This document shows, piece by piece, positions 1-64,000 of a stretch of 64,000 nucleotides of DNA. Source of the stretch: [Mycobacterium] nativiensis (GTDB lineage: Bacteria > Actinomycetota > Actinomycetes > Mycobacteriales > Mycobacteriaceae); the NCBI RefSeq assembly GCF_020172685.1, contig NZ_CP083986.1, forward strand, positions 4,655,773-4,719,772, written 5' to 3'. The stretch's first letter is position 1. Each line of letters starts with the position of its first letter. Position numbers and translations under genes: made by a program. The notes below the pieces were generated by a model that saw only the letters and a program-made list of their open reading frames with translations, made no database searches and had not been told where the DNA came from.

Positions 1-1084
1 GGTCGGCGATGTCGGTGTCCGCGCCGAGGTCCATCTCCAGCCGGCGTCGCACGCCGGCTCGGGTCAGCGCAGCCACTCGGCGCAGCCAGTGCTCGGCGCC
101 GCCCAGCGCCTGGCCGATGCCGTAGGCCCGCCGCAGGTACAGGTGCGCGTCGTGCTCCCAGGTGATGCCGATGCCGCCGAGCACCTGGATGCAGTCCTTG
201 GCATTGGCTTTCGCGGCGTCGATGCAGATGGCGGCGGCCACCGCGGCCGCGATCGAGAACTGCTGATCATCGGGGTCGGACGCGGCGCCGGCCGCGTCAG
301 CCGCGGCGACCGCAGCCTGATCCGCCCGGCACAGCATTTCGGCACACAGGTGCTTGACGGCCTGGAAGCTGCCGATCGGCTTGCCGAACTGCTCGCGCAC
401 CTTGGCGTACTCGACGGCGGTGTCCAGGGCCCAACGCGCCACGCCGGACGCCTCCGCGGACAGCAGGGTGACGGCCAGGTGCTCCACCCGGCTCCCTGCC
501 TCGAGCAGCGTCGCCGGCGCGGCGGACAGCGTCACCTTGGCCAACGGCCGGGAGAAGTCGGTGGCGGTCAGCGGCTCGACCTGCACCCCATCGGCGCGCG
601 CGTCGACCAGCACCCACTGGGCACCGGCCGGCAGCAGCAACAACCCGTCGGCAGTGGCTCCCAGCACGCGCTCGGCGGTGCCGGAGACCTGCCCGGCAGC
701 GGCGTCGAAGTCGACCGCGGCGGCAGCGGGGTCAATGGCTACGCCCGCGGAACGCTCACCGTTCGCCAGCGCCTCGGCCAGCTGCGGCTCGGTGACAACG
801 ACGGCCGCCAGCGCAGTGCTCGCGACCGGACCGGGAACCAGCGCCTTGGCGGCCTCGTCGACCATCGCGCACAGGTCTTCGATCCGGCCGCCGGCTCCGC
901 CGTGCTCCTCGGCCACCGCCACTCCGAACAGGCCCAGCTCGGCCAGGCGGGCGAAAACCGGTTGCCAGGCATCGGGTTCGCCCAGCTCCACGGCCCGGAT
1001 CGCCTCCGCGGTACCCGCTGCGGCGGCCCAGTCGCGGACCAGCTCACGAGCGGCGAGCTGTTCATCGGTGATGGTCACGGACAC
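1..1084 (-). CDS. fadE34: Acyl-CoA dehydrogenase FadE34, N-terminal part (cut by window edge)
   Basis: The visible 361 residues start with MSVTITDEQLAARELV and carry an acyl-CoA dehydrogenase N-domain (near residue 55 VAVAEEHGGAGG, a middle beta domain, then KVREQFGKPIGSFQAVKH and QVLGGIGITWEHDAHLYLRR). The M. tuberculosis protein is about 700 residues and two-domain, so roughly the second half lies outside. The GTG start at 1084 is preceded by GAGGAG; an upstream ATG at 1104 is out of frame. In the family it dehydrogenates steroid side-chain CoA thioesters, with FAD, during cholesterol breakdown. Identity rests on the sequence and on the divergent kstR neighbour with its operator. The exact substrate is inferred. 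Confidence 0.85.
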   Translation of the reverse strand, partial: MSVTITDEQLAARELVRDWAAAAGTAEAIRAVELGEPDAWQPVFARLAELGLFGVAVAEEHGGAGGRIEDLCAMVDEAAKALVPGPVASTALAAVVVTEPQLAEALANGERSAGVAIDPAAAAVDFDAAAGQVSGTAERVLGATADGLLLLPAGAQWVLVDARADGVQVEPLTATDFSRPLAKVTLSAAPATLLEAGSRVEHLAVTLLSAEASGVARWALDTAVEYAKVREQFGKPIGSFQAVKHLCAEMLCRADQAAVAAADAAGAASDPDDQQFSIAAAVAAAICIDAAKANAKDCIQVLGGIGITWEHDAHLYLRRAYGIGQALGGAEHWLRRVAALTRAGVRRRLEMDLGADTDIAD

Positions 1085-1147
1085 GCTGGACTCCTCGATG
1101 TCATAACGAACTTGATGTCGGCGAGTGAGGAAGACCACCCCGCTCAC

Positions 1148-1161
1148 TAGAACGTGTTCTA
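1148..1161. promoter_or_regulatory. KstR operator
   Basis: TAGAACGTGTTCTA is a perfect 14-bp palindrome and matches the published mycobacterial KstR motif TNNAACNNGTTNNA at every fixed base. It lies in the 216-bp divergent region, 64 bp upstream of the fadE34 start and 140 bp upstream of the kstR start. It therefore probably controls fadE34 and autoregulates kstR. Confidence 0.9.
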
Positions 1162-1300
1162 ATAGTGCCAGCGTCTGACCGTCAAGTCGAACCGTTGTGG
1201 CAGGACACGTAGCGTCCCGCCGGTGTTGGAGGTGGGAGATTCACCCGGGCGATGCGTATCGTTACTGGCGAGTAGGTCAACTGAAGGAGCCGCCCACCAC

Positions 1301-1972
1301 ATGTCGTCATCAGCCGACAGCAATCCGGGCCGCAGATCGGGCACCCAACCGCGTGAGGTCATCAACGTGGCTGTGCTGACCGAATCGGACCTCGGTTCCG
1401 AGGCGCAGCGGGAACGCCGCAAGCGCATCCTGGACGCGACCCTGGCGATCGCCTCCAAGGGTGGGTACGACGCTGTGCAGATGCGCGCGGTGGCCGACCG
1501 AGCTGACGTCGCCGTCGGCACGCTGTACCGGTACTTCCCGTCGAAGGTCCACCTGCTGGTCTCGGCGATGGGCCGGGAGATCGAGCGCATCGAGACCAAG
1601 ACCGATCCGGCGGTATTCGCCGAAACCACCCGGCACCAGCGGCTCAACCTCGTGGTCAACAAGCTCAACCGCGCCATGCAGCGCAACCCGCTGCTCACCG
1701 AAGCCATGACCCGGGCCTACGTCTTCGCCGACGCGTCGGCGGCCGGCGAGGTCGACCACGTCCAGAAGCTGATCGACTCGATGTTCGCCGGGGCGATGAG
1801 CGACGGCGAACCGACCGAGGAGCAGTACCACATCTCCCGGGTGATCTCCGACGTGTGGCTGTCCAACCTGCTCGCCTGGCTGACCCGGCGAGCATCGGCC
1901 ACCGACTTCAGCACGCGGCTGGATCTGGCGGTCCGGCTGCTGATCGGCGACGACGACCGTCCCACGATCTGA
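1301..1972 (+). CDS. kstR: TetR-family repressor of cholesterol catabolism KstR
   Basis: A 223-residue TetR regulator. The N-terminal helix-turn-helix lies at about residues 40-90 (RKRILDATLAIASKGGYDAV, then VAVGTLYRYFPSKVHLLVSA). The C-terminal ligand domain keeps the KstR-typical segments NRAMQRNPLLTEAMTRAYVF and DVWLSNLLAWLTRRASAT. KstR represses the lipid and cholesterol regulon and is released by cholesterol-derived CoA thioesters. I chose ATG 1301, preceded by AAGGAG at 1284-1289; the reading frame is open further upstream and an internal GTG could also serve. Divergent from fadE34 across a perfect operator, as in M. tuberculosis. Confidence 0.93.
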   Translation: MSSSADSNPGRRSGTQPREVINVAVLTESDLGSEAQRERRKRILDATLAIASKGGYDAVQMRAVADRADVAVGTLYRYFPSKVHLLVSAMGREIERIETKTDPAVFAETTRHQRLNLVVNKLNRAMQRNPLLTEAMTRAYVFADASAAGEVDHVQKLIDSMFAGAMSDGEPTEEQYHISRVISDVWLSNLLAWLTRRASATDFSTRLDLAVRLLIGDDDRPTI

Positions 1973-1984
1973 CCGGGTTCGCCG

Positions 1985-2905
1985 ATGCGCCTCAAACCCG
2001 GTCGTCCCGACCTCGCCGGATATGCGCACCGCTTCACCGTGCCGGCCGCGTCACCGGACGCACCACTGTCGCTGACCTGGTTGGGCGTATCGACCCTGCT
2101 GATCGATGACGGCTCGTCGGCGCTGCTCACCGACGGCTACTTCTCCCGGCCCGGCCTGACGCGCGTGCAGTTCGGCAAGGTGGCCCCTTCCCCCGCCCGG
2201 GTCGACGGCTGCCTGGCCCGCGCCGGGGTGCGCGATCTGGCGGCTGTGATCGCGGTACACACCCACATCGACCACGTACTGGATTCGGCGTTGGTCGCCG
2301 ACCGTACCGGCGCGGTGTTGGTCGGTGGTGAGTCGGCCGCCAACGTGGGCCGCGGCCACGGCCTGGCCGAAGATCGTCTCGTGGTCGCGGTACCCGATCA
2401 GCCGATCACGTTGGGCGCCTATGACATCACCCTGATCGAGTCGCGGCACTGCCCGCCGGACCGGTTTCCCGGTTCGATCACCGCCCCCGTCATTCCACCG
2501 GTACGCGTGACGGCCTACCGGTGTGGCGAGTCGTGGTCGGTCGTGGTGGTGCATCGTCCGTCGGGCCGGCGCCTGTTGATCGTCGGCAGCGCCGGATTCG
2601 TCCCTGGCGCCCTGGCCGCACAGCGCGCCGACGTCGTGTATCTGGGTGTGGGCCAACTCGGTTTGCAGTCGCGGCGCTACCTGGCCGACTACTGGTCGGA
2701 GACGGTGCGCGCGGTCGGCGCCAAAACGGTGGTGTTGACCCATTGGGACGATTTCTTCCGGCCGCTGTCGAAACCGTTGCGCGCCTTGCCGTATGCCGGC
2801 GACGATCTGGACGTCTCGATGCGTGTTCTGGACGAGTTGGCCGAGGCTGACGGCGTCGCGCTCCACCTGCCCACGGTGTGGCGCCGTGAGGATCCGTGGA
2901 TCTGA
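1985..2905 (+). CDS. MBL-fold metal-dependent hydrolase
   Basis: A 306-residue protein. HTHIDH near residues 92-97 is the HxHxDH zinc-binding signature of metallo-beta-lactamase-fold hydrolases. Further candidate ligands are the His in SRHCPPDRF and the His in VVLTHWDDFFRPL. The substrate is unknown. It starts 12 bp after kstR and its end overlaps the next gene by 10 bp, so it is probably co-transcribed with the ArsB-like permease. M. tuberculosis has an MBL gene in the same position (Rv3577). No signal peptide is evident. Confidence 0.8.
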   Translation: MRLKPGRPDLAGYAHRFTVPAASPDAPLSLTWLGVSTLLIDDGSSALLTDGYFSRPGLTRVQFGKVAPSPARVDGCLARAGVRDLAAVIAVHTHIDHVLDSALVADRTGAVLVGGESAANVGRGHGLAEDRLVVAVPDQPITLGAYDITLIESRHCPPDRFPGSITAPVIPPVRVTAYRCGESWSVVVVHRPSGRRLLIVGSAGFVPGALAAQRADVVYLGVGQLGLQSRRYLADYWSETVRAVGAKTVVLTHWDDFFRPLSKPLRALPYAGDDLDVSMRVLDELAEADGVALHLPTVWRREDPWI

Positions 2906-4146
2906 AGCCCGCTCTTGCGCTGCTGCTGCTCGCTGTGGTGCTGGGGTTCGCGGTGGCCCGTCCGCGGGGCTGGCCGGAGGTTTTCGCCGCGGTGCCGGCC
3001 GCCGGGATCCTGGTTGCGACCGGGGCGATCTCCATGCACGACGCGGCCGCCGAAGCCGCCGGCCTGCTGCGGGTGGTGGCCTTCCTGGGCGCGGTGCTGG
3101 TGCTGGCGCAACTCTGCGATGACGAGGGCCTGTTCGAGGCCGCGGGTGCGGCGATGGCCCGGGGCGACATCGGCCCGCCGCAACATCTGCTGCGCCGCGT
3201 CTTCGTGATCGCCGCCGCCCTGACCGCGGTGTTGAGTCTGGACGCGACGGTGCTGTTGCTGACCCCGGTGGTGCTGATGATGGCCCGCCGACGCCGGGCG
3301 CCGATCCGGCCACACGCCTACGCGACCGCGCACCTGGCCAACACCGCGTCCCTGCTGCTTCCGGTGTCCAACCTGACCAATCTGCTGGCGTTCCACCAGG
3401 CCGGCCTGTCCTTCGTGAAGTTCACCGCGCTGATGACAGCCCCGTGGCTCGCCGCCACCGCGGTCGTGTACCTGATCTTCCGGTGGTTCTTCCGCGCCGA
3501 TCTGCGAGCGACACCGGTACACCTGCACGCCGGCCCACCACCGCCGGTCCCGGTGTTCGTGCTGGTGGTGCTGGGCCTGACGCTGCTCGGCTTCGTGATC
3601 GCCGAGACGATCGGCATCGCTCCGGCCTGGGCGGCGTTCGCCGGTGCCGCCGTTCTGGCGGCCCGCGCGTTGGCCCAACGGCGCAGCACCCCGGCTGGGA
3701 TTCTGCGGTCGGCCAACCTGGGGTTTCTGGTGTTCGTGCTGGCCCTGGGCGTGGTGGTGCGCGCCGTCGTCGACAACGGACTGGGCGAGCGAATGAGCGC
3801 GGTGCTGCCGGAGGGCTCCGGGCTGCTGGCACTGCTGGGTGTCGCAGCGGTGGCCGCCGTACTGGCCAACGTGGTCAACAACCTGCCGGCAACGCTGGTG
3901 CTGGCGCCGCTGGTGGCTCCCAGCGGGCCGGTCGCGGTACTTGCGGTGTTGATCGGCGTCAACATCGGACCCAACCTGACCTATGCCGGTTCGCTGTCGA
4001 ATCTGCTGTGGCGCAGGGTGTTACGCCGATACCGTGTGCCCGCCGGCGTCGGCGAGTACACCCGGCTGGGTTTGTGCACGGTTCCGGCGACTCTGGCGGT
4101 GGCCGTGCTCGCACTGTGGGCCGGTGCGCGAATGCTGGGCGTCTAG
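2896..4146 (+). CDS. arsB2: ArsB/SLC13-type anion permease
   Basis: A 416-residue, very hydrophobic protein with about ten to eleven membrane segments in two halves, linked around residues 200-215. The pattern fits the ArsB/NhaD ion-transporter superfamily (NVVNNLPATLVLAPLV and GVNIGPNLTYAGSLSNLLWRR near the C-terminus). The GTG start lies inside the end of the MBL gene, which indicates translational coupling. It corresponds in position to Rv3578 (arsB2). Arsenite export is only a family guess: no arsR or arsC lies nearby. Confidence 0.75.
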   Translation: MDLKPALALLLLAVVLGFAVARPRGWPEVFAAVPAAGILVATGAISMHDAAAEAAGLLRVVAFLGAVLVLAQLCDDEGLFEAAGAAMARGDIGPPQHLLRRVFVIAAALTAVLSLDATVLLLTPVVLMMARRRRAPIRPHAYATAHLANTASLLLPVSNLTNLLAFHQAGLSFVKFTALMTAPWLAATAVVYLIFRWFFRADLRATPVHLHAGPPPPVPVFVLVVLGLTLLGFVIAETIGIAPAWAAFAGAAVLAARALAQRRSTPAGILRSANLGFLVFVLALGVVVRAVVDNGLGERMSAVLPEGSGLLALLGVAAVAAVLANVVNNLPATLVLAPLVAPSGPVAVLAVLIGVNIGPNLTYAGSLSNLLWRRVLRRYRVPAGVGEYTRLGLCTVPATLAVAVLALWAGARMLGV

Positions 4147-4150
4147 GGCG

Positions 4151-5059
4151 TCAGCCTGGTGGGCGGCGAACCGCCTGCGGCAGCGGCATTCCCAGCTCGG
4201 CCAGCACGGCGCGCAGCCTGGTCGGATAGTCGGTGATGAGACCGTCGACGCCCGCCGCGATCTGCTCGCGCATGGCGCCGGCGTCGTTGACCGTCCACGG
4301 GATCACGGTGAGCCCCGCCGCGTGCGCGCGGCCGACGAACGCCCGGTCCACCACCGTGTACTGCGGGGACACGATGTCGGCGCCCGCGGAGATCGCCCCG
4401 GCGATCGGATCAGCACCCTGCTCCCACAGTGCGACAAGGGGAATCGTGGGTTCGGCGGCGCGCACGATCGGCAGGGTTCGCCAGTCAAAGCTCTGGATCT
4501 CAACGGAGTCGAGCCGGCCCGCCGCACGCACAGCAGCCAGCACTACATCGACCAGCAGTTGCGGACTCTCGGCATCGACCTTGGTCTCGATATTGAACCG
4601 CACGTCGGCGCGATAGTCCTCAACGAGCGCGAAGACCTCCGGGAGTGTCGCGATCACGTTGCCCCGCACGACTTCCGCATTCGGAAACTGCGGCAACAGC
4701 TTGCCGCAGTCCAAGGTGCGGACCTGGGCCAGGGTGAGGTCACCCACCCGCTTACCCACATAGGGGTATTGCGGGTCGTCGGCGAAGGCGGGACCGGTGT
4801 CGGCGCACTTCTCCGGCTCGATCACCGGGTCATGCCAGACCAGCGGCTGGGCGTCGCGGGTCAGGACGATGTCCAATTCCAGTGTGCTCACACCCAGTTC
4901 AAGGGACTTGGCGAATGCGCGCAGCGAACTCTCGGTGGTTTCTCCGCGGCCGCCGCGATGCGACTGCAGATCGAATCCCGCCGGCAAGGCCTGCACGGAC
5001 GTCATCGGGACCACCATCGCAACCGCCAGCGCCAGGGCAACGGCGGCGCTGCGAATCAC
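4151..5059 (-). CDS. Glycerophosphodiester phosphodiesterase family protein, exported
   Basis: A 302-residue protein with an N-terminal signal peptide ([19 protein letters not shown], likely cleaved after VQA). A GDPD domain follows: [13 protein letters not shown] holds the catalytic [22 protein letters not shown] holds the ExD pair and second His, and FNIETKVDA supplies a further acidic ligand. It should hydrolyse glycerophosphodiesters outside the cytoplasm. The GTG start overlaps the rlmB stop as GTGA, so it is the last gene of a cysS-rlmB-GDPD operon. I do not recall a GDPD gene at this place in M. tuberculosis. Confidence 0.85.
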
Positions 5060-5997
5060 CGTCGCTGACGCGCGATCTCGGCCAGCACTACCCCGGCGGC
5101 CACCGACGCGTTGAGCGACTCGGTGGGCCCGGACATCGGAATCGAGACGATCGCATCGCAGTTCTGCCGGACCAGCCGGGACAGCCCCTTGCCCTCGGAA
5201 CCGACGACCAGCACCATCGGGCTGGCGCCGTCCAACTCATCGACCACGGTGTCGCCGCCGGCGTCCAGGCCGACGATCTGCAGGCCGCGATCTGCCCACG
5301 CCTTCAGGGTTTGGTTCAGGTTTGACGCGCGCGCGATCGGAACCCGCGCTGCCGCACCGGCACTGGTACGCCAGGCCACCGCGGTCACCGATGCCGACCG
5401 ACGCTGCGGGATGACCACGCCGTGCCCGCCGAACGCCGCCACCGACCGCACGATGGCGCCGAGGTTGCGAGGATCAGAGATGTTGTCCAGTGCGACCAGC
5501 AGCGGCGGCGCGACATCGCGCCGCGCGGCGGCCAGGAGGTCGTCGGGATGCGCGTACTGATACGGCGGGACCTGAAGCGCGATGCCCTGGTGCAGCCCGT
5601 TGGTGGTCATCTTGTCCAGATCCGACCGCGGGACTTCCAAGATCGGCAAGCCGGAATCGGCGGCGCGGGTTACCGATTCGGTCAGCCGTTCGTCGGCTTC
5701 GGCACCGAGTGCGACGTAGAGCGCGGTGGCCGGAATCCCGGCCCGCAGGCATTCCAGCACCGGGTTGCGGCCCAGGACGGTTTCACTCTCGTCGGCGCGT
5801 TTGGAGGTCCGATACGCCCGCTGCTTGGCGGCACGCTTAGCGGCCTTGGCCGCCGGGTGGTATTCCCGCTGGTGCGCCGGCGGGGTGGCGCCGCGCCCCT
5901 CAAGCCCACGGCGGCGCTGACCACCGGAACCTACGGTTGGGCCCTTCTTGGTGCCGGGTTTGCGCACCGCACCCTTGCGCTTGGAGTTGCCGGCCAT
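5056..5997 (-). CDS. rlmB: 23S rRNA (guanosine-2'-O-)-methyltransferase, TrmH/SpoU family
   Basis: A 313-residue protein. A basic tail of about 75 residues ([20 protein letters not shown]) precedes a SpoU substrate-binding domain ([20 protein letters not shown]) and a SPOUT knot methyltransferase domain. The SAM motifs are [34 protein letters not shown] and [20 protein letters not shown]. It 2'-O-methylates rRNA; RlmB target specificity is inferred from the family. The ATG start abuts the cysS stop with no gap and the end overlaps the GDPD gene by 4 bp, giving a tight operon equivalent to Rv3580c-Rv3579c. Confidence 0.9.
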
Positions 5998-7407
5998 CTA
6001 TGCGGTTCCCTCCACCAGCAGCGACCACTGCGGACCATCCCCGGTATCGGTGACGTCGATACCGGCATCCTTGAGCCGGCCCCGGATCTCGTCGGCCAGC
6101 GCCCAGTCCTGTTCGGCACGAGCGGTCGCCCGACGCTCAAGTTCGGCGCGCACCAACACGTCGACCGCCGCCAGCGCCGCCGACGTCTCGTCGCGCGACT
6201 CCCAGCGCTCGTCGAGCGGGTCGCAGCCCAGCACGTTCATCATCGCCCGGATGGCGCCGGCCGCGGCCAGCGCACCCTCGTGGTCGCCGGAGTCCAGCGC
6301 CCGGTTGCCCTCCGCGCGGGTCCGGTGCACCTCGGCCAGGGCGATCGGCACCGAGAGGTCGTCGTCGAGGGCAGCGGCGAAGCGGTCCGTCCAGGTGCTG
6401 GGCACCACCGCGCCCACCCGACTGCGCACGCGGTGCAGGAAGTCCTCGATACCGACGTAGGCGTTGACGGCGTCGTGCAGGGCCGTCTCGGAGAACTCCA
6501 GCATCGACCGGTAGTGCGCACTGCCCAGGTAGTACCGCAGTTCGGCGGGCCGCACCCGCTCCAGCACCGCCGACATCGACAGCACGTTGCCCAGCGACTT
6601 GCTCATCTTCTCGCCGCCGAGGGTGACCCAGCCGTTGTGCAGCCAATAGTTCGCGAATCCGTCTCCGGCGGCACGGCTCTGAGCGATCTCGTTCTCGTGG
6701 TGCGGGAAGACCAGGTCCATCCCGCCGCAGTGGATGTCGAATTCGGTGCCGAGGTAGGACCGGGCCATCGCCGAACACTCCAGATGCCAGCCCGGCCGGC
6801 CCGGGCCCCAGGGCGTCGGCCAGCTGGGCTCCCCGGGCTTGGCGCCCTTCCACAGCGTGAAGTCGCGCGGATCGCGTTTGCCGGTGGCGACACCCTCGCC
6901 CTGATGCACGTCGTCGATCCGGTGACCGGACAGCTGGCCGTACTCGGGGTAGCTGAGCACGTCGAAGTACACGTCGCCGCCTCCGGCGTAGGCGTGACCC
7001 CGCTCGATCAGCCGCTCGATCAGCTCGACCATCTGGGTGATGTGCCCGGTGGCGCGGGGCTCGGCCGACGGGGGCAGCACGCCCAGCGCCTCGTAGGCGG
7101 CGGTGAACTCTCGTTCGTAGGTGGCGGCCCACTCCCACCAGGGCCGGCCCGCCGCGGCAGCCTTGGTCAGGATCTTGTCGTCGATGTCGGTCACGTTGCG
7201 GACGAAGGCGACGTCGTACCCGCGGGCGGTCAGCCAGCGGCGCAACACGTCGAACGCAACACCGCTGCGAACGTGACCGATGTGGGGGGCCGCCTGGACG
7301 GTGGCACCGCATAGATAAATGGACACGTGGCCGGGCCGCAGCGGAACGAAGTCACGAACGGCGCCGGTTGCCGTGTCGTGCAGCCTCAGGCTGGGGCGAT
7401 CGGTCAC
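5998..7407 (-). CDS. cysS: Cysteinyl-tRNA synthetase
   Basis: A 469-residue class I synthetase. [19 protein letters not shown] carries the first zinc Cys and the HIGH motif. [12 protein letters not shown] and [19 protein letters not shown] supply further zinc ligands, and [10 protein letters not shown] is the KMSKS loop. The DALR anticodon-binding region is at the C-terminus. It charges tRNA-Cys. The start is GTG. First gene of the cysS-rlmB-GDPD operon, divergent from the secreted-protein gene that follows. Confidence 0.96.
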
Positions 7408-7556
7408 GACGGGCCAGCTTACCGGGCGAACGACGGGCCTCCGTCGTCACTGCACTTCGAGAACGCTCGTACCCCGCTCTATCAGGCGATTGCCAGGTGA
7501 GGGCACCTCTTGCCACATGTGTGGACAGGCGGTCACCGGTGGCATATATTGCGGCT

Positions 7557-8405
7557 GTGACTAATCGTCTGGTGGCTGTCTCTGGCGCCCTTCTGGCTGC
7601 GGCCGCAATCGCATCATCCGGCACCGCGTTCGCCGATGAGCCAAACAACAACAACCAGCCCCAGCCTCAGCCCGCAGAGGTTGTGTCCGCCCCGGCCGAG
7701 CAGCCGGAGGGCGCAGGTATCCCGGTCGAGCATCAGGAGGCGATGCAGGAGGCCCAGGCCGAGCAGCAGCGCCAGCAGGCCGAGCAACAGGCCGACCAGA
7801 TGGGTCAGACCGCCTCTACCGCCGGCGCGAGCGCCAGCACCGCGAGCATGGCTGCGATGGGTCCCCAGATCGGCATGCAGATGGCGATGATGGCCCCGAT
7901 GTTGGCGATGTACGCCCCGATGATGGGTATGCCCCTGCTGACCTCCGGCCTGGGCAGCCTGGGAGCGGCCAACGGTGCCGGTGCCGGCGCGCAAGCCGCC
8001 ACCCAGGCCGCCACAGACGCGGCCGGTTCGGCCGCGGCCACGGACCCCTTCGCTCTGACCACACCGGCCGAGGTTCCGACGTCCCTGGCCTCTGACTTGG
8101 GCCTGGGCCACGACTTCACCCCCGTCCTCGACCCGTCGCTTCTGTCGGATCCCTTCCTCGGGGCCGGAGCTGACACGGCTGGCGGAGTTATCGACGCCGC
8201 TGGCGCTGGAGCTGACGCCGCTGCCACGGGTGCTGCTGCGGGAGCCGACGCTGCCGCTGCGGGAGCTGACGCTGCCACCAACATTGGTCTCGACACTGCC
8301 GGCGCCGTTGGGGACACCGTCGCTCAGGGCGCCGGTGACATCGGCGCAGCCGTTGCCACCGAAGCCACCTGCGGCGTCCTCGGCGCCCTCTTCGGCGTCT
8401 GCTGA
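7557..8405 (+). CDS. Secreted Gln/Met/Ala-rich low-complexity protein of unknown function
   Basis: A 282-residue protein from GTG 7557. A signal peptide (TNRLVAVSGALLAAAAIASS, ending GTAFA) is followed by a Gln/Pro-rich stretch (residues about 25-85), then a hydrophobic Met-rich core (MGPQIGMQMAMMAPMLAMYA). Next comes an Ala/Gly/Asp-rich region with near-repeats of GADAAA. The end is CGVLGALFGVC, with two cysteines that could form a disulfide. Third-position GC and an AT-rich CATATATT just upstream support a real gene. I do not recognise the family. It is not a PE or PPE protein, since neither domain is present. Any cell-surface role is a guess. Confidence 0.7.
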   Translation: MTNRLVAVSGALLAAAAIASSGTAFADEPNNNNQPQPQPAEVVSAPAEQPEGAGIPVEHQEAMQEAQAEQQRQQAEQQADQMGQTASTAGASASTASMAAMGPQIGMQMAMMAPMLAMYAPMMGMPLLTSGLGSLGAANGAGAGAQAATQAATDAAGSAAATDPFALTTPAEVPTSLASDLGLGHDFTPVLDPSLLSDPFLGAGADTAGGVIDAAGAGADAAATGAAAGADAAAAGADAATNIGLDTAGAVGDTVAQGAGDIGAAVATEATCGVLGALFGVC

Positions 8406-8420
8406 TCCGCTCCGCGCGAA

Positions 8421-8897
8421 CTAGCGCGGCACCACCAGCGCGGTAGCCACCGCAGCCAGTCCCTCACCACGGCCGGTCAATCCGAGTCCGTCGGTGGTGG
8501 TCGCCGACACCGAAACCGGCGCCCCCAGCAGGTCGGACAGCAGTTGCTGCGCCTCGGCCCGGCGCGGCCCGATCTTCGGCCGGTTACCGATGACCTGCAC
8601 CGCGGCATTGCCGATCGCGAATCCGTTGTCTGCGAGCAGCCCGTGCACATGTCCGAGCATGACGGCACCGGTCACCTGCGCCCATCGTGGATCGTCGACA
8701 CCGAAGACCGTGCCCAGGTCCCCCAACCCGGCCGCCGAGAGCAGCGCGTCGCACAATGCGTGCGCGGCGACGTCGCCGTCGGAATGCCCGGCGCAGCCGT
8801 CGGCATCGTCGAACAACAGTCCCAGCAGCCAGCAGGGCCGCCCCGGCTCGATCGGATGCACGTCAGTGCCCAGGCCGACCCGCGGCAGCGCTGTCAT
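8421..8897 (-). CDS. ispF: 2-C-methyl-D-erythritol 2,4-cyclodiphosphate synthase
   Basis: 158 residues, the usual length. The N-terminus ([20 protein letters not shown]) holds the metal-binding DxH, and [20 protein letters not shown] is the IspF signature. The C-terminal [15 protein letters not shown] contributes to the substrate pocket. It makes the cyclic diphosphate of the MEP isoprenoid pathway. Its ATG overlaps the ispD stop (ATGA), so the two enzymes are translationally coupled in the order carD-ispD-ispF, as in M. tuberculosis. Confidence 0.96.
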
Positions 8898-9559
8898 CGG
8901 CTCAGCACCGCCTCGGCGAGCACCGCGTCGAGCGCGGTGGTGATTTTGAAGGCCAGCGGGTCGCCCTCGACGACCTGGACCTGGCCTCCGACGTGTTCGA
9001 CCATCGACGCGTCATCGGTGAACTGCATGCCCGCCCCGGCCTGCTGATAGGCCCGCAGCAGCAGTTCGGTGGCAAATCCCTGCGGGGTCTGAACAGCCCG
9101 CAGGCCGGTCCGCTCGGGCGTGCCCAGCACCACCCCGTTGGCGTCGACCGCCTTGATGGTGTCGGACACCGGCAGCGCCGGCACCACCGCGCGGTTTCCG
9201 GCGCGCAGGGCCTCGACCACCCGGACCACCAGGTCCGGCGGGGTCAACGGTCGTGCGGCATCGTGGACCAGAACGAATTCGGGTTCTCCGGCGCTTTCCA
9301 GCGCCAGCCGGACCGATTCGACGCGGTCGGCGCCACCGGCGACGACCGTGGCCGTGTGGCCGAGGATCAGCTTGGCCTCATCGGTGCGATCCGGCGGCAC
9401 CGCGACCACGACTTCATCGACGACTCCGGATTCCCGCAGACCGGCGACAGTGCGCTCGACCAGCGTCATCCCGCCCAGTAGAAAAAAGGCTTTCGGAATT
9501 CCCGCCCCGAGCCGTACCCCCGACCCCGCGGCCGGGACCACCGCTACCGTGTTGGCCAC
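8894..9559 (-). CDS. ispD: 2-C-methyl-D-erythritol 4-phosphate cytidylyltransferase
   Basis: 221 residues. The N-terminal [20 protein letters not shown] is the nucleotide-binding G-x-G-x-R-x4-K motif. [20 protein letters not shown] and the RAVQTPQGF segment are IspD signatures. It forms CDP-methylerythritol in the MEP pathway. The GTG start is 43 bp downstream of the carD stop, and the end overlaps ispF. Confidence 0.96.
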
Positions 9560-9602
9560 GGATTTCCCGACGGCTCAGGACGACGCGGTAAGGACGCAGC
9601 GG

Positions 9603-10160
<558 letters not shown>

Positions 10161-10386
10161 TCAGGGGCCATCGCAGCCCCAGAGGGGGGTTGACACCCAG
10201 GCGGAAGCGTGCATCCCGGAGCCGGGTTGGACCGGCGTGGCGCCCCTTGAAGTCCGTTGTGGGCCACCGGCAACCCTGAGCTACCGCCATGTCGAAGTTG
10301 CTACTACAGTGCATAGTCACTAGCCGTGACAGCGCTCCCGCACGCTCGCGTGAGTGCCGTCCCGACCGCCGAGCAGGAGACCGCAC

Positions 10387-10935
10387 GTGAACGTGTTCAA
10401 CAAGGCCTTCAACAAGGCTGCGATCGGCCTGATTGCGGCCGCGGCGCTCGCCGGATGCAGCGCCGGACAGATTTCGCAGTCCGCCGACCAGGCGTCCGCG
10501 GTGAACGGCGCCGCAGCCTCCTCCGGCGACCTGGCGCTGCGTGACGTGCGCATCCAGGCGGTGCAGACCGGCGACATGCTGGAGGCCGGCAACACCGTCG
10601 ACCTGCTGTTCGTCGCCGCCAACCAGTCGCCGGACAAGGGCGATGAGCTGACCGCTATCAGCACGCCGGTCGGCAAGGTGTCGGTGACCGGCAACCGGAC
10701 GGTGCCCGCCGGCGGCACCCTGGTCGTCAGCGCCCCGGCCGGCCCCGACCTGCCGACCGCTCCCGCCTCCAAGGCGCTGCCGGAAGTCACCGGCGCCAGC
10801 AACGCGGCTGCCACGGTGACCCTGGACGAGGCGATCAGCAACGGGCTGAACTACGAGTTCACCTTCGACTTCAAGAACGCCGGCCCGATCCGTGTGGCCG
10901 TGCCGATCTCGGCAGGCGTTCCCTCGCACCGCTGA
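10387..10935 (+). CDS. lpqE: LpqE-like lipoprotein
   Basis: 182 residues from GTG 10387. A lipoprotein signal peptide ends in the lipobox LAGC, so the protein should be anchored outside the membrane. The mature part is a copper chaperone PCu(A)C-like/LpqE domain of beta strands (SGDLALRDVRIQAVQ, LLFVAANQS). The position between carD and radA matches Rv3584 (lpqE). Function is unknown. The upstream ATG at 10354 is in frame, but its extension would precede the signal peptide and is unlikely. Confidence 0.85.
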   Translation: MNVFNKAFNKAAIGLIAAAALAGCSAGQISQSADQASAVNGAAASSGDLALRDVRIQAVQTGDMLEAGNTVDLLFVAANQSPDKGDELTAISTPVGKVSVTGNRTVPAGGTLVVSAPAGPDLPTAPASKALPEVTGASNAAATVTLDEAISNGLNYEFTFDFKNAGPIRVAVPISAGVPSHR

Positions 10936-10985
10936 CCCTCGCGTCGTAGGCCGACGCTGTCGGTCCCACCGGCTACGGTCAGCGG

Positions 10986-12389
10986 GTGGCCAAGGCTCGT
11001 TCGCTCTATCGCTGCTCCGAATGCGGGAACACAACCGCAAAATGGGTGGGCCGCTGCCCGGAGTGCGGCAGCTGGGGTGGCATCGACCCGGTGTCGGAGG
11101 CGGCCGTGCCGGCGGGTGGTTTGCGCCCCGCGGCGCCCGCACGGCCCGCGGTTCCGATCAGCTCCATCGCAGCGGGCCGCTCCCGCCCCGAACCGACCGG
11201 AGTGGCCGAACTCGACCGGGTACTCGGCGGCGGGATAGTCCCCGGCTCGGTCACACTGCTGGCCGGAGATCCCGGCGTCGGCAAATCCACCCTGCTGCTC
11301 GAGGTCGCCCATCGCTGGGCGTTGGCCGGGCGGCGGGCGCTGTACGTCTCCGGTGAGGAGTCCGGCGGACAGATCCGGCTGCGCGCCGAACGCACCGGCT
11401 GCAGCCACGACGAGATCTACCTGGCCTCCGAATCGGACCTGCAGACCGTGCTGGGCCACATCGAGGCGGTGCGGCCGACGCTGGTGGTAGTCGATTCCGT
11501 GCAGACCATCGCGGCCGCCGACACCGACGGGGTGGCTGGCGGGGTCACCCAGGTGCGCGCCGTCACGGCCGCCCTGACCGCGGCCGCCAAGGCCGCCGAC
11601 GTCGCGCTGATCCTGGTCGGCCACGTGACCAAGGACGGCGCGATCGCCGGTCCGCGGTCACTGGAACACCTCGTCGACGTGGTGTTGCACTTCGAAGGCG
11701 ACCGCCACTCGGTGCTGCGGATGGTGCGGGCAGTCAAGAATCGCTTCGGGGCCACCGACGAGGTGGGCTGCTTCCTGCTCCGCGACAGCGGTATCGAAGG
11801 GATCGCCGATCCGTCCGGGCTGTTCCTGGAGCAGCGCAGCGAACCGGTACCCGGCACCGCGATCACCGTGGCACTGGACGGCAAGCGCCCCATGATCGGC
11901 GAGGTGCAGGCCCTGCTGGCCACCCCGGCGGGTGGATCGCCGCGCCGCGCGGTCAGCGGCATCGACCACGCCCGGGCCGCCATGATCACCGCCGTGCTCG
12001 ACAAGCACGCGGAGCTGCCGATCGCCGCCGCCGACATCTACCTGTCCACCGTGGGCGGCATGCGACTGACCGATCCTTCAACAGATCTGGCCGTCGCGAT
12101 CGCCCTGGCCTCGGCCTACGCGGGCCTGCCGCTGCCGGCGACCACCGTGGTGGTCGGCGAGGTGGGCCTGGCCGGCGACCTTCGCCCGGTCAGCGGTATG
12201 GACCGGCGTCTGATCGAGGCGTCGCGGCTCGGGTTCACCACCGCGCTGACGCCCCCGGGCGCCCCGGCCAACGTGGGTGGCCTGCGCACGCTGGTGGCGG
12301 CCAATATCGTTGCAGCCCTTCAACACCTGAAAGACATCGCGGACCCTCGCAGCAGACAGGCACCGCCGCAGTTACTGGATCGGGCCTAG
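10986..12389 (+). CDS. radA: DNA repair protein RadA
   Basis: 467 residues from a GTG start. A C4 zinc finger ([20 protein letters not shown]) is followed by a RecA-like ATPase core (Walker A GDPGVGKS near residue 95, VVVDSVQTI as Walker B). The RadA-specific [12 protein letters not shown] lies near residue 250, and a Lon-protease-like C-terminal domain follows. It promotes branch migration in recombination. In M. tuberculosis disA follows directly. Here only 3 bp separate the radA stop from the stop of the convergent membrane-protein gene. Confidence 0.96.
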
Positions 12390-12392
12390 CGC

Positions 12393-13154
12393 TCAGTTAC
12401 CCGGCGGCGGCGCATCCGGTGCCGGGACGTCCGCACCTGGCGGCGGCGCATCCGGCAACGGCTCGGTCAGCATGAATGGCACCGTCGCGGAGCGCAGATT
12501 GCCCAGTTGGACGACCAGGTTGTAGGTCCCCGGCCCGATCGGCTGCCGCGGCAGCGGGCACTGCGGCGCCGAACCCATGCCGGTCCAGGTCACCGTGGTC
12601 GTCACCTGCTCACCCGGGTCGAAGGTCTTGACCAGGGTCTCGTTCGACGGCGCGCAGTCCAGGTTCGACCACAGCCGCTGGTTGTCCAGCGAGTAGACGT
12701 AGGCGGCCAGCACGGCAGCGCCCACATCACGCTTGCAGGCGACCAGGCCGATGTTGGTGACCACCATGGTGAACTGGGGCTGCTCACCCACCGCGTACTG
12801 CGGACCGGTGATGCCCTTGACCGCCAGCGTCGAGTCGGGGCAGTCGTCGCCCTCCTTGAGCACCGGGGGCGGGATCACCGCGGCGGTCGGGGTCGCCGAC
12901 GGTGGAGGCGCCTGCTCGGCCGGTGCCACCACCGGCGTCTTGACCTCTTCCGGTGATGCGCCTTGAGGCTTGGCATTCTGGGCGGCGGTCGTCTTGTTGC
13001 CGGCGGCGCTGTCGGCGCCCGCACTGCCGTGCATGACAGCGAAGATGATGAGCGACACCACCCCGATTACTGCGACCGCGATGCCCAACGCCAAGCCGCG
13101 GCGTCGCCAATAGATCTGCGAAGGCAGCGGACCCTGCGGTTCCAAATCGATCAC
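12393..13154 (-). CDS. Conserved membrane-anchored protein (Rv3587c-like)
   Basis: 253 residues from GTG 13154 (VIDLEPQGPLPSQIYWRRRG). This start was chosen over upstream in-frame codons because it reproduces my recollection of the M. tuberculosis N-terminus. One membrane segment (about residues 18-38) leads to a Pro/Ala-rich linker and an extracytoplasmic domain with conserved Cys (EGDDCPDSTLAVKGI, VACKRDVGAAVLAAYVYS, LDCAPSNETLV, PQCPLPRQPIGPG), then a Pro-rich tail. Function is unknown. It is convergent with radA. Confidence 0.8.
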   Translation of the reverse strand: MIDLEPQGPLPSQIYWRRRGLALGIAVAVIGVVSLIIFAVMHGSAGADSAAGNKTTAAQNAKPQGASPEEVKTPVVAPAEQAPPPSATPTAAVIPPPVLKEGDDCPDSTLAVKGITGPQYAVGEQPQFTMVVTNIGLVACKRDVGAAVLAAYVYSLDNQRLWSNLDCAPSNETLVKTFDPGEQVTTTVTWTGMGSAPQCPLPRQPIGPGTYNLVVQLGNLRSATVPFMLTEPLPDAPPPGADVPAPDAPPPGN

Positions 13155-13253
13155 GTTCTCACGGTAGGTCGCTCTCACCGAGAGTTGTCCGACCCTTCGC
13201 GGCGTGTCGTTGCCTCGTTGTGACCTTCGGCGACTATTCGGGCCCGGCAATGC

Positions 13254-13300
13254 GGCGGTTCCAGCTTCGCCTCTCCTTCGTCCAGCCTCGCTGAACCGCC
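13254..13300 (-). repeat. 47-bp palindromic 3'-end repeat, copy 1 (after canB)
   Basis: On the minus (canB sense) strand this starts GGCGGTTCAGCGAGG and ends AGCTGGAACCGCC. The ends are inverted repeats with a one-base offset. It begins directly after the canB stop codon. No 10-bp flanking duplication is visible. It belongs to the family of five copies at 13254, 20819, 24159, 45540 and 50252. Confidence 0.9.
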
Positions 13301-13918
13301 CTAATCGCCGATGTTGCCGAGATGCCCGCGGGCCTGCACCCGCCCGTCGCCCAGGTGGTAGGTGGCGCCGACGATCGCCAGCGTCCCGGCCTCGATCTGG
13401 TCGGCAATGATTGTGGAGCGCGCGGCAAGTTGCGTCACGGTCTCGTTGACGTGGCGGATCTCGAACTCGTCGACACCGCTGAGCCCTTCCCGGCGGCCCA
13501 CCAGGATCGACGAGGTGACCCGTTCGACGATGTCGCGCAGGTATCCGCCCGGTACCTCACCTTTGTCCAGGGCCGCCAGCGCGGCCTTCACCGCCCCGCA
13601 GCTGTCGTGACCGAGCACGACGATCAGCGGCACGTCGAGCACCGCCACCCCGAACTCGATCGAACCCAAGACCGCGGCGTCGATGACATGCCCGGCGGTA
13701 CGGACCACGAACATGTCGCCCAGGCCCTGATCGAAGATGATCTCGGCCGCCACCCGGCTGTCGCCGCAACCGAACACCACCGCCGTCGGCTTCTGCCCCA
13801 CCGCCAGGCTGGCCCGGCGTTCGATGCTCTGACTGGGATGCGCGGGCTGTCCGGCTACGAAGCGGTCGTTACCCTCCTTGAGTGCTTTCCAAGCTGCTAT
13901 CGGGTTTGAATTGGGCAT
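13301..13918 (-). CDS. canB: Beta-class carbonic anhydrase
   Basis: 205 residues from the ATG at 13918. VFGCGDSRVAAEIIFDQ holds the zinc Cys and the Asp/Arg dyad, and VVLGHDSCGAVKAAL holds the zinc His and second Cys. It interconverts CO2 and bicarbonate. It is divergent from mutY, with only 37 bp between the start codons. The stop codon is followed immediately by repeat copy 1. Equivalent to Rv3588c. Confidence 0.94.
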   Translation of the reverse strand: MPNSNPIAAWKALKEGNDRFVAGQPAHPSQSIERRASLAVGQKPTAVVFGCGDSRVAAEIIFDQGLGDMFVVRTAGHVIDAAVLGSIEFGVAVLDVPLIVVLGHDSCGAVKAALAALDKGEVPGGYLRDIVERVTSSILVGRREGLSGVDEFEIRHVNETVTQLAARSTIIADQIEAGTLAIVGATYHLGDGRVQARGHLGNIGD

Positions 13919-13955
13919 GCTCGATATTGTGCACGGGCGCGGGTTCTGGCGCACG

Positions 13956-14861
13956 ATGAGCATCGATCCGCACGACCTGATCAGCTGGTTCGCCTCCGCC
14001 GAACGCGACCTGCCCTGGCGGGCGCCCGACGTCACGCCGTGGCAGATCCTGGTCAGCGAATTCATGCTGCAGCAGACCCCGGTATCGCGGGTGCTGCCGA
14101 TCTGGCCGGACTGGGTGACTCGCTGGCCGACACCATCGGCGACGGCGGCCGCCACCGCGGCCGATGTGTTGCGGGCCTGGGGAAAGCTCGGCTACCCGCG
14201 CCGGGCCAAACGGTTGCACGAATGCGCCGCCGTCATCAGCCGTGACTTCGCCGACGTGGTCCCCGACGACGTCGACGTCCTACAGCAACTGCCCGGGATC
14301 GGCAGCTACACCGCGCGGGCAGTGGCCGCCTTCGCTTACCGCAAGCCAGTTCCGGTGGTGGACACCAACGTTCGCCGAGTGGTAGCCCGGGCCGTGCACG
14401 GGCGCGCCGAGGCCGCAGCACCCTCGACGAAGCGCGATCACGCCGACGTCGGCGCCCTCCTGGCCCTACTACCCAAATCCGATCGGGCCGCGCGGTTCTC
14501 GGCGGCGCTGATGGAGCTGGGCGCCCTGGTCTGCACCGCCAGAGCACCGAGCTGCGCCGTGTGTCCGTTGCGCTCGTGTGCGTGGCGAGAGAGCGGCTTC
14601 CCACCCGGCGACGCCCCGAAGCGCCCCGCCCAACGCTATGCCGGCACCGACCGTCAAGCGCGTGGACGCCTGCTGGATGTATTGCGGAACAACGAATTTC
14701 CAGTTTCACGAGCCGAACTGGACGTGGCATGGCCGGTTGACACCGTGCAGCGTGACCGGGCCCTGGCCTCACTGTTGGCCGACGGCCTGGTGGAACAGAT
14801 CACGGACGGCCGGTTCGCGCTGCCCGGTCAGGACAGGAACGACTCGACGGCGTCGCGATAG
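13956..14861 (+). CDS. mutY: A/G-specific adenine glycosylase MutY
   Basis: 301 residues from ATG 13956; in-frame starts further upstream overlap canB and are less likely. The helix-hairpin-helix LPGIGSYTARAVAAFAY is followed by PVVDTNVRRVVAR with the catalytic Asp. Four Cys (VCTARAPSCAVCPLRSC) form the 4Fe-4S cluster. It removes adenine opposite 8-oxoguanine. The protein is short at the C-terminus and lacks a long NUDIX-like domain, as I recall for M. tuberculosis MutY. The 3' end overlaps the convergent hydrolase gene by 34 bp. Confidence 0.94.
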   Translation: MSIDPHDLISWFASAERDLPWRAPDVTPWQILVSEFMLQQTPVSRVLPIWPDWVTRWPTPSATAAATAADVLRAWGKLGYPRRAKRLHECAAVISRDFADVVPDDVDVLQQLPGIGSYTARAVAAFAYRKPVPVVDTNVRRVVARAVHGRAEAAAPSTKRDHADVGALLALLPKSDRAARFSAALMELGALVCTARAPSCAVCPLRSCAWRESGFPPGDAPKRPAQRYAGTDRQARGRLLDVLRNNEFPVSRAELDVAWPVDTVQRDRALASLLADGLVEQITDGRFALPGQDRNDSTASR

Positions 14862-15598
14862 ACCTGCGGCGCGTCGTCGTGCACCAGATGACCGGCCTGC
14901 GGAACGTGCAGGTAGGTGCTGTCGGGCCCGATGCGGTGCATTTCGCGCATCTGCCCCGTCGGCGTCACGGAGTTGCCGGCCTCGATCAGCAGCGCCGGCG
15001 CACGCACCGCGCGCCACTGATTCCAGTAGTCGCGGGTGCCCCATTCGGCGGCGATCTGCACCCAGCGTCCCGGCTGACCGTGCAGTCGCCAGCCGGTCGC
15101 GGTCCGGTCGAAGGCTTCCAGGAAGTACCGCCCGGCCACGTCCCCGAATTCGGCGATCACGTCCTCGGCACGGGTGAATTCGACGGGCAGCGCGTGCGCC
15201 CACGGCTCCCACGCGCCGGTGGTGAGGCCGCGAAAGTCTGGTGCCATGTCCTCCACCACCACCGCCGTGACGAGCTCGGGACGCTGCCCCGCCAGGCACC
15301 ACGAGTGCAGTCCCCCCATCGAGTGCCCCACCAGCCGCACCGGCTCACGCAGCGACTCCACCGCGGCGGCCAGGTCGGACACGAAGCGTTCGGTGGAGAT
15401 CGGATACGGGTCTTCGACGTCGCGACCGCGGTGCCAGGGCGCGTCGTAGGTGTAAACCGCCCCCAGCCGGGTCAGCCACGGCAGCTGTCGCGGCCAGGTG
15501 CTGCCGCGGCCCATCAGCCCGTGAACCAGGACCAGCGGGGCACCCTGTCCGCCGCGATAGGTCAGCAGCTCGCTCGACGCGGTGTTCACCCGGGGCAC
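14828..15598 (-). CDS. Alpha/beta-hydrolase (Rv3591c-like)
   Basis: 256 residues. LVLVHGLMGRGSTW is the oxyanion-hole strand, LVGHSMGGLHSW holds the nucleophile Ser in GxSxG, and VPQAGHLVHDDAP holds the catalytic His. It is an esterase or related hydrolase of unknown substrate. Its start is 14 bp from that of mhuD on the other strand, so the promoters must overlap neighbouring coding sequence. Confidence 0.88.
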   Translation of the reverse strand: MPRVNTASSELLTYRGGQGAPLVLVHGLMGRGSTWPRQLPWLTRLGAVYTYDAPWHRGRDVEDPYPISTERFVSDLAAAVESLREPVRLVGHSMGGLHSWCLAGQRPELVTAVVVEDMAPDFRGLTTGAWEPWAHALPVEFTRAEDVIAEFGDVAGRYFLEAFDRTATGWRLHGQPGRWVQIAAEWGTRDYWNQWRAVRAPALLIEAGNSVTPTGQMREMHRIGPDSTYLHVPQAGHLVHDDAPQVYRDAVESFLS

Positions 15599-15612
15599 GG
15601 TAGCCTAGGCCC

Positions 15613-15930
15613 ATGTCAGTGGTGAAGATCAATGCAATCGAGGTGCCCGCCGACGCCGGGCCCGAACTGGAGAAACGGTTCGCAAATCGCGCGCACGCGG
15701 TGGAGAACCAGCCCGGTTTTCTTGGCTTCCAGCTGCTGCGCCCGGTCAAGGGCGACGACCGCTACTTCGTGGTGACGCACTGGGAGTCCGACGAAGCGTT
15801 CCAGGCGTGGGCACAGGGACCCGCCGCCGAAGCCCACGCCGGGCAGCGAGCCAACCCGGTGGCGACCGGGGCATCGTTGCTCGAATTCGAGGTCGTGTTG
15901 GACGTGGCCGGAACCGCCACCCGGGCGTAG
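15613..15930 (+). CDS. mhuD: Heme-degrading monooxygenase MhuD
   Basis: 105 residues, the same length I recall for the M. tuberculosis enzyme. It is an ABM/IsdG-fold protein with the heme-pocket residues Asn7 (VVKIN), Trp66 (AFQAW) and the proximal His75 (AAEAH). MhuD opens heme to mycobilin and releases iron without CO. An 8-bp palindrome GCCTAGGC sits just before the ATG in the 14-bp divergent gap. LpqF follows after 3 bp, so the two are probably co-transcribed. Confidence 0.96.
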   Translation: MSVVKINAIEVPADAGPELEKRFANRAHAVENQPGFLGFQLLRPVKGDDRYFVVTHWESDEAFQAWAQGPAAEAHAGQRANPVATGASLLEFEVVLDVAGTATRA

Positions 15931-15933
15931 CCC

Positions 15934-17274
15934 GTGCGGCGTTCCATCGCGGCCTGGAAGACCGCTGTAACCCTTACCGCCCTTGCAGCGCTGGCCGCCG
16001 GCTGCGCCCCCTCCCCCGCGTCGCCTGCGGACCCGGGCGCCGGCGAGGTGACGATCTCCACCAAGACGCCGCCCGGCCTGCGTGCCAAGCAGACCATGGA
16101 CATGCTGAACTCCGACTGGCCGATCGGGCCGATCGGGGTGGCCACCCTGGCCGCGCCGGACAAGGTCGAGCAGGTGGTCACGACCATGGAATCGCTGTGG
16201 TGGGACCGCCCGTTCCACCTCGACAGCGTCGACATCCGGGCCGGTGCGGCCACGCTGCACCTCACCACGTCCTACGGCGCCCGTCAGGACATCCGGCTGC
16301 GCACCGATGACAACGGCATGGTGGACCTGTTCAAACCGACCACCGAGGCGCCACCGATCCACTCGTGGCACGACGTCGACGCGGTGCTGAGCCGGACCGG
16401 CGCCCGCTACTCCTACCAGGCCTCGCGCATCGAGGGCGGCGAGTGCAAACGGGTGGCCGGCACCAACACCGGTCAATCTCTGCCGCTGGCGTCGATCTTC
16501 AAGCTGTACGTGCTGTTGGCGGTGGCCAACGAGGTCAAGGCCGGGGCGGTGTCCTGGGACGACCAGCTGACCATCACCGGCCGGGCCAAGGTGGTCGGCT
16601 CGTCCGGCCTGGAGGAACTGCCCGACGGTGCGCACGTGTCGGTGCGCAGGGCGGCCGAGAAGATGATCGCCACCAGCGACAACATGGCAACCGATCTGCT
16701 GATCGACCACGTGGGCACCCGCGCCGTCGAGCGGGCGCTGGTCGCCGCCGGACATCACGACCCGGCCAGCATGACGCCGTTTCCGACCATGTACGAGTTG
16801 TTCTCGGTGGGCTGGGGCAAACCCGACCTGCGTGAGCAGTGGCAGCACGGTTCACCACAGGAGCGGGCAAAGCTGTTGCAGCAGGCCAACTCCCGGCCGT
16901 ATGAACCGGATCCGATCCGCGCGCATGTCCCGGCCTCGGCGTACGGCGCGGAGTGGTACGGCAGCGCCGAGGACATCTGCCGGGTGCACGTCGCCCTGCA
17001 GGCCGGGGCGGTGGGCAAGGCCGCGCCGGTCAAGGAGATCATGTCCGCGGTCCGCGGCATCGACCTGCCCCGCGCCGACTGGCCCTATATCGGGGCGAAG
17101 GCCGGCGGCCTGCCCGGGGACCTGACCTTCAGCTGGTACGCCCTGGACCGGGGCGGGCAGCCCTGGGTGGTCAGTTTCCAGCTGAACTGGCCGCGTGATC
17201 ACGGCAAGAGCGTCGGCAGCTGGATGCTGCAGGTCGCCAAGCAGGCGTTCGGCCTGCTGCCGGTCCGGAGCTAG
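15934..17274 (+). CDS. lpqF: Lipoprotein with beta-lactamase/serine-hydrolase fold, LpqF
   Basis: 446 residues from a GTG start. The signal peptide ends in lipobox AAGC, followed by a Pro/Ala-rich stretch. The N-terminal part resembles a Cpe/LpqF N-domain. The C-terminal class A beta-lactamase-like domain has SIFK (Ser-x-x-Lys, near residue 187) and SDN near residue 248. A KTG-like GAKAGG occurs near the C-terminus. It is probably a surface-anchored serine hydrolase; beta-lactam hydrolysis is not shown by the motifs alone. Position equals Rv3593. Confidence 0.88.
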   Translation: MRRSIAAWKTAVTLTALAALAAGCAPSPASPADPGAGEVTISTKTPPGLRAKQTMDMLNSDWPIGPIGVATLAAPDKVEQVVTTMESLWWDRPFHLDSVDIRAGAATLHLTTSYGARQDIRLRTDDNGMVDLFKPTTEAPPIHSWHDVDAVLSRTGARYSYQASRIEGGECKRVAGTNTGQSLPLASIFKLYVLLAVANEVKAGAVSWDDQLTITGRAKVVGSSGLEELPDGAHVSVRRAAEKMIATSDNMATDLLIDHVGTRAVERALVAAGHHDPASMTPFPTMYELFSVGWGKPDLREQWQHGSPQERAKLLQQANSRPYEPDPIRAHVPASAYGAEWYGSAEDICRVHVALQAGAVGKAAPVKEIMSAVRGIDLPRADWPYIGAKAGGLPGDLTFSWYALDRGGQPWVVSFQLNWPRDHGKSVGSWMLQVAKQAFGLLPVRS

Positions 17275-17312
17275 CCCGAACCGCTCGGATAGTGCAACCA
17301 GGAAGGTTCCTC

Positions 17313-17966
17313 ATGCCACAACTGGTCCGTGTGCAGAACTTCAGCATTTCCAGTGACGGATACGGCGCCGGGGAAGGGCAAAGCCTCGAGCGTCCGTTCG
17401 GTCACGCCGATCCGGCGGACTTCATGTCCTGGGCGGGCGCCACCGCGCACTGGGTGAACCGGACCGATCCCGGCGGCAGCTACGGACTGGACGACTACAT
17501 CACCCGCGACTGGGCCAACAACATCGGCGCAGAGATCATGGGGCGTAACAAATTCGGCCCGCAGCGAGGGCCGTGGGAAAACTACGACTGGCAGGGATGG
17601 TGGGGCGACGAACCCCCGTTCCGCACACCGGTGTTCGTCCTCACCCACCATGTGCGACCATCATTCACGCTGGGACACACCACATTCCATTTCCTCGACA
17701 CGTCCGCCGAGGACGCGCTGGAGCGGGCATTGCCTGCGGCGGACGGCAAAGACGTGCGGATCGGCGGCGGTGTCGCCACGGTTCGCCAGTTCCTCGACGC
17801 CGACCTCATCGACACGATGCATGTCGCGGTGGCACCGGTCGAACTCGGCCGCGGGGAAAGGTTGTGGGCGAGCCCCGACGAACTTGTGGACCGCTTCCAC
17901 CTTGAGCAGATCCCCAGCCCGAGCGGCGTGGTGCATCACTTCTTCTGGCGAAAAGGGCTCAGCTAA
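17313..17966 (+). CDS. RibD C-terminal/dihydrofolate reductase-like protein
   Basis: 217 residues from ATG 17313, preceded by AGGAAGG. It has the fold pattern of the RibD-C reductase family: VRVQNFSISSDGYGAG at the N-terminus, IGAEIMGRNKFGPQ (MGR nucleotide motif), TPVFVLTHHVRPSF, VRIGGGVATVRQFLDADLID and VAPVELGRGERL. It probably binds NADPH; the substrate is unknown. It ends shortly before a long bidirectional terminator shared with clpC1. Confidence 0.85.
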   Translation: MPQLVRVQNFSISSDGYGAGEGQSLERPFGHADPADFMSWAGATAHWVNRTDPGGSYGLDDYITRDWANNIGAEIMGRNKFGPQRGPWENYDWQGWWGDEPPFRTPVFVLTHHVRPSFTLGHTTFHFLDTSAEDALERALPAADGKDVRIGGGVATVRQFLDADLIDTMHVAVAPVELGRGERLWASPDELVDRFHLEQIPSPSGVVHHFFWRKGLS

Positions 17967-17983
17967 CGGGTCAGCAGCGGAAC

Positions 17984-18039
17984 GAGCAGTCACGAAAGCC
18001 CCCAATTCCTTACGGAAAAGGGGGCTTTTGTGACTGCTC
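17984..18039. terminator. Bidirectional intrinsic terminator between reductase gene and clpC1
   Basis: Arms of 20 bases (GAGCAGTCACGAAAGCCCCC and its partner) pair with a single mismatch around a 16-base loop. The right inner arm contains GGGGGCTTTTG and the left inner arm GAAAGCCCCC, so both directions have a G/C stem with a short T stretch. It separates the convergent reductase gene and clpC1. Confidence 0.85.
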
Positions 18040-18042
18040 GGT

Positions 18043-20571
<2,529 letters not shown>

Positions 20572-20788
20572 CGGTGGCTACCTGCTCTCCCTCACCATCG
20601 GTACCTGCTGGGCCTCGGCTCGGCCTGGCGTACCTGCCGTCCACTCTAATGGGCGGCGCAGCGCGCTGTGACCTGCCTTGCAGTGCGAACTGAATCGACC
20701 CGCGCCGGCGGCAGGCCCGAAAGGCCTGGCACCGGATACAAGAGACCAACGACCGAACCCCGGATTACGATTCCGCAGGCTCGCCGGG

Positions 20789-20803
20789 TTCGCCAGAAGC
20801 GAA
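20789..20803. promoter_or_regulatory. ClgR-like palindrome upstream of clpC1
   Basis: TTCGCCAGAAGCGAA is a perfect inverted repeat of five-base arms. It fits the core of the actinobacterial ClgR motif CGC-N5-GCG, with one deviation from the central base of the published consensus as I remember it. ClgR activates clp genes including clpC1 in M. tuberculosis. The distance of about 218 bp from the start codon requires a long leader or an upstream promoter. Confidence 0.45.
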
Positions 20804-20818
20804 AAGCCGGACTCATAC

Positions 20819-20865
20819 GGCGGTCCCAGCTTCGGCTCTCCTTCGTCGAGCCTCGCTGAACCGCC
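20819..20865 (-). repeat. 47-bp palindromic 3'-end repeat, copy 2 (after lsr2)
   Basis: Read on the minus strand, the element starts GGCGGTTCAGCGAGGCTCGA and ends AGCTGGGACCGCC. The outer arms and an inner GGCTC/GAGCC stem both pair. It lies 3 bp after the lsr2 stop, in sense orientation. No exact 10-bp duplication flanks it. Confidence 0.9.
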
Positions 20866-20868
20866 GGC

Positions 20869-21204
20869 TCAGGTGGCGGCGTGGAATGCGTCGATGATGT
20901 CGGCCGGGATACGGCCACGAGTGGACACGTTGTGCCCGTTGCGGCGGGCCCATTCACGGATCGCAGCGCTCTGCTCACGGTCGATCGTGCCGCGACGGCC
21001 ACCACCGGTCCGCCCCCGCCGACGCCCCCCGACGCGACGACCGGCGTCGGCCCACTTCTTCAAGTCCGCGCGCAGTTTTCCGGCATTCTTGCTAGAAAGG
21101 TCAATCTCGTAGGTTACCCCGTCCAGTCCGAATTCAACTGTTTCGTCGGCGGCACCCTCACCATCGAAATCATCGATCAAGGTGACGGTCACTTTTTTCG
21201 CCAT
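20869..21204 (-). CDS. lsr2: Nucleoid-associated protein Lsr2
   Basis: 111 residues. The N-terminal dimerisation domain ([20 protein letters not shown]) is followed by a basic linker ([18 protein letters not shown]). The C-terminal DNA-binding domain ends with [17 protein letters not shown], where RGR is the AT-hook-like motif. Lsr2 bridges AT-rich DNA and silences acquired genes, like H-NS. The 116-bp upstream region is relatively AT-rich. The 3' end is followed by repeat copy 2. Confidence 0.97.
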
Positions 21205-21320
21205 TGGTTACCCCTTGGTTAGCTTTCCTGTGCGGAAACTGTACGCAAGCCGTAATCGACCCCGACGACTAATGTGCCATAAAAATACGGTCGCTTCAAC
21301 ACAGCAGGCAGCGGCGTCGT

Positions 21321-22856
21321 TCAGTTGCCTGCACGACGAACAATCGGGAACAAAACCGTGTCCCTAATTGACAGACCGGTCAACACCATCAGCAACCTGT
21401 CAATGCCCATTCCGGTGCCGGTACAGGGCGGCATCGCGTGTTCCATCGCGGTCAGGAAGTCCTCGTCGAGTGCCATCGCCTCGTCGTCGCCGGCCGCCGC
21501 TGCCCGGGCCTGGGCCTCGAAGCGCTCACGCTGCACCACCGGGTCGACGAGCTCTGAGTAGCCGGTGGCGAGTTCGACACCGCGCATGTAGAGGTCCCAT
21601 TTCTCGGTGACGCCCTCGATAGTGCGGTGTTGGCGGGTAAGCGGTGTGGTTTCGACCGGGAAGTCCCTGACGAAGGTCGGGGCGTTCAGGTCATTGCCGA
21701 CGGCGTGTTCCCACAACTCCTCGACCAGCTTGCCGTGGCCGTAACCGCGATCGGTGGGAATCTCCACACCGAGGCGATCCGCGATCGCCCACAGCTCGGC
21801 CGCCGAGGTCGCCGGGGTGATGTCTTCGCCGAGTGCGGCCGACAGCGACGGATACATTTCAACCGTCGCCCATTCGCCGTCAATGTCATAGACGCTGCCG
21901 TCGGGCAGGGGCAGTTGACGGGTGCCGATCACCTCGTCGGCGACTTCTTGAATAATTTCGCGGGTCGCCACGGCCGAGTCATCGTAGGTGCCATAGGCCT
22001 GGTAGGTCTCCAACATCGAAAATTCGGGCGAATGGGTGGAATCGACACCTTCGTTTCGGAACACGCGATTGAGTTCGAAGACTCGATCGAACCCGCCGAC
22101 AACGCAGCGTTTCAGGAACAGCTCGGGTGCGATTCGCAGGTAAAGGTCCGTGTCGAGGGCGTTCGAATGGGTGATGAACGGCCGGGCCGCCGCGCCACCG
22201 GCCAATGTCTGCAACATCGGTGTTTCGACCTCGAGGAATCCGCGGCGCTCCAGCGCATTGCGCACCGCGCGAATGACGGCGATGCGCTGACGGGCCACAG
22301 TGCGCGCCTCAGGGCGGACGATCAGGTCGACATAGCGCTGACGGACCCGGGATTCCTCGCTCATCTCCTTGTGCGCGACCGGCAGCGGCCGCAGCGACTT
22401 GGACGCCATCTGCCAGGAGTCGCCGAGTACCGACAGTTCGCCGCGGCGTGAGCTGATCACCTCACCGTGCACGAACACGATGTCGCCGAGGTCGACGTCG
22501 GCCTTCCACGCCTCCAGGGACTGCTCTCCGACACTGGCCAGACTGATCATCACCTGCAGTTGGGTTCCGTCGCCCTCCTGCAGGGTGGCGAAGCAGAGTT
22601 TGCCCGAGTTACGGGCGAACACCACCCGGCCGGCGACGCCGACGATGTCACCGGTGGTGCTGTCGGGGGCCAGGTCCGGGTAGCCGGCCCGGATCTCGGC
22701 GAGGGTGTGGGTACGGTCCACCGCCACCGGGTACGGGTCACGACCCTGCGCGAGCAACCGCGTCCGCTTGTCACGGCGAATTCGGAACTGCTCGGGAAGG
22801 TCCTCGGAAGGGGAAGAGTCGTCCTGCGTCGGGAGGGGTGTATCAGCAGAGCTCAC
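21321..22856 (-). CDS. lysS: Lysyl-tRNA synthetase, class II
   Basis: 511 residues from GTG. An N-terminal OB-fold anticodon-binding domain ([20 protein letters not shown]) precedes the class II core: motif 2 around [22 protein letters not shown] and motif 3 [20 protein letters not shown]. It charges tRNA-Lys. It is separated by 50 bp from coaX upstream. The small gene that M. tuberculosis carries between them (Rv3599c) is not seen here. Confidence 0.97.
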
Positions 22857-22906
22857 GGCCTGTCAGCTTAGTAGAACGCCACCGGGGCGTTTCGGCCCGA
22901 CCGTGC

Positions 22907-23719
22907 TCAACGCGCGGGCCGGAGCTTGCCCCGCTGGCTGTCCCGGTTGCGCTCGAACACCAGCCGCAGCCCGTCCAGGGTGAGGTTGGCGTCGTAGTGG
23001 TCGACCGTCTCCAGATCGGGCAGCAACAGCGGTGCGGCATGCCCGGTGGCCACCACGGTCCCGTTGTCGGCGAAGTCGGGCACCTCATCGCGGACTCGGC
23101 GCACCAGCCCGTCGACCAGCCCGGCGAATCCGAACACCGCGCCGGCCTGCATGCATTCGACGGTGTTCTTGCCGATCACCGAGCGCGGGCGGGTGAGTTC
23201 GACGCGGCGCAGCCCGGCGGAGCGGGCCGCGGCGGCATCCGATGAGATCTGGACGCCGGGAGCGATGGCCCCGCCGAGGAACTCCCCCTTGGCCGACACC
23301 ACGTCGACGCAGATCGACGAACCGAAGTCGACGACGATGGCCGCCGTCTTGAATTTGTGGAAGGCCGCCAGGCTGTTGACGATCCGGTCGGCGCCGACTT
23401 CCTTGGGGTTGTCCACCAGCAGCGGGATGCCGGTGCGCACACCCGGTTCGATCAACACCGCGGGCACCGACGGCCAATACTGGTCCAGCATCAGCCGCAC
23501 CTCGTGCAGCACCGACGGCACGGTCGACAGCGCGGCCGCGCCGGTGAGCTGTTCGCCGTCGTCGCCGATCAGGCCGTCCAGGGTCAGCGCCAGCTCGTCG
23601 GCGGTGATCTCCGCCTCGGTGCGAATTCGCCACTGCTGCACGACGTTTCCGTGCTCACCCGACCCGGAGATCAGACCGATGACGGTGTGGGTGTTGCGGA
23701 CGTCGATAGCAAGCAGCAC
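22907..23719 (-). CDS. coaX: Type III pantothenate kinase
   Basis: 270 residues from GTG ([17 protein letters not shown] is the phosphate-binding ASKHA motif). Further type III features are [25 protein letters not shown], with the catalytic Asp/Arg, and [15 protein letters not shown]. This family phosphorylates pantothenate with ATP. In M. tuberculosis CoaA is the active kinase and CoaX is reported inactive in vitro, so activity here is open. It follows panD after 2 bp, placing coenzyme A genes together. Confidence 0.94.
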
Positions 23720-23721
23720 GG

Positions 23722-24138
23722 CTACCGCACGCTTCTGGGGGAAAGCAGCTCCGCAGCGTTGTCGGGGACGAAGGCCGGGTCGGTGCCGAGGTCGACCTGC
23801 TTGTTGTCGGAGTCGACGAACACGATGCGGGGCTGGTAGCGACGTGCCTCGGCGTCGTCCATGGTGCCGTAGGCGATCAGGATCACCAGGTCACCGGGGT
23901 GAATCAGATGCGCTGCCGCACCGTTGATTCCGATGATTCCAGTGCCCCGGTCCCCGGTGATGGCGTAGGTGACCAGCCGAGCGCCGTTGTCGATGTCGAC
24001 GATGGTCACCTGCTCGCCCTCGATCAGGTCGGCGGCCTCCATCAGATCAGCGTCAATGGTCACCGAGCCGACGTAGTGCAGGTCGGCCTGGGTGACCGTG
24101 GCACGGTGAATCTTCGACTTGAGCATCGTCCGAAACAT
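23722..24138 (-). CDS. panD: Aspartate 1-decarboxylase
   Basis: 138 residues from ATG 24138, preceded by GGAGGA. An in-frame TTG lies one codon upstream. [19 protein letters not shown] contains the Gly24-Ser25 self-cleavage site that produces the pyruvoyl cofactor. [16 protein letters not shown] and [19 protein letters not shown] are family signatures. It makes beta-alanine for pantothenate. The ATG shares its A with the panC stop (TGATG), so translation is coupled to panC. Confidence 0.97.
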
Positions 24139-25127
24139 CAATTCCTCCGGGTTGATACGTCGGTTCCAGCTTCGTCTCTCCTCCGTCGAGCCTCGCTGAA
24201 CCGCCGGGTTGATACGTGATTGCCGTCCGAACCGGCGAACGCCTCGTCGGCGGGAGATCCGAGTGTGATGGCCGCGTTGTCGAGCAGTCGGGTCGCTCCG
24301 ACGCGGGCGGCGATCAGCAGGCGGCCCGGCCCATCGGTGGGCGCCGGCTCAAGGCCGGGGCCCCGCACCTGCAGGTAGTCGACCTCGACCTCGGGCGAGG
24401 CGGCCAGCACCGCCGCGGCGGCGTCGAGCGCCGCGGCCGGCCCGCCCGGCGCGGCGTACTCGCCGGCGGCCAGTGCCGCCGACAGCACCGTCGCGGCCTC
24501 GCGCTGCGCGGAGTCGAGGTAGCGGTTGCGCGACGACATCGCCAGGCCGTCGTGTTCGCGCACCGTCGGCACGCCCACCACGGTCACGTCGAGGTTGAGG
24601 TCGTCGACCATCTGACGCACCAGCACCAGCTGCTGGTAGTCCTTCTCCCCGAAGAACACCCGGTCGGGCTGCACGATCGAGAGCAGCTTGCACACCACGG
24701 TGAGCATCCCGGCGAAATGTGTTGGGCGCGCGGCACCTTCGAGCTCGGCGCCCAGCGGTCCCGGGTGCACCGCGGTGCGCGGGCCGCACGGGTACATGGC
24801 CGCGGCGGTCGGGGTGAAGGCCAACTCGACGCCTTCGGCGCGCAGCAGGGCCAGGTCATCGTCGAGGGTGCGCGGGTAGGCGTCGAGGTCCTCGCCGGCG
24901 CCGAACTGCAGCGGGTTGACGAAGATCGACACCACCACCACCGAGCCGGGCACCCGCTGCGCGGCCCGGACCAGGGACAGGTGGCCGTCGTGCAGGGCAC
25001 CCATGGTGGGCACCAGCATCACCCGGCGACCGGTCGCGCGCAGCGCCCGGGTGACCCGGGCGATCTCGTCGGGCCGTGCGTAGACGTTGAGCCCACCGCG
25101 GTCGAAGGTGGGCGCGTTCGGCCTCAC
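24138..25127 (-). CDS. panC: Pantothenate synthetase with repeat-encoded C-terminal tail
   Basis: 329 residues from GTG 25127, which overlaps the upstream stop as [24 protein letters not shown] holds the HIGH-like ATP motif. [17 protein letters not shown] and [17 protein letters not shown] form the pantoate pocket, and SSRNRYL is the KMSKS-like loop. It joins pantoate and beta-alanine. The last residues run through repeat copy 3. Without the 57-bp insertion the protein would be 310 residues, close to the roughly 309 I recall for M. tuberculosis, and would end VSTRRN. The insertion keeps the frame and the overlap with panD. Confidence 0.96.
24159..24205 (-). repeat. 47-bp palindromic 3'-end repeat, copy 3 (inside panC, with 10-bp target duplication)
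   Basis: On the panC sense strand it starts GGCGGTTCAGCGAGGCTCGA and ends AGCTGGAACCGAC. A perfect 10-bp direct repeat, GGGTTGATAC, flanks it at 24149-24158 and 24206-24215. Element plus one repeat is 57 bp. It is translated in frame as [17 protein letters not shown] in the PanC C-terminus. Confidence 0.93.
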
Positions 25128-26017
25128 CGGGCCAGCACCGTCAGCACGTCGTCGCCGGCGCCGGCGCGGTGCGCGGTGCGCAGCGCGTTGGTGCGGTACG
25201 CCTCGGCCAGATCCGCGTCCACACCAGCCAGGGCATCCAGGTGGCGGGCCAGGGTGGCGGAGTCTCCGCGGGCCACCGGCCCGGTCAGCGCGGCCCGGCC
25301 GTCTCGCAGGGTGTTGGCCAGCGCGGCGGCCACGAGCGGTCCCAGCACTCGTTCGGCGATACCGTCGGGATCCTCGATGCCCAGGCGTCCCGGCAGGGCC
25401 GCCCGCAACGCCGCCAGCGCGTCGTCGATCACGGTGACCACGTGGTTTCCGCCGTGGCACAGCGCTGCGTGGTAGAGGGTGCGGGCGGACTCGTCGACCC
25501 GGAACGGCGCGGCGCCGATCTCGCACGTCAGTGCCTCGGCGACGGCGTAACCGATCTCGTCGGCGGCGGTGATGCCGAAACAGCTGTCCGACAGCCGGTC
25601 GATGTCCTCGTCCGAACCGGTGAACGTCATCGCGGGGTGGATGGCCAGCGGCAGACAGCCCCGCTCGGTCAACGGCGCCAGCACGCCGATGCCGGCGGCG
25701 CCGGAGGTGTGTACGACGATCGTGCCGGGGCGCACCGCATCGGTGGCGGCCAAGCCGGAGACGATGCCGGCCAGTTCGGTGTCGGGCACGGCCAGCAGCA
25801 GCAACTCGGAGTCGCCGGCGACGTCGTGAGCCGCACGCACCAGGGTGTCGGGCAGTCGTCGTCGCGCCCGCTCGCGCGACTCCTCGGAGATGGCACTGCA
25901 GGCCACAACCACGTGCTCGGCGCGCTCCAACGCGACGCCCAACGCGGTGCCGACGCGGCCGGCCGAGATGAGGCCCACCTTGAGTCGGGCGGGCCGCAAT
26001 CCGTCGAACTGCACCAT
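25124..26017 (-). CDS. Rossmann-fold oxidoreductase-like protein (DUF2520, Rv3603c-like)
   Basis: 297 residues. The N-terminal Rossmann segment ([20 protein letters not shown]) resembles NADP-binding 6-phosphogluconate/ketopantoate reductases. A DUF2520 C-terminal helical domain follows ([39 protein letters not shown]). Its place directly before panC, overlapping it by 4 bp, makes a role in pantothenate synthesis attractive, for example as a ketopantoate reductase, but that is inference. Confidence 0.85.
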
Positions 26018-26143
26018 GCAGACGACCTCACAGGTTCTCTTGGTTTCGTTCCAGTCCCGCGCTGCGGGTACCGGACGGTCGGGGCAGAGTCTATCCCGAT
26101 CGGTCCCGCTCCGGCGAGTGACGTTGGTCGCAGGTAGGCGGCG

Positions 26144-27610
26144 TCAGTCCTCGCGACGGCGGCGCCGGCGGCCCTCGGTGGGGACGGGCTGCAGCCGGGC
26201 CAGCAGGTCAGCGACCGACTGACCGCCGGTGCTCGGTTCGCCGTCGGCGCTCGTCTCGGCGCCGCTGGAATGCCGCGACGCGGCCGGGGTGCTCTCGGGA
26301 GCCGGTTCCGGGGTCGGCGCGGGCGCGGGCGGCGGCGGCTCCACCGGGGCGGGCTGGGCTTGGTTGCCGGCCGCGTCAGCCGAATGCCGGGAATCTGCCC
26401 GCCGGCGCCGCCCTCCCTCGGGGGCGACAGGACCCGAATGGCGGCCGTGCCGGGACGGGGCTTCGGCGCTGTGATCGGGTGCGCCGGCCGCGTGGGCGCC
26501 CACCGGTTGGTCCTCGGAATGCCGGCTCTCGGTGGCGCCATGCCGACCGGATTCCCCGGACGCGTCGGGGAGGTCAGGGGACCAGTTACTTCCTGGGGCA
26601 CCCGACGGAAGCCATTCCCCTTCCGCCCCAACGGGTTGCCAGGCCGGAGCCGGAGGAGGAGGAACCGGGGTCGGGGCCGGCGGCGGGGGCGGTACCGGAG
26701 CCGGGGCGGCCGCCGGTGCAGCCCACGGCTGCTGCGGTGGGGCCGGTGGCGGCGGTTCGGGCTCCCGGCGGTACTCGGGTTCCCGACGGGGCTCGGGTGG
26801 GACGAAGGGCTGCGGCGGTTGCGCCCAGCGGCCCGCCGCCGGCTGCGGCTGCGGGGTCTCGCCCGGGGCCCGACGCGGGCCCTCCTCGGCGGCCCGGCGA
26901 TGCGAGCCACGGCGGTTGTCGCCGGGCGCGGCGGGCCCACCGGATTCGGGCTGGGGCACCGGAGGCATCTGAGGCACCGGAATCGTGCCGGTCGGTATCC
27001 GCACCTCCGGAACGTCGATGATCGGGTTCTCGGCGGTCTGAGTGACCGGATCCTCGGGGTAGTACGACGGGCCGGCCGGCGCCACCCGGGCGCCGGTGAT
27101 CGATTCCCCGCCGGTCCGCGCCCAGTCGCTGTAGGCACGGACCGTGGTGCGCTCCTGCTCCAGCGCCGGCCGGTGACTCAGGTCGGCATCGAAGAGGATC
27201 TCCAGGTTGGTTCGCAGCGCGGACAGCTCGGTTCGCAACGCCGCGACCTCATCGGCGGCCTGAGCCCGCAGCTCCGAGGCCAGCTCGCGGCGCAGCTGCG
27301 ACTCCACGGTCAGCTCGTACTCGCGCCGCGCCGAGATCTCACGGTCCAACTGCAGGTCGTAGACCAGCTTCAAGTCACGGGCGCGGGCCTGGTCCACATC
27401 GCTTTGCCGCCGGTAGATCACCGACACGAACGCCGCCGCGACCGCGGCCCAGAGCGCCACGATGACCGCCAGCTTGAGCAGCTCGACCCGACTGGTGAAC
27501 ACCAGCGCCGAACTCGCCGCGATCGCGAGGATCAGCAACGCTGTCATCAGCGTCCAGCCCGGCCTGCGAGCGCCACGCCGACCCGGGGCGCGGGACAGGA
27601 CCGAATTCAT
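26144..27610 (-). CDS. Proline-rich membrane protein with coiled coil (DUF6779, Rv3604c-like)
   Basis: 488 residues. Two membrane segments (LMTALLILAIAASSALVFTS and LLKLAVIVALWAAVAAAFVS) are followed by a coiled coil of about 90 residues (LQLDREISARREYELTVESQ onward). A conserved ILFDADLSHRPALEQERTTV comes next. The remaining 300 residues are Pro/Ala/Arg-rich and disordered, with repeated SRHS and RHG motifs and a basic end (GRRRRRRED). It is a probable cytoplasm-facing scaffold of unknown function. It sits in the fol-pan gene run. Confidence 0.85.
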   Translation of the reverse strand: MNSVLSRAPGRRGARRPGWTLMTALLILAIAASSALVFTSRVELLKLAVIVALWAAVAAAFVSVIYRRQSDVDQARARDLKLVYDLQLDREISARREYELTVESQLRRELASELRAQAADEVAALRTELSALRTNLEILFDADLSHRPALEQERTTVRAYSDWARTGGESITGARVAPAGPSYYPEDPVTQTAENPIIDVPEVRIPTGTIPVPQMPPVPQPESGGPAAPGDNRRGSHRRAAEEGPRRAPGETPQPQPAAGRWAQPPQPFVPPEPRREPEYRREPEPPPPAPPQQPWAAPAAAPAPVPPPPPAPTPVPPPPAPAWQPVGAEGEWLPSGAPGSNWSPDLPDASGESGRHGATESRHSEDQPVGAHAAGAPDHSAEAPSRHGRHSGPVAPEGGRRRRADSRHSADAAGNQAQPAPVEPPPPAPAPTPEPAPESTPAASRHSSGAETSADGEPSTGGQSVADLLARLQPVPTEGRRRRRRED

Positions 27611-27715
27611 CTGCGCCGCCCCACCTCGTCGCTTTTCTCCGTATCGTTGCCGGCCCGCATTGCCCGACTGTACCTGGACAAAGTCATTCCGCGTGTCGCC
27701 CCGCTCCGGCGATTC

Positions 27716-28201
27716 TCACCCGGGTTGATTTCCGTTCAACGGCCCGGACCGGCCGGAATCCAGGGGTGACTTACAGCAGTTCTCCAACCACAACGCGGCG
27801 ACGAGCAACGCCAACGCGCAGGCGGCGGCAACCACCGCGCCACCGGTGTCCTCGGCGGCGACCTGCAGGGTCGACCGCTGCCGCAGCAGGTAGCCGACCA
27901 CGCCGAGCCAGAAGCCCAGCACCAGCGCGCCCATCCAAGCCGACGCCTTGGCGACCACCACGGTGCGGGCCACCGCCAACGGATGCAGCCACCCCGGCCC
28001 GGCACCGATCTCGCCGTCCTCGATCTTCGACCGGACGTGGCGACCCCAGGCCGCCTCGGCGATCGCGACCACCAGCAGCGACGTCCCGGTCCACACGGTG
28101 ATCGGCGGGAACCAGCGGTACAGCAGCCCGAGCGCCAGATAGCTGACGACAGCCACGACCGCAGCCGCGGCGATCACGTCTCGTCTGCGGGTCGGGCCCA
28201 T
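27716..28201 (-). CDS. DUF3180 membrane protein (Rv3605c-like)
   Basis: 161 residues from ATG 28201 with about four membrane segments (DVIAAAAVVAVVSYLALGLL, TGTSLLVVAIAEAAWG, AWMGALVLGFWLGVVGYLL, VVAAACALALLVAALWLE). The start overlaps the folK stop (ATGA). It is a conserved actinobacterial companion of the folate genes with no known function. Confidence 0.85.
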   Translation of the reverse strand: MGPTRRRDVIAAAAVVAVVSYLALGLLYRWFPPITVWTGTSLLVVAIAEAAWGRHVRSKIEDGEIGAGPGWLHPLAVARTVVVAKASAWMGALVLGFWLGVVGYLLRQRSTLQVAAEDTGGAVVAAACALALLVAALWLENCCKSPLDSGRSGPLNGNQPG

Positions 28202-28773
28202 CAGCCGTCTCCGGCCGGCGTGGGCCACTCCCGCCGCTCCAGCACCAGGTCGGTCAGGCGCGGTCCGGTGCGGTCGGCGGGCTCCAGTTCGTTCAGCAGA
28301 TCCGCCACCGCGCACCGCCGGCCGGTCACGGTCAGCCGCGCATCCGGCTCGACCGCCAACCACGGCACCATCACGAAGGCGCGCAGATGCGCCAGCGGAT
28401 GCGGCAGGCTCAGCCCCCCGGGAGAGGAGTCACGGGACAGCAGTTCCGTGCCGCCGGGTTCATCCGACGTCATGTCGCAGCAGCTGATCACGTCGATGTC
28501 CAGGGTTCGCGGTCCCCAACGTTCGCCGCGCACCCGGTCAGCGGCATGCTCCAGCTCGTGGGCCCGGTGCAGCCAGCCTGGTCCGTCGACGGCGGGGTCC
28601 TCGACGATCAGCACCGCGTTGAGGAAGCGGCCCTGATCGACCGCGCCCCACGCTTCGGTCTCGTACACACCGGACACCTCGCGCACCGCCGCGCCGAAGC
28701 CGTCGACCGCCGACTGCAGCCGGGCCAACCGGTCCCCGAGGTTGGAACCGATGGACAGAACAGCGCGCGTCAT
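28201..28773 (-). CDS. folK: 2-amino-4-hydroxy-6-hydroxymethyldihydropteridine pyrophosphokinase
   Basis: 190 residues. [20 protein letters not shown] is the N-terminal HPPK motif. [14 protein letters not shown] holds the two metal-binding Asp, and [17 protein letters not shown] is a family signature. It pyrophosphorylates the pterin alcohol in folate synthesis. ATGA overlaps occur on both sides, with folB upstream and DUF3180 downstream. Confidence 0.96.
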
Positions 28774-29159
28774 GCCGGGATCACCGTCCCCCGTCGATCG
28801 CGCCGCGACCGCCGCGCCACCACCGCCACGTCGTCGAAGCTGAGCGGGATGGGGGCGTGCGGCTTGTGCAGTGTCACCTCCACGGCCTGCACCCGCGCGT
28901 CGCCCATCACCTCGTCGGCGATCTCGGCGGCGACGGTCTCGATGAGGTCCCGCGCCGGGCCGGCGACGATGGCCGCCGCCCGCTGGGCCAGCACTCCGTA
29001 GTCGTAGGTGTCCGTCAGTGCGTCGCTGGCCGCCGCGACGGTCAGGTCCATCCAGACCGTGATGTCGACGACGAAGTCCTGGCCATCGGCCCGCTCGTGG
29101 CCGAAGACACCGTGGTTGCCACGAACCCGCAGGCCGCGCAGCTCGATCCGGTCAGTCAT
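28770..29159 (-). CDS. folB: Dihydroneopterin aldolase
   Basis: 129 residues from ATG 29159. It is an FolB T-fold protein: [20 protein letters not shown] at the N-terminus, [34 protein letters not shown] and [19 protein letters not shown] with the catalytic Lys. It splits dihydroneopterin to hydroxymethyldihydropterin. It overlaps the folP end by 8 bp and the folK start by 4 bp. Confidence 0.95.
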
Positions 29160-29991
29160 CGCTCGTGCCCCCTTCACTCCAGGCTTCCAGGACCTTAAGC
29201 GCGTCGATCGAGGCCCGCACGTCATGCACGCGCACACCCCAGGCTCCGTGTAGTCCGGCCAGCGCCGAGATCACCGCGGTGGCGGTCTCCCGCTCGCCCG
29301 GGGGCCGCGCCGTACCGTCCGCCCCGGCCAGCAGCGTACCGAGAAACCGCTTGCGGGATGCCCCGACCAGGACCGGGATGCCCGTTTCGACCAGTTGCGG
29401 CAACGCCTGCAGCAGGGCCCAATTGTGTTGCGCTGTTTTGGCAAAACCCAATCCGGGATCGACGATCAGATTCGCCGGGTCCACACCGGCTGCCACGGCG
29501 GCGTCGACCGCGGCGAGCAGATCCGCGCGGACCTCGGCGACGACGTCACCGCCGTAGCGGGGCACCCGATGCGGGTCTTCTGGGTCCACCGGTCGCCAGT
29601 GCATCAACACCCACCGGGCGTCCGAGGAGGCCAGCAGTGGCGCCATCGCCGGGTCGGCGCGGCCACCGGAGACGTCGTTGACGATTCGGGCACCGCAATC
29701 CAGCGCAGCCCGGGCGACGTCGGCGTGCATGGTGTCGATGCTGACGACAACACCCTGGGCGGCAAGGGCTTTCACAACCGGAATGACTCGCAGCGCTTCG
29801 GCCCGCGGATCGGCGCGCACCGCACCGGGGCGGGTCGATTCGCCCCCGACGTCGATGATCGCCGCGCCCTGCGCCGCCAGCGCCAAGCCGTGCTCAACGG
29901 CGCGATCGACGCTCAGGTAGCACCCACCATCGGAGAACGAGTCGGCGGTGACGTTGACCACCCCGACAACCTGCACGCGAGTGGGGCTCAC
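29152..29991 (-). CDS. folP1: Dihydropteroate synthase
   Basis: 279 residues from [21 protein letters not shown] is the phosphate/pterin motif. [34 protein letters not shown] and [19 protein letters not shown] segments complete the TIM barrel. It condenses pterin pyrophosphate with p-aminobenzoate and is the sulfonamide target. The GTG overlaps the folE stop. Orthologue of Rv3608c. Confidence 0.96.
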
Positions 29992-30566
29992 CTGCGCCGG
30001 ATTAGTTCCAGAGCTTCGGCGCGCGACGCGCTGTCAGACTTGAACTGGCCACGCACCGCCGACGTCGTGGTGATCGCGCCGGGCTTGCGCACACCCCGCA
30101 TCGCCATGCACAGGTGCTCGGCCTCGACCACCACGATCACTCCGCGCGGGTTGAGCTTGCGCATCATGGCGTCGGCGACCTGAGCGGTCAACCGCTCCTG
30201 CACCTGCGGTCGTTTGGCGTACAGATCGACCACCCGCGCCAACTTGGACAATCCGGTGATCCGGCCGTCGTCACCGGGGATGTAGCCGACGTGCGCGACA
30301 CCGTGGAACGCCACCAGGTGGTGTTCGCAGGTCGAGTACAGCGGGATCTCGCGGACGATCACCAACTCTTCGTGCTGTTCGTCGAAGGTCGTCTCCAGCA
30401 CGGTGTCCGGGTCGGTGTAGAGCCCGGCGAACATCTCCTTGTAAGCCCGAGCCACCCGCGCCGGGGTGTCGAGCAGACCCGCCCGGTCCGGGTCCTCCCC
30501 CACCGCGAACAGCAGTTCGCGCACGGCCGCCTCGGCGCGCGCCTGATCGAAGACTGTCGAAGTCAT
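29988..30566 (-). CDS. folE: GTP cyclohydrolase I
   Basis: 192 residues from ATG 30566; a GTG one codon upstream is possible. The zinc site residues are [20 protein letters not shown] and [36 protein letters not shown] is the family core. It opens GTP to dihydroneopterin triphosphate, the first folate step. It lies 15 bp after ftsH, in the order ftsH-folE-folP-folB-folK. Confidence 0.96.
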
Positions 30567-30581
30567 CACCGATCCGCTTTC

Positions 30582-32936
30582 TCAGTCGCCGCTAGGCGGT
30601 TGGGGCCTGTTCGGTTCGGCACCGCGCCGGTCGCCGGACGCACCCGGTGATGTCGGCGGGGCCGGCGGCTGGCCGGGCACAGGGTAGGGCTGGTAGGGCG
30701 GGTAGGACTGGGCGGGCGGGTAGCCCTGCTGCGGCCACTGCTGGGGCGGGTACCAGTAGCCGGGCTGCTGCCCCGACGGCGGCCAGCCGGGCGCGTGCCA
30801 ACCCGCCGGGGCGCCGTAATCGGGTTGCGTGCCCGGCGGCACGGCGTCATCGCCGGTGGGCGTGCCGTTGCTGCCGTTGGGGGTGTGCCCGGCTACCGCC
30901 GCGTCGCGGGACGCCTGGGCGATGGCGGCCTTGAAGGCCGGCTCGGGCATCGGCGGCGGCCACGGCTCACCGCGCTCGATGGCCAGTTCGCCGGGGGTCT
31001 TGATCGGCGGTTTGTCGGACGGCACCCGGCCACCGAAGTCGTCAAACGCCGTCAGCCGGGGCCGCTTGGCCACATCGCCGAAGATCTTCTCCAGATCGGC
31101 GCGGTGCAGCGTCTCCTTCTCCAGCAGCTCGCCGGCCAGCACATCGAGGACGTCGCGGTACTCGGTCAGGATCTCCCAGGCCTCGGTGTGCGCGGCCTCG
31201 ATCAGCTTGCGCACCTCGTCGTCGATATCGCGGGCCACCTCGTGGGAGTAGTCCGGCTGAGTGCCCATCGCGCGCCCCACGAACGGGTCGCCGTGGTCGC
31301 TGCCGTAGCGGACCGCACCGAGCTTGGCGCTCATGCCGTACTCGGTGACCATGGCACGCGCGACTGCGGTGGCCTTCTCGATGTCGGAGACCGCGCCGGT
31401 GGTCGGCTCGCGGAACACCAGTTCCTCGGCGGCGCGCCCACCCATCGCGAACACCAGCTGGGCGATCATCTCCGATCGGGTGCGCAGTCCCTTGTCCTCC
31501 TCGGGCACCGCCACCGCATGCCCGCCGGTGCGGCCACGGGCCAGGATCGTCACCTTGTAAACCGGGTCGATGTCGGGCATCGCCCAGGCGGCCAAGGTGT
31601 GTCCGCCCTCGTGGTAGGCGGTGATCTTCTTCTCGTGTTCGCTGATGATCCGGCCCTTGCGGCGTGGACCGCCGATCACCCGGTCGACGGCCTCTTCCAG
31701 CGCCGCGGCGGTGATGACGGTGCCGTTCTCCCGGGCGGTCAGCAACGCGGCCTCGTTGATCACGTTGGCCAGATCGGCGCCGGACATGCCGACGGTGCGC
31801 TTGGCCAGCCCGTCCAGGTCGGCGTCCGGCCCGATCGGCTTGCCCGCCGAATGCACCCGCAGCACGGCCCGCCGGCCGGCGATGTCGGGGTTGGTCACCG
31901 GGATCTGGCGGTCGAACCGGCCGGGCCGCAGCAGCGCCGGGTCGAGGATGTCGGGCCGGTTGGTGGCCGCGATCAAGATGACCCCGCCCCGCTCCCCGAA
32001 GCCGTCCATCTCCACCAGCAGCTGGTTGAGGGTCTGCTCGCGCTCGTCGTGGCCGCCGCCCATGCCGGCGCCGCGCTGGCGGCCGACGGCGTCGATCTCG
32101 TCGACGAACACGATGCACGGGCTGTTCTGTTTGGCCTGTTCGAACAGGTCACGCACCCGGGAGGCGCCAACGCCGACGAACATCTCGACGAAGTCCGAGC
32201 CGGAGATGGTGAAGAAGGGCACGCCGGCCTCACCGGCCACCGCGCGGGCCAGCAGCGTCTTGCCGGTGCCCGGCGGGCCGTAGAGCAGCACGCCCTTGGG
32301 GATCTTGGCGCCCAGTGCCTGGTACCTGCTGGGGTTCTGCAGGAAGTCCTTGATCTCGTAGAGCTCCTCGACCGCCTCGTCCACGCCGGCAACGTCGGCG
32401 AAGGTGGTCTTGGGCATGTCCTTGCCCAGTTGCTTGGCCTTCGATTTGCCCATGCCGAAGCCCATCCGGGCACCGCCCTGCATGCGGGAGAACATCACGA
32501 ACAGCCCGATCAACAGCAGCATCGGCAGCATGTAGATCAACAGCGACCCGAGCACGCTGCCCTGGTTGACGACGGTGTTGATCTCGGCTTTCTTGCTGGT
32601 CAGCGCGGTGTAGAGCGGGACCGCGTACCCGGTCGGGTACTTGGCGATCAGCTTGTCGACCTTTTCGGCCTTATCGGCCCGGCCGGGTTTGGCCGATGCG
32701 CCCTTGTCGGACACCTCCACGCTGGTCAGCGGGTTCTTCAGGATCAGCCGCAGCTGTTGTTCCCGGTCGTCGATCTGCGCGCTCTTGACGTTGCCGCTGT
32801 GAATCTGCGCCACGGCGATCGAGGTGTCGACGGGCTTGTATCCGCGAGTGTCATCACTGAAATAGAAGAAAGACCAACCGAGCAGCAGAACCACTGCGAT
32901 CGCCGTGATGGTGCGGATGACGTTTTTGCGATTCAT
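30582..32936 (-). CDS. ftsH: ATP-dependent zinc metalloprotease FtsH
   Basis: 784 residues from ATG 32936. A membrane segment ([20 protein letters not shown]), a periplasmic-side domain and a second membrane segment ([20 protein letters not shown]) precede the AAA domain (GPPGTGKT near residue 220, SRH-type second region). The M41 protease site [15 protein letters not shown] lies near residue 443. A Pro/Gly/Tyr/Gln-rich tail of about 80 residues ([20 protein letters not shown]) is typical of mycobacterial FtsH. It degrades membrane and short-lived proteins. First gene of the folate cluster, divergent from ephA. Confidence 0.97.
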
Positions 32937-33063
32937 CAGACATCGGCCGTCCTCGGCCAAATCCTTCCAGTACATGCAGCTGGGCATGTTCAGGTTACCG
33001 TCCCGCGGGTTGATCCCGGGCGATCCCTTCTCGACCCCGACCCGGTTGTGCTTTGGTGGGACG

Positions 33064-34026
33064 GTGGTCGGTACAACACAGCGCCTGGTCGACACCAACG
33101 GCGTGACCCTGCGGGTCACCGAGGCCGGCGACCGCGGCGCCCCGGTGGTGCTGCTGGCACACGGCTTTCCGGAACTGGCCTACTCCTGGCGGCACCAGAT
33201 TTCGGTGCTGGCCGACGCCGGCTTCCACGTGCTGGCACCCGATCAGCGGGGCTACGGCGGTTCATCACGGCCGGACGAGATCGCGGCCTACGACATCCAC
33301 GCGCTGACCGGGGACCTGGTAGGCCTGCTCGACGATGTCGGAGCCGACCGTGCGGTCTGGATCGGCCACGACTGGGGCGGTCCGGTGGTGTGGAACGGCG
33401 CCCTGCTGCACCCCGACCGGGTGGCCGCCGTCGCGTCACTGAGTGTGCCCCCGACACCGCGGCCACAGCAGCAGCCGACCCAGGCGTGGCGGCAGATGTT
33501 CGGCGACAACTTCTTCTACATCCTGTACTTCCAGCAGCCCGGTGTCGCCGACGCCGAACTCGATTCAGACCCGGCCCGCACCATGCGCCGCATGCTCGGC
33601 AGCCTGAGCCCCACCGACCAAGCCGCCGGGCTGCGGATGGTGGCGCCCGGACCGGAGGGCTTCATCGACCGGCTGTCCGAACCCGACCGGCTGCCGGGCT
33701 GGATCAGTCAGGAAGAAGTGGACCACTACGTCGACACCTTCGCCCGGACCGGCTTCACCGGGGGGCTGAACTGGTATCGCAATTTCGACCGCAACTGGGA
33801 GACCACCGCGCACCTGGCCGGTGCCACCACCGACGTCCCCGCGTTGTTCATCGCCGGAACGGCCGACCCGGTGCTGGCGTTCACCCGCCGCGACCGGGCC
33901 ACCGAGGTGGCCACCGGCCCCTACCGCGAGGTGCTCATCGAAGGAGCCGGCCACTGGCTGCAACAGGAACGACCCGACGAGGTCAACGCGGCACTGCTGG
34001 AGTTCCTGAGCGGGGTGGCGCTGTGA
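33064..34026 (+). CDS. ephA: Epoxide hydrolase EphA
   Basis: 320 residues from GTG 33064. The frame is open further upstream, but the N-terminus [20 protein letters not shown] aligns with the remembered M. tuberculosis start. [18 protein letters not shown] holds the HGxP oxyanion motif, [13 protein letters not shown] holds the nucleophile Asp, and [15 protein letters not shown] holds the catalytic His. It hydrolyses epoxides to diols. The stop overlaps the next GTG (GTGA). Three genes form a tight operon here. Confidence 0.92.
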
Positions 34027-35222
34027 CGCCGCTGCGGTTCGGGGTCTTCATCACCCCGTTCCACGCACTCGGGCAATCCCCCACCGTGGCACTGGAATAC
34101 GACCTGGAACGGGTCGTCGCACTGGACCGGCTCGGGTTCGACGAGGCATGGTTCGGCGAGCACCACTCGGGCGGCTACGAGCTGATCGCCTGCCCCGAGG
34201 TGTTCATCGCAGCGGCCGCCGAACGCACCAAGCACATCCGGCTGGGCACCGGGGTGGTCTCGCTGCCCTACCACCACCCGCTGATGGTGGCTGACCGCTG
34301 GGTGCTGCTGGATCATCTGACCCGGGGCCGGGTGATGTTCGGCGCCGGGCCGGGCGCACTGCCCACCGACGCCCACATGATGGGCATCGATCCGATCGAA
34401 CAGCGCCGGATGATGCAGGAGTCCCTGGAGGCGATACTGGCACTGCTGCGGGCCGAGCCCGGCGAACTCATCACCCGGTATTCGGACTGGTTCACGCTGC
34501 GCGACGCGGCATTGCACATCCGGCCGTACACCTGGCCGTACCCGGAGATCTCCACGGCGGCGATGGTTTCCCCGTCAGGCCCCCGACTGGCGGGCGCGTT
34601 GGGTACCTCGTTGCTGTCCCTGTCGATGTCGGTGCCGGGCGGATTCGCCGCACTGGAGACCGCCTGGGAGGTGGTCCGCGACCAGGCCACCAAGGCCGGC
34701 CGTGACGAACCGGACCGGGGCGACTGGCGGGTGCTGAGCATCATGCACATCGCCGACACCCGCGAGCAGGCCGTGGAGGACTGCACCTACGGTCTGCAGG
34801 ATTTCGCAAACTATTTCGGCGCAGCCGGATTCGTCCCGCTGGCCAGCACGGTGCAGGGTTCACCGCAGTCACCGCGGGAGTTCGTCGAGGCTTACGCCGC
34901 GGCGGGCAGTTGCTGCATCGGCACCCCCGACGACGCGATCGAGCACATCACCGACCTGCTGGAGCGTTCCGGCGGGTTCGGCACCCTACTGCTGCTCGGC
35001 CACGACTGGGCCTCGCCGGAAGCCACCTACCACAGCTACGAACTGCTGGCCCGCAAGGTGATTCCCTATTTCAAAGGCCAGCTCGCCGCGCCCCGCGCAT
35101 CGCACGAATGGGCCAAGGGCATGCGCGACACCCTGTTCGGCCGGGCCGGCGAGGCGATCAAGAACGTCATCGTCGAGCACGCCGCCGAACAGGGCCCCAA
35201 GCAGGGCAACGGTCCGCGTTGA
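34023..35222 (+). CDS. LLM-class flavin-dependent monooxygenase (Rv3618-like)
   Basis: 399 residues from GTG 34023. It is a bacterial luciferase-like TIM barrel: LRFGVFITPFHALGQSPTVA, LGFDEAWFGEHHSGGYELIA, HIRLGTGVVSLPYHHPLMVA, GRVMFGAGPGALPTDAHMMG. Such enzymes use reduced flavin (FMN or F420) to oxidise substrates. The substrate is unknown. It overlaps ephA by 4 bp and the dehydrogenase by 1 bp, suggesting a short catabolic pathway with an epoxide intermediate. Confidence 0.88.
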   Translation: MTPLRFGVFITPFHALGQSPTVALEYDLERVVALDRLGFDEAWFGEHHSGGYELIACPEVFIAAAAERTKHIRLGTGVVSLPYHHPLMVADRWVLLDHLTRGRVMFGAGPGALPTDAHMMGIDPIEQRRMMQESLEAILALLRAEPGELITRYSDWFTLRDAALHIRPYTWPYPEISTAAMVSPSGPRLAGALGTSLLSLSMSVPGGFAALETAWEVVRDQATKAGRDEPDRGDWRVLSIMHIADTREQAVEDCTYGLQDFANYFGAAGFVPLASTVQGSPQSPREFVEAYAAAGSCCIGTPDDAIEHITDLLERSGGFGTLLLLGHDWASPEATYHSYELLARKVIPYFKGQLAAPRASHEWAKGMRDTLFGRAGEAIKNVIVEHAAEQGPKQGNGPR

Positions 35223-36238
35223 TGCGCGCGGCGGTGCTGCGCGACGGGCGGATGATCTACCGCGACGACGTGCCGGAGCCGACGCCCGGCCCGGGCCAGG
35301 TGCTGGTCGAGGTGACCGCCTGCGGGATCTGCGGATCGGATCTGCATTTCGCCGCGCACGGCGATCAGGTGCTGGCCGCGACCAGATCCATGGGAGGCAG
35401 CCGGGCCGCCAAGGCGGCGGTCGACCTGGGTGCCGACATCTTCATGGGCCACGAGTTCAGCGCCCGGGTACTGCAGGCCGGACCCGACACCGACACCTTT
35501 CCGGCCGGTACGCCGGTCACCTCGATTCCGATCCTGTTGGCCGCCAATGGAATCGAACCGATCGTCTACTCCAACACCACGATGGGCGGCTACGCCGAGA
35601 AGATGCTGCTGTCGGCGCCGCTACTGATGCCCATCCCCAACGGCCTGGACCCCCGATACGCCGCGTTGACCGAACCGATGGCCGTCGGGCTGCATGCGGT
35701 CAACAAGTCCGGCATCACCCCCGGCGAGACCGCACTGGTGCTGGGCTGCGGCCCGATCGGGATCGCCATCATCGCCGCACTGCACATCGCCGGCGTGGAA
35801 AATATTGTGGCGGCCGACTATTCGTCGACGCGTCGAGACCTGGCGGCACTGATGGGCGCACACCGGACCGTCGACCCCGCCGACGGATCACCGTTCGACA
35901 CGGTCAAACCGAACGTCATCTTCGAGGCGGTGGGGGTGCCGGGCGTCATCGACGACGTGCTGCGACGAACGCCGGCCGGCAGCAGGCTGGTGGTGGCCGG
36001 CGTGTGCATGGAGCCCGACACCGTGCACCCGTTCTACGGGATCGCCAAGGAGGTCAGCGTGCAGTTCGTGCTGGCCTACGAGCCGGCCGAGTTCGCCGCG
36101 ACGCTGCGGTCCATCGCCGAGGGCCGGATCGACGTGGCGCCGCTGATCACCGGCGAGGTCGGACTCGACGGTGTCGGCGCGGCGTTCGACGACCTGGCCG
36201 ACCCGAACCGGCACTGCAAGATCCTGGTCACGCCTTAG
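35222..36238 (+). CDS. Zinc-binding alcohol dehydrogenase-like oxidoreductase
   Basis: 338 residues. It is an MDR-type dehydrogenase: TACGICGSDLHFAAHG with catalytic-zinc Cys, GHEFSARVLQAG with His/Glu, and the NAD Rossmann motif LVLGCGPIGIAIIAALHIAG. An insertion of about 28 residues separates the first Cys motif from GHE. The four-Cys structural zinc lobe of classical alcohol dehydrogenases is absent. Third gene of the ephA operon, sharing TGATG with the monooxygenase. The 3' end overlaps the convergent gene by 4 bp. Confidence 0.87.
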   Translation: MRAAVLRDGRMIYRDDVPEPTPGPGQVLVEVTACGICGSDLHFAAHGDQVLAATRSMGGSRAAKAAVDLGADIFMGHEFSARVLQAGPDTDTFPAGTPVTSIPILLAANGIEPIVYSNTTMGGYAEKMLLSAPLLMPIPNGLDPRYAALTEPMAVGLHAVNKSGITPGETALVLGCGPIGIAIIAALHIAGVENIVAADYSSTRRDLAALMGAHRTVDPADGSPFDTVKPNVIFEAVGVPGVIDDVLRRTPAGSRLVVAGVCMEPDTVHPFYGIAKEVSVQFVLAYEPAEFAATLRSIAEGRIDVAPLITGEVGLDGVGAAFDDLADPNRHCKILVTP

Positions 36239-37089
36239 GCCTTGGGAAACGCTCCTGCGTCGCGCAACTGTTGCGACCACTGCCCAACCAGCTCGACCAA
36301 CTCGGGCAGGTCGTCACCGAGATTGGCGACGATCGGGGCGCAGACCGTATCGGTGGCCGTCTCGATCGCCTCGCGGGCGACTCGCCCCGCCTCGGTGAGC
36401 ACGCCGTCATGGGCCAGACCTCGCTGCGCCAGCCGAGCCTCGCCGGCGGTCAGATCGTCGTCGCTCCAGGCCCTGCTCCGGACATAGCTGCGCGGCGCAA
36501 GCCCCCGATAGAGCTCGGTCAGCAACCCGATCTGGGCCCCGTCGAATCCTTCTGCGGTCCAGGCGTTCACGTGCGCGTCACCGCGGTATTCGCGCAGCAG
36601 GTCGGCCAGCTGCCAGGCCCGGGCGAGCGGATCATCCGGCAGCCCCTCGGCGACCAGCCCGGCGAACAGCGGTTTACCGGCCACCGCGAGCCCGTCGACG
36701 GCGCGGCCCAGCAGCTGCACCGCGCGGTCGAGGCCGTCCGGGGCGGCGCCGAGAACCCGGCGCAGCTGGGCCAGCGCACCCTCGGCACGGGCCGCACGCA
36801 CGCTCGGCGCATCGGTGAGCGTCCAGCCGTACTGGACCGCCGGCACCACCACCGCCGGGTTGAACACCCCGAAGGTCGCGGCGATCACCTCACCCGGCGC
36901 CTGCCCGAGGGCCGCGCCGCGGCTGCAGAAATAGGCGGGACCATCCGGCATCTCGACGTCGCCGGATCTGCCGGGGCTGGGCCGAAACCCCAGCGCCGCA
37001 TAGCCGCGGTGACACTCCGGGGAGAAGTACACCTGCCCGGCGAAGGGTTCGATGGCGCGGGACAGTGCTCTCGACGGCGCGTATGTCAT
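36235..37089 (-). CDS. SCO6745-family protein
   Basis: 284 residues. Helical, Ala-rich, with no membrane segment. Conserved features are IEPFAGQVYFSPECHRGYAA, GQAPGEVIAATFGVFNPAVV, WQLADLLREYRGDAHVNAWT and a winged-helix-like C-terminus (ARLAQRGLAHDGVLTEAGRV). I take it as the actinobacterial SCO6745 family, which has no established function. Convergent with the dehydrogenase and divergent from the SIMPL lipoprotein, with 63 bp between starts. Confidence 0.75.
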   Translation of the reverse strand: MTYAPSRALSRAIEPFAGQVYFSPECHRGYAALGFRPSPGRSGDVEMPDGPAYFCSRGAALGQAPGEVIAATFGVFNPAVVVPAVQYGWTLTDAPSVRAARAEGALAQLRRVLGAAPDGLDRAVQLLGRAVDGLAVAGKPLFAGLVAEGLPDDPLARAWQLADLLREYRGDAHVNAWTAEGFDGAQIGLLTELYRGLAPRSYVRSRAWSDDDLTAGEARLAQRGLAHDGVLTEAGRVAREAIETATDTVCAPIVANLGDDLPELVELVGQWSQQLRDAGAFPKA

Positions 37090-37152
37090 CTCATCAGTGT
37101 GCCGCACCGATCTTCCCCGGAGTTGCCGACCGACTCCGCTAGGGTGCGAGGC

Positions 37153-37896
37153 ATGCCGACACACAGCGCCCGGACCCTTCTCCGCTGGTCGATGACGCTG
37201 GCCCTGGCCGGTCTGGCCACCGTCGCGGTGGCCGGCTGCGACTCGACGCCGGGCGGCGGCGTCGACATGGCCCGCCAGGTCACCGTGATCGGCTCCGGTG
37301 AGGTGCAGGGTGTTCCGGACACGCTGACCACCGAGGCGGGCATCGAGTTCGTCGCCGGGGACGTCACCAGCGCAATGAACCAGACCAGCGAGCGTCAGCA
37401 GGCCGTGATCGAGGCACTGGTGGACGCCGGGGTGGACCGCAAGGACATCAGCACCACCCAGGTCAGTCTTCAGCCGCAGTACGGCAGCTCCGAGCTCGGT
37501 GGTTCGACGAACATCACCGGCTACCGGGCCGGCAACACCATCCGGGTCAAGGTCGAACGCGATTCCGCCTCCCAGGTGCTGGCCGTGATCGTGCGGTCCG
37601 GCGGGGACGCCACCCGGATCAACGGGGTGAGCTACTCCATCGAGGACGATTCGCAGCTGGTCCGGGACGCCCGGGAGCGGGCCTTCAATGACGCCAAGGA
37701 CCGCGCCGAGCAGTACGCGCACCTGTCCGGCCTGCAGCTGGGCCGGGTGATCTCGATCTCCGAGGTGGCCGGCGCGTCCCCGCCGCCGGTTCCGGTGGGG
37801 ATGCCGATGCCCCGCGCGATGGCCGCCGCGCCGCCGATGGAGCCCGGCCAGCAGACCGTGGGCTTCTCGGTGACCGCGATATGGGAGCTGGTCTGA
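37153..37896 (+). CDS. SIMPL-domain (DUF541) lipoprotein
   Basis: 247 residues from ATG 37153. The signal peptide ends in lipobox VAGC. The SIMPL domain covers about residues 40-245 (VTVIGSGEVQGVPDTLTTEA, ITGYRAGNTIRVKV, RINGVSYSIEDDSQLVRDAR, AFNDAKDRAEQYAHLSGLQL). The family has an unclear role in envelope stress. A strong hairpin with a T-rich tract follows the stop, so it is probably a single-gene transcript. Confidence 0.85.
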   Translation: MPTHSARTLLRWSMTLALAGLATVAVAGCDSTPGGGVDMARQVTVIGSGEVQGVPDTLTTEAGIEFVAGDVTSAMNQTSERQQAVIEALVDAGVDRKDISTTQVSLQPQYGSSELGGSTNITGYRAGNTIRVKVERDSASQVLAVIVRSGGDATRINGVSYSIEDDSQLVRDARERAFNDAKDRAEQYAHLSGLQLGRVISISEVAGASPPPVPVGMPMPRAMAAAPPMEPGQQTVGFSVTAIWELV

Positions 37897-37908
37897 GCTT
37901 CGTTCGGT

Positions 37909-37959
37909 GCGCGCCGGCAATTTGCCGAGACACTGCCGGGCGCGCTTAGATTTTCTTTT
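37909..37959 (+). terminator. Intrinsic terminator after the SIMPL gene
   Basis: GCGCGCCGGCA (37909-37919) pairs with TGCCGGGCGCGC (37934-37945) with one bulged base across a 14-base loop. TTAGATTTTCTTTT follows. It lies 12 bp after the stop codon. Confidence 0.8.
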
Positions 37960-38364
37960 AGCACAGCAGGATTCGATCCCGTCTACCCGGTCGCGGGCGC
38001 GGCACCGCAGTGCGGCGAAACCGCCGGCCAGCTGATGTCTCAGGTGGTGCCTGCAGTTGCTGCTGCGCCAACGCCCACCATGGGCGTACGGTTGGCCCCA
38101 GCGGTGATGCTCCACTTCATCCGGCCGAAGCCACATTCTTGGCGGATCTGCAGGGCGGCGTTTTAGGCCTCCCAATCGCTACGAGGCGCCAGTGCGCCAC
38201 CGCGACCAGCGGGATCGTCGCCGACCTGAAGATGCGAGGCGAAGGCAACCCTCCGCGGTATCTGGGCCCTGGATCAACGAGATTCGCCCAGCCGAACCGA
38301 TGCTCTCGCTCAACCCTTTTGCATCGTCCCCCGGTGCCCGTGTTCTTTCTGGAGTTGTTCGCTG
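37960..38364. other. Gene-poor spacer before the WS/DGAT gene
   Basis: About 400 bp with no convincing gene on either strand. Open frames here lack start-site support and do not look like known proteins. It ends with TTCTGGAG before the WS/DGAT ATG and probably carries its promoter. A short stretch around 38205-38245 can be read as GIVADLKMRGEG, resembling a peptide upstream of the DUF5994 gene. Confidence 0.5.
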
Positions 38365-39777
38365 ATGTTGATTCCCATGTCCCCAACCGATTCGATGTTC
38401 CTGCTGGCGGAATCGGAGAACTGCCAGATGCAGGTGGGCGGGCTGGCGTTGTTCTCCCCGCCCGAAGGCGCCCGCGCCGCCGACGTGCGCCAGATGTTCA
38501 CCACAGCGGTCGCCCGTGACTCCGTCGCCGGTATGTGGCGCAAGCGAGCCCGCCGGTCGTTGACGTCACTGGGACAGTGGGGCTGGGATACCAGCAGCGA
38601 TGTTGACCTCAACCGACACGTGCATTATTCGGCGCTGCCGTCGCCCGCCGGGATGGCGGATCTGTGGACGCTGGTGTCGTGGCTGCACGCGACCCCATTG
38701 AGCCGGGAGCTGCCGCTATGGGAGTTGCACCTGATCGAGGGTCTCGCCGACGGTCGGTACGCGGTATACATCAAGGTTCACCACGCCCTCACCGACGGAG
38801 TGTCCGCGATGGGGATGCTGCGCGCAGCGCTGAGCTCAGATCCTTCCCGGCGCGGTCAACCCGCGCTGTGGGAGCCGGTCGAGGCCGTACCAGAACCCGC
38901 ACCGGCCCCGCGGATGGGCAGTCTGGGGTTATTCGGGCTGCCGCGCCGGGCAGCGGCGACGGCCTGGGGCGCGGCTCGGGAGACCGCCGAGCTGGCACCG
39001 GCACTCGCCGGCGTACTCGTGCAAGCCCTGTGCCACCACAGCGGGACGCTGTCGCTGTTCGCGCCCCACACCATGCTTAACGTGCCGATCCGTCGAGCCC
39101 GGTCGTTCACCGGATGCTCCTGGCCGCTGGAGCGGCTGCGGCTGGTGGCCGAACACAGCGACACGACCGTCAACGACGTGGTACTCGCCATGTGCGCCGG
39201 CGCCCTGCGCAGCTATCTCGACAGTAGGGAAGCCCTGCCGTTGTCGCCGCTGGTGGCCATGGTCCCGGTATCGCTGCGCGGCCGCGTGCCCGAGGGCAGC
39301 CGAGTTGACACTGCGGATTCGGGGAACCGAATCGGATCTTTGATGTGCGACCTGGCCACCAACGTGGCCGACCCCGGCAAGCGGCTAGCGGCCGTGCACA
39401 CCGGTATGCGCGAGGGCAAGGCGGCGCTGGGCACGCGTAGTCAGCTGCAGATCCTCGCGATGAGCGCGCTGGGGATCGCACCGCTGGGGTTGGGCATGCT
39501 CCTCGGCCACATCGGGCCGCTGCGACCGCCCAACGTGATGATCTCCAATGTGTCCGGTTCTCCGGTGCCGCTGTATTGGAACGGCGCCCGTCTCGATGCG
39601 CTGTACCCGCTGTCGATCCCGGTCGACGGACAAGCGCTGAACATCACCTGCACCAGCACCGACGATACGATTGCGTTCGGCCTCACCGGCTGCCGCCACG
39701 CCGTACCCGGCTTGAACGCGGTCGCGGGACTGCTCGACGACGAACTCCGTCTGCTCGAGCACGCCGCTGGACTCTGA
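38365..39777 (+). CDS. Wax ester synthase/diacylglycerol acyltransferase (WS/DGAT) family
   Basis: 470 residues, start ATG 38365 or the ATG four codons on. The condensing motif HHxxxDG appears as YIKVHHALTDGVSAMGMLRA near residue 140. The DGAT C-domain has PPNVMISNVSGSPVPLYWNG and LNITCTSTDDTIAFGLTGC. It transfers acyl groups from acyl-CoA to diacylglycerol or alcohols to make storage lipid. Mycobacteria carry many paralogues, so the exact substrate is unclear. It is not at this position in M. tuberculosis. Confidence 0.88.
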   Translation: MLIPMSPTDSMFLLAESENCQMQVGGLALFSPPEGARAADVRQMFTTAVARDSVAGMWRKRARRSLTSLGQWGWDTSSDVDLNRHVHYSALPSPAGMADLWTLVSWLHATPLSRELPLWELHLIEGLADGRYAVYIKVHHALTDGVSAMGMLRAALSSDPSRRGQPALWEPVEAVPEPAPAPRMGSLGLFGLPRRAAATAWGAARETAELAPALAGVLVQALCHHSGTLSLFAPHTMLNVPIRRARSFTGCSWPLERLRLVAEHSDTTVNDVVLAMCAGALRSYLDSREALPLSPLVAMVPVSLRGRVPEGSRVDTADSGNRIGSLMCDLATNVADPGKRLAAVHTGMREGKAALGTRSQLQILAMSALGIAPLGLGMLLGHIGPLRPPNVMISNVSGSPVPLYWNGARLDALYPLSIPVDGQALNITCTSTDDTIAFGLTGCRHAVPGLNAVAGLLDDELRLLEHAAGL

Positions 39778-39861
39778 CCACTGGCGCAAAGCGGCTTGAC
39801 CAGGTTCGATAGCCGCCCACGTCGACTGTTGGGCGCCTCCCAGCGGCCAGGTGCGGGTAGG

Positions 39862-39966
39862 GTGTGGCATATCGGCGGTATTTCGCATCTGACCGCTCTA
39901 GGTCGCATCGCCGCCGATTTGAAAGTTAGCGGCCGATTCGCGGCCCAGTCAGGAACGTCGCAATGA
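39862..39966 (+). CDS. Possible leader peptide overlapping the DUF5994 start
   Basis: A GTG-started frame of 34 codons whose TGA overlaps the downstream ATG (ATGA), as expected for translational coupling. The peptide contains LGRIAADLKVSGRFAAQ. The ribosome-binding site is weak. It may be a short coupling leader or chance. Confidence 0.25.
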   Translation: MWHIGGISHLTALGRIAADLKVSGRFAAQSGTSQ

Positions 39967-40484
39967 CGCTGCAACATACCCGCTCAGCCACACGCCGCCA
40001 CCCCACAGCACCGCAACGCAGACCGCGGTTGCGATTGAAGCCAAAGGCGCCGCGGACCGGATACGTCGACGGGGCTTGGTGGCCCTGGAGCAGCACTCTC
40101 ACCACCGAACTCCCGAGCCTGCTCTCGGTGTTGTCGGTTCGAACCGGGGGCATTCGACGAGTGAGGTACAACTTCGCCGAATGGGCGACAGCACCTGCCA
40201 AGCTCGTTATCGACGGACGAACGGTGCGACTCGACGGATACGAACGCCAGCCGGTTAACACGCTGGAGGTTCTCGGTGCGGACCGAAGCCGGATCGTCCT
40301 GCTTGTGGTTCCTCCCAGTACTTACCCCGACCAGGCACACGACATGATGATGACCGCGGCCGCCCCCAATAACGACTCGAGCATCGACGCCCTTCTCGTG
40401 ATCAGTGACAGCGAGCGGGCAATCCGCACGCAAAGAGCCAGCGCGGAAGAACAATGGGTTTCCGGAGGCGGCGACTTCCGTTAG
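39963..40484 (+). CDS. DUF5994 family protein
   Basis: 173 residues. PRLRLKPKAPRTGYVDGAWW, TELPSLLSVLSVRTGGIRRV, RTVRLDGYERQPVNTLEVLG and IVLLVVPPSTYPDQAHDMMM are the conserved blocks of the mycobacterial/actinobacterial DUF5994 family. No signal peptide or membrane segment is seen. Function is unknown. It follows the WS/DGAT gene on the same strand after 185 bp. The family is often multi-copy in environmental mycobacteria (recollection, not checked). Confidence 0.7.
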   Translation: MTLQHTRSATRRHPTAPQRRPRLRLKPKAPRTGYVDGAWWPWSSTLTTELPSLLSVLSVRTGGIRRVRYNFAEWATAPAKLVIDGRTVRLDGYERQPVNTLEVLGADRSRIVLLVVPPSTYPDQAHDMMMTAAAPNNDSSIDALLVISDSERAIRTQRASAEEQWVSGGGDFR

Positions 40485-40609
40485 TCCGTGATTTACCGGA
40501 GCGACCCGGAATCCGGTGCTCACTCACCTCAGCCGTGGAAGATTCCGGGGCCGCGCCATGAACAGCTGCAAGGTCAGCAAACACGAGCCCGACTAACGCG
40601 GCGGAAACG

Positions 40610-40882
40610 ATGACGCTGCCGGCAGCGATTGGCGACACGGGCAAGAATGATGGTGCGATCTGGCTATGGCACATCGTCGATGACCTCACCGCCGAACTCT
40701 CCGCCCCTGATCGCCACACCATCTGTACCGCCATCGCCGGCGGCCTGGCCGACGGCTGGCGGCCCACCCGCACCGAGATTGCCAACCTGGTGGACTTCGC
40801 CAGACAGCAGGCGGTCGCAGCACAGCACGATTCCTCCGCCTGGGGGACCCGCCGTCCTTCTAGCCGCGCTCAGCTCTGGTAG
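40610..40882 (+). CDS. Small hypothetical protein
   Basis: 90 residues. [20 protein letters not shown] and [20 protein letters not shown] look like a folded helical protein. The middle is faintly reminiscent of short VbhA-type antitoxin motifs, but no toxin partner lies next to it, so I assign no function. The last 25 residues are low-quality and overlap the convergent hpt end by 13 bp, so the C-terminus may be truncated. Confidence 0.45.
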
Positions 40883-41472
40883 ACCCGCGGATCCAGGGTG
40901 CCGATGTAGGGCAGGTCGCGGTAACGCTCGATGTAGTCCAGGCCGTAGCCGACCACGAAGTCGTTCGGTATGTCGAAGCCCACGTAGGCGATATCGACGC
41001 CGGCGCCGAGCGCTTCGGGTTTGCGCAGCAGGGTGCACACGCGCAGCGACCGGGGCCGCCGGGTGGCGAGATTGCGCAGCAGCCACGACAGCGTCAGGCC
41101 CGAGTCGACCACATCCTCGACGATCAGCACGTCACAGCCGCTGATGTCGCGGTCCAGGTCCTTGAGGATGCGAACCACCCCCGACGACGAGGTGGACGAG
41201 CCGTAGGAGCTGACCGCCATGAACTCGAACTGGGTGGGCAGTGGGATAGCCCGGGCCAGGTCGGTGACGAACAGCACCGCGCCCTTGAGCACCGTGATCA
41301 GCACCAGGTCGCCACCCTCGGCGGGGTCGCGCCCCTCGGCGTAGTCGGCGGCGATCTGCGCACCGAGTTCGGCGGTGCGGGCACGGATCTGCTCCTCGGT
41401 CAGCAGTACCGATTTGATGTCACCCGCATACGATGCGGGCGTCTCCCCCGGCGAGGTCGCAGCCACCAGCAC
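40870..41472 (-). CDS. hpt: Hypoxanthine-guanine phosphoribosyltransferase
   Basis: 200 residues from GTG 41472 (GTG 41466 also fits; there is no clear ribosome-binding site). The core is [40 protein letters not shown] and [20 protein letters not shown]. The PRPP-binding [20 protein letters not shown] and [17 protein letters not shown] complete it. It salvages hypoxanthine and guanine with PRPP. The frame remains open upstream across tilS, so the start is the uncertain point. Adjacent to tilS, as in most Actinobacteria. Confidence 0.94.
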
Positions 41473-41531
41473 AGCGTGCCATGCGCGATGTTCGACAACC
41501 AACTCCCAGCGGGCAAGATCACCCTCGAAGC

Positions 41532-42554
41532 TCAGACCACCTCGCGGCGCAGCCGCAGCACGCCATCCCCGCGCACGGCGAACAGCCGCTCGCCCCGCAG
41601 GTCCGACCCGATGGCCACCCCACCCTGCCCGCGCCACGCGGTTACCAGCCGATCCACCGCCCGGATCTGCAGGTCGGTCAACCCCCGGCCTCCCCCGGCC
41701 AGCAGCCAGCACCGGATCACCGCCCGCCGCACCGGCCCGGGCAGCGCCGCCAAACCGGCGGCGTCCAAACCAGCGGCGTCCAAACCAGCGGCGTCCAAAC
41801 CGGTGGCGTCCTGACCGGTGGCGTCCTGACCGGGGTCGACGGTGACGGCGGGCAGCGCCTGGGCGGCGAGCACGTCGATCAGCTCGGTGTTCTCCCGCAG
41901 CGCCGTCGCGGTGCGGGCCAGGGCCTGCGCCACCCCGCCGCCCAGCACGTCCTCGAGCAGCGGCAGCACCTCCGCGCGCAACCGCGATCGGGTGAACCGC
42001 GGATCGGCGTTGTGCGGGTCGAGCCACGGCGTCAGCCTCAGCTCGACGCAGGCGCTGCGGGTGAGCTCGCGCCGCACATCCAGCAGCGGCCGACACCACG
42101 GCGGGTCGTGTGGGCGCATCCCGGCAATCGAGCGGGGACCCGAGCCGCGGCCCAGCCCCAGCAGCACCGTCTCGGCCTGATCGTCCAGGGTGTGACCGAG
42201 CAGTACCGGACGCCCGCCGCGGGCGTCGGCAAGGGCGGCGTAGCGCGCGGTGCGGGCCGCCGCCTCCGGGCCACCCTCGGCCTCGACGGTCACCGGGATG
42301 ATCACCGCGTCAACGCATCCCAGTTCCAGTGCCTGTCGCCGAGCGGTCTCAGCCACCTGCGCCGAGCCGGCCTGCAGACCGTGGTCGACGATCAGCGCCG
42401 TGGTAGGCCGAATCTCCGCGGCGACCGCGGTCAGGGCCAGCGAATCCGGCCCACCCGACAGCGCCACCGTCCAGGGCGAGGCCTCAGGCAGGTACTGCTC
42501 GGCGAACGCCAGCAGCGCGGCACGCAGCGCGGCTACAGCACGCGGTCGATCCAC
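41532..42554 (-). CDS. tilS: tRNA(Ile)-lysidine synthetase
   Basis: 340 residues from GTG 42554 ([17 protein letters not shown]), overlapping the upstream gene by 22 bp. [20 protein letters not shown] is the PP-loop, and [20 protein letters not shown] and [20 protein letters not shown] are TilS core. It converts C34 of tRNA-Ile(CAU) to lysidine. Near residues 240-267 a tandem pentapeptide ([10 protein letters not shown]) is encoded by a 15-bp repeat, a likely disordered and length-variable linker. The protein is slightly longer than the M. tuberculosis one (about 323). Confidence 0.94.
41751..41833 (-). repeat. 15-bp tandem repeat inside tilS
   Basis: About five and a half units of a 15-bp motif (GCGTCCAAACCAGCG on the plus strand; variants have CAAACCGG or CTGACCGG). 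They encode repeated DAAGL/DATGQ pentapeptides. The unit is a multiple of three, so copy-number change would keep the frame. Confidence 0.85.
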
Positions 42555-43582
42555 CGCTGCGGTTCTTCGATCTCGGCGGGCAGCGGCAGTGTCTCGGGAC
42601 CCGCCCACACCGCGTTGAACCGGGTCATGCCGACCCGGTCGACGACGGCATCGACGAAAGCCTTACCGCGGGTGTACTGGCTGAGCTTGGCGTCCAGGCC
42701 CAGCAGTGCGCGCAGCAGTCGTTGCAGCGGCGGCTGGCTGCGCTGACGGCGCTCCTCGAAACGGCTCCGGATGGTGACCACCGACGGCACCGCTGACGGC
42801 CCGACCGCGTCCATCACGTGATCGGCGTGGCCCTCCAGCAGCGTGCCCAGCGTGAGCAGCTGGTCCAGCGCGGTGCGCTGCGCATCCGACTGCACCGCGC
42901 GCACCAGGCCCAGAATGCCCGACGGGCCCGGCTCGGCGGCTGCGTCGTCACGGCGACTGCGCAGGTGGTCGGCCAGCCGGCCCACCACCTGGGTGACATC
43001 CGGGCCGCTGTCGCTGGTCAACACCGCCAGCGCGTCCGACATGTAGCCGGCCAGCCACGGGTTGACGCTGAACTGCACCCGATGGGTGACCTCGTGCAGG
43101 CACACCCACAGCCGGAAGTCGGCCGGGGTCACCCGCAGCTGTCGTTCCACGGCGACCACGTTGGGGAAGACCAGCAGCAGCTGTCCCGCCCTCCCCGCGG
43201 GATCAACACAGAACGGGTCGTACTGGCCGAGGATGCCCGAGGAGACGAACGCCAGCAGCGCCCCGGTCTGCGCCCCGGCCAGGTGCCCGCTGAGGAAGCC
43301 GGTGGGCCGGTCAGTGCCGCCCGTCATGACTCGCATCGACTCGGCGGCCGCGGCGATCCACTGCGACCGGTCGACGACCTTGGCCTCGGGCACCGGGCCG
43401 TCGGCGCCCAGCCCGGTCACCTCCCGCACCAGCGGTTCGGCGGCCCGGGCACACCGGTACAGATCATCGACGACCTGGCCGCGGGTGTAGTCGGTCATCG
43501 GCGGCGCGGGGCGCGCCAGCCAGCCCCCGACCGTCGCGGCGAACCCCCAGTCCACCGCGCGCCCGACGTCGAGATCGCTCAT
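42533..43582 (-). CDS. Zinc-dependent metallopeptidase (Rv3626c-like, DUF2342)
   Basis: 349 residues from ATG 43582, which overlaps the dacB stop as ATGA; GTG two codons earlier is possible. RLWVCLHEVTHRVQFSV contains HExxH near residue 160, and LLEGHADHVMDAVG provides a downstream Glu/His pair. MSDLDVGRAVDWGFAATVGG is the family N-terminus. It belongs to the actinobacterial family annotated as F420-associated or zinc-dependent metalloproteases. Substrate is unknown. Confidence 0.82.
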   Translation of the reverse strand: MSDLDVGRAVDWGFAATVGGWLARPAPPMTDYTRGQVVDDLYRCARAAEPLVREVTGLGADGPVPEAKVVDRSQWIAAAAESMRVMTGGTDRPTGFLSGHLAGAQTGALLAFVSSGILGQYDPFCVDPAGRAGQLLLVFPNVVAVERQLRVTPADFRLWVCLHEVTHRVQFSVNPWLAGYMSDALAVLTSDSGPDVTQVVGRLADHLRSRRDDAAAEPGPSGILGLVRAVQSDAQRTALDQLLTLGTLLEGHADHVMDAVGPSAVPSVVTIRSRFEERRQRSQPPLQRLLRALLGLDAKLSQYTRGKAFVDAVVDRVGMTRFNAVWAGPETLPLPAEIEEPQRWIDRVL

Positions 43583-44955
43583 GTGCACCCGCAGGTCCTC
43601 AGGACCGCGGCCAGCGAGTCGATCGCCGTCCGCCCGGTCGGCCCGGCCTCGTTGGAGATGAACGCGAATGTCAGCACCCGGCGGTCCCGGTCGGTGACGA
43701 CGCCGGCAAGTGCGTTGGTGCGGGTCAGCGAACCGGTTTTGGCCCGCAGCCAGCCGGCCGCACCGCGTCCGGTCTTCGGGTTGAGGAAGCGGTCGGACAA
43801 CGTCCCGCTGCCGCCGGCCACCGGCAGCATGTCCAGCAGCGGCCGCAGCTGCGGCTGGTCGGGCCCGGCCGCAGCCTGCACCACCGCGTCGAGCGCCCTG
43901 GCCGACAGTCGGTCGTCGACGGACAGGCCGCTCGAATCCATCAGGGTGGCCCCGCTCAGCGAGATGTGTGCGGTGGCCAGCCGGTTGGTCACCGCGTCGA
44001 CCGCACCGGCGAAGGAACGCGGCCGGCCCATCGCCGCGGCCACCTCCCGTGCGATGCTCTCAGCCATCACGTTGTCGGAGGCGTTCATCATCTCCCCCAG
44101 TCGCACCACCAGCGGGGCCGAGGCGACCGTGCCCAATTCGCGTCCGGTCACCGACGCGGTCGCGATGCTCACCTTGTCGGTGTCTACGCCCAGTGCGGCG
44201 GCCAGCGCCCGGCCGGCGTCCAGGGCGGGCGTCGGCGACCGGCGGGATTCCACCGTGGTCGGCTGGATTCGGCCGCCGTCGACCATCACCGACTCGATCG
44301 GGGCGATGTCACCGCCTTCGATGTCTTCCGGGTCCCAGCCCGGAGCCAGGCTCGGGCCGCTGAACGCCGACACATCAACCTGAACCTCGGTGGCCGTCAC
44401 CCCGCTGCGGCGGACCTGGTCGGCCAAGTCATCAATCCTGGCGGCGTCGCGGTACCAGGTGTCCTGCCCGACCCCGGCGGTCGACAGCGTCGGGTCACCT
44501 CCGCCGATCAGCACCACCACCCCGGGCTGATCGCCGGAGATCACTCGGGTGCTGACCCGTGCGCCCAGGTCCAGCGCCAGCAGCGCGGCGGCCGCGGTCA
44601 GCACCTTGTTGGTCGATGCCGGCTGCATCGGCAGGTCTTCCTGCTGCGTCCACAGCGCCTTACCAGTCAGCGCGTCGGTGATCCGGCCGGTCAGCCGGCC
44701 CAGGTTCGGGTCGGCCAGGGCACCCGCCATCGCGGCCGCCAGCGCACTGCCGGTCGGTACCGGGGTGTCGTCGGCAACCGGGACAACCCCGGGCTTGGCG
44801 GTCGCCACCGGCGCTGCCGGCACCGCGTGCGCACCGGCATCGGACTCGTCCGGGAGCACAACCGCGGCCACCACCACGACGGCGGCGGCCAGGGCCAGGA
44901 CCCCGGCCGCGATGCCCAGATGAGCGCTGCTGTGTCGCCACCGATTGGGGTGCAT
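43579..44955 (-). CDS. dacB: D-alanyl-D-alanine carboxypeptidase/endopeptidase (PBP4 type)
   Basis: 458 residues from ATG 44955. An N-terminal membrane/signal segment (GIAAGVLALAAAVVVVAAVV) is followed by the serine PBP motifs: SxxK in PASTNKVLTA near residue 112, SxN in MMNASDNVMAES near residue 291, and KTG in RAKTGSLTRTNA near residue 405. It trims peptidoglycan stem peptides outside the membrane. Equivalent to Rv3627c and divergent from ppa. Confidence 0.92.
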   Translation of the reverse strand: MHPNRWRHSSAHLGIAAGVLALAAAVVVVAAVVLPDESDAGAHAVPAAPVATAKPGVVPVADDTPVPTGSALAAAMAGALADPNLGRLTGRITDALTGKALWTQQEDLPMQPASTNKVLTAAAALLALDLGARVSTRVISGDQPGVVVLIGGGDPTLSTAGVGQDTWYRDAARIDDLADQVRRSGVTATEVQVDVSAFSGPSLAPGWDPEDIEGGDIAPIESVMVDGGRIQPTTVESRRSPTPALDAGRALAAALGVDTDKVSIATASVTGRELGTVASAPLVVRLGEMMNASDNVMAESIAREVAAAMGRPRSFAGAVDAVTNRLATAHISLSGATLMDSSGLSVDDRLSARALDAVVQAAAGPDQPQLRPLLDMLPVAGGSGTLSDRFLNPKTGRGAAGWLRAKTGSLTRTNALAGVVTDRDRRVLTFAFISNEAGPTGRTAIDSLAAVLRTCGCT

Positions 44956-45034
44956 GTCTCTCCTGCCTGTCGGGGCCAATTGTGCCGGACGGGCGGGGTC
45001 CGGGCGTGAATCCGGCCCGCTCTAGACTGTCCCG

Positions 45035-45523
45035 GTGCAATTCGACGTGACCATCGAGATCCCCAAGGGCCAGCGCAACAAGTACGAGATCGACCACGCC
45101 ACCGGCAGGGTCAAGCTCGACCGGTACCTGTACACGCCGATGGGCTACCCCGCCGACTATGGCTTCATCGAGGACACGCTCGGCGAGGACGGCGACCCGC
45201 TGGACGCGATGGTGCTGCTGCCCCAGTCGGTGTTTCCCGGCGTGATCGTCGAGGCTCGCCCGGTCGGCATGTTCCGGATGACCGATGAGGCCGGCGGCGA
45301 CGACAAGGTGCTGTGCGTGCCGGCCGGTGACCACCGGTGGGACCACATCCAGGACATCGGTGACGTGCCGGAGCATGAGCTGGACGCGATCAAGCACTTC
45401 TTCGTGCACTACAAGGACCTGGAGCCGGGCAAGTTCGTCAAGGCCGCCGACTGGGTGGGCCGCGCCGACGCCGAGGCCGAGATCGACCGGTCGATCGAGC
45501 GGTTCAAGACCTCCGGTCACTGA
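45035..45523 (+). CDS. ppa: Inorganic pyrophosphatase
   Basis: 162 residues from GTG, the usual family I length. [40 protein letters not shown] (metal-binding Asp) and [17 protein letters not shown] are signatures. It hydrolyses pyrophosphate and drives biosynthesis. Its 3' end overlaps the convergent TetR gene by 7 bp, next to repeat copy 4. Confidence 0.97.
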
Positions 45524-46275
45524 CTCGCAGGGCTTGTGCGGCGGTTCCAGCTTCGCCTCTCCTCCGTCGAGCCTCGCTGAACCGCCGGCTGCGGCCGCGC
45601 GAACATCTCCAGCAGCAGTGCGAGCTGGACGCCGAGCGCCGCTCGCGGATCGGTCAGGGTGTCCTGGCCGAACCCGCCGAACACCTCGAGGCTGACCGCA
45701 CCGACCAGCGCGGACCACATCAGGAAGCATTTCGCGACGACGGCGTCGTCACCGGCGAACCCAAATTCCTCGCGAACGCGATCGAAATCCGACGACAACG
45801 GTTGCACGGCAACACTGTTGGTCACTGCGATGTCCCCGGATTCGATTCCGGCCGCAACCGCTTCGAAGAAGGCCCCCACGACGCGGGTGCCCGGGATGAC
45901 GGTCTGGTCGACGGGCGCGTGATAGCCCGGCACCGGACTGCCGTACAGCAGGGCCCACCCGGCCGGATGCGCTGACGCCCAGTCCCGCACCGCGTGGGCG
46001 ATCGTCACCACGTCCTCGCGCCACGACGCCGACGACGCCGATGCGCGGGCTCGGTCCACCGCGTCGGCCAGATCCGAATAGGCGTCGACCAGCAGAAGGG
46101 TGAGCAGCTCATCGCGGCTGGCCACATACCGGTAGACCGCGGATGACACCATGCCCACATCGCGGGCGACGGCGCGCAACGACAGCCCGGCAGCGCCGTG
46201 CGTGAGCAGGTGACGGCGGCCGACCTCGAGGATCTGCGCCTCGATGCGTTCCCTCGACTCCTGCCGTTTGCCCAT
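45517..46275 (-). CDS. TetR-family regulator with repeat-encoded C-terminal tail
   Basis: 252 residues from ATG 46275. The helix-turn-helix lies near residues 10-55 ([40 protein letters not shown]). The C-terminal domain is a TetR_C_33-like ligand domain ([20 protein letters not shown]). The last part reads through repeat copy 4 as [16 protein letters not shown] and ends TSPASQ. It is divergent from the deazaflavin oxidoreductase gene across two similar operator-like sites, so it probably represses it and itself. Confidence 0.87.
45540..45586 (-). repeat. 47-bp palindromic 3'-end repeat, copy 4 (inside TetR gene 3' end)
   Basis: On the TetR sense strand it starts GGCGGTTCAGCGAGGCTCGA and ends AGCTGGAACCGCC. 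It is translated in the third possible frame. No exact flanking duplication is visible. Confidence 0.92.
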
Positions 46276-46297
46276 GGCACCAGTCTGACAGATTTGT

Positions 46298-46310
46298 GAG
46301 CACTGCTCTT
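46298..46310. promoter_or_regulatory. Operator-like site 1 in TetR/reductase divergent region
   Basis: GAGCACTGCTCTT contains the palindrome GAGCA-C-TGCTC. It differs by one base from site 2, 48 bp away. It lies 23 bp upstream of the TetR start. Confidence 0.6.
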
Positions 46311-46345
46311 GTTTATCCGGCCGCGCCGTGTCACCATTCAAACGA

Positions 46346-46358
46346 GAGCACCGCTCTT
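46346..46358. promoter_or_regulatory. Operator-like site 2 in TetR/reductase divergent region
   Basis: GAGCACCGCTCTT contains AGAGC-ACC-GCTCT when the base before is included. It lies 21 bp upstream of the reductase ATG, just before its AAGGAGG. Binding here would block reductase transcription or initiation. Confidence 0.6.
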
Positions 46359-46378
46359 TCCCGAAGGAGGCGACGACC

Positions 46379-46813
46379 ATGGCGCACTACGAGCCGCCGA
46401 GCACGGCGGAAAGGTTGGGCAACGCGCTGATCCGCAGGCTGGCCGAGGTTGGGATCAGCATCGCCGGCACCCGCGCGCTCACCGTGCGGGGCCGCAAGTC
46501 CGGCAAGAACCGCAGCGTCGTGGTCAATCTGTTGACCGTCGACGGTGCCGACTACCTGGTGGCGCCGCGCGGCAACACCGAGTGGGTCCGCAACGTCCGG
46601 GCCGCCGGACAGGTCCAGCTGGGACCGCGCTGGCATCGGAGACCGGCCCGGGCCGTCGAAGTACCCGACGACGACAAACCGGAGTTGCTTCGCCGCTACC
46701 TGCAGAAGTGGCACTGGCAGGTCAAGGGTTATGTGGGGGGACTGACACCGGATTCCAGCGATGCCGAACTGCGCGACGCCGCACCGTCGTTCCCGGTCTT
46801 CTCACTGCGCTGA
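46379..46813 (+). CDS. Nitroreductase/deazaflavin-dependent (F420) oxidoreductase, Ddn family
   Basis: 144 residues from ATG 46379 after AAGGAGG. It is a split beta-barrel of the DDN family: LTVRGRKSGKNRSVVVNLLT, VDGADYLVAPRGNTEWVRNV and VQLGPRWHRRPARAVEV. Such proteins use F420H2 to reduce quinones or nitro compounds, or bind related cofactors. It is divergent from the TetR gene that likely controls it and convergent with terC. Confidence 0.85.
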   Translation: MAHYEPPSTAERLGNALIRRLAEVGISIAGTRALTVRGRKSGKNRSVVVNLLTVDGADYLVAPRGNTEWVRNVRAAGQVQLGPRWHRRPARAVEVPDDDKPELLRRYLQKWHWQVKGYVGGLTPDSSDAELRDAAPSFPVFSLR

Positions 46814-47794
46814 CGGCACCCCGCGGGTCCGGTACAGGCTGGCCGCGGTCGTCAGCGCCAGCACCCCCACCACGACCGTCAGGCTGATCGGGGTGGGGAT
46901 CTCCGGGACATTGAAGTTGCGTCCGGAGTTGATGAACCACACGTCGTTGGTGTGCAGGGCGTGTAGCACCATCCGCACCCCGATGAATCCCAAGATCACG
47001 GCCAGCCCCTGCGACAGGTACACGAACCGGTTCAGCAGCTTGCCCAGGATGAAGTACAGCTGGCGCAGGCCCATCAGGGCGAACACCGTCGAGGCGAAGA
47101 CCAGGTAGGGCTGGCGAGTCAGCCCGTAGATGGCCGGGATGGAATCCATCGCGAACACCAGGTCGGTGGTGCCCAGCGCCAGGGCCACCAGGAACATCGG
47201 GGTGATGGCCCGCACGCCCGAGGAATCCCGAACGAAGAACCGCACACCCGCCCAGCGATCGGTGGCGTTGAAGTGGGTACGGGCGAAGCGCACCACGGCG
47301 TTGTTGCCCCCGGAGCCCCCGCCGCCGGTGTCCTCCACGCCGCCGTGGCGCAGCAGCTTCACGGCGGTGTAGGCCATGAACGCGCCGAACAGGTAGAACG
47401 TCCACGAGAGTCGTTGCACGGCAACGCCGCCAAGCACGATGAACACCGTGCGGAACAACAGCGCCATCACGATGCCGACGAACAGCGCCTCCTGGCGATA
47501 GCGCCGGGGCACGTTGAAGCTGTTCATGATGATCACGAAGACGAACAGGTTGTCCACCGACAGGCTGTACTCGGTGAGCCAGCCGGCGAAGAACTGCATG
47601 CCGTAGCGCGCGCCGTGATGCATCCAGACCCAGACGCCGAACGCCACGGCCAGGCTGAGGTAGAACGTCAGCCAGGTCGCGATCTCCCGGATCGTCGGCT
47701 CGTGCACCCGGCGACCGATCATGAACAGGTCGAACCCGAGGATCGCGGTCAGTCCGCCGATCGTCACCAGCCATTCCAACAGCGAGGGGTCCAA
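46802..47794 (-). CDS. TerC-family integral membrane protein
   Basis: 330 residues, start taken as TTG 47794 because GGAGG lies 7 bases upstream; no ATG is available nearby. It has about nine membrane segments with the TerC acidic motifs (WLTEYSLSVDNLFVFVIIMN and LGTTDLVFAMDSIPAIYGLT), which likely bind metal. TerC proteins help load metal, especially manganese, onto or across membrane proteins. Tellurite resistance is the historical label only. It corresponds to Rv3629c in position. The 3' end overlaps the reductase gene by 12 bp. Confidence 0.87.
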   Translation of the reverse strand: MDPSLLEWLVTIGGLTAILGFDLFMIGRRVHEPTIREIATWLTFYLSLAVAFGVWVWMHHGARYGMQFFAGWLTEYSLSVDNLFVFVIIMNSFNVPRRYRQEALFVGIVMALLFRTVFIVLGGVAVQRLSWTFYLFGAFMAYTAVKLLRHGGVEDTGGGGSGGNNAVVRFARTHFNATDRWAGVRFFVRDSSGVRAITPMFLVALALGTTDLVFAMDSIPAIYGLTRQPYLVFASTVFALMGLRQLYFILGKLLNRFVYLSQGLAVILGFIGVRMVLHALHTNDVWFINSGRNFNVPEIPTPISLTVVVGVLALTTAASLYRTRGVPSAQ

Positions 47795-47884
47795 CGGCGG
47801 CCTCCGGTCGTCGAGCCATCGCGAATGGGAGCTTGTTGCGCGGGCCGACCGACCGTACCCCGCGGCCCGCTTAGTATTTTCGCC

Positions 47885-49153
47885 GTGGTGACCGATATCG
47901 GTGGCACCGGATCCCCAAGTGGGTTCCCCACCGGCCCTGTTACCCGGTCCAGTGTGGCCCGGGTCGGCACCGCAACCCTGCTCAGCGCTCTCTGCGGCTA
48001 CGCGGTCCTGTATCTGGCGGCCCGCGACCTGGAGCCGGCCGGCTTCTCGGTGTTCAGCGTGTTCTGGGGCGCATTCGGGCTGGTCGCCGGCGCCGCCAAC
48101 GGCCTGTTGCAGGAAACCACCCGGGAGGTCCGATTCGCCCAGGAGATCGGTCCGGGCCCCACGACAGGTCCGCACACCCGGCCGCTGTGGGTGGCCGGGC
48201 TGGCCGGAGTGGTGGCCGCCGCTCTGGTCGCCGTCAGTTCACCGCTGTGGAGCGGTCACGTGTTCGTCGACGCGCGCTGGCTGTCGGTGGGACTGCTGTG
48301 CTTCGGGCTGGCCAACTTCGCCGTGCACGCCACCATGCTGGGCATGCTGGCCGGTACCAACCGGTGGACCCAGTACGGGGCGCTGATGGTCACCGACGCG
48401 GGTATCCGGGTGGCCGTGGCCACCGCCACGTTCGTGATCGGCTGGGGCTTGGTCGGCTTCTTGTGGGCCACCGTCGCCGGAGCCGTGGCCTGGCTGCTGC
48501 TGCTGGCCGCTTCGCCCGCGACCCGATCGGCGGCCCGGCTGCTGACCCCGGTGGAGACCTCGGCGTTCCTGCGTGGCGCGGCGCATTCGATCACCGCGGC
48601 CGGGGCCAGCGCGATCCTGGTGATGGGCTTTCCGGTGCTGTTGCAGGCCACCTACGGCGAACTGGGCGCCGAGGGCGGGGTGGTGGTTCTGGCGGTCACC
48701 GTGACCCGGGCTCCGCTGCTGGTCCCGCTGACCGCCATGCAGGGCAACCTGATCGCACACTTCGTCGATCAGCGTGAGCGGCGGGTGCGGTCCCTGATCA
48801 CGCCGGCGGCGTCCGTCGCCCTGCTGGGGGCAGTGGGCGCGGTGGCGGCGGGCCTGCTCGGTCCCTGGCTGCTGCGCACCGTGTTCGGGCCGGACTACCA
48901 CACCGGTGGGCTGCTGCTGGCCGGACTGACCACCGCGGCAACGGCGATTGCGCTGCTGACGCTCACCGGCGCGGCGACGGTTGCCGCGGCGCTGCACCGC
49001 GCCTACGCGCTGGGCTGGGTGGGCGCCACCGTGGCATCGACGCTGCTGTTGCTGCTGCCGATGGACCTGTCGACCAGAACCGTTGTCGCCCTGCTGTGCG
49101 GCCCACTGGTGGGAATCGCCGTGCACCTGACCGCGTTACGTGCGGCTTCCTGA
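47885..49153 (+). CDS. Flippase-like polytopic membrane protein (Rv3630-like)
   Basis: 422 residues from GTG 47885 (GTG 47888 also possible). It has twelve or so membrane segments with the pattern of MATE/Wzx-type exporters (SVARVGTATLLSALCGYAVL, FSVFWGAFGLVAGAANGLLQ, LVPLTAMQGNLIAHFVDQRE). It may flip a lipid-linked sugar. The glycosyltransferase follows 8 bp later, which supports a common pathway, but the substrate is not shown by the sequence. Confidence 0.82.
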   Translation: MVTDIGGTGSPSGFPTGPVTRSSVARVGTATLLSALCGYAVLYLAARDLEPAGFSVFSVFWGAFGLVAGAANGLLQETTREVRFAQEIGPGPTTGPHTRPLWVAGLAGVVAAALVAVSSPLWSGHVFVDARWLSVGLLCFGLANFAVHATMLGMLAGTNRWTQYGALMVTDAGIRVAVATATFVIGWGLVGFLWATVAGAVAWLLLLAASPATRSAARLLTPVETSAFLRGAAHSITAAGASAILVMGFPVLLQATYGELGAEGGVVVLAVTVTRAPLLVPLTAMQGNLIAHFVDQRERRVRSLITPAASVALLGAVGAVAAGLLGPWLLRTVFGPDYHTGGLLLAGLTTAATAIALLTLTGAATVAAALHRAYALGWVGATVASTLLLLLPMDLSTRTVVALLCGPLVGIAVHLTALRAAS

Positions 49154-49161
49154 GCCAGGAC

Positions 49162-49887
49162 GTGTATTTTTTAGGGATCGATACCAGGTCAAAGATCCCT
49201 TACCCGGACGTCTGGATCATCGTCCCGGCCTTCGGCGAGGCAGCCGTCATCGGCGACGTGATCGCCGGCATCCGGTCGACTTTCGACAACGTCGTCTGCG
49301 TGGACGACGGGAGCGCCGACGACACCGCCGCCATCGCGCGACACGCCGGCGCCTTTGTGGTGCGCCATCCGGTCAATCTCGGCCAGGGAGCGGCGATCCA
49401 GACCGGGGTCGAGTTCGCCCGTAGCCGGCCGGGGGCCCGGCTGTTCGCCACCTTCGACGCCGACGGTCAGCACCGGGTGGCCGACGTGGCGCGCATGCTC
49501 GAGCACCTCGACGCCGAAGATCTCGACATCGTCGTCGGCACGCGGTTCGCGGCGCCCGCAGCGGCCGCCGCGGTGCCGCCGCTCAAAAGGCTGGTGCTCA
49601 AGACCGCGGTGTGGCTCAACCCGCGGATCCGCCGGCTGGGTCTCTCCGACGCACACAACGGTCTGCGGGTGTTCAACCGCCGGGTCGCCGAGGGCCTGGA
49701 TCTCACCATGACCGGCATGAGCCACGCCGGCGAGTTCATCGCACTGATCGCCGAGAACCATTGGCGGGTGGGCGAAGAACCGGTTGAGGTGCTCTACACC
49801 GAGTACTCCAAGTCGAAGGGCCAGCCGCTGCTCAACGGGGTCAACATCATCTTCGACGGGATGCTGCGCAAGAGGATGTCCAGATGA
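49162..49887 (+). CDS. ppgS: Family 2 glycosyltransferase, probable polyprenyl-phospho-GalNAc synthase
   Basis: 241 residues from GTG 49162, the length I recall for Rv3631. It is a GT2 fold: VWIIVPAFGEAAVIGDVIAG, VVCVDDGSADDTAAIARHAG, RHPVNLGQGAAIQTGVEFAR and the DxD-type FATFDADGQHRV. Rv3631 (PpgS) transfers GalNAc to polyprenyl phosphate for the galactosamine on arabinogalactan and works with the small membrane protein Rv3632. The same partner follows here. The sugar specificity is inferred from this orthology. Confidence 0.83.
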   Translation: MYFLGIDTRSKIPYPDVWIIVPAFGEAAVIGDVIAGIRSTFDNVVCVDDGSADDTAAIARHAGAFVVRHPVNLGQGAAIQTGVEFARSRPGARLFATFDADGQHRVADVARMLEHLDAEDLDIVVGTRFAAPAAAAAVPPLKRLVLKTAVWLNPRIRRLGLSDAHNGLRVFNRRVAEGLDLTMTGMSHAGEFIALIAENHWRVGEEPVEVLYTEYSKSKGQPLLNGVNIIFDGMLRKRMSR

Positions 49888-49903
49888 ACAGGATTGCCTC
49901 CAC

Positions 49904-50314
49904 ATGAACTGGATAAAGGTGCTGCTGATCGCGGCGGTGGTGTCGCTGCTGATCTACCTGTTGCTGTCGCGGCGCTCCGCCCAGTCCCGTGCCTGGGTGA
50001 AGGTCGGCTATCTGCTGTTCGTGGTGGCCGGCATCTATGCGGTGCTGCGCCCGGATGACACCACCGTGGTGGCGAATTGGGTCGGGGTGCGCCGCGGCAC
50101 CGACCTGATGCTCTACATCCTGATCATCGTGTTCGCGTTCACGACGCTGAGCACCTATATGCGGTTCCGCGACCTGGAGCTGCGCTATGCCCGGCTGGCC
50201 CGAGTAGTCGCGCTGGCCAACGCTCAGCCACCGGAACCGCCGCCGAAAACCGGCGGTTCAGCGAGGCTCGACGGAGGAGAGCCGAAGCTGGAACCGCCGT
50301 CGAAAACACAGTAA
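49904..50314 (+). CDS. DUF2304 small membrane protein (Rv3632-like) with repeat-encoded tail
   Basis: 136 residues from ATG 49904. Three membrane segments (WIKVLLIAAVVSLLIYLLLS, VGYLLFVVAGIYAVL, TDLMLYILIIVFAFTTLSTY) precede a conserved RFRDLELRYARLARVVALA. The family partners GT2 enzymes, and Rv3632 is needed for PpgS activity. The C-terminus reads [16 protein letters not shown] through repeat copy 5. Removing 57 bp would give 117 residues, near the roughly 114 I recall for Rv3632. Confidence 0.88.
   Translation: MNWIKVLLIAAVVSLLIYLLLSRRSAQSRAWVKVGYLLFVVAGIYAVLRPDDTTVVANWVGVRRGTDLMLYILIIVFAFTTLSTYMRFRDLELRYARLARVVALANAQPPEPPPKTGGSARLDGGEPKLEPPSKTQ
50252..50298 (+). repeat. 47-bp palindromic 3'-end repeat, copy 5 (inside DUF2304 gene, with duplication)
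   Basis: It starts GGCGGTTCAGCGAGGCTCGA and ends AGCTGGAACCGCC, with an inner GGCTC/GAGCC stem. The flanks GCCGAAAACC (50242-50251) and GTCGAAAACA (50299-50308) match 8 of 10. The match continues leftwards, so that 50233-50250 and 50290-50307 agree in 17 of 18 bases. The offset is again 57 bp. Confidence 0.93.
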
Positions 50315-50386
50315 TTCCGCGATAATTGGCCGACCCGTAACGATCGGTTTGCCGTTCGTCCTGCTGCGGCCGTCACTCTGAGCCTC

Positions 50387-50560
50387 ATGAGGGCTACCGA
50401 CGTCCTGGCGGATCCGCTGGTCGAGGTCACAGCGGTGCTCCTGACGGTACCGATAGTCGAGTTGTACGCGCTGCTCTGGCGCGCCGGTGTTCTCGAGGTC
50501 AGGCTTCCCGCATCAAAGCGCCGCCCGGCCGAGGTGCCCGCGCTTCGGCCGGTCGGCTGA
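50387..50560 (+). CDS. Possible 57-residue small protein
   Basis: An ATG-started frame with a hydrophobic middle (VTAVLLTVPIVELYALLW) and basic end, stopping inside a strong hairpin. There is no recognised family and no clear ribosome-binding site. It may be a small membrane protein or chance. Confidence 0.25.
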   Translation: MRATDVLADPLVEVTAVLLTVPIVELYALLWRAGVLEVRLPASKRRPAEVPALRPVG

Positions 50561-50572
50561 CCGGCCGAAGCG
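50541..50572. terminator. Perfect 14-bp stem-loop between convergent transcripts
   Basis: CGCTTCGGCCGGTC pairs perfectly with GACCGGCCGAAGCG around the loop GGCT. No T-run follows on either side, which is common in mycobacterial terminators. It lies 7 bp beyond the end of the convergent P-type ATPase gene. Confidence 0.7.
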
Positions 50573-50579
50573 ACTGGCC

Positions 50580-53500
50580 TCAGCGCACCAGTTCCAGTTT
50601 CGCGGTCCCCTTCTTCGCGACGGTCTTCTTCTCAGCGACCTTCTTGGCGGCGGCCTTCGTAACCGGGGTTTGTTTGGCCGCGGTTTTCTTGGCGGGAACC
50701 TTCTTGGCCACCGGAACCTTCTTGGCGGCGGCCTTCTTGGCCGGCTGGGCCTTCTTCGCCGGAGCCTTCTTAGCCGTGGACTGCTTAGCCGCCGGGGCCT
50801 GCTCAACCGGAGCCGCAATTTCCTTGGCGGGAGCGGCGATCTCCTTGGCCGGGGCCGAGAACCGGCTCGCCACGGCCACCGCGGCGGTGGCCGCCGCGGC
50901 CGTGCCCACGCCTTGAGCCCAGCCGATCGGGCCGACCGGCGTGCAGCCCAGCAGCTGGCTGACCCCGGGAGTGGAGACCATCGCCGCGAACAACACGAAG
51001 GACCCGGCCGCGGTCGCCAGCACCAGCGGTGCCCGCGAATCGACCACGGTCTGACCGAGTTCGGTGGTCACCAATGAGATCAGCGCCACCGTTGCGGCCC
51101 GCTGCGGCAAACCGGTTGCTGAGGCCATCGCCCAGGCGGCGGTGCCCGCCGCCGCGGTCACCCCGCCGCGGAACGCCACCGCGCGCCACAGCTTGCCCTC
51201 GTCGAGTCCCGGCACCGCGTCGCCGATCGGGCCGGCCGGCGTGCTCACCGCCACGGCGGTGGCCGGCAGTGCGTCGGTCAGGGTGTTCATCAACAGCAGC
51301 TGCCGGGTGTTCAGCGGCGAATTCCCGGTGATCGCAGTACCGATGACGGAGAACATCACCTCGCCGGCATTACCGCCAAGCAGCCCGGAGATCGCCAGTT
51401 GCACGCCGCGCCACAGTCGCCGGCCCTCGTCGATCGCGTCGACCAGGGCACCGATCTTGCCGTCGGTCAACACGACATCGGCGGTGGCGTGCGCCGAGTC
51501 GCTGCCGTGCGCAACAACCCCCAGCCCCACCGTGGCGGCCCGGATCGCAGCGGCGTCGTTGGCGCCGTCGCCCACCATTGCCGATACCCGGCCGGCGCGC
51601 TCCAGGGTCTGGACGATCTGCACCTTGTTCTCCGGCGACATCCGGGCGAAGATCACCCGCTCGCAGACCACGCGTTCTTGTTCCTTGCGGTTCAACGCAT
51701 TCCACTCCGAGCCGGTGATGACCTGCTCGGGGCTGACCGTCACGCCCATCTCGGCGGCGATCGCGGTCGCGGTGATCGGGTGGTCGCCGGTGATCATCCG
51801 GATGTCGACGCCGCGGGCGGCCAGATCGGCGAGCAGCTGCGGAGCGTCGGCCCGCGGTGTGTCGGCCAGGCCGAGGAACCCGAGCAACGTCAGCCCCGAG
51901 GCACTGACCTCCACGAGCCGTTCCGTGCCTTCTGGATCCTCCCGGACCGCCCGCACCTGGGCGGCGGTCAGCTTGCCCTGGGCGACCGCGATCACCCGCA
52001 GCCCCTGGGCCGCCATCGCGGCCACCTGCTGCTCGACCCCGGCGCCGGCGTTCTTGCAGGCCCCCAACACCACTTCCGGTGCGCCCTTGACCAGCAGCTC
52101 CGATCCCAGCACCGACGCCGAGAAGGCCCGGCCGGAGCGGAACGGCAGGTGCGCGTCCGGCTGAGTCCACGGCCGGGTACCTGCGGCGGCCGCGGCGCCC
52201 TCGACGATGGCCTGGTCGGTGGCGTGCGCATGCGCCGCACCGTCGGGAGCCGGCGCCGCCTGCGCGGCGGTACCGAGCACATCGTCATCGGTGTATCCCG
52301 CCAGTGGACGCACCGTGGTGACCCGCAGCCGGTTCTCGGACAGCGTTCCGGTCTTGTCGAAGCAGACCACGTCGACCCGGCCGAGCGCCTCCACCGACCG
52401 CGGAATCCGCACCAGCGCACCGGATTTGCTCAACCGCTGCGACGAGGCGTGCTGGGCCAGGGTGGCCATCAGCGGCATGCCCTCCGGGACGGCGGCGATC
52501 GCGACCGCGATCGCGTTGCCGAGCGCAACCCGCAGCCCGCCCTGGCGCAGCAGGCCGAGCGCACCGACTGCCACGCCGCCGGCGGCGCTGTACGGGAACG
52601 TCCGGTACATCAGCTGGGACAGGTGGTGCTGCAGGCCGACGTCCGGCAGCTCGCCGGAGGCCAGTTCGGAAGCCCGACGGGCCTGGGTGTCGGCGCCCAC
52701 GGCAGTCACCATCGCCAGCGCCTTGCCGGCGATCACCGTGGTACCCGCGTAGAGCATGGAGCTGCGCTCGGCCAGTTCGGCGCCGGGAGTCGGGTCGAGC
52801 TGCTTGCCGACCGACAGCGATTCGCCGGTCAGCGACGACTCGTCGACCTCGACATCGGACACCTCGATGACGCGAGCGTCAGCGGGCACCACCTCGTTAC
52901 TGCGCACCTCGATCAGGTCACCGGGCAGCAGTTGTTCGGCGGGGATTTCGAGGTAGGTCGGGGTGCCGTCGGCTCCCACGGACACGACCCGCGCCGGCGG
53001 GGCCTGCTGGGCCAGCAGGATGTTCAGCCGGCTCTCGGCCCGCAGCCGCTGGTAGGCGGCCAGCATGGCGTTGCCGGTGAGCACCGTGCCCACCATCACG
53101 GCGTCGATCGGCGAACCCAGCATGGCGGTGGCCGCCGAGCACAGCGCCAGGATCGGCGTCATCGGGTCGGACAACTCCTCACGCACGGCGTGGAAGTACG
53201 GCCAGAACATGCCCTGCGCTTCGGTGTCGACCGGCGCGCGTTCGGCCAGCGGCGGCATCGCGTCCGGCGTCAGCAGCTCGCGCGCCTGCTCGACGGTCAT
53301 GGCGTGCCACTCGTAGGCCGGTGCCGGCTTCGGTGCGTGCGCACGCAGCACCCGGCGGGCCAGCAGATACCCCGACAGCATGCCGGCGCCGGCACCCACG
53401 GTCACCGGCCCCGGACCGCGGCTCTGCCCCGCCCCGACCCCGGGGATGGTCGCCCGGACCCCGCGGACCAGCAGCAGCCCGGCGATGGACGAGGCCCCGA

Positions 53501-55124
53501 TCGAGATCGCGACCCCGCGCTCGGTGGCCGTTCGGGCGGCCGGCAGCGCGCGCAGCACCTGCCATGCGCCGGCCAGGTCGGCCAGCAGCAGGTCGGCATA
53601 GAACGGAGGAGGCAGGTCGTCGTCCTCCGGCATGACGCCCAGCGCCAGATCCGCCGACGCCATTGCCTGCGCCGCCGAGCTGGACAGCACCGCAACCGTG
53701 CGGCCGGCCTGCTGCAGGTCGACCACGGCGGCGGCCAGTGCGCCGTCGAGATCCTCACCGGAGACCGGTCGGATGTCGTCGAATCCGGGACGAAGCTCGC
53801 CGAGGATCTCGGTGTCCACCGTGACCAGCTCCGCGCCCGAGGCACGCCCTTCGAGCACCACCGCCGAGGCCAGCGCATGGTGCGCGGGCAGGATCAGCGC
53901 CTCGACCGGCTCTTTGCGGGTCGACCCGCGGACTGTCATGCCGGGAACCCGGTGCCAGCCCGGACGCAGTCCCGCCTTGTCGAGCAGGCTCTGCGCGCTG
54001 TTCCAGGCCTTCGGCAGCTCGTGTTCGCTCGCGCCGCGGATCTGCACCACCCGGCGTTGTTCACCGGTCAGCGCCCGCGGGTCGATGACCACGGTGTCGA
54101 TCTTGTCGAGGCGGCGCAGGCTGTCCGGTCGCAGCGGCAGCACTCCGTACGTGTCGGCCAGCCCCTGTCCCAGGGTCGCGGCGAACGATTCGCAACTGGT
54201 GCGCACCGCTTTCGGCGAGGTGGCCAGGATCGCACTCGAGGTCATGTCCAGGTTGCGGGTCAGCGCGCCCACCGCCCCGGCCGCGACCACCTGCGCCAGC
54301 GCGGTGCGCTTCAGGTAGCGCTCGGCCGCACCGTCCGGCCGCGGGACAGGCCGCGCGGTGGTGTGCACGTCCGGGTGTTCTGCGTAGCGGGCCAGCTCCG
54401 GCTCGTAGCGATTCCAGGCCAGCGCCCCGGCGCGAGTCTCGGAGGCCTTGAGGCCCTCGACCATCATGTCCACCGCGAGGATCGCCGGGGACATGGTGAT
54501 GACGTGCGACCCGAGCGAGACCAGGGAGAGCACCCTGTCGGTCTTTGCCGGGCCGATCCGGCTTTCCAGGGCGCCCCGGACCAGCGGCTGATAGCGGGCC
54601 ACCGACGCCGCGGCGTCGAAGATCTTGGGCGCGGCGGGCAGGCGCATCGCGCTGCCCACGGTTGCGATCGCCAGCCCTATCGCGTTGGCGCCGACCATCG
54701 CGCCCTTGGTGGCCAGCAGCAGTCCGTCGCCGGGCAGTGCCGCGGTCTCGGTCGCGGTCAGTTCCACATTCTTTTCGACTGCTTCCACCGTGGCGCACAG
54801 ATCGGCCAGCGAAACGTGGTCGCCGATTTCGACGACCACCCGCGACAGCGGACGATTCAGCCGCACCGAGGTGACGCCGGGCTCGGCCCGCAGGGCTTCG
54901 GAAACCTCGGCACCGATATCTACGCCGTCGGGGTCGTCGAGCCCGTGCACCTCGATCCAGGCCCGTCCGGCGCCGCGCCAGCTGCGCCGGCTGGTCAGAT
55001 CGGAGGGCTCGCCGGCCAGGATCTTGGCGCCTTCGCGCAGCGGGATGGCGGCGAGATCCAGGCTGGCCGATGCGACGGCGCCGACGGCGTCCAGTCCGAA
55101 ACGACCGATTGCGAAAACATCCAT
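50580..55124 (-). CDS. Large cation-transporting P-type ATPase (CtpH/CtpI-like) with Lys/Ala-rich tail
   Basis: 1514 residues from ATG 55124 with GGAGG. A long N-terminal region of about 550 residues is typical of mycobacterial CtpH/CtpI (IPLREGAKILAGEPSDLTSR). The P-type core follows: TGES near residue 768, DKTGTL with the phosphorylated Asp near 923, VGDGANDAAAI near 1185, then the last membrane segments. The C-terminal 100 residues are Lys/Ala/Pro-rich (KKAPAKKAQPAKKAAAKKVP), like histone H1 or the HupB tail. The transported ion is unknown. A hairpin sequesters its ribosome-binding site. It is absent from this position in M. tuberculosis. Confidence 0.9.
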   Translation of the reverse strand: MDVFAIGRFGLDAVGAVASASLDLAAIPLREGAKILAGEPSDLTSRRSWRGAGRAWIEVHGLDDPDGVDIGAEVSEALRAEPGVTSVRLNRPLSRVVVEIGDHVSLADLCATVEAVEKNVELTATETAALPGDGLLLATKGAMVGANAIGLAIATVGSAMRLPAAPKIFDAAASVARYQPLVRGALESRIGPAKTDRVLSLVSLGSHVITMSPAILAVDMMVEGLKASETRAGALAWNRYEPELARYAEHPDVHTTARPVPRPDGAAERYLKRTALAQVVAAGAVGALTRNLDMTSSAILATSPKAVRTSCESFAATLGQGLADTYGVLPLRPDSLRRLDKIDTVVIDPRALTGEQRRVVQIRGASEHELPKAWNSAQSLLDKAGLRPGWHRVPGMTVRGSTRKEPVEALILPAHHALASAVVLEGRASGAELVTVDTEILGELRPGFDDIRPVSGEDLDGALAAAVVDLQQAGRTVAVLSSSAAQAMASADLALGVMPEDDDLPPPFYADLLLADLAGAWQVLRALPAARTATERGVAISIGASSIAGLLLVRGVRATIPGVGAGQSRGPGPVTVGAGAGMLSGYLLARRVLRAHAPKPAPAYEWHAMTVEQARELLTPDAMPPLAERAPVDTEAQGMFWPYFHAVREELSDPMTPILALCSAATAMLGSPIDAVMVGTVLTGNAMLAAYQRLRAESRLNILLAQQAPPARVVSVGADGTPTYLEIPAEQLLPGDLIEVRSNEVVPADARVIEVSDVEVDESSLTGESLSVGKQLDPTPGAELAERSSMLYAGTTVIAGKALAMVTAVGADTQARRASELASGELPDVGLQHHLSQLMYRTFPYSAAGGVAVGALGLLRQGGLRVALGNAIAVAIAAVPEGMPLMATLAQHASSQRLSKSGALVRIPRSVEALGRVDVVCFDKTGTLSENRLRVTTVRPLAGYTDDDVLGTAAQAAPAPDGAAHAHATDQAIVEGAAAAAGTRPWTQPDAHLPFRSGRAFSASVLGSELLVKGAPEVVLGACKNAGAGVEQQVAAMAAQGLRVIAVAQGKLTAAQVRAVREDPEGTERLVEVSASGLTLLGFLGLADTPRADAPQLLADLAARGVDIRMITGDHPITATAIAAEMGVTVSPEQVITGSEWNALNRKEQERVVCERVIFARMSPENKVQIVQTLERAGRVSAMVGDGANDAAAIRAATVGLGVVAHGSDSAHATADVVLTDGKIGALVDAIDEGRRLWRGVQLAISGLLGGNAGEVMFSVIGTAITGNSPLNTRQLLLMNTLTDALPATAVAVSTPAGPIGDAVPGLDEGKLWRAVAFRGGVTAAAGTAAWAMASATGLPQRAATVALISLVTTELGQTVVDSRAPLVLATAAGSFVLFAAMVSTPGVSQLLGCTPVGPIGWAQGVGTAAAATAAVAVASRFSAPAKEIAAPAKEIAAPVEQAPAAKQSTAKKAPAKKAQPAKKAAAKKVPVAKKVPAKKTAAKQTPVTKAAAKKVAEKKTVAKKGTAKLELVR

Positions 55125-55130
55125 GGATTG

Positions 55131-55157
55131 CCTCCAGCGTTATTGCAGCGCTGGAGG
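55131..55157 (-). promoter_or_regulatory. Inverted repeat covering the ATPase ribosome-binding site
   Basis: CCTCCAGCG and CGCTGGAGG are perfect 9-bp arms around a 9-base loop. On the minus strand the second arm supplies the GGAGG Shine-Dalgarno 6 bases before the ATG. In RNA the stem would hide it; in DNA it could be an operator. Confidence 0.7.
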
Positions 55158-55271
55158 TCTCTTCCGCCGGTTGTCCGGCCCACAGCCCCGGTCACCCGAT
55201 GACGGGCGACGTGATGACGACACTGCGAATTGGGGAATACTCCCCTCCGACCGGCCAGTATGCCACAAACT

Positions 55272-56219
<948 letters not shown>

Positions 56220-56248
56220 TCAACCATACCGACAGGTAAGAAAGACGA

Positions 56249-58042
56249 ATGCGCCCACGGATGACCGCCCTGCCCTGGGTCTGTTGGGCGGCAGTGGCGC
56301 TGATCGCCGCGCAGCTGGTGGTCCGGGCGGTAGTCGCATTCGGGGGCTACTTCTACTGGGACGACCTGATCCTGGTCGGCCGGGCCGGCACGCACGATCT
56401 GCTGTCGACGTCGTACCTGTTCGACGATCACGACGGCCATGTGATGCCGGGGGCGTTTCTGGTGGCCGGGGCGCTGACCCGGGCCTGGCCGCTGCAGTGG
56501 GCGGCGCCGGCGGCCAGCCTGGTGGTGCTGCAGCTGCCGGCGTCGCTGGCACTGCTGCGGGTGCTGTGGGTGATTCTGGGCTGGCGGCCGCTGCTGCTGG
56601 TGCCGCTCACGTTCGGCCTGTTCTGCCCGCTGGGGCTGCCGGCGTTCGCGTGGTGGGCGGCGGCCTTGAACTCACTGCCGATGCTGGCGGCGCTGGCCTG
56701 GGTGTGCGCCGATGCGATCCTGCTGGCGCGTACCGGGAAGCGCCGCTACGCCTACACCGGCACGCTGGCCTACGCCGGCGGCCTGATGTTCTTCGAGAAG
56801 GCCGCGGTGATCCCGTTCGTGGCGTTCATGGCGGCGGCGCTGCTGCGCTATGTGACCGGCAGTGCGCCGCGGGCGGCGATCACCGAGACGTGGCGCGCCG
56901 GGGTCCGGCTGTGGACGGCGACGCTGGTGGTGACCGGTGGCTGGGTCGCGGTCTACCTGGCGGTGGTCAACCAGAAGCGGTGGAGTTTCGACCTGGACAT
57001 GACCCGCGACCTGCTCCTGCGCTCGGTCACCCACGGCATCGTCCCCAGCCTGGCCGGTGGCCCCTGGGCGTGGGCCCGGTGGGCGCCGGCCTCGCCCTGG
57101 GCGTTGCCGGGGCCGGTGGTGATGACGCTGGGCGCTCTGGTGCTGGCGGCCCTGCTGGTGGTGTCGCTGGCGCGCAAGCACCGGCTGACGCCGGTGTGGC
57201 TGGCCGCGGCCGGCTACGCGGTGGCCTGCCAGGTCCCGATCTACCTGATGCGGTCCTCGGCGTTCACCGCACTGGAACTGGCGCAGACCCTGCGTTACCT
57301 GGCCGATCTGCTGGTGGTGCTGGCGATTCTGGGGGCGATCGGGCTGTGCGCGCCGAACCGGGGGTCGTCGCGGTGGCTGGACGCGTCGCCGGCCCGGGGT
57401 GTGGCGGTAGCCGGGCTGACGATGGCCTTCACCGCAAGCAGCCTGTATTCGACGGTAACGTTCCTGGCCAGTTGGCGCGACGACCCGGCGCGGGCCTATC
57501 TGCAGAACGCCCAGCACGACCTGGCTGCCGCGCGGGCCGACTCCGATGCGCCACTGCTCGACCAGGAGGTCGACCCGCTGGTGCTGCAACGGGTGGTCTA
57601 CCCGGAGAACCTGGCCAGTCACATGTTCGCTCTGGTTCGCGACCGTCCTGAGTTCGCTTCGGCGACAACGCGCTTGCGGATGTTCACCAACACGGGCAGG
57701 TTGACCGACGCCAAGGTCACCTGGGTCCGCACCCTGGTGCCCGGACCGGTGCCGCAGTGCGGTTACCTGGTGCAGCCGGACCGGCCGGCCACCCTCGGCC
57801 TCGACGGCCCGCTGCTGCCGGCCGACTGGACCGCCGAGATCAACTACCTGGCCAACGTCGACGGCGCGATGACGCTGTCCCTGTCCGAGGGCCCCGGAGT
57901 CCGGGTCCGGGTGCGTCCGGGCCTCAACCGGATCTACGTACGCCTGCCCGGCGCCGGCCACAATGTCACCGCCCGCGCCGACACCGCGGCCCTGTCGGTG
58001 TGCATCGCCGCCGGCCCGGTCGGGTACGTGGCGCCGCTGTGA
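56249..58042 (+). CDS. Polytopic membrane protein, Rv3635-like
   Basis: 597 residues. About ten to twelve membrane segments fill the first 420 residues (VCWAAVALIAAQLVVRAVVA, LLLVPLTFGLFCPLGLPAFA, GVAVAGLTMAFTASSLYS). GGYFYWDDLILVGRAG near residue 33 resembles the acidic loop of lipid-linked-sugar glycosyltransferases (GT-C type). A non-membrane C-terminal beta domain of about 150 residues follows. It is probably a GT-C enzyme using a polyprenyl-phosphate sugar. The acceptor is unknown. Confidence 0.82.
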   Translation: MRPRMTALPWVCWAAVALIAAQLVVRAVVAFGGYFYWDDLILVGRAGTHDLLSTSYLFDDHDGHVMPGAFLVAGALTRAWPLQWAAPAASLVVLQLPASLALLRVLWVILGWRPLLLVPLTFGLFCPLGLPAFAWWAAALNSLPMLAALAWVCADAILLARTGKRRYAYTGTLAYAGGLMFFEKAAVIPFVAFMAAALLRYVTGSAPRAAITETWRAGVRLWTATLVVTGGWVAVYLAVVNQKRWSFDLDMTRDLLLRSVTHGIVPSLAGGPWAWARWAPASPWALPGPVVMTLGALVLAALLVVSLARKHRLTPVWLAAAGYAVACQVPIYLMRSSAFTALELAQTLRYLADLLVVLAILGAIGLCAPNRGSSRWLDASPARGVAVAGLTMAFTASSLYSTVTFLASWRDDPARAYLQNAQHDLAAARADSDAPLLDQEVDPLVLQRVVYPENLASHMFALVRDRPEFASATTRLRMFTNTGRLTDAKVTWVRTLVPGPVPQCGYLVQPDRPATLGLDGPLLPADWTAEINYLANVDGAMTLSLSEGPGVRVRVRPGLNRIYVRLPGAGHNVTARADTAALSVCIAAGPVGYVAPL

Positions 58043-58098
58043 CGGGGCGCGGCGTGCTGCCCGGCGGGTCCGGTGACCGCGCGGTAGCTTCTACAGAC

Positions 58099-61000
58099 GT
58101 GCCGATGCAGCAAGTCCCGTCACGGTTTTTGTGCGCGTCGGCGGCGGCCTCCCCCCGCACCCTGATCGACATCCTGTACGCCACCGCCGCGCGTTTCCCC
58201 GATGCCGCCGCCGTGAACGACGGCAAGGTGGTGCTGACCTACAGCGAGCTGCTCACCGACATCGAGGACAGCGTCGCGTGGTTGGCCGCCCGCGGCATCG
58301 GTCGCGGCGACCGCGTCGGTATCCAGATGCCGTCGGGCAGCTACTCGCTCTACACCGCCATCCTGGCGGTACTGGCCGCCGGCGCGGCCTACGTCCCTGT
58401 CGACGCCGACGATCCCGCCGAGCGTGTCGAGCTGGTGTTCAACGAGGCACAGGTGGCGGCGGTGATCACCGAGAAGGGCCTGATCCGCGGCCCGGGTTCG
58501 TCACGCGGTTGGCAGGCGGCGGCACCGTCGGTAAGCGACGACGCCTGGATCATCTTCACCTCGGGTTCCACCGGCACCCCGAAGGGGGTGGCGATCACGC
58601 ACCGCAACGCGGCCGCGTTCGTCGACGCCGAAGCGCACTTGTTCCTGCAGGACAACCCGATCGGGCCCGGCGACCGGGTGCTGGCGGGGCTGTCGGTGGC
58701 GTTCGACGCGTCCTGCGAGGAGATGTGGCTGGCCTGGCGGTACGGCGCATGCCTGGTGCCCGCCCCGCGGTCGCTGGTGCGCAGCGGCATGGACCTGGGG
58801 CCCTGGCTGGTGGCCCGTGATGTGACCGTGGTGTCGACCGTGCCGACGCTGGCCGCGCTGTGGCCGGCCGAGGCGCTGGAGGCGGTGCGGCTGCTGATCT
58901 TCGGCGGCGAGGCCTGCCCGCCGGAGCTGGCGGCCCGGTTGGCGGTGGAGGGCCGCGAGGTGTGGAACACCTACGGCCCCACCGAGACCACCGTGGTGGC
59001 CTGCGCCGCGCAACTCGACGGCACCGACCCGGTCCGCATCGGGCTGCCGCTGGCGGGCTGGGATCTGGCGGTGATCGGCGCCGACGGGGAGCCCGTGGCC
59101 ATCGGCGAGGTCGGCGAGCTGGTGATCGGCGGTGTCGGGCTGGGCCGCTATCTCGATGCCGAACGGGACGCCGAGAAGTACGCGCCGCTGCCGGCCCTGG
59201 ATTGGCCGCGGGCCTACCGCAGCGGCGACCTGGTGCGTTTGGAGAACGACGGTCTGCTGTTCTGCGGTCGCGCCGACGACCAGGTCAAGATCGGCGGCCG
59301 GCGCATCGAGCTGGGTGAGGTGGACGCCGCGCTGATGGCGCTGCCCGGGGTCAGCGGGGGCGCCGCCGCGGTGCGGACCAGTGCGGGAGGCACGTCGCTG
59401 CTGGTCGGCTACCTGGCCAGCACCGACCCGGAATTCGATCTGGCCGCCGCGCGCACGGTTCTTGCCCGGCAACTGCCCGCCGCACTGGTTCCGCGGCTGG
59501 TGCTGGTCAGCGAACTGCCCACTCGCACGTCGGGCAAGGTCGACCGCGACGCCCTGCCCTGGCCGGTGGGCCCCGAACCCCGGGCCGACGAGTTGTCGGC
59601 GGCCGACGGCACCCTGGGCTGGCTGGCCGGGCTGTGGCGTGAGGTCCTGGGTAGCTCGGTCGAGGATGAGCGGGCCGACTTCTTCGCCCTGGGTGGCGGA
59701 TCGTTGCAGGCCGCCCAGCTGGTGGCCGCGGTGCGGCAGCGCTACCCGCAGCTGACCGTCGCCCAGCTCTACGACCGGCCGCGGCTCGGGTCGCTGGCCG
59801 GATTCCTCGACGACATGGGACAGACCGATCCGGCGGCCGTGGGACCGGACGCGGTACGGGCAGTGCCTGCGGTGCCCTGGACGACCCAGGCCGCGCAGGT
59901 GCTGTTGTCCGTGCCGTTGGCCACCCTGGCCGGCCTGCAGTGGGTGACCTGGCTGGCGCTGGCGAACAACCTGGCGTCGGCCTGGCATCCGCAGCCCTGG
60001 CTCGCGCGGCTCGACTGGTGGTGGGTGATCGCCGCGTTCGTACTGTTCGTCACCCCGGTGGGACGAATGGGAATCGCCGTACTGGGGGCCCGGGCGCTGC
60101 TGACCGGCTTGACGCCGGGGACCTACCGTCGCGGCGGCCCGGAGCATCTGCGGGTCTGGATCGCCGAACGTCTCGCCACCGCCAGCGGCGCCGAAAACCT
60201 GGCCGGCGCACCGTGGTTGGTGTACTACGCGCGGGCATTGGGCAACGACATCGGGAAGGGCGTCGACCTGCATTCCGCCCCGCCGGTGACCGGGATGTTG
60301 ACGCTGGGCAACCGCTGCTCGATCGAACCGGAGGTCGACCTGTCCGGGCATTGGGTCGACGGCGAGTCGTTCCACGTCGGCCCCATCACGATCGGCAACG
60401 ACGCCACCATCGGTGCCCGCACCACGTTGCTGCCGGGCGCCTCGGTAGGCAAGGACGCCGACGTCGGCCCCGGTTCGGGGGTGATCGGCGAGGTGAAGAA
60501 GGGCCAGTACTGGACCGGCTCGCCGGCGGTGAAATCCGGTAAGGCACACCATCCCTGGCCGGATCATCGGCCGCCGCGCCGCCCGGTGTGGGTGGCGGTG
60601 TACGGGCTGACGTCACTGCTTCTGGGAGCCCTGCCGTTGCTGGCACTGGGCGCCGGGCTGGCGGTGTTGGGTTGGGCTGCCCGTGACGCGGCCACGCTGG
60701 GCGCGGCGATCGGCCCGGTGGCGTTGTGGACCCCGGTGGCGGCGCTGACCGCGCTGGGCAGCTACGCCGCGTTGACCATCGTCGGGGTGCGACTGCTGTC
60801 GATCGGCCTGGCCGAGGGCTACCACCCGGTCCGAAGCCGGCCGGGCTGGCAGTTGTGGGCCACCGAACGTCTGATGGACGCGGCCCGCGACTACCTGTTT
60901 CCGGTCTACGCCAGCCTGATCACGCCGTGGTGGCTGCGGTTGTTGGGGGCGAAGGTCGGCGAAGGCACCGAGATCTCCACCGCCCTGCTGATCCCGAAGT

Positions 61001-61983
61001 TCACCGTGATCGCCGACGGCGCGTTTCTCGCTGACGACACCATGGTCGCCTCCTACGAGCTGGGCGGCGGCTGGATCCATGTCGCACCGGCCACCATCGG
61101 CAAGCGCGCGTTCCTGGGGAACTCCGGGATCACCCAACCGGGCAGGCGAGTGCCCGACAAGGCCTTGGTGGCGGTGCTGTCGACGGCACCGCACAAGGCC
61201 AAGAGCGGCTCTTCGTGGCTGGGCAGCCCGCCGGTCCGGTTGCGCCGCAAGGCCGCCGACGACAGCGCCGCCGAGCGGACGTTCGCGCCGCCATTGCGGC
61301 TCAAGGTTATGCGCGCCGTCATGGAGACGTTCCGGCTGATCCCGGTCATGGTGACCTTTGCGATCGGCGTCGCGGTGCTCGGCGCATTGCAGTGGGGGGC
61401 CACCCAGTTCGGCTACAAATGGGCGGCCCTGGGCAGCGGGTTGGCCCTGCTGGGCGCCGGCGCGGTGGCCGGCGGTATCGCGGTGGTGGCGAAATGGCTG
61501 ACCGTCGGCCGGATCCGGGCGACGCAGCACCCGCTGTGGTCGCCGTTCGTGTGGCGCAACGAGGTGTCGGACACCTTCGTCGAGACGGTGGCCGCGCCGT
61601 GGTTCGCCCGCGCCGCCACCGGAACCCCGGTGATCAACCTGTGGTTGCGGGGATTGGGCGCCACCATCGGGCGCGGGGTGTGGTGCGAGACGTACTGGCT
61701 GCCCGAGGCCGACCTGGTGACGCTGGGCCCGGGTGCCACCGTCAACCGCGGCTGCGTGGTGCAGACCCACCTGTTCCACGACCGGATCATGGCAATGGAC
61801 ACCGTCACCTTGGACGCCGGTGCCACCCTCGGGCCGCATTGCGTGGCGTTGCCGGCGGCGCGGCTGGGTGCAGGCGCCTCCGTCGGCCCGGCCTCGCTGG
61901 TGATGCGCGGCGACCAGGTCCCGGCGGCGACCCGCTGGCAGGGCAACCCCATCGCGCCGGCCGCCGAGGTGTCGGCGTCGTGA
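58099..61983 (+). CDS. Pls/PosA-type NRPS-like protein: adenylation, carrier and hexapeptide acyltransferase domains
   Basis: 1294 residues from GTG 58099 (ATG two codons on also fits). An adenylation domain (about 1-500) has FTSGSTGTPKGVAITHRN, NTYGPTETTVV and GRADDQVKIGGRRIELGEVD. A carrier domain near residue 533 has FFALGGGSLQAAQLV with the phosphopantetheine Ser. The last 700 residues alternate membrane segments with three left-handed beta-helix repeats (ITIGNDATIGARTTLLPGAS, VAPATIGKRAFLGNSGITQP, LGPGATVNRGCVVQTHLFHD). There is no condensation or thioesterase domain. It probably activates an amino acid and transfers it at the membrane. It overlaps the peptidase gene by 4 bp. Confidence 0.88.
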   Translation: MPMQQVPSRFLCASAAASPRTLIDILYATAARFPDAAAVNDGKVVLTYSELLTDIEDSVAWLAARGIGRGDRVGIQMPSGSYSLYTAILAVLAAGAAYVPVDADDPAERVELVFNEAQVAAVITEKGLIRGPGSSRGWQAAAPSVSDDAWIIFTSGSTGTPKGVAITHRNAAAFVDAEAHLFLQDNPIGPGDRVLAGLSVAFDASCEEMWLAWRYGACLVPAPRSLVRSGMDLGPWLVARDVTVVSTVPTLAALWPAEALEAVRLLIFGGEACPPELAARLAVEGREVWNTYGPTETTVVACAAQLDGTDPVRIGLPLAGWDLAVIGADGEPVAIGEVGELVIGGVGLGRYLDAERDAEKYAPLPALDWPRAYRSGDLVRLENDGLLFCGRADDQVKIGGRRIELGEVDAALMALPGVSGGAAAVRTSAGGTSLLVGYLASTDPEFDLAAARTVLARQLPAALVPRLVLVSELPTRTSGKVDRDALPWPVGPEPRADELSAADGTLGWLAGLWREVLGSSVEDERADFFALGGGSLQAAQLVAAVRQRYPQLTVAQLYDRPRLGSLAGFLDDMGQTDPAAVGPDAVRAVPAVPWTTQAAQVLLSVPLATLAGLQWVTWLALANNLASAWHPQPWLARLDWWWVIAAFVLFVTPVGRMGIAVLGARALLTGLTPGTYRRGGPEHLRVWIAERLATASGAENLAGAPWLVYYARALGNDIGKGVDLHSAPPVTGMLTLGNRCSIEPEVDLSGHWVDGESFHVGPITIGNDATIGARTTLLPGASVGKDADVGPGSGVIGEVKKGQYWTGSPAVKSGKAHHPWPDHRPPRRPVWVAVYGLTSLLLGALPLLALGAGLAVLGWAARDAATLGAAIGPVALWTPVAALTALGSYAALTIVGVRLLSIGLAEGYHPVRSRPGWQLWATERLMDAARDYLFPVYASLITPWWLRLLGAKVGEGTEISTALLIPKFTVIADGAFLADDTMVASYELGGGWIHVAPATIGKRAFLGNSGITQPGRRVPDKALVAVLSTAPHKAKSGSSWLGSPPVRLRRKAADDSAAERTFAPPLRLKVMRAVMETFRLIPVMVTFAIGVAVLGALQWGATQFGYKWAALGSGLALLGAGAVAGGIAVVAKWLTVGRIRATQHPLWSPFVWRNEVSDTFVETVAAPWFARAATGTPVINLWLRGLGATIGRGVWCETYWLPEADLVTLGPGATVNRGCVVQTHLFHDRIMAMDTVTLDAGATLGPHCVALPAARLGAGASVGPASLVMRGDQVPAATRWQGNPIAPAAEVSAS

Positions 61984-63323
61984 GCAAACCCGTCAAGAAA
62001 GCTCTTGTGAAGCCCAAGCCCGACCCGCCGGTCATCGACCCCTACCTGCCCGGCAGCGGCAACATCGGCTACCGGGTGTCGCGTTACGAGCTCGACCTGG
62101 AGTACAAAGTCGCCAGTAATCGGCTGTCCGGCACCGCGACCATCACCGCGGTCACGCTGACCGCGCTGCGCAGCTTCACCCTGGACCTTGCCGATGTGCT
62201 GTCGGTGTCCAAGGTGCGGGTCAACGGCCGCCAGCCCGCTCGGTTCACCACCTCGAACGCGAAGCTGCGGGTCACGCTGGCGACCCAGTTGCCGGCCGGG
62301 GCCGCACTGGTGATCAGCGTCCGCTACTCGGGCTCCCCAGGACCCAGCGAAACCCTCTGGGGCGAAGTGGGTTTCGAGGAATTGTCGGACGGGGCGCTGG
62401 TCTCCGGGCAGCCCAACGGCGCACCGTCGTGGTTCCCCTGCGACGATCACCCGGCGGCGAAGGCCAGCTACCTGATCCAGATCAGCACCGACAGCCCATA
62501 CCGCGCGGTCGCCAACGGCGAACTGGTGTCGCGACGGGTCCGCGCGGCGCGCACCACTTGGATCTACGAGCAGCCCGAGCCGACGCCGACCTACCTGGTC
62601 ACCCTGCAGATCGGCCAGTACGTGACCCACCGCCTGCCCGACACCGCGGTACCGATCAACGTGGTGCTGCCGGCGCGGCTGCGGCCCGAGTTCGACCGGG
62701 ACTTCGCGGACCAGGCAGCGATGATGGAGCTGTTCGTCCGGCTGTTCGGGCCGTATCCGCTGACCGCCGGCTACACCGTGCTGGTCACCGACGACCACCT
62801 GGAAATTCCCTTGGAGGCACAAGGGATTTCGATCTTCGGCGCCAACCACTGCGACGGCACCGGCGGCTCGGAACGGCTGATCGCCCACGAGCTGGCGCAT
62901 CAGTGGTTCGGCAACTCTGTGACGGTGCGGCGCTGGCGCGACATCTGGCTGCACGAGGGGTTCGCCTGCTACGCCGAGTGGCTGTGGTCGGAGCATTCCG
63001 GCGGGCCCAGCGCCGGCGAGTGGGCGCAGCACTACCACCAGAAGCTGGCCGCGTTGCCGCAAGATCTGCTGCTGGCCGATCCGGGGCCGGCCGACATGTT
63101 CGACGACCGGGTGTACAAGCGCGGCGCCATGACCCTGCACCTGCTGCGCGGCCAGCTCGGCGACGACGGCTTCTTCACCCTGCTGCGGGATTGGACGACG
63201 CGCCACCGGCACGGCAACGCCAGCACCGACGACTTCACCGGCCTGGCCGCCAACTACGCCACGGTGTCCCTGCAGCCGTTGTGGCAGGCCTGGCTGTATT
63301 CCACCGCGCTCCCCCCGCTGTAG
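61980..63323 (+). CDS. M1-family zinc metallopeptidase
   Basis: 447 residues from GTG 61980, overlapping the preceding stop (GTGA). An N-terminal beta domain of about 200 residues is followed by the gluzincin site HELAHQWFG near residue 303 and the third ligand in WLHEGFACYAEW 18 residues on. The usual GAMEN exopeptidase motif is replaced by ISIFGAN, and the large C-terminal helical domain of PepN is absent. It is a short M1 peptidase without a signal peptide. Coupling to the NRPS-like gene suggests a shared aminoacyl or peptide substrate. Confidence 0.88.
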   Translation: MSKPVKKALVKPKPDPPVIDPYLPGSGNIGYRVSRYELDLEYKVASNRLSGTATITAVTLTALRSFTLDLADVLSVSKVRVNGRQPARFTTSNAKLRVTLATQLPAGAALVISVRYSGSPGPSETLWGEVGFEELSDGALVSGQPNGAPSWFPCDDHPAAKASYLIQISTDSPYRAVANGELVSRRVRAARTTWIYEQPEPTPTYLVTLQIGQYVTHRLPDTAVPINVVLPARLRPEFDRDFADQAAMMELFVRLFGPYPLTAGYTVLVTDDHLEIPLEAQGISIFGANHCDGTGGSERLIAHELAHQWFGNSVTVRRWRDIWLHEGFACYAEWLWSEHSGGPSAGEWAQHYHQKLAALPQDLLLADPGPADMFDDRVYKRGAMTLHLLRGQLGDDGFFTLLRDWTTRHRHGNASTDDFTGLAANYATVSLQPLWQAWLYSTALPPL

Positions 63324-63476
63324 CGCGCGGTCTGCCGCCTGGGCAGATATGCGTTTCGTATGAGTCCCGGCTGTCCGGTTGCCCGCTCCTCGCTGCCGAA
63401 AATACCGTTGGTCATCGGCAATGTTGTTCGCAGAAGGGTGGTCTGAAGTCAGCGCGTCGCGATCGGGGAGCAGCCG

Positions 63477-63981
63477 ATGAACTTTGCAGCGTTGCCACCA
63501 GAGGTCAACTCTGCGCTGATGTACGCCGGACCAGGATCCGGCCCCATCCGAGCCGCCGCCACCGCCTGGAAAACCATGGCCGCCGAACTCGAAACCGCCG
63601 CCAACTCCTACCGCACCCTGATCACCGGACTCACCGACGAAACCTGGCAAGGACCCGCCGCGGTCGCCATGGCCACCGCCGCAACACCCTACGCAGCCTG
63701 GATGCACACCACCGCAACCCAAGCCGCCCACGCCGGCACCCAGGCAGGCGCCGCCGCAGCCGCCTACGAAACCGCCTTCGCCATGACCGTCCCACCCGCC
63801 GTCATCGCCGCCAACCGCACCCAACTGGCCACCCTGACCGCCACCAACCTGCTCGGCCAGAACACCGCCGCCATCGCCGCCACCGAAGCCCACTACACCG
63901 AAATGTGGGCCCAAGACGCCACCGCCATGTACACCTACGCCGGCAACGCCGCCACAGCCACCCAACTCCCCACCTTCACCC
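63477..63981 (+). CDS. PPE-family protein, N-terminal part (cut by contig end)
   Basis: 168 codons are visible. It starts [20 protein letters not shown], where the PPE motif is at residues 7-9, and the WQG motif ([11 protein letters not shown]) lies near residue 58, followed by [14 protein letters not shown]. These are PPE-domain hallmarks; the protein is probably exported with a PE partner by an ESX system. No PE gene lies in the 153 bp upstream. The frame seems to continue as VSYTHL, but those codons are adapter sequence. Codon use (very C-rich, few G at third positions) differs from that of its neighbours. Confidence 0.93.
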
Positions 63982-64000
63982 CTGTCTCTTATACACATCT
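63982..64000 (+). other. Nextera/Tn5 mosaic-end adapter (assembly artefact)
   Basis: CTGTCTCTTATACACATCT is the 19-base transposase mosaic-end/adapter sequence of Nextera libraries. It is not genomic. It adds false codons (VSYTHL) to the PPE frame and starts a false reverse frame (MCIRDR). Confidence 0.97.

Follow-up and report, generated by a model that had tools for sequence, protein, structure and literature searches.

The 47-bp palindrome that recurs in the window (the whole 64,000-nucleotide stretch of DNA analysed here) represents a new MIRU-like family of mobile palindromic repeats, MIRUs being the closest known elements and alike in architecture. It is probably a non-autonomous, recently mobile mini-element that behaves much as MIRUs do, a grading that extends to the full account, including the copying steps proposed below. 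The repeat unit consists of a 47-bp imperfect hairpin and a linker of ~10 nt with the consensus GCATGAACCC. Together these amount to 57 bp, or 19 codons, so that reading frames can survive insertion; the 57-bp unit is open in 4 of 6 frames and the core alone in 5 of 6. The length of the repeat is not constant, as there are also forms of 45, 46 and 68/69 bp, along with a few shortened matches. Re-reading the window places five copies, each of 47 bp, at exactly the coordinates given in the first-pass annotation and beside the genes that it had named (carbonic anhydrase, Lsr2, PanC, TetR and DUF2304):

13254..13300, minus strand: 47-bp hairpin core immediately past the stop of the canB-type carbonic anhydrase gene
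13244..13253, minus strand: 10-nt linker GCATTGCCGG, downstream of the canB core
20819..20865, minus strand: 47-bp core 3' of lsr2, 3 nt past the stop codon TGA
20809..20818, minus strand: linker GTATGAGTCC of the lsr2 copy, similar to the left flank TGAGCC
24159..24205, minus strand: 47-bp core within the panC reading frame
24206..24215, minus strand: left copy of the 10-bp direct duplication GTATCAACCC at panC
24149..24158, minus strand: right copy of the 10-bp duplication GTATCAACCC at panC
45540..45586, minus strand: 47-bp core within the C-terminal end of the TetR-family frame
45530..45539, minus strand: linker GCACAAGCCC of the TetR-gene copy
50252..50298, plus strand: 47-bp core within the C-terminal end of the DUF2304 frame
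50244..50250, plus strand: left copy of the 7-bp duplication CGAAAAC at DUF2304
50301..50307, plus strand: right copy of the 7-bp duplication CGAAAAC at DUF2304

With up to 3 mismatches allowed, one half of the consensus found 5 matches in the window (0.01 expected) and the other half found 6 (0.51 expected), the sixth of which, with 3 mismatches, is not a copy. A model search of the genome returned 108 matches in 71 loci, including 27 head-to-tail arrays, and the copies within any one array all lie on one strand. Splitting the strands by chromosome half showed nothing clear.

Mobility is indicated by comparison with related genomes. G347 is closely related to the source genome (91–99% identity over the 40 flanks placed), and 25 of the 40 mapped regions in it are without a match, both flanks being aligned in 24 of those 25. 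All five window sites are empty in G347 as well, and these empty sites together indicate recent mobility, though those bearing GGCGG could be precise losses and not pre-insertion states. Full copies are held by 13 of the 40 regions, and their number differs from that in the source genome at 6 of the 13. In G350, 36 of the 40 mapped regions lack a match, with both flanks aligned in 30. Among 22 clean single-gap comparisons, the insert was of whole units in 12 (57, 56, 114 or 116 bp) and irregular, from 39 to 128 bp, in 10. At individual window sites, the core is absent from G347, G350 and G291 at both lsr2 and DUF2304, and from G347 and G350 at the TetR gene. The panC site of core-less relatives carries GTATCAACCC singly or as a variant; relative to them, the panC core and its duplication add 57 bp, or 19 codons, to the C terminus with the frame kept. 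The canB site is empty in G347 and G291, and in G350 it holds an independent copy in antisense orientation, in which the core is present and the usual linker is missing. The miniature mobile element suggested earlier is supported by empty sites in relatives, differences in copy number, and an independent insertion in opposite orientation at one site. Plain VNTR minisatellites, which would arise locally by slippage and not disperse, could account for arrays with a period of ~57 bp and changing numbers, but the spread of near-identical copies over 71 loci, together with clean empty sites, makes this reading scarcely credible.

The hairpin stem is kept by compensatory changes, which were seen at 9 of 16 stem pairs. 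The stated pairing of the repeat's ends holds, whereas the inner stem is complete in some copies only; 47 of the 78 distinct rows with letters leave its second pair unpaired. The sense-strand hairpin is stable, with z-scores of -3.0 and -4.6 for two variants against -1.7 for an antisense strand. Gene context was counted over 70 loci, using genes called by our own script with calls scoring below 15 left out; the weak match at 1188885 was omitted because G347 and G350 align through it gap-free. Half of the loci (35/70) lie in sense orientation at the 3' end of a gene: 16 follow the stop within 20 nt, in 9 the repeat contains the stop, and 10 occupy the last 95 nt or less of a frame that reads on through the repeat. 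Others lie within genes (9 internal sense, 1 N-terminal sense and 5 antisense) or between them (8 antisense between co-directional genes and 10 between divergent genes), and 2 fall elsewhere. Where copies follow a sense stop between genes, 12 of 18 begin 0–5 nt past it. Sense orientation prevails: of 56 informative loci, 43 show it (one-sided binomial p = 3.7e-5), as do 14 of 22 when intergenic loci are taken alone (p = 0.14). The gene-end bias is real, yet it spans half of the loci, and the description of copies only at 3' ends and always in sense fails on the other half, as well as on the antisense canB copy of G350.

These features bear on the alternative that selection has spread the repeat as a functional RNA element of gene 3' ends, whether as terminator, as mRNA stabiliser or as processing site. 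The sense bias, the stable sense-strand hairpin and the covarying stem would all be expected of such an element, but half of the loci lie elsewhere than at sense 3' ends, G347 shares only a minority of the mapped sites, and the canB copy of G350 is antisense. Moreover, no T run follows the hairpin, as read from the linker consensus GCATGAACCC, which speaks against the portable terminator proposed in the first-pass annotation, and positions 13000–51000 of the window gave no Rfam match up to E = 1. We regard this explanation as improbable for the family as a whole, though some gene-end copies may have a selected role.

Junctions of the inserts are heterogeneous. Duplications of 6–12 bp occur at some sites and not at others, with a range of 0 to about 12 bp; those confirmed against relatives measure 10 bp at panC, 7 bp at DUF2304 and 6 bp at canB in G350. 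A uniform 10-bp target duplication is not borne out by the inserts at 972849, 3862770, 4547663 and 3001090, which have none or 1 bp. Of 70 loci, 7 have a duplication of at least 7 bp, whereas 300 shuffles averaged 1.0 such loci and never exceeded 4. Three of the seven (2470013, 3163356 and 3740098) are weak evidence, since the left flank holds the tail of the preceding copy. Flank statistics covered 66 of the 71 loci (1188885, 3378190, 4069194, 1608579 and 943339 were left out), and the left flank resembled the linker of its own copy more closely than it did shuffled linkers (z = 4.45 over 8 nt). The linker consensus contains ATGA, and TGA stands to the left of many copies.

Such junctions recall classic MITEs, in which a DDE-type transposase acting in trans on the terminal inverted repeats of the 47-bp element would leave a target duplication of 6–12 bp, the linkers being mainly such duplications. 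MITEs such as RUP and Correia/NEMIS are non-autonomous, with terminal inverted repeats and some target duplications (PMC2229807, Table 1). The Mycolicibacter repeat is probably non-autonomous too, its 47-bp element has terminal inverted repeats, and the confirmed duplications and their excess over shuffles agree with this origin. On the other hand, the repeat is smaller, its linker often travels with the unit, the linker consensus is not common to the left flanks, and several clean inserts have no duplication. No parent transposon came to light either: among matches to the 19-nt 5' end across the whole genome (85, against 2 in a reversed control), no longer element with the repeat's ends was found. 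Only 4 of these matches lie outside the model matches: a half-element, a partial copy that neighbours a 69-bp copy, and two chance-like ones. A MITE origin is possible, if rather less than probable.

Small imperfect palindromes in arrays also recall REP/BIME elements, which occur with RAYT as short imperfect palindromes, often after genes and in clusters, and which a RAYT or IS200-type Y1 transposase would move. The transposase search covered one enzyme family, Y1_Tnp (PF01797), which is absent from the source genome and present in 1 of 11 repeat-rich genomes tested (G180). The absence of Y1_Tnp from the source genome led us to reject mobilisation by Y1/RAYT and leaves the link to a TnpA-REP raised earlier unsupported; an REP element of this kind is highly improbable.

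The preferred reading, a mobile mini-element resembling MIRUs, would work as follows. Units would enter sites that resemble their own junction (..RRNCC|GGCGG..), often including a start or stop codon, for instance TGA or TAG, through hairpin- or homology-assisted copying that sometimes leaves duplications of 6–12 bp. Once inserted, they may multiply by slippage or unequal recombination. Gene-end and in-frame insertions would pass selection because the 57-bp unit divides by three and leaves 4 of 6 frames open, and because many targets contain a stop codon; the sense and 3'-end bias could thereby arise without a terminator function. More tentatively, the repeat might be a palindromic minisatellite that spreads without any transposase. 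Template switching at short stretches homologous to the junction of the unit, a junction that happens to include stop and start codons, would copy entire 57-bp hairpin units out of existing arrays and into new sites. If true, the same process would also explain the spread of MIRUs and other mycobacterial VNTR families, and every lineage would grow a hairpin family peculiar to it, of 47 bp in Mycolicibacter, 56 bp in G174 and 68 bp in G155.

All 21 tested genomes of one clade, Mycolicibacter by its named matches, hold many copies, and genomes outside this clade have few or none, with one exception. A blastn search with the 47-mer for carriage by phages or plasmids gave nothing at E ≤ 1e-5, and none of the papers listed by literature searches described this repeat. 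MIRUs are dispersed units of 40–100 bp, some in variable tandem arrays, and are widely used for tuberculosis strain typing; the Mycolicibacter repeat shares both dispersal and variable arrays, with its 71 loci, 27 arrays and number changes at 6 of 13 shared loci against G347. Both have inverted-repeat ends and a GAGGAG stretch rich in purines, form tandem arrays with a period of ~53–57 bp, often sit next to a stop or start codon, and possess a linker with (A)TGA..CC that is echoed in the left flank. Supply reportedly described in 1997 a start/stop target, DTGA, that is duplicated at the ends of MIRUs. We found a common string of 4–10 bp on both sides of 8 of 11 MIRU loci, each with TGA, in a count that includes some arrays and had no shuffle control. 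In the Mycolicibacter repeat, by contrast, TGA is not obligatory, as the duplications CGAAAAC, GTATCAACCC and GGAATA lack it; its hairpin is more stable, and no common sequence was detected. The repeat model (R1) had 0 matches at E ≤ 1e-4 in the MIRU-rich genomes G060, G337, G364, G105, G356 and G387, which hold 13–70 matches each to what we take to be the MIRU core, a pattern with one match in the source genome. This pattern was repeated in the data, with several arrays of 53-bp period. To our knowledge, how MIRUs moved is not established; in the separate family of these environmental relatives, insertions that look fresh, sites that are empty in a closely related genome and changes in copy number make such movement directly studiable, and its arrays are possible VNTR markers for Mycolicibacter typing. 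MIRU-type units of 77 and 53 bp are given in one report (PMC4213456).

Rickettsia palindromic elements (RPE) are described as palindromic repeats of 105–146 bp lying in frame within protein genes (PMC2229807). Their in-frame insertion is matched by panC, compared with its empty relatives, and by the 9 internal sense loci, as called by our own gene caller. By description RPEs differ in being longer and in another phylum, and we know of no 57-bp arrays among them. As judged from the reading frames, the Mycolicibacter repeat would extend conserved proteins such as PanC by stretches of 19 codons.

The five copies of the repeat in the window (13254-13300, 20819-20865, 24159-24205, 45540-45586, and 50252-50298) are each exactly 47 bp, as the first-pass annotation described them, and each of them does lie past the end of a gene or lengthen it; the genes encode a carbonic anhydrase, Lsr2, PanC, a TetR regulator, and a DUF2304 protein. 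Halves of the consensus matched the window 5 and 6 times at up to 3 mismatches (expected, 0.01 and 0.51). Across the 5,276,002 bp of the genome (G000), in which the window spans 4655773-4719772, the repeat has 67 matches at up to 3 mismatches and a reversed control pattern has none. A covariance model built on 28 variants yielded 108 matches at E ≤ 1 among the best 150 of 6,852 candidates scored, corresponding to 71 loci. Arrays of 2-4 copies, on one strand throughout, occupy 27 of these loci with periods of 55-58 bp, except for one array at 48/54 and another at 80. The weak locus at 1188885 is probably not a true copy, because two other sampled genomes, G347 and G350, align across it without a gap.

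In the repeat unit, which totals 57 bp, an imperfect hairpin of 47 bp precedes a linker (consensus GCATGAACCC). A 45-bp form (GGCGGTTAGCGAG...) has one base fewer on each side of the stem, an 11-nt linker, and a period of 56, and 68/69-bp forms carry an additional inner hairpin. The latter subfamily is present at G000:C1:4069194-4069342 and 943339-943406, and the array at 4069194 was also found in G347. Among 79 distinct rows, representing the 105 of 108 matches with E ≤ 1e-7, compensatory changes occur in 9 of 16 stem pairs (shuffles, 2.2; 0/500 as high). Stem cells are paired in 92.7% of cases, vs. at most 51.2% with the partner slid, in an alignment fitted by the model, which favors pairing. 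The 47-bp core is open in 5 of 6 reading frames; when the consensus linker is added to make 57 bp, 4 of 6 are open, two per strand. No T run 3' of the hairpin is present in the sequences of the copies. Half-elements ending at the hairpin apex (..CTCGACG) occur at G000:C1:1433832-1433850 (L329), in G350 (L213), and in G347 (L208); for the latter two, the orthologous site of G000 holds a full copy.

Genomic context was assigned at 70 loci with our own gene caller rather than the official annotation.

Context of the repeat (loci of 70)
Up to 20 nt past a sense stop: 16
Sense stop within the repeat: 9
Final 95 nt or less of a sense frame: 10
Internal, sense: 9
N-terminal, sense: 1
Antisense within genes: 5
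Antisense, between co-directional genes: 8
Between divergent genes: 10
Other: 2

The proposal that the repeat sits only at gene 3' ends and always in sense orientation thus describes 35 of the 70 loci and fails at the remaining ones. Sense orientation is nevertheless preferred (43 of 56 informative loci, p = 3.7e-5). Within called genes, 29 of 34 copies are in sense, a figure to which the caller may contribute by preferring frames that are open through the core. Intergenic loci alone are in sense at only 14 of 22 (p = 0.14), and the orientation signal therefore lies mostly within called genes. Of 18 intergenic copies located after a sense stop, 12 start 0-5 nt past it, and in the 45-bp form a TAG stop is codon 3 of the repeat itself.

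Comparison with two relatives, G347 and G350, indicates that the repeat moves between genomic sites. When 66 flanks (6.6-kb query) were compared with each genome, 40 were placed and scored and 26 were unplaced in each; flank identity to G000 is 91-99% in G347 and 80-97% in G350. The 40 regions of G347 comprise 13 with full copies (copy number unequal to that of G000 at 6), 1 with a partial copy, 1 weak non-element, and 25 without a match, 24 of which align on both flanks. Those of G350 comprise 3 with full copies, 1 weak non-element, and 36 without a match, 30 of which align on both flanks. Among 22 clean single-gap comparisons, 12 contain whole-unit inserts; inserts in the remaining 10 measure 39-128 bp.

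Whole-unit inserts (G000 positions)
57 bp: 411122, 931384, and 3481851 vs. G347; 1090667 and 2004491 vs. G350
56 bp: 972849, 3001090, and 3862770
114 bp: 2004491 and 4547663 vs. G347; 5044190 vs. G350
116 bp: 3240977

All five window copies are absent from G347. The canB site is empty in G347 and in another genome, G291, and in G350 it holds a copy in reverse orientation with GGAATA at both sides. In panC, the repeat adds 19 codons and keeps the frame; GTATCAACCC stands on each side of the core, is single in G291 and G073, and has a one-base variant in G347. In G173, this position is occupied by a diverged repeat. Some of the empty sites could be losses.

At the junctions, the last two positions of the left flank are CC (80 and 92%), and right flanks past the linker resemble the element start GGCGG (73, 71, 62, 53, and 47% by position). 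Left flanks match their own linkers at 246 positions, vs. 209 ± 8 for shuffled linkers (8 nt, 66 loci, 0/5000 shuffles). Duplications of at least 7 bp occur at 7 of 70 loci (shuffles, 1.0), although at three of the seven the left flank holds the tail of the preceding copy, which makes them weak evidence; some inserts have no duplication. Because target-derived duplication and a carried linker both occur, a simple transposase is not adopted here as the explanation. The reading we adopt is that of a mobile palindromic unit that inserts where a site resembles its own junction, with selection then filtering the insertions. For the copying step, template switching would be slightly preferred over a transposase supplied in trans. 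A Y1_Tnp (REP/RAYT-type transposase) domain was not found in G000.

Under stricter filters, the repeat was matched (E ≤ 0.01) in 24 of 198 sampled genomes of the genus in the GTDB sense. The panC flank scores at least 408 bits in 20 of 396 genomes, including G000 (next best, 360). G086 was placed with them on the basis of its repeats and a fragment of panC. All 21 are rich in copies, with 18 to at least 150 matches in ten (at least 150 in G069), 33-95 in ten others, and 108 in G000. Among 22 other genomes, 15 that were not preselected have none and 7 that were preselected have 1-2 each. In named records, an exact 53-base pattern lies in Mycolicibacter in 27 of 28 stretches (sinensis, senuensis, longobardus, heraklionensis, algericus, icosiumassiliensis, and sp. 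MYC123, MYC098, and MYC017), the remaining one being Mycobacterium sp. UM_WGJ. Outside the clade, a related 56-bp repeat whose inner stem is longer occurs 17 times in a 4.0-Mb genome, G174 (L102, L113, L332-L346), partly arrayed at a period of 65-66 bp; its outer stem varies among the 12 copies read and mostly remains paired. G155, which belongs to another species, has two related 68-bp hairpins in tandem (L304, period 78 bp). A 6.0-Mb genome, G117, has a single near-perfect 47-bp copy (L101, G117:C1:1487283-1487329) near EthD-domain and short-chain dehydrogenase frames, perhaps a recent transfer.

M. tuberculosis has VNTRs of 56-59 bp, with which the repeat might be connected. GGCGGTTCAGCGAGG was not found in the main texts of the papers searched, and titles and abstract openings among the matches listed for the Mycolicibacter and M. 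terrae repeat literature hold no description of the repeat. Mycobacterial interspersed repetitive units (MIRU) match it in architecture but share no detected sequence with it, the covariance model having no matches in six MIRU-rich genomes. Read in sense, the MIRU unit has the form GCGCCG...CGGCGC, includes GAGGAGGAG, and carries a linker, for example TGATGACCC; 8 of 11 loci read have one TGA-containing string of 4-10 bp at both sides. With up to 3 mismatches allowed, a MIRU core pattern was matched in 176 of the 396 genomes sampled from the genus, several with 53-bp arrays, and only 0-3 times apiece in the 21 clade genomes. The figure of 176 contrasts with a passage stating that MIRU are confined to M. 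leprae and the tuberculosis complex (PMC4213456), perhaps meant for the senX3-regX3 region. The same source reports MIRUs of 77 and 53 bp in the senX3-regX3 interval, which can drive regX3 transcription (PMC4213456). A survey of stem-loop families includes families from M. tuberculosis, one with MIRU (PMC2267715). Like the 47-bp repeat, the palindromic elements of Rickettsia insert in frame (PMC2229807).
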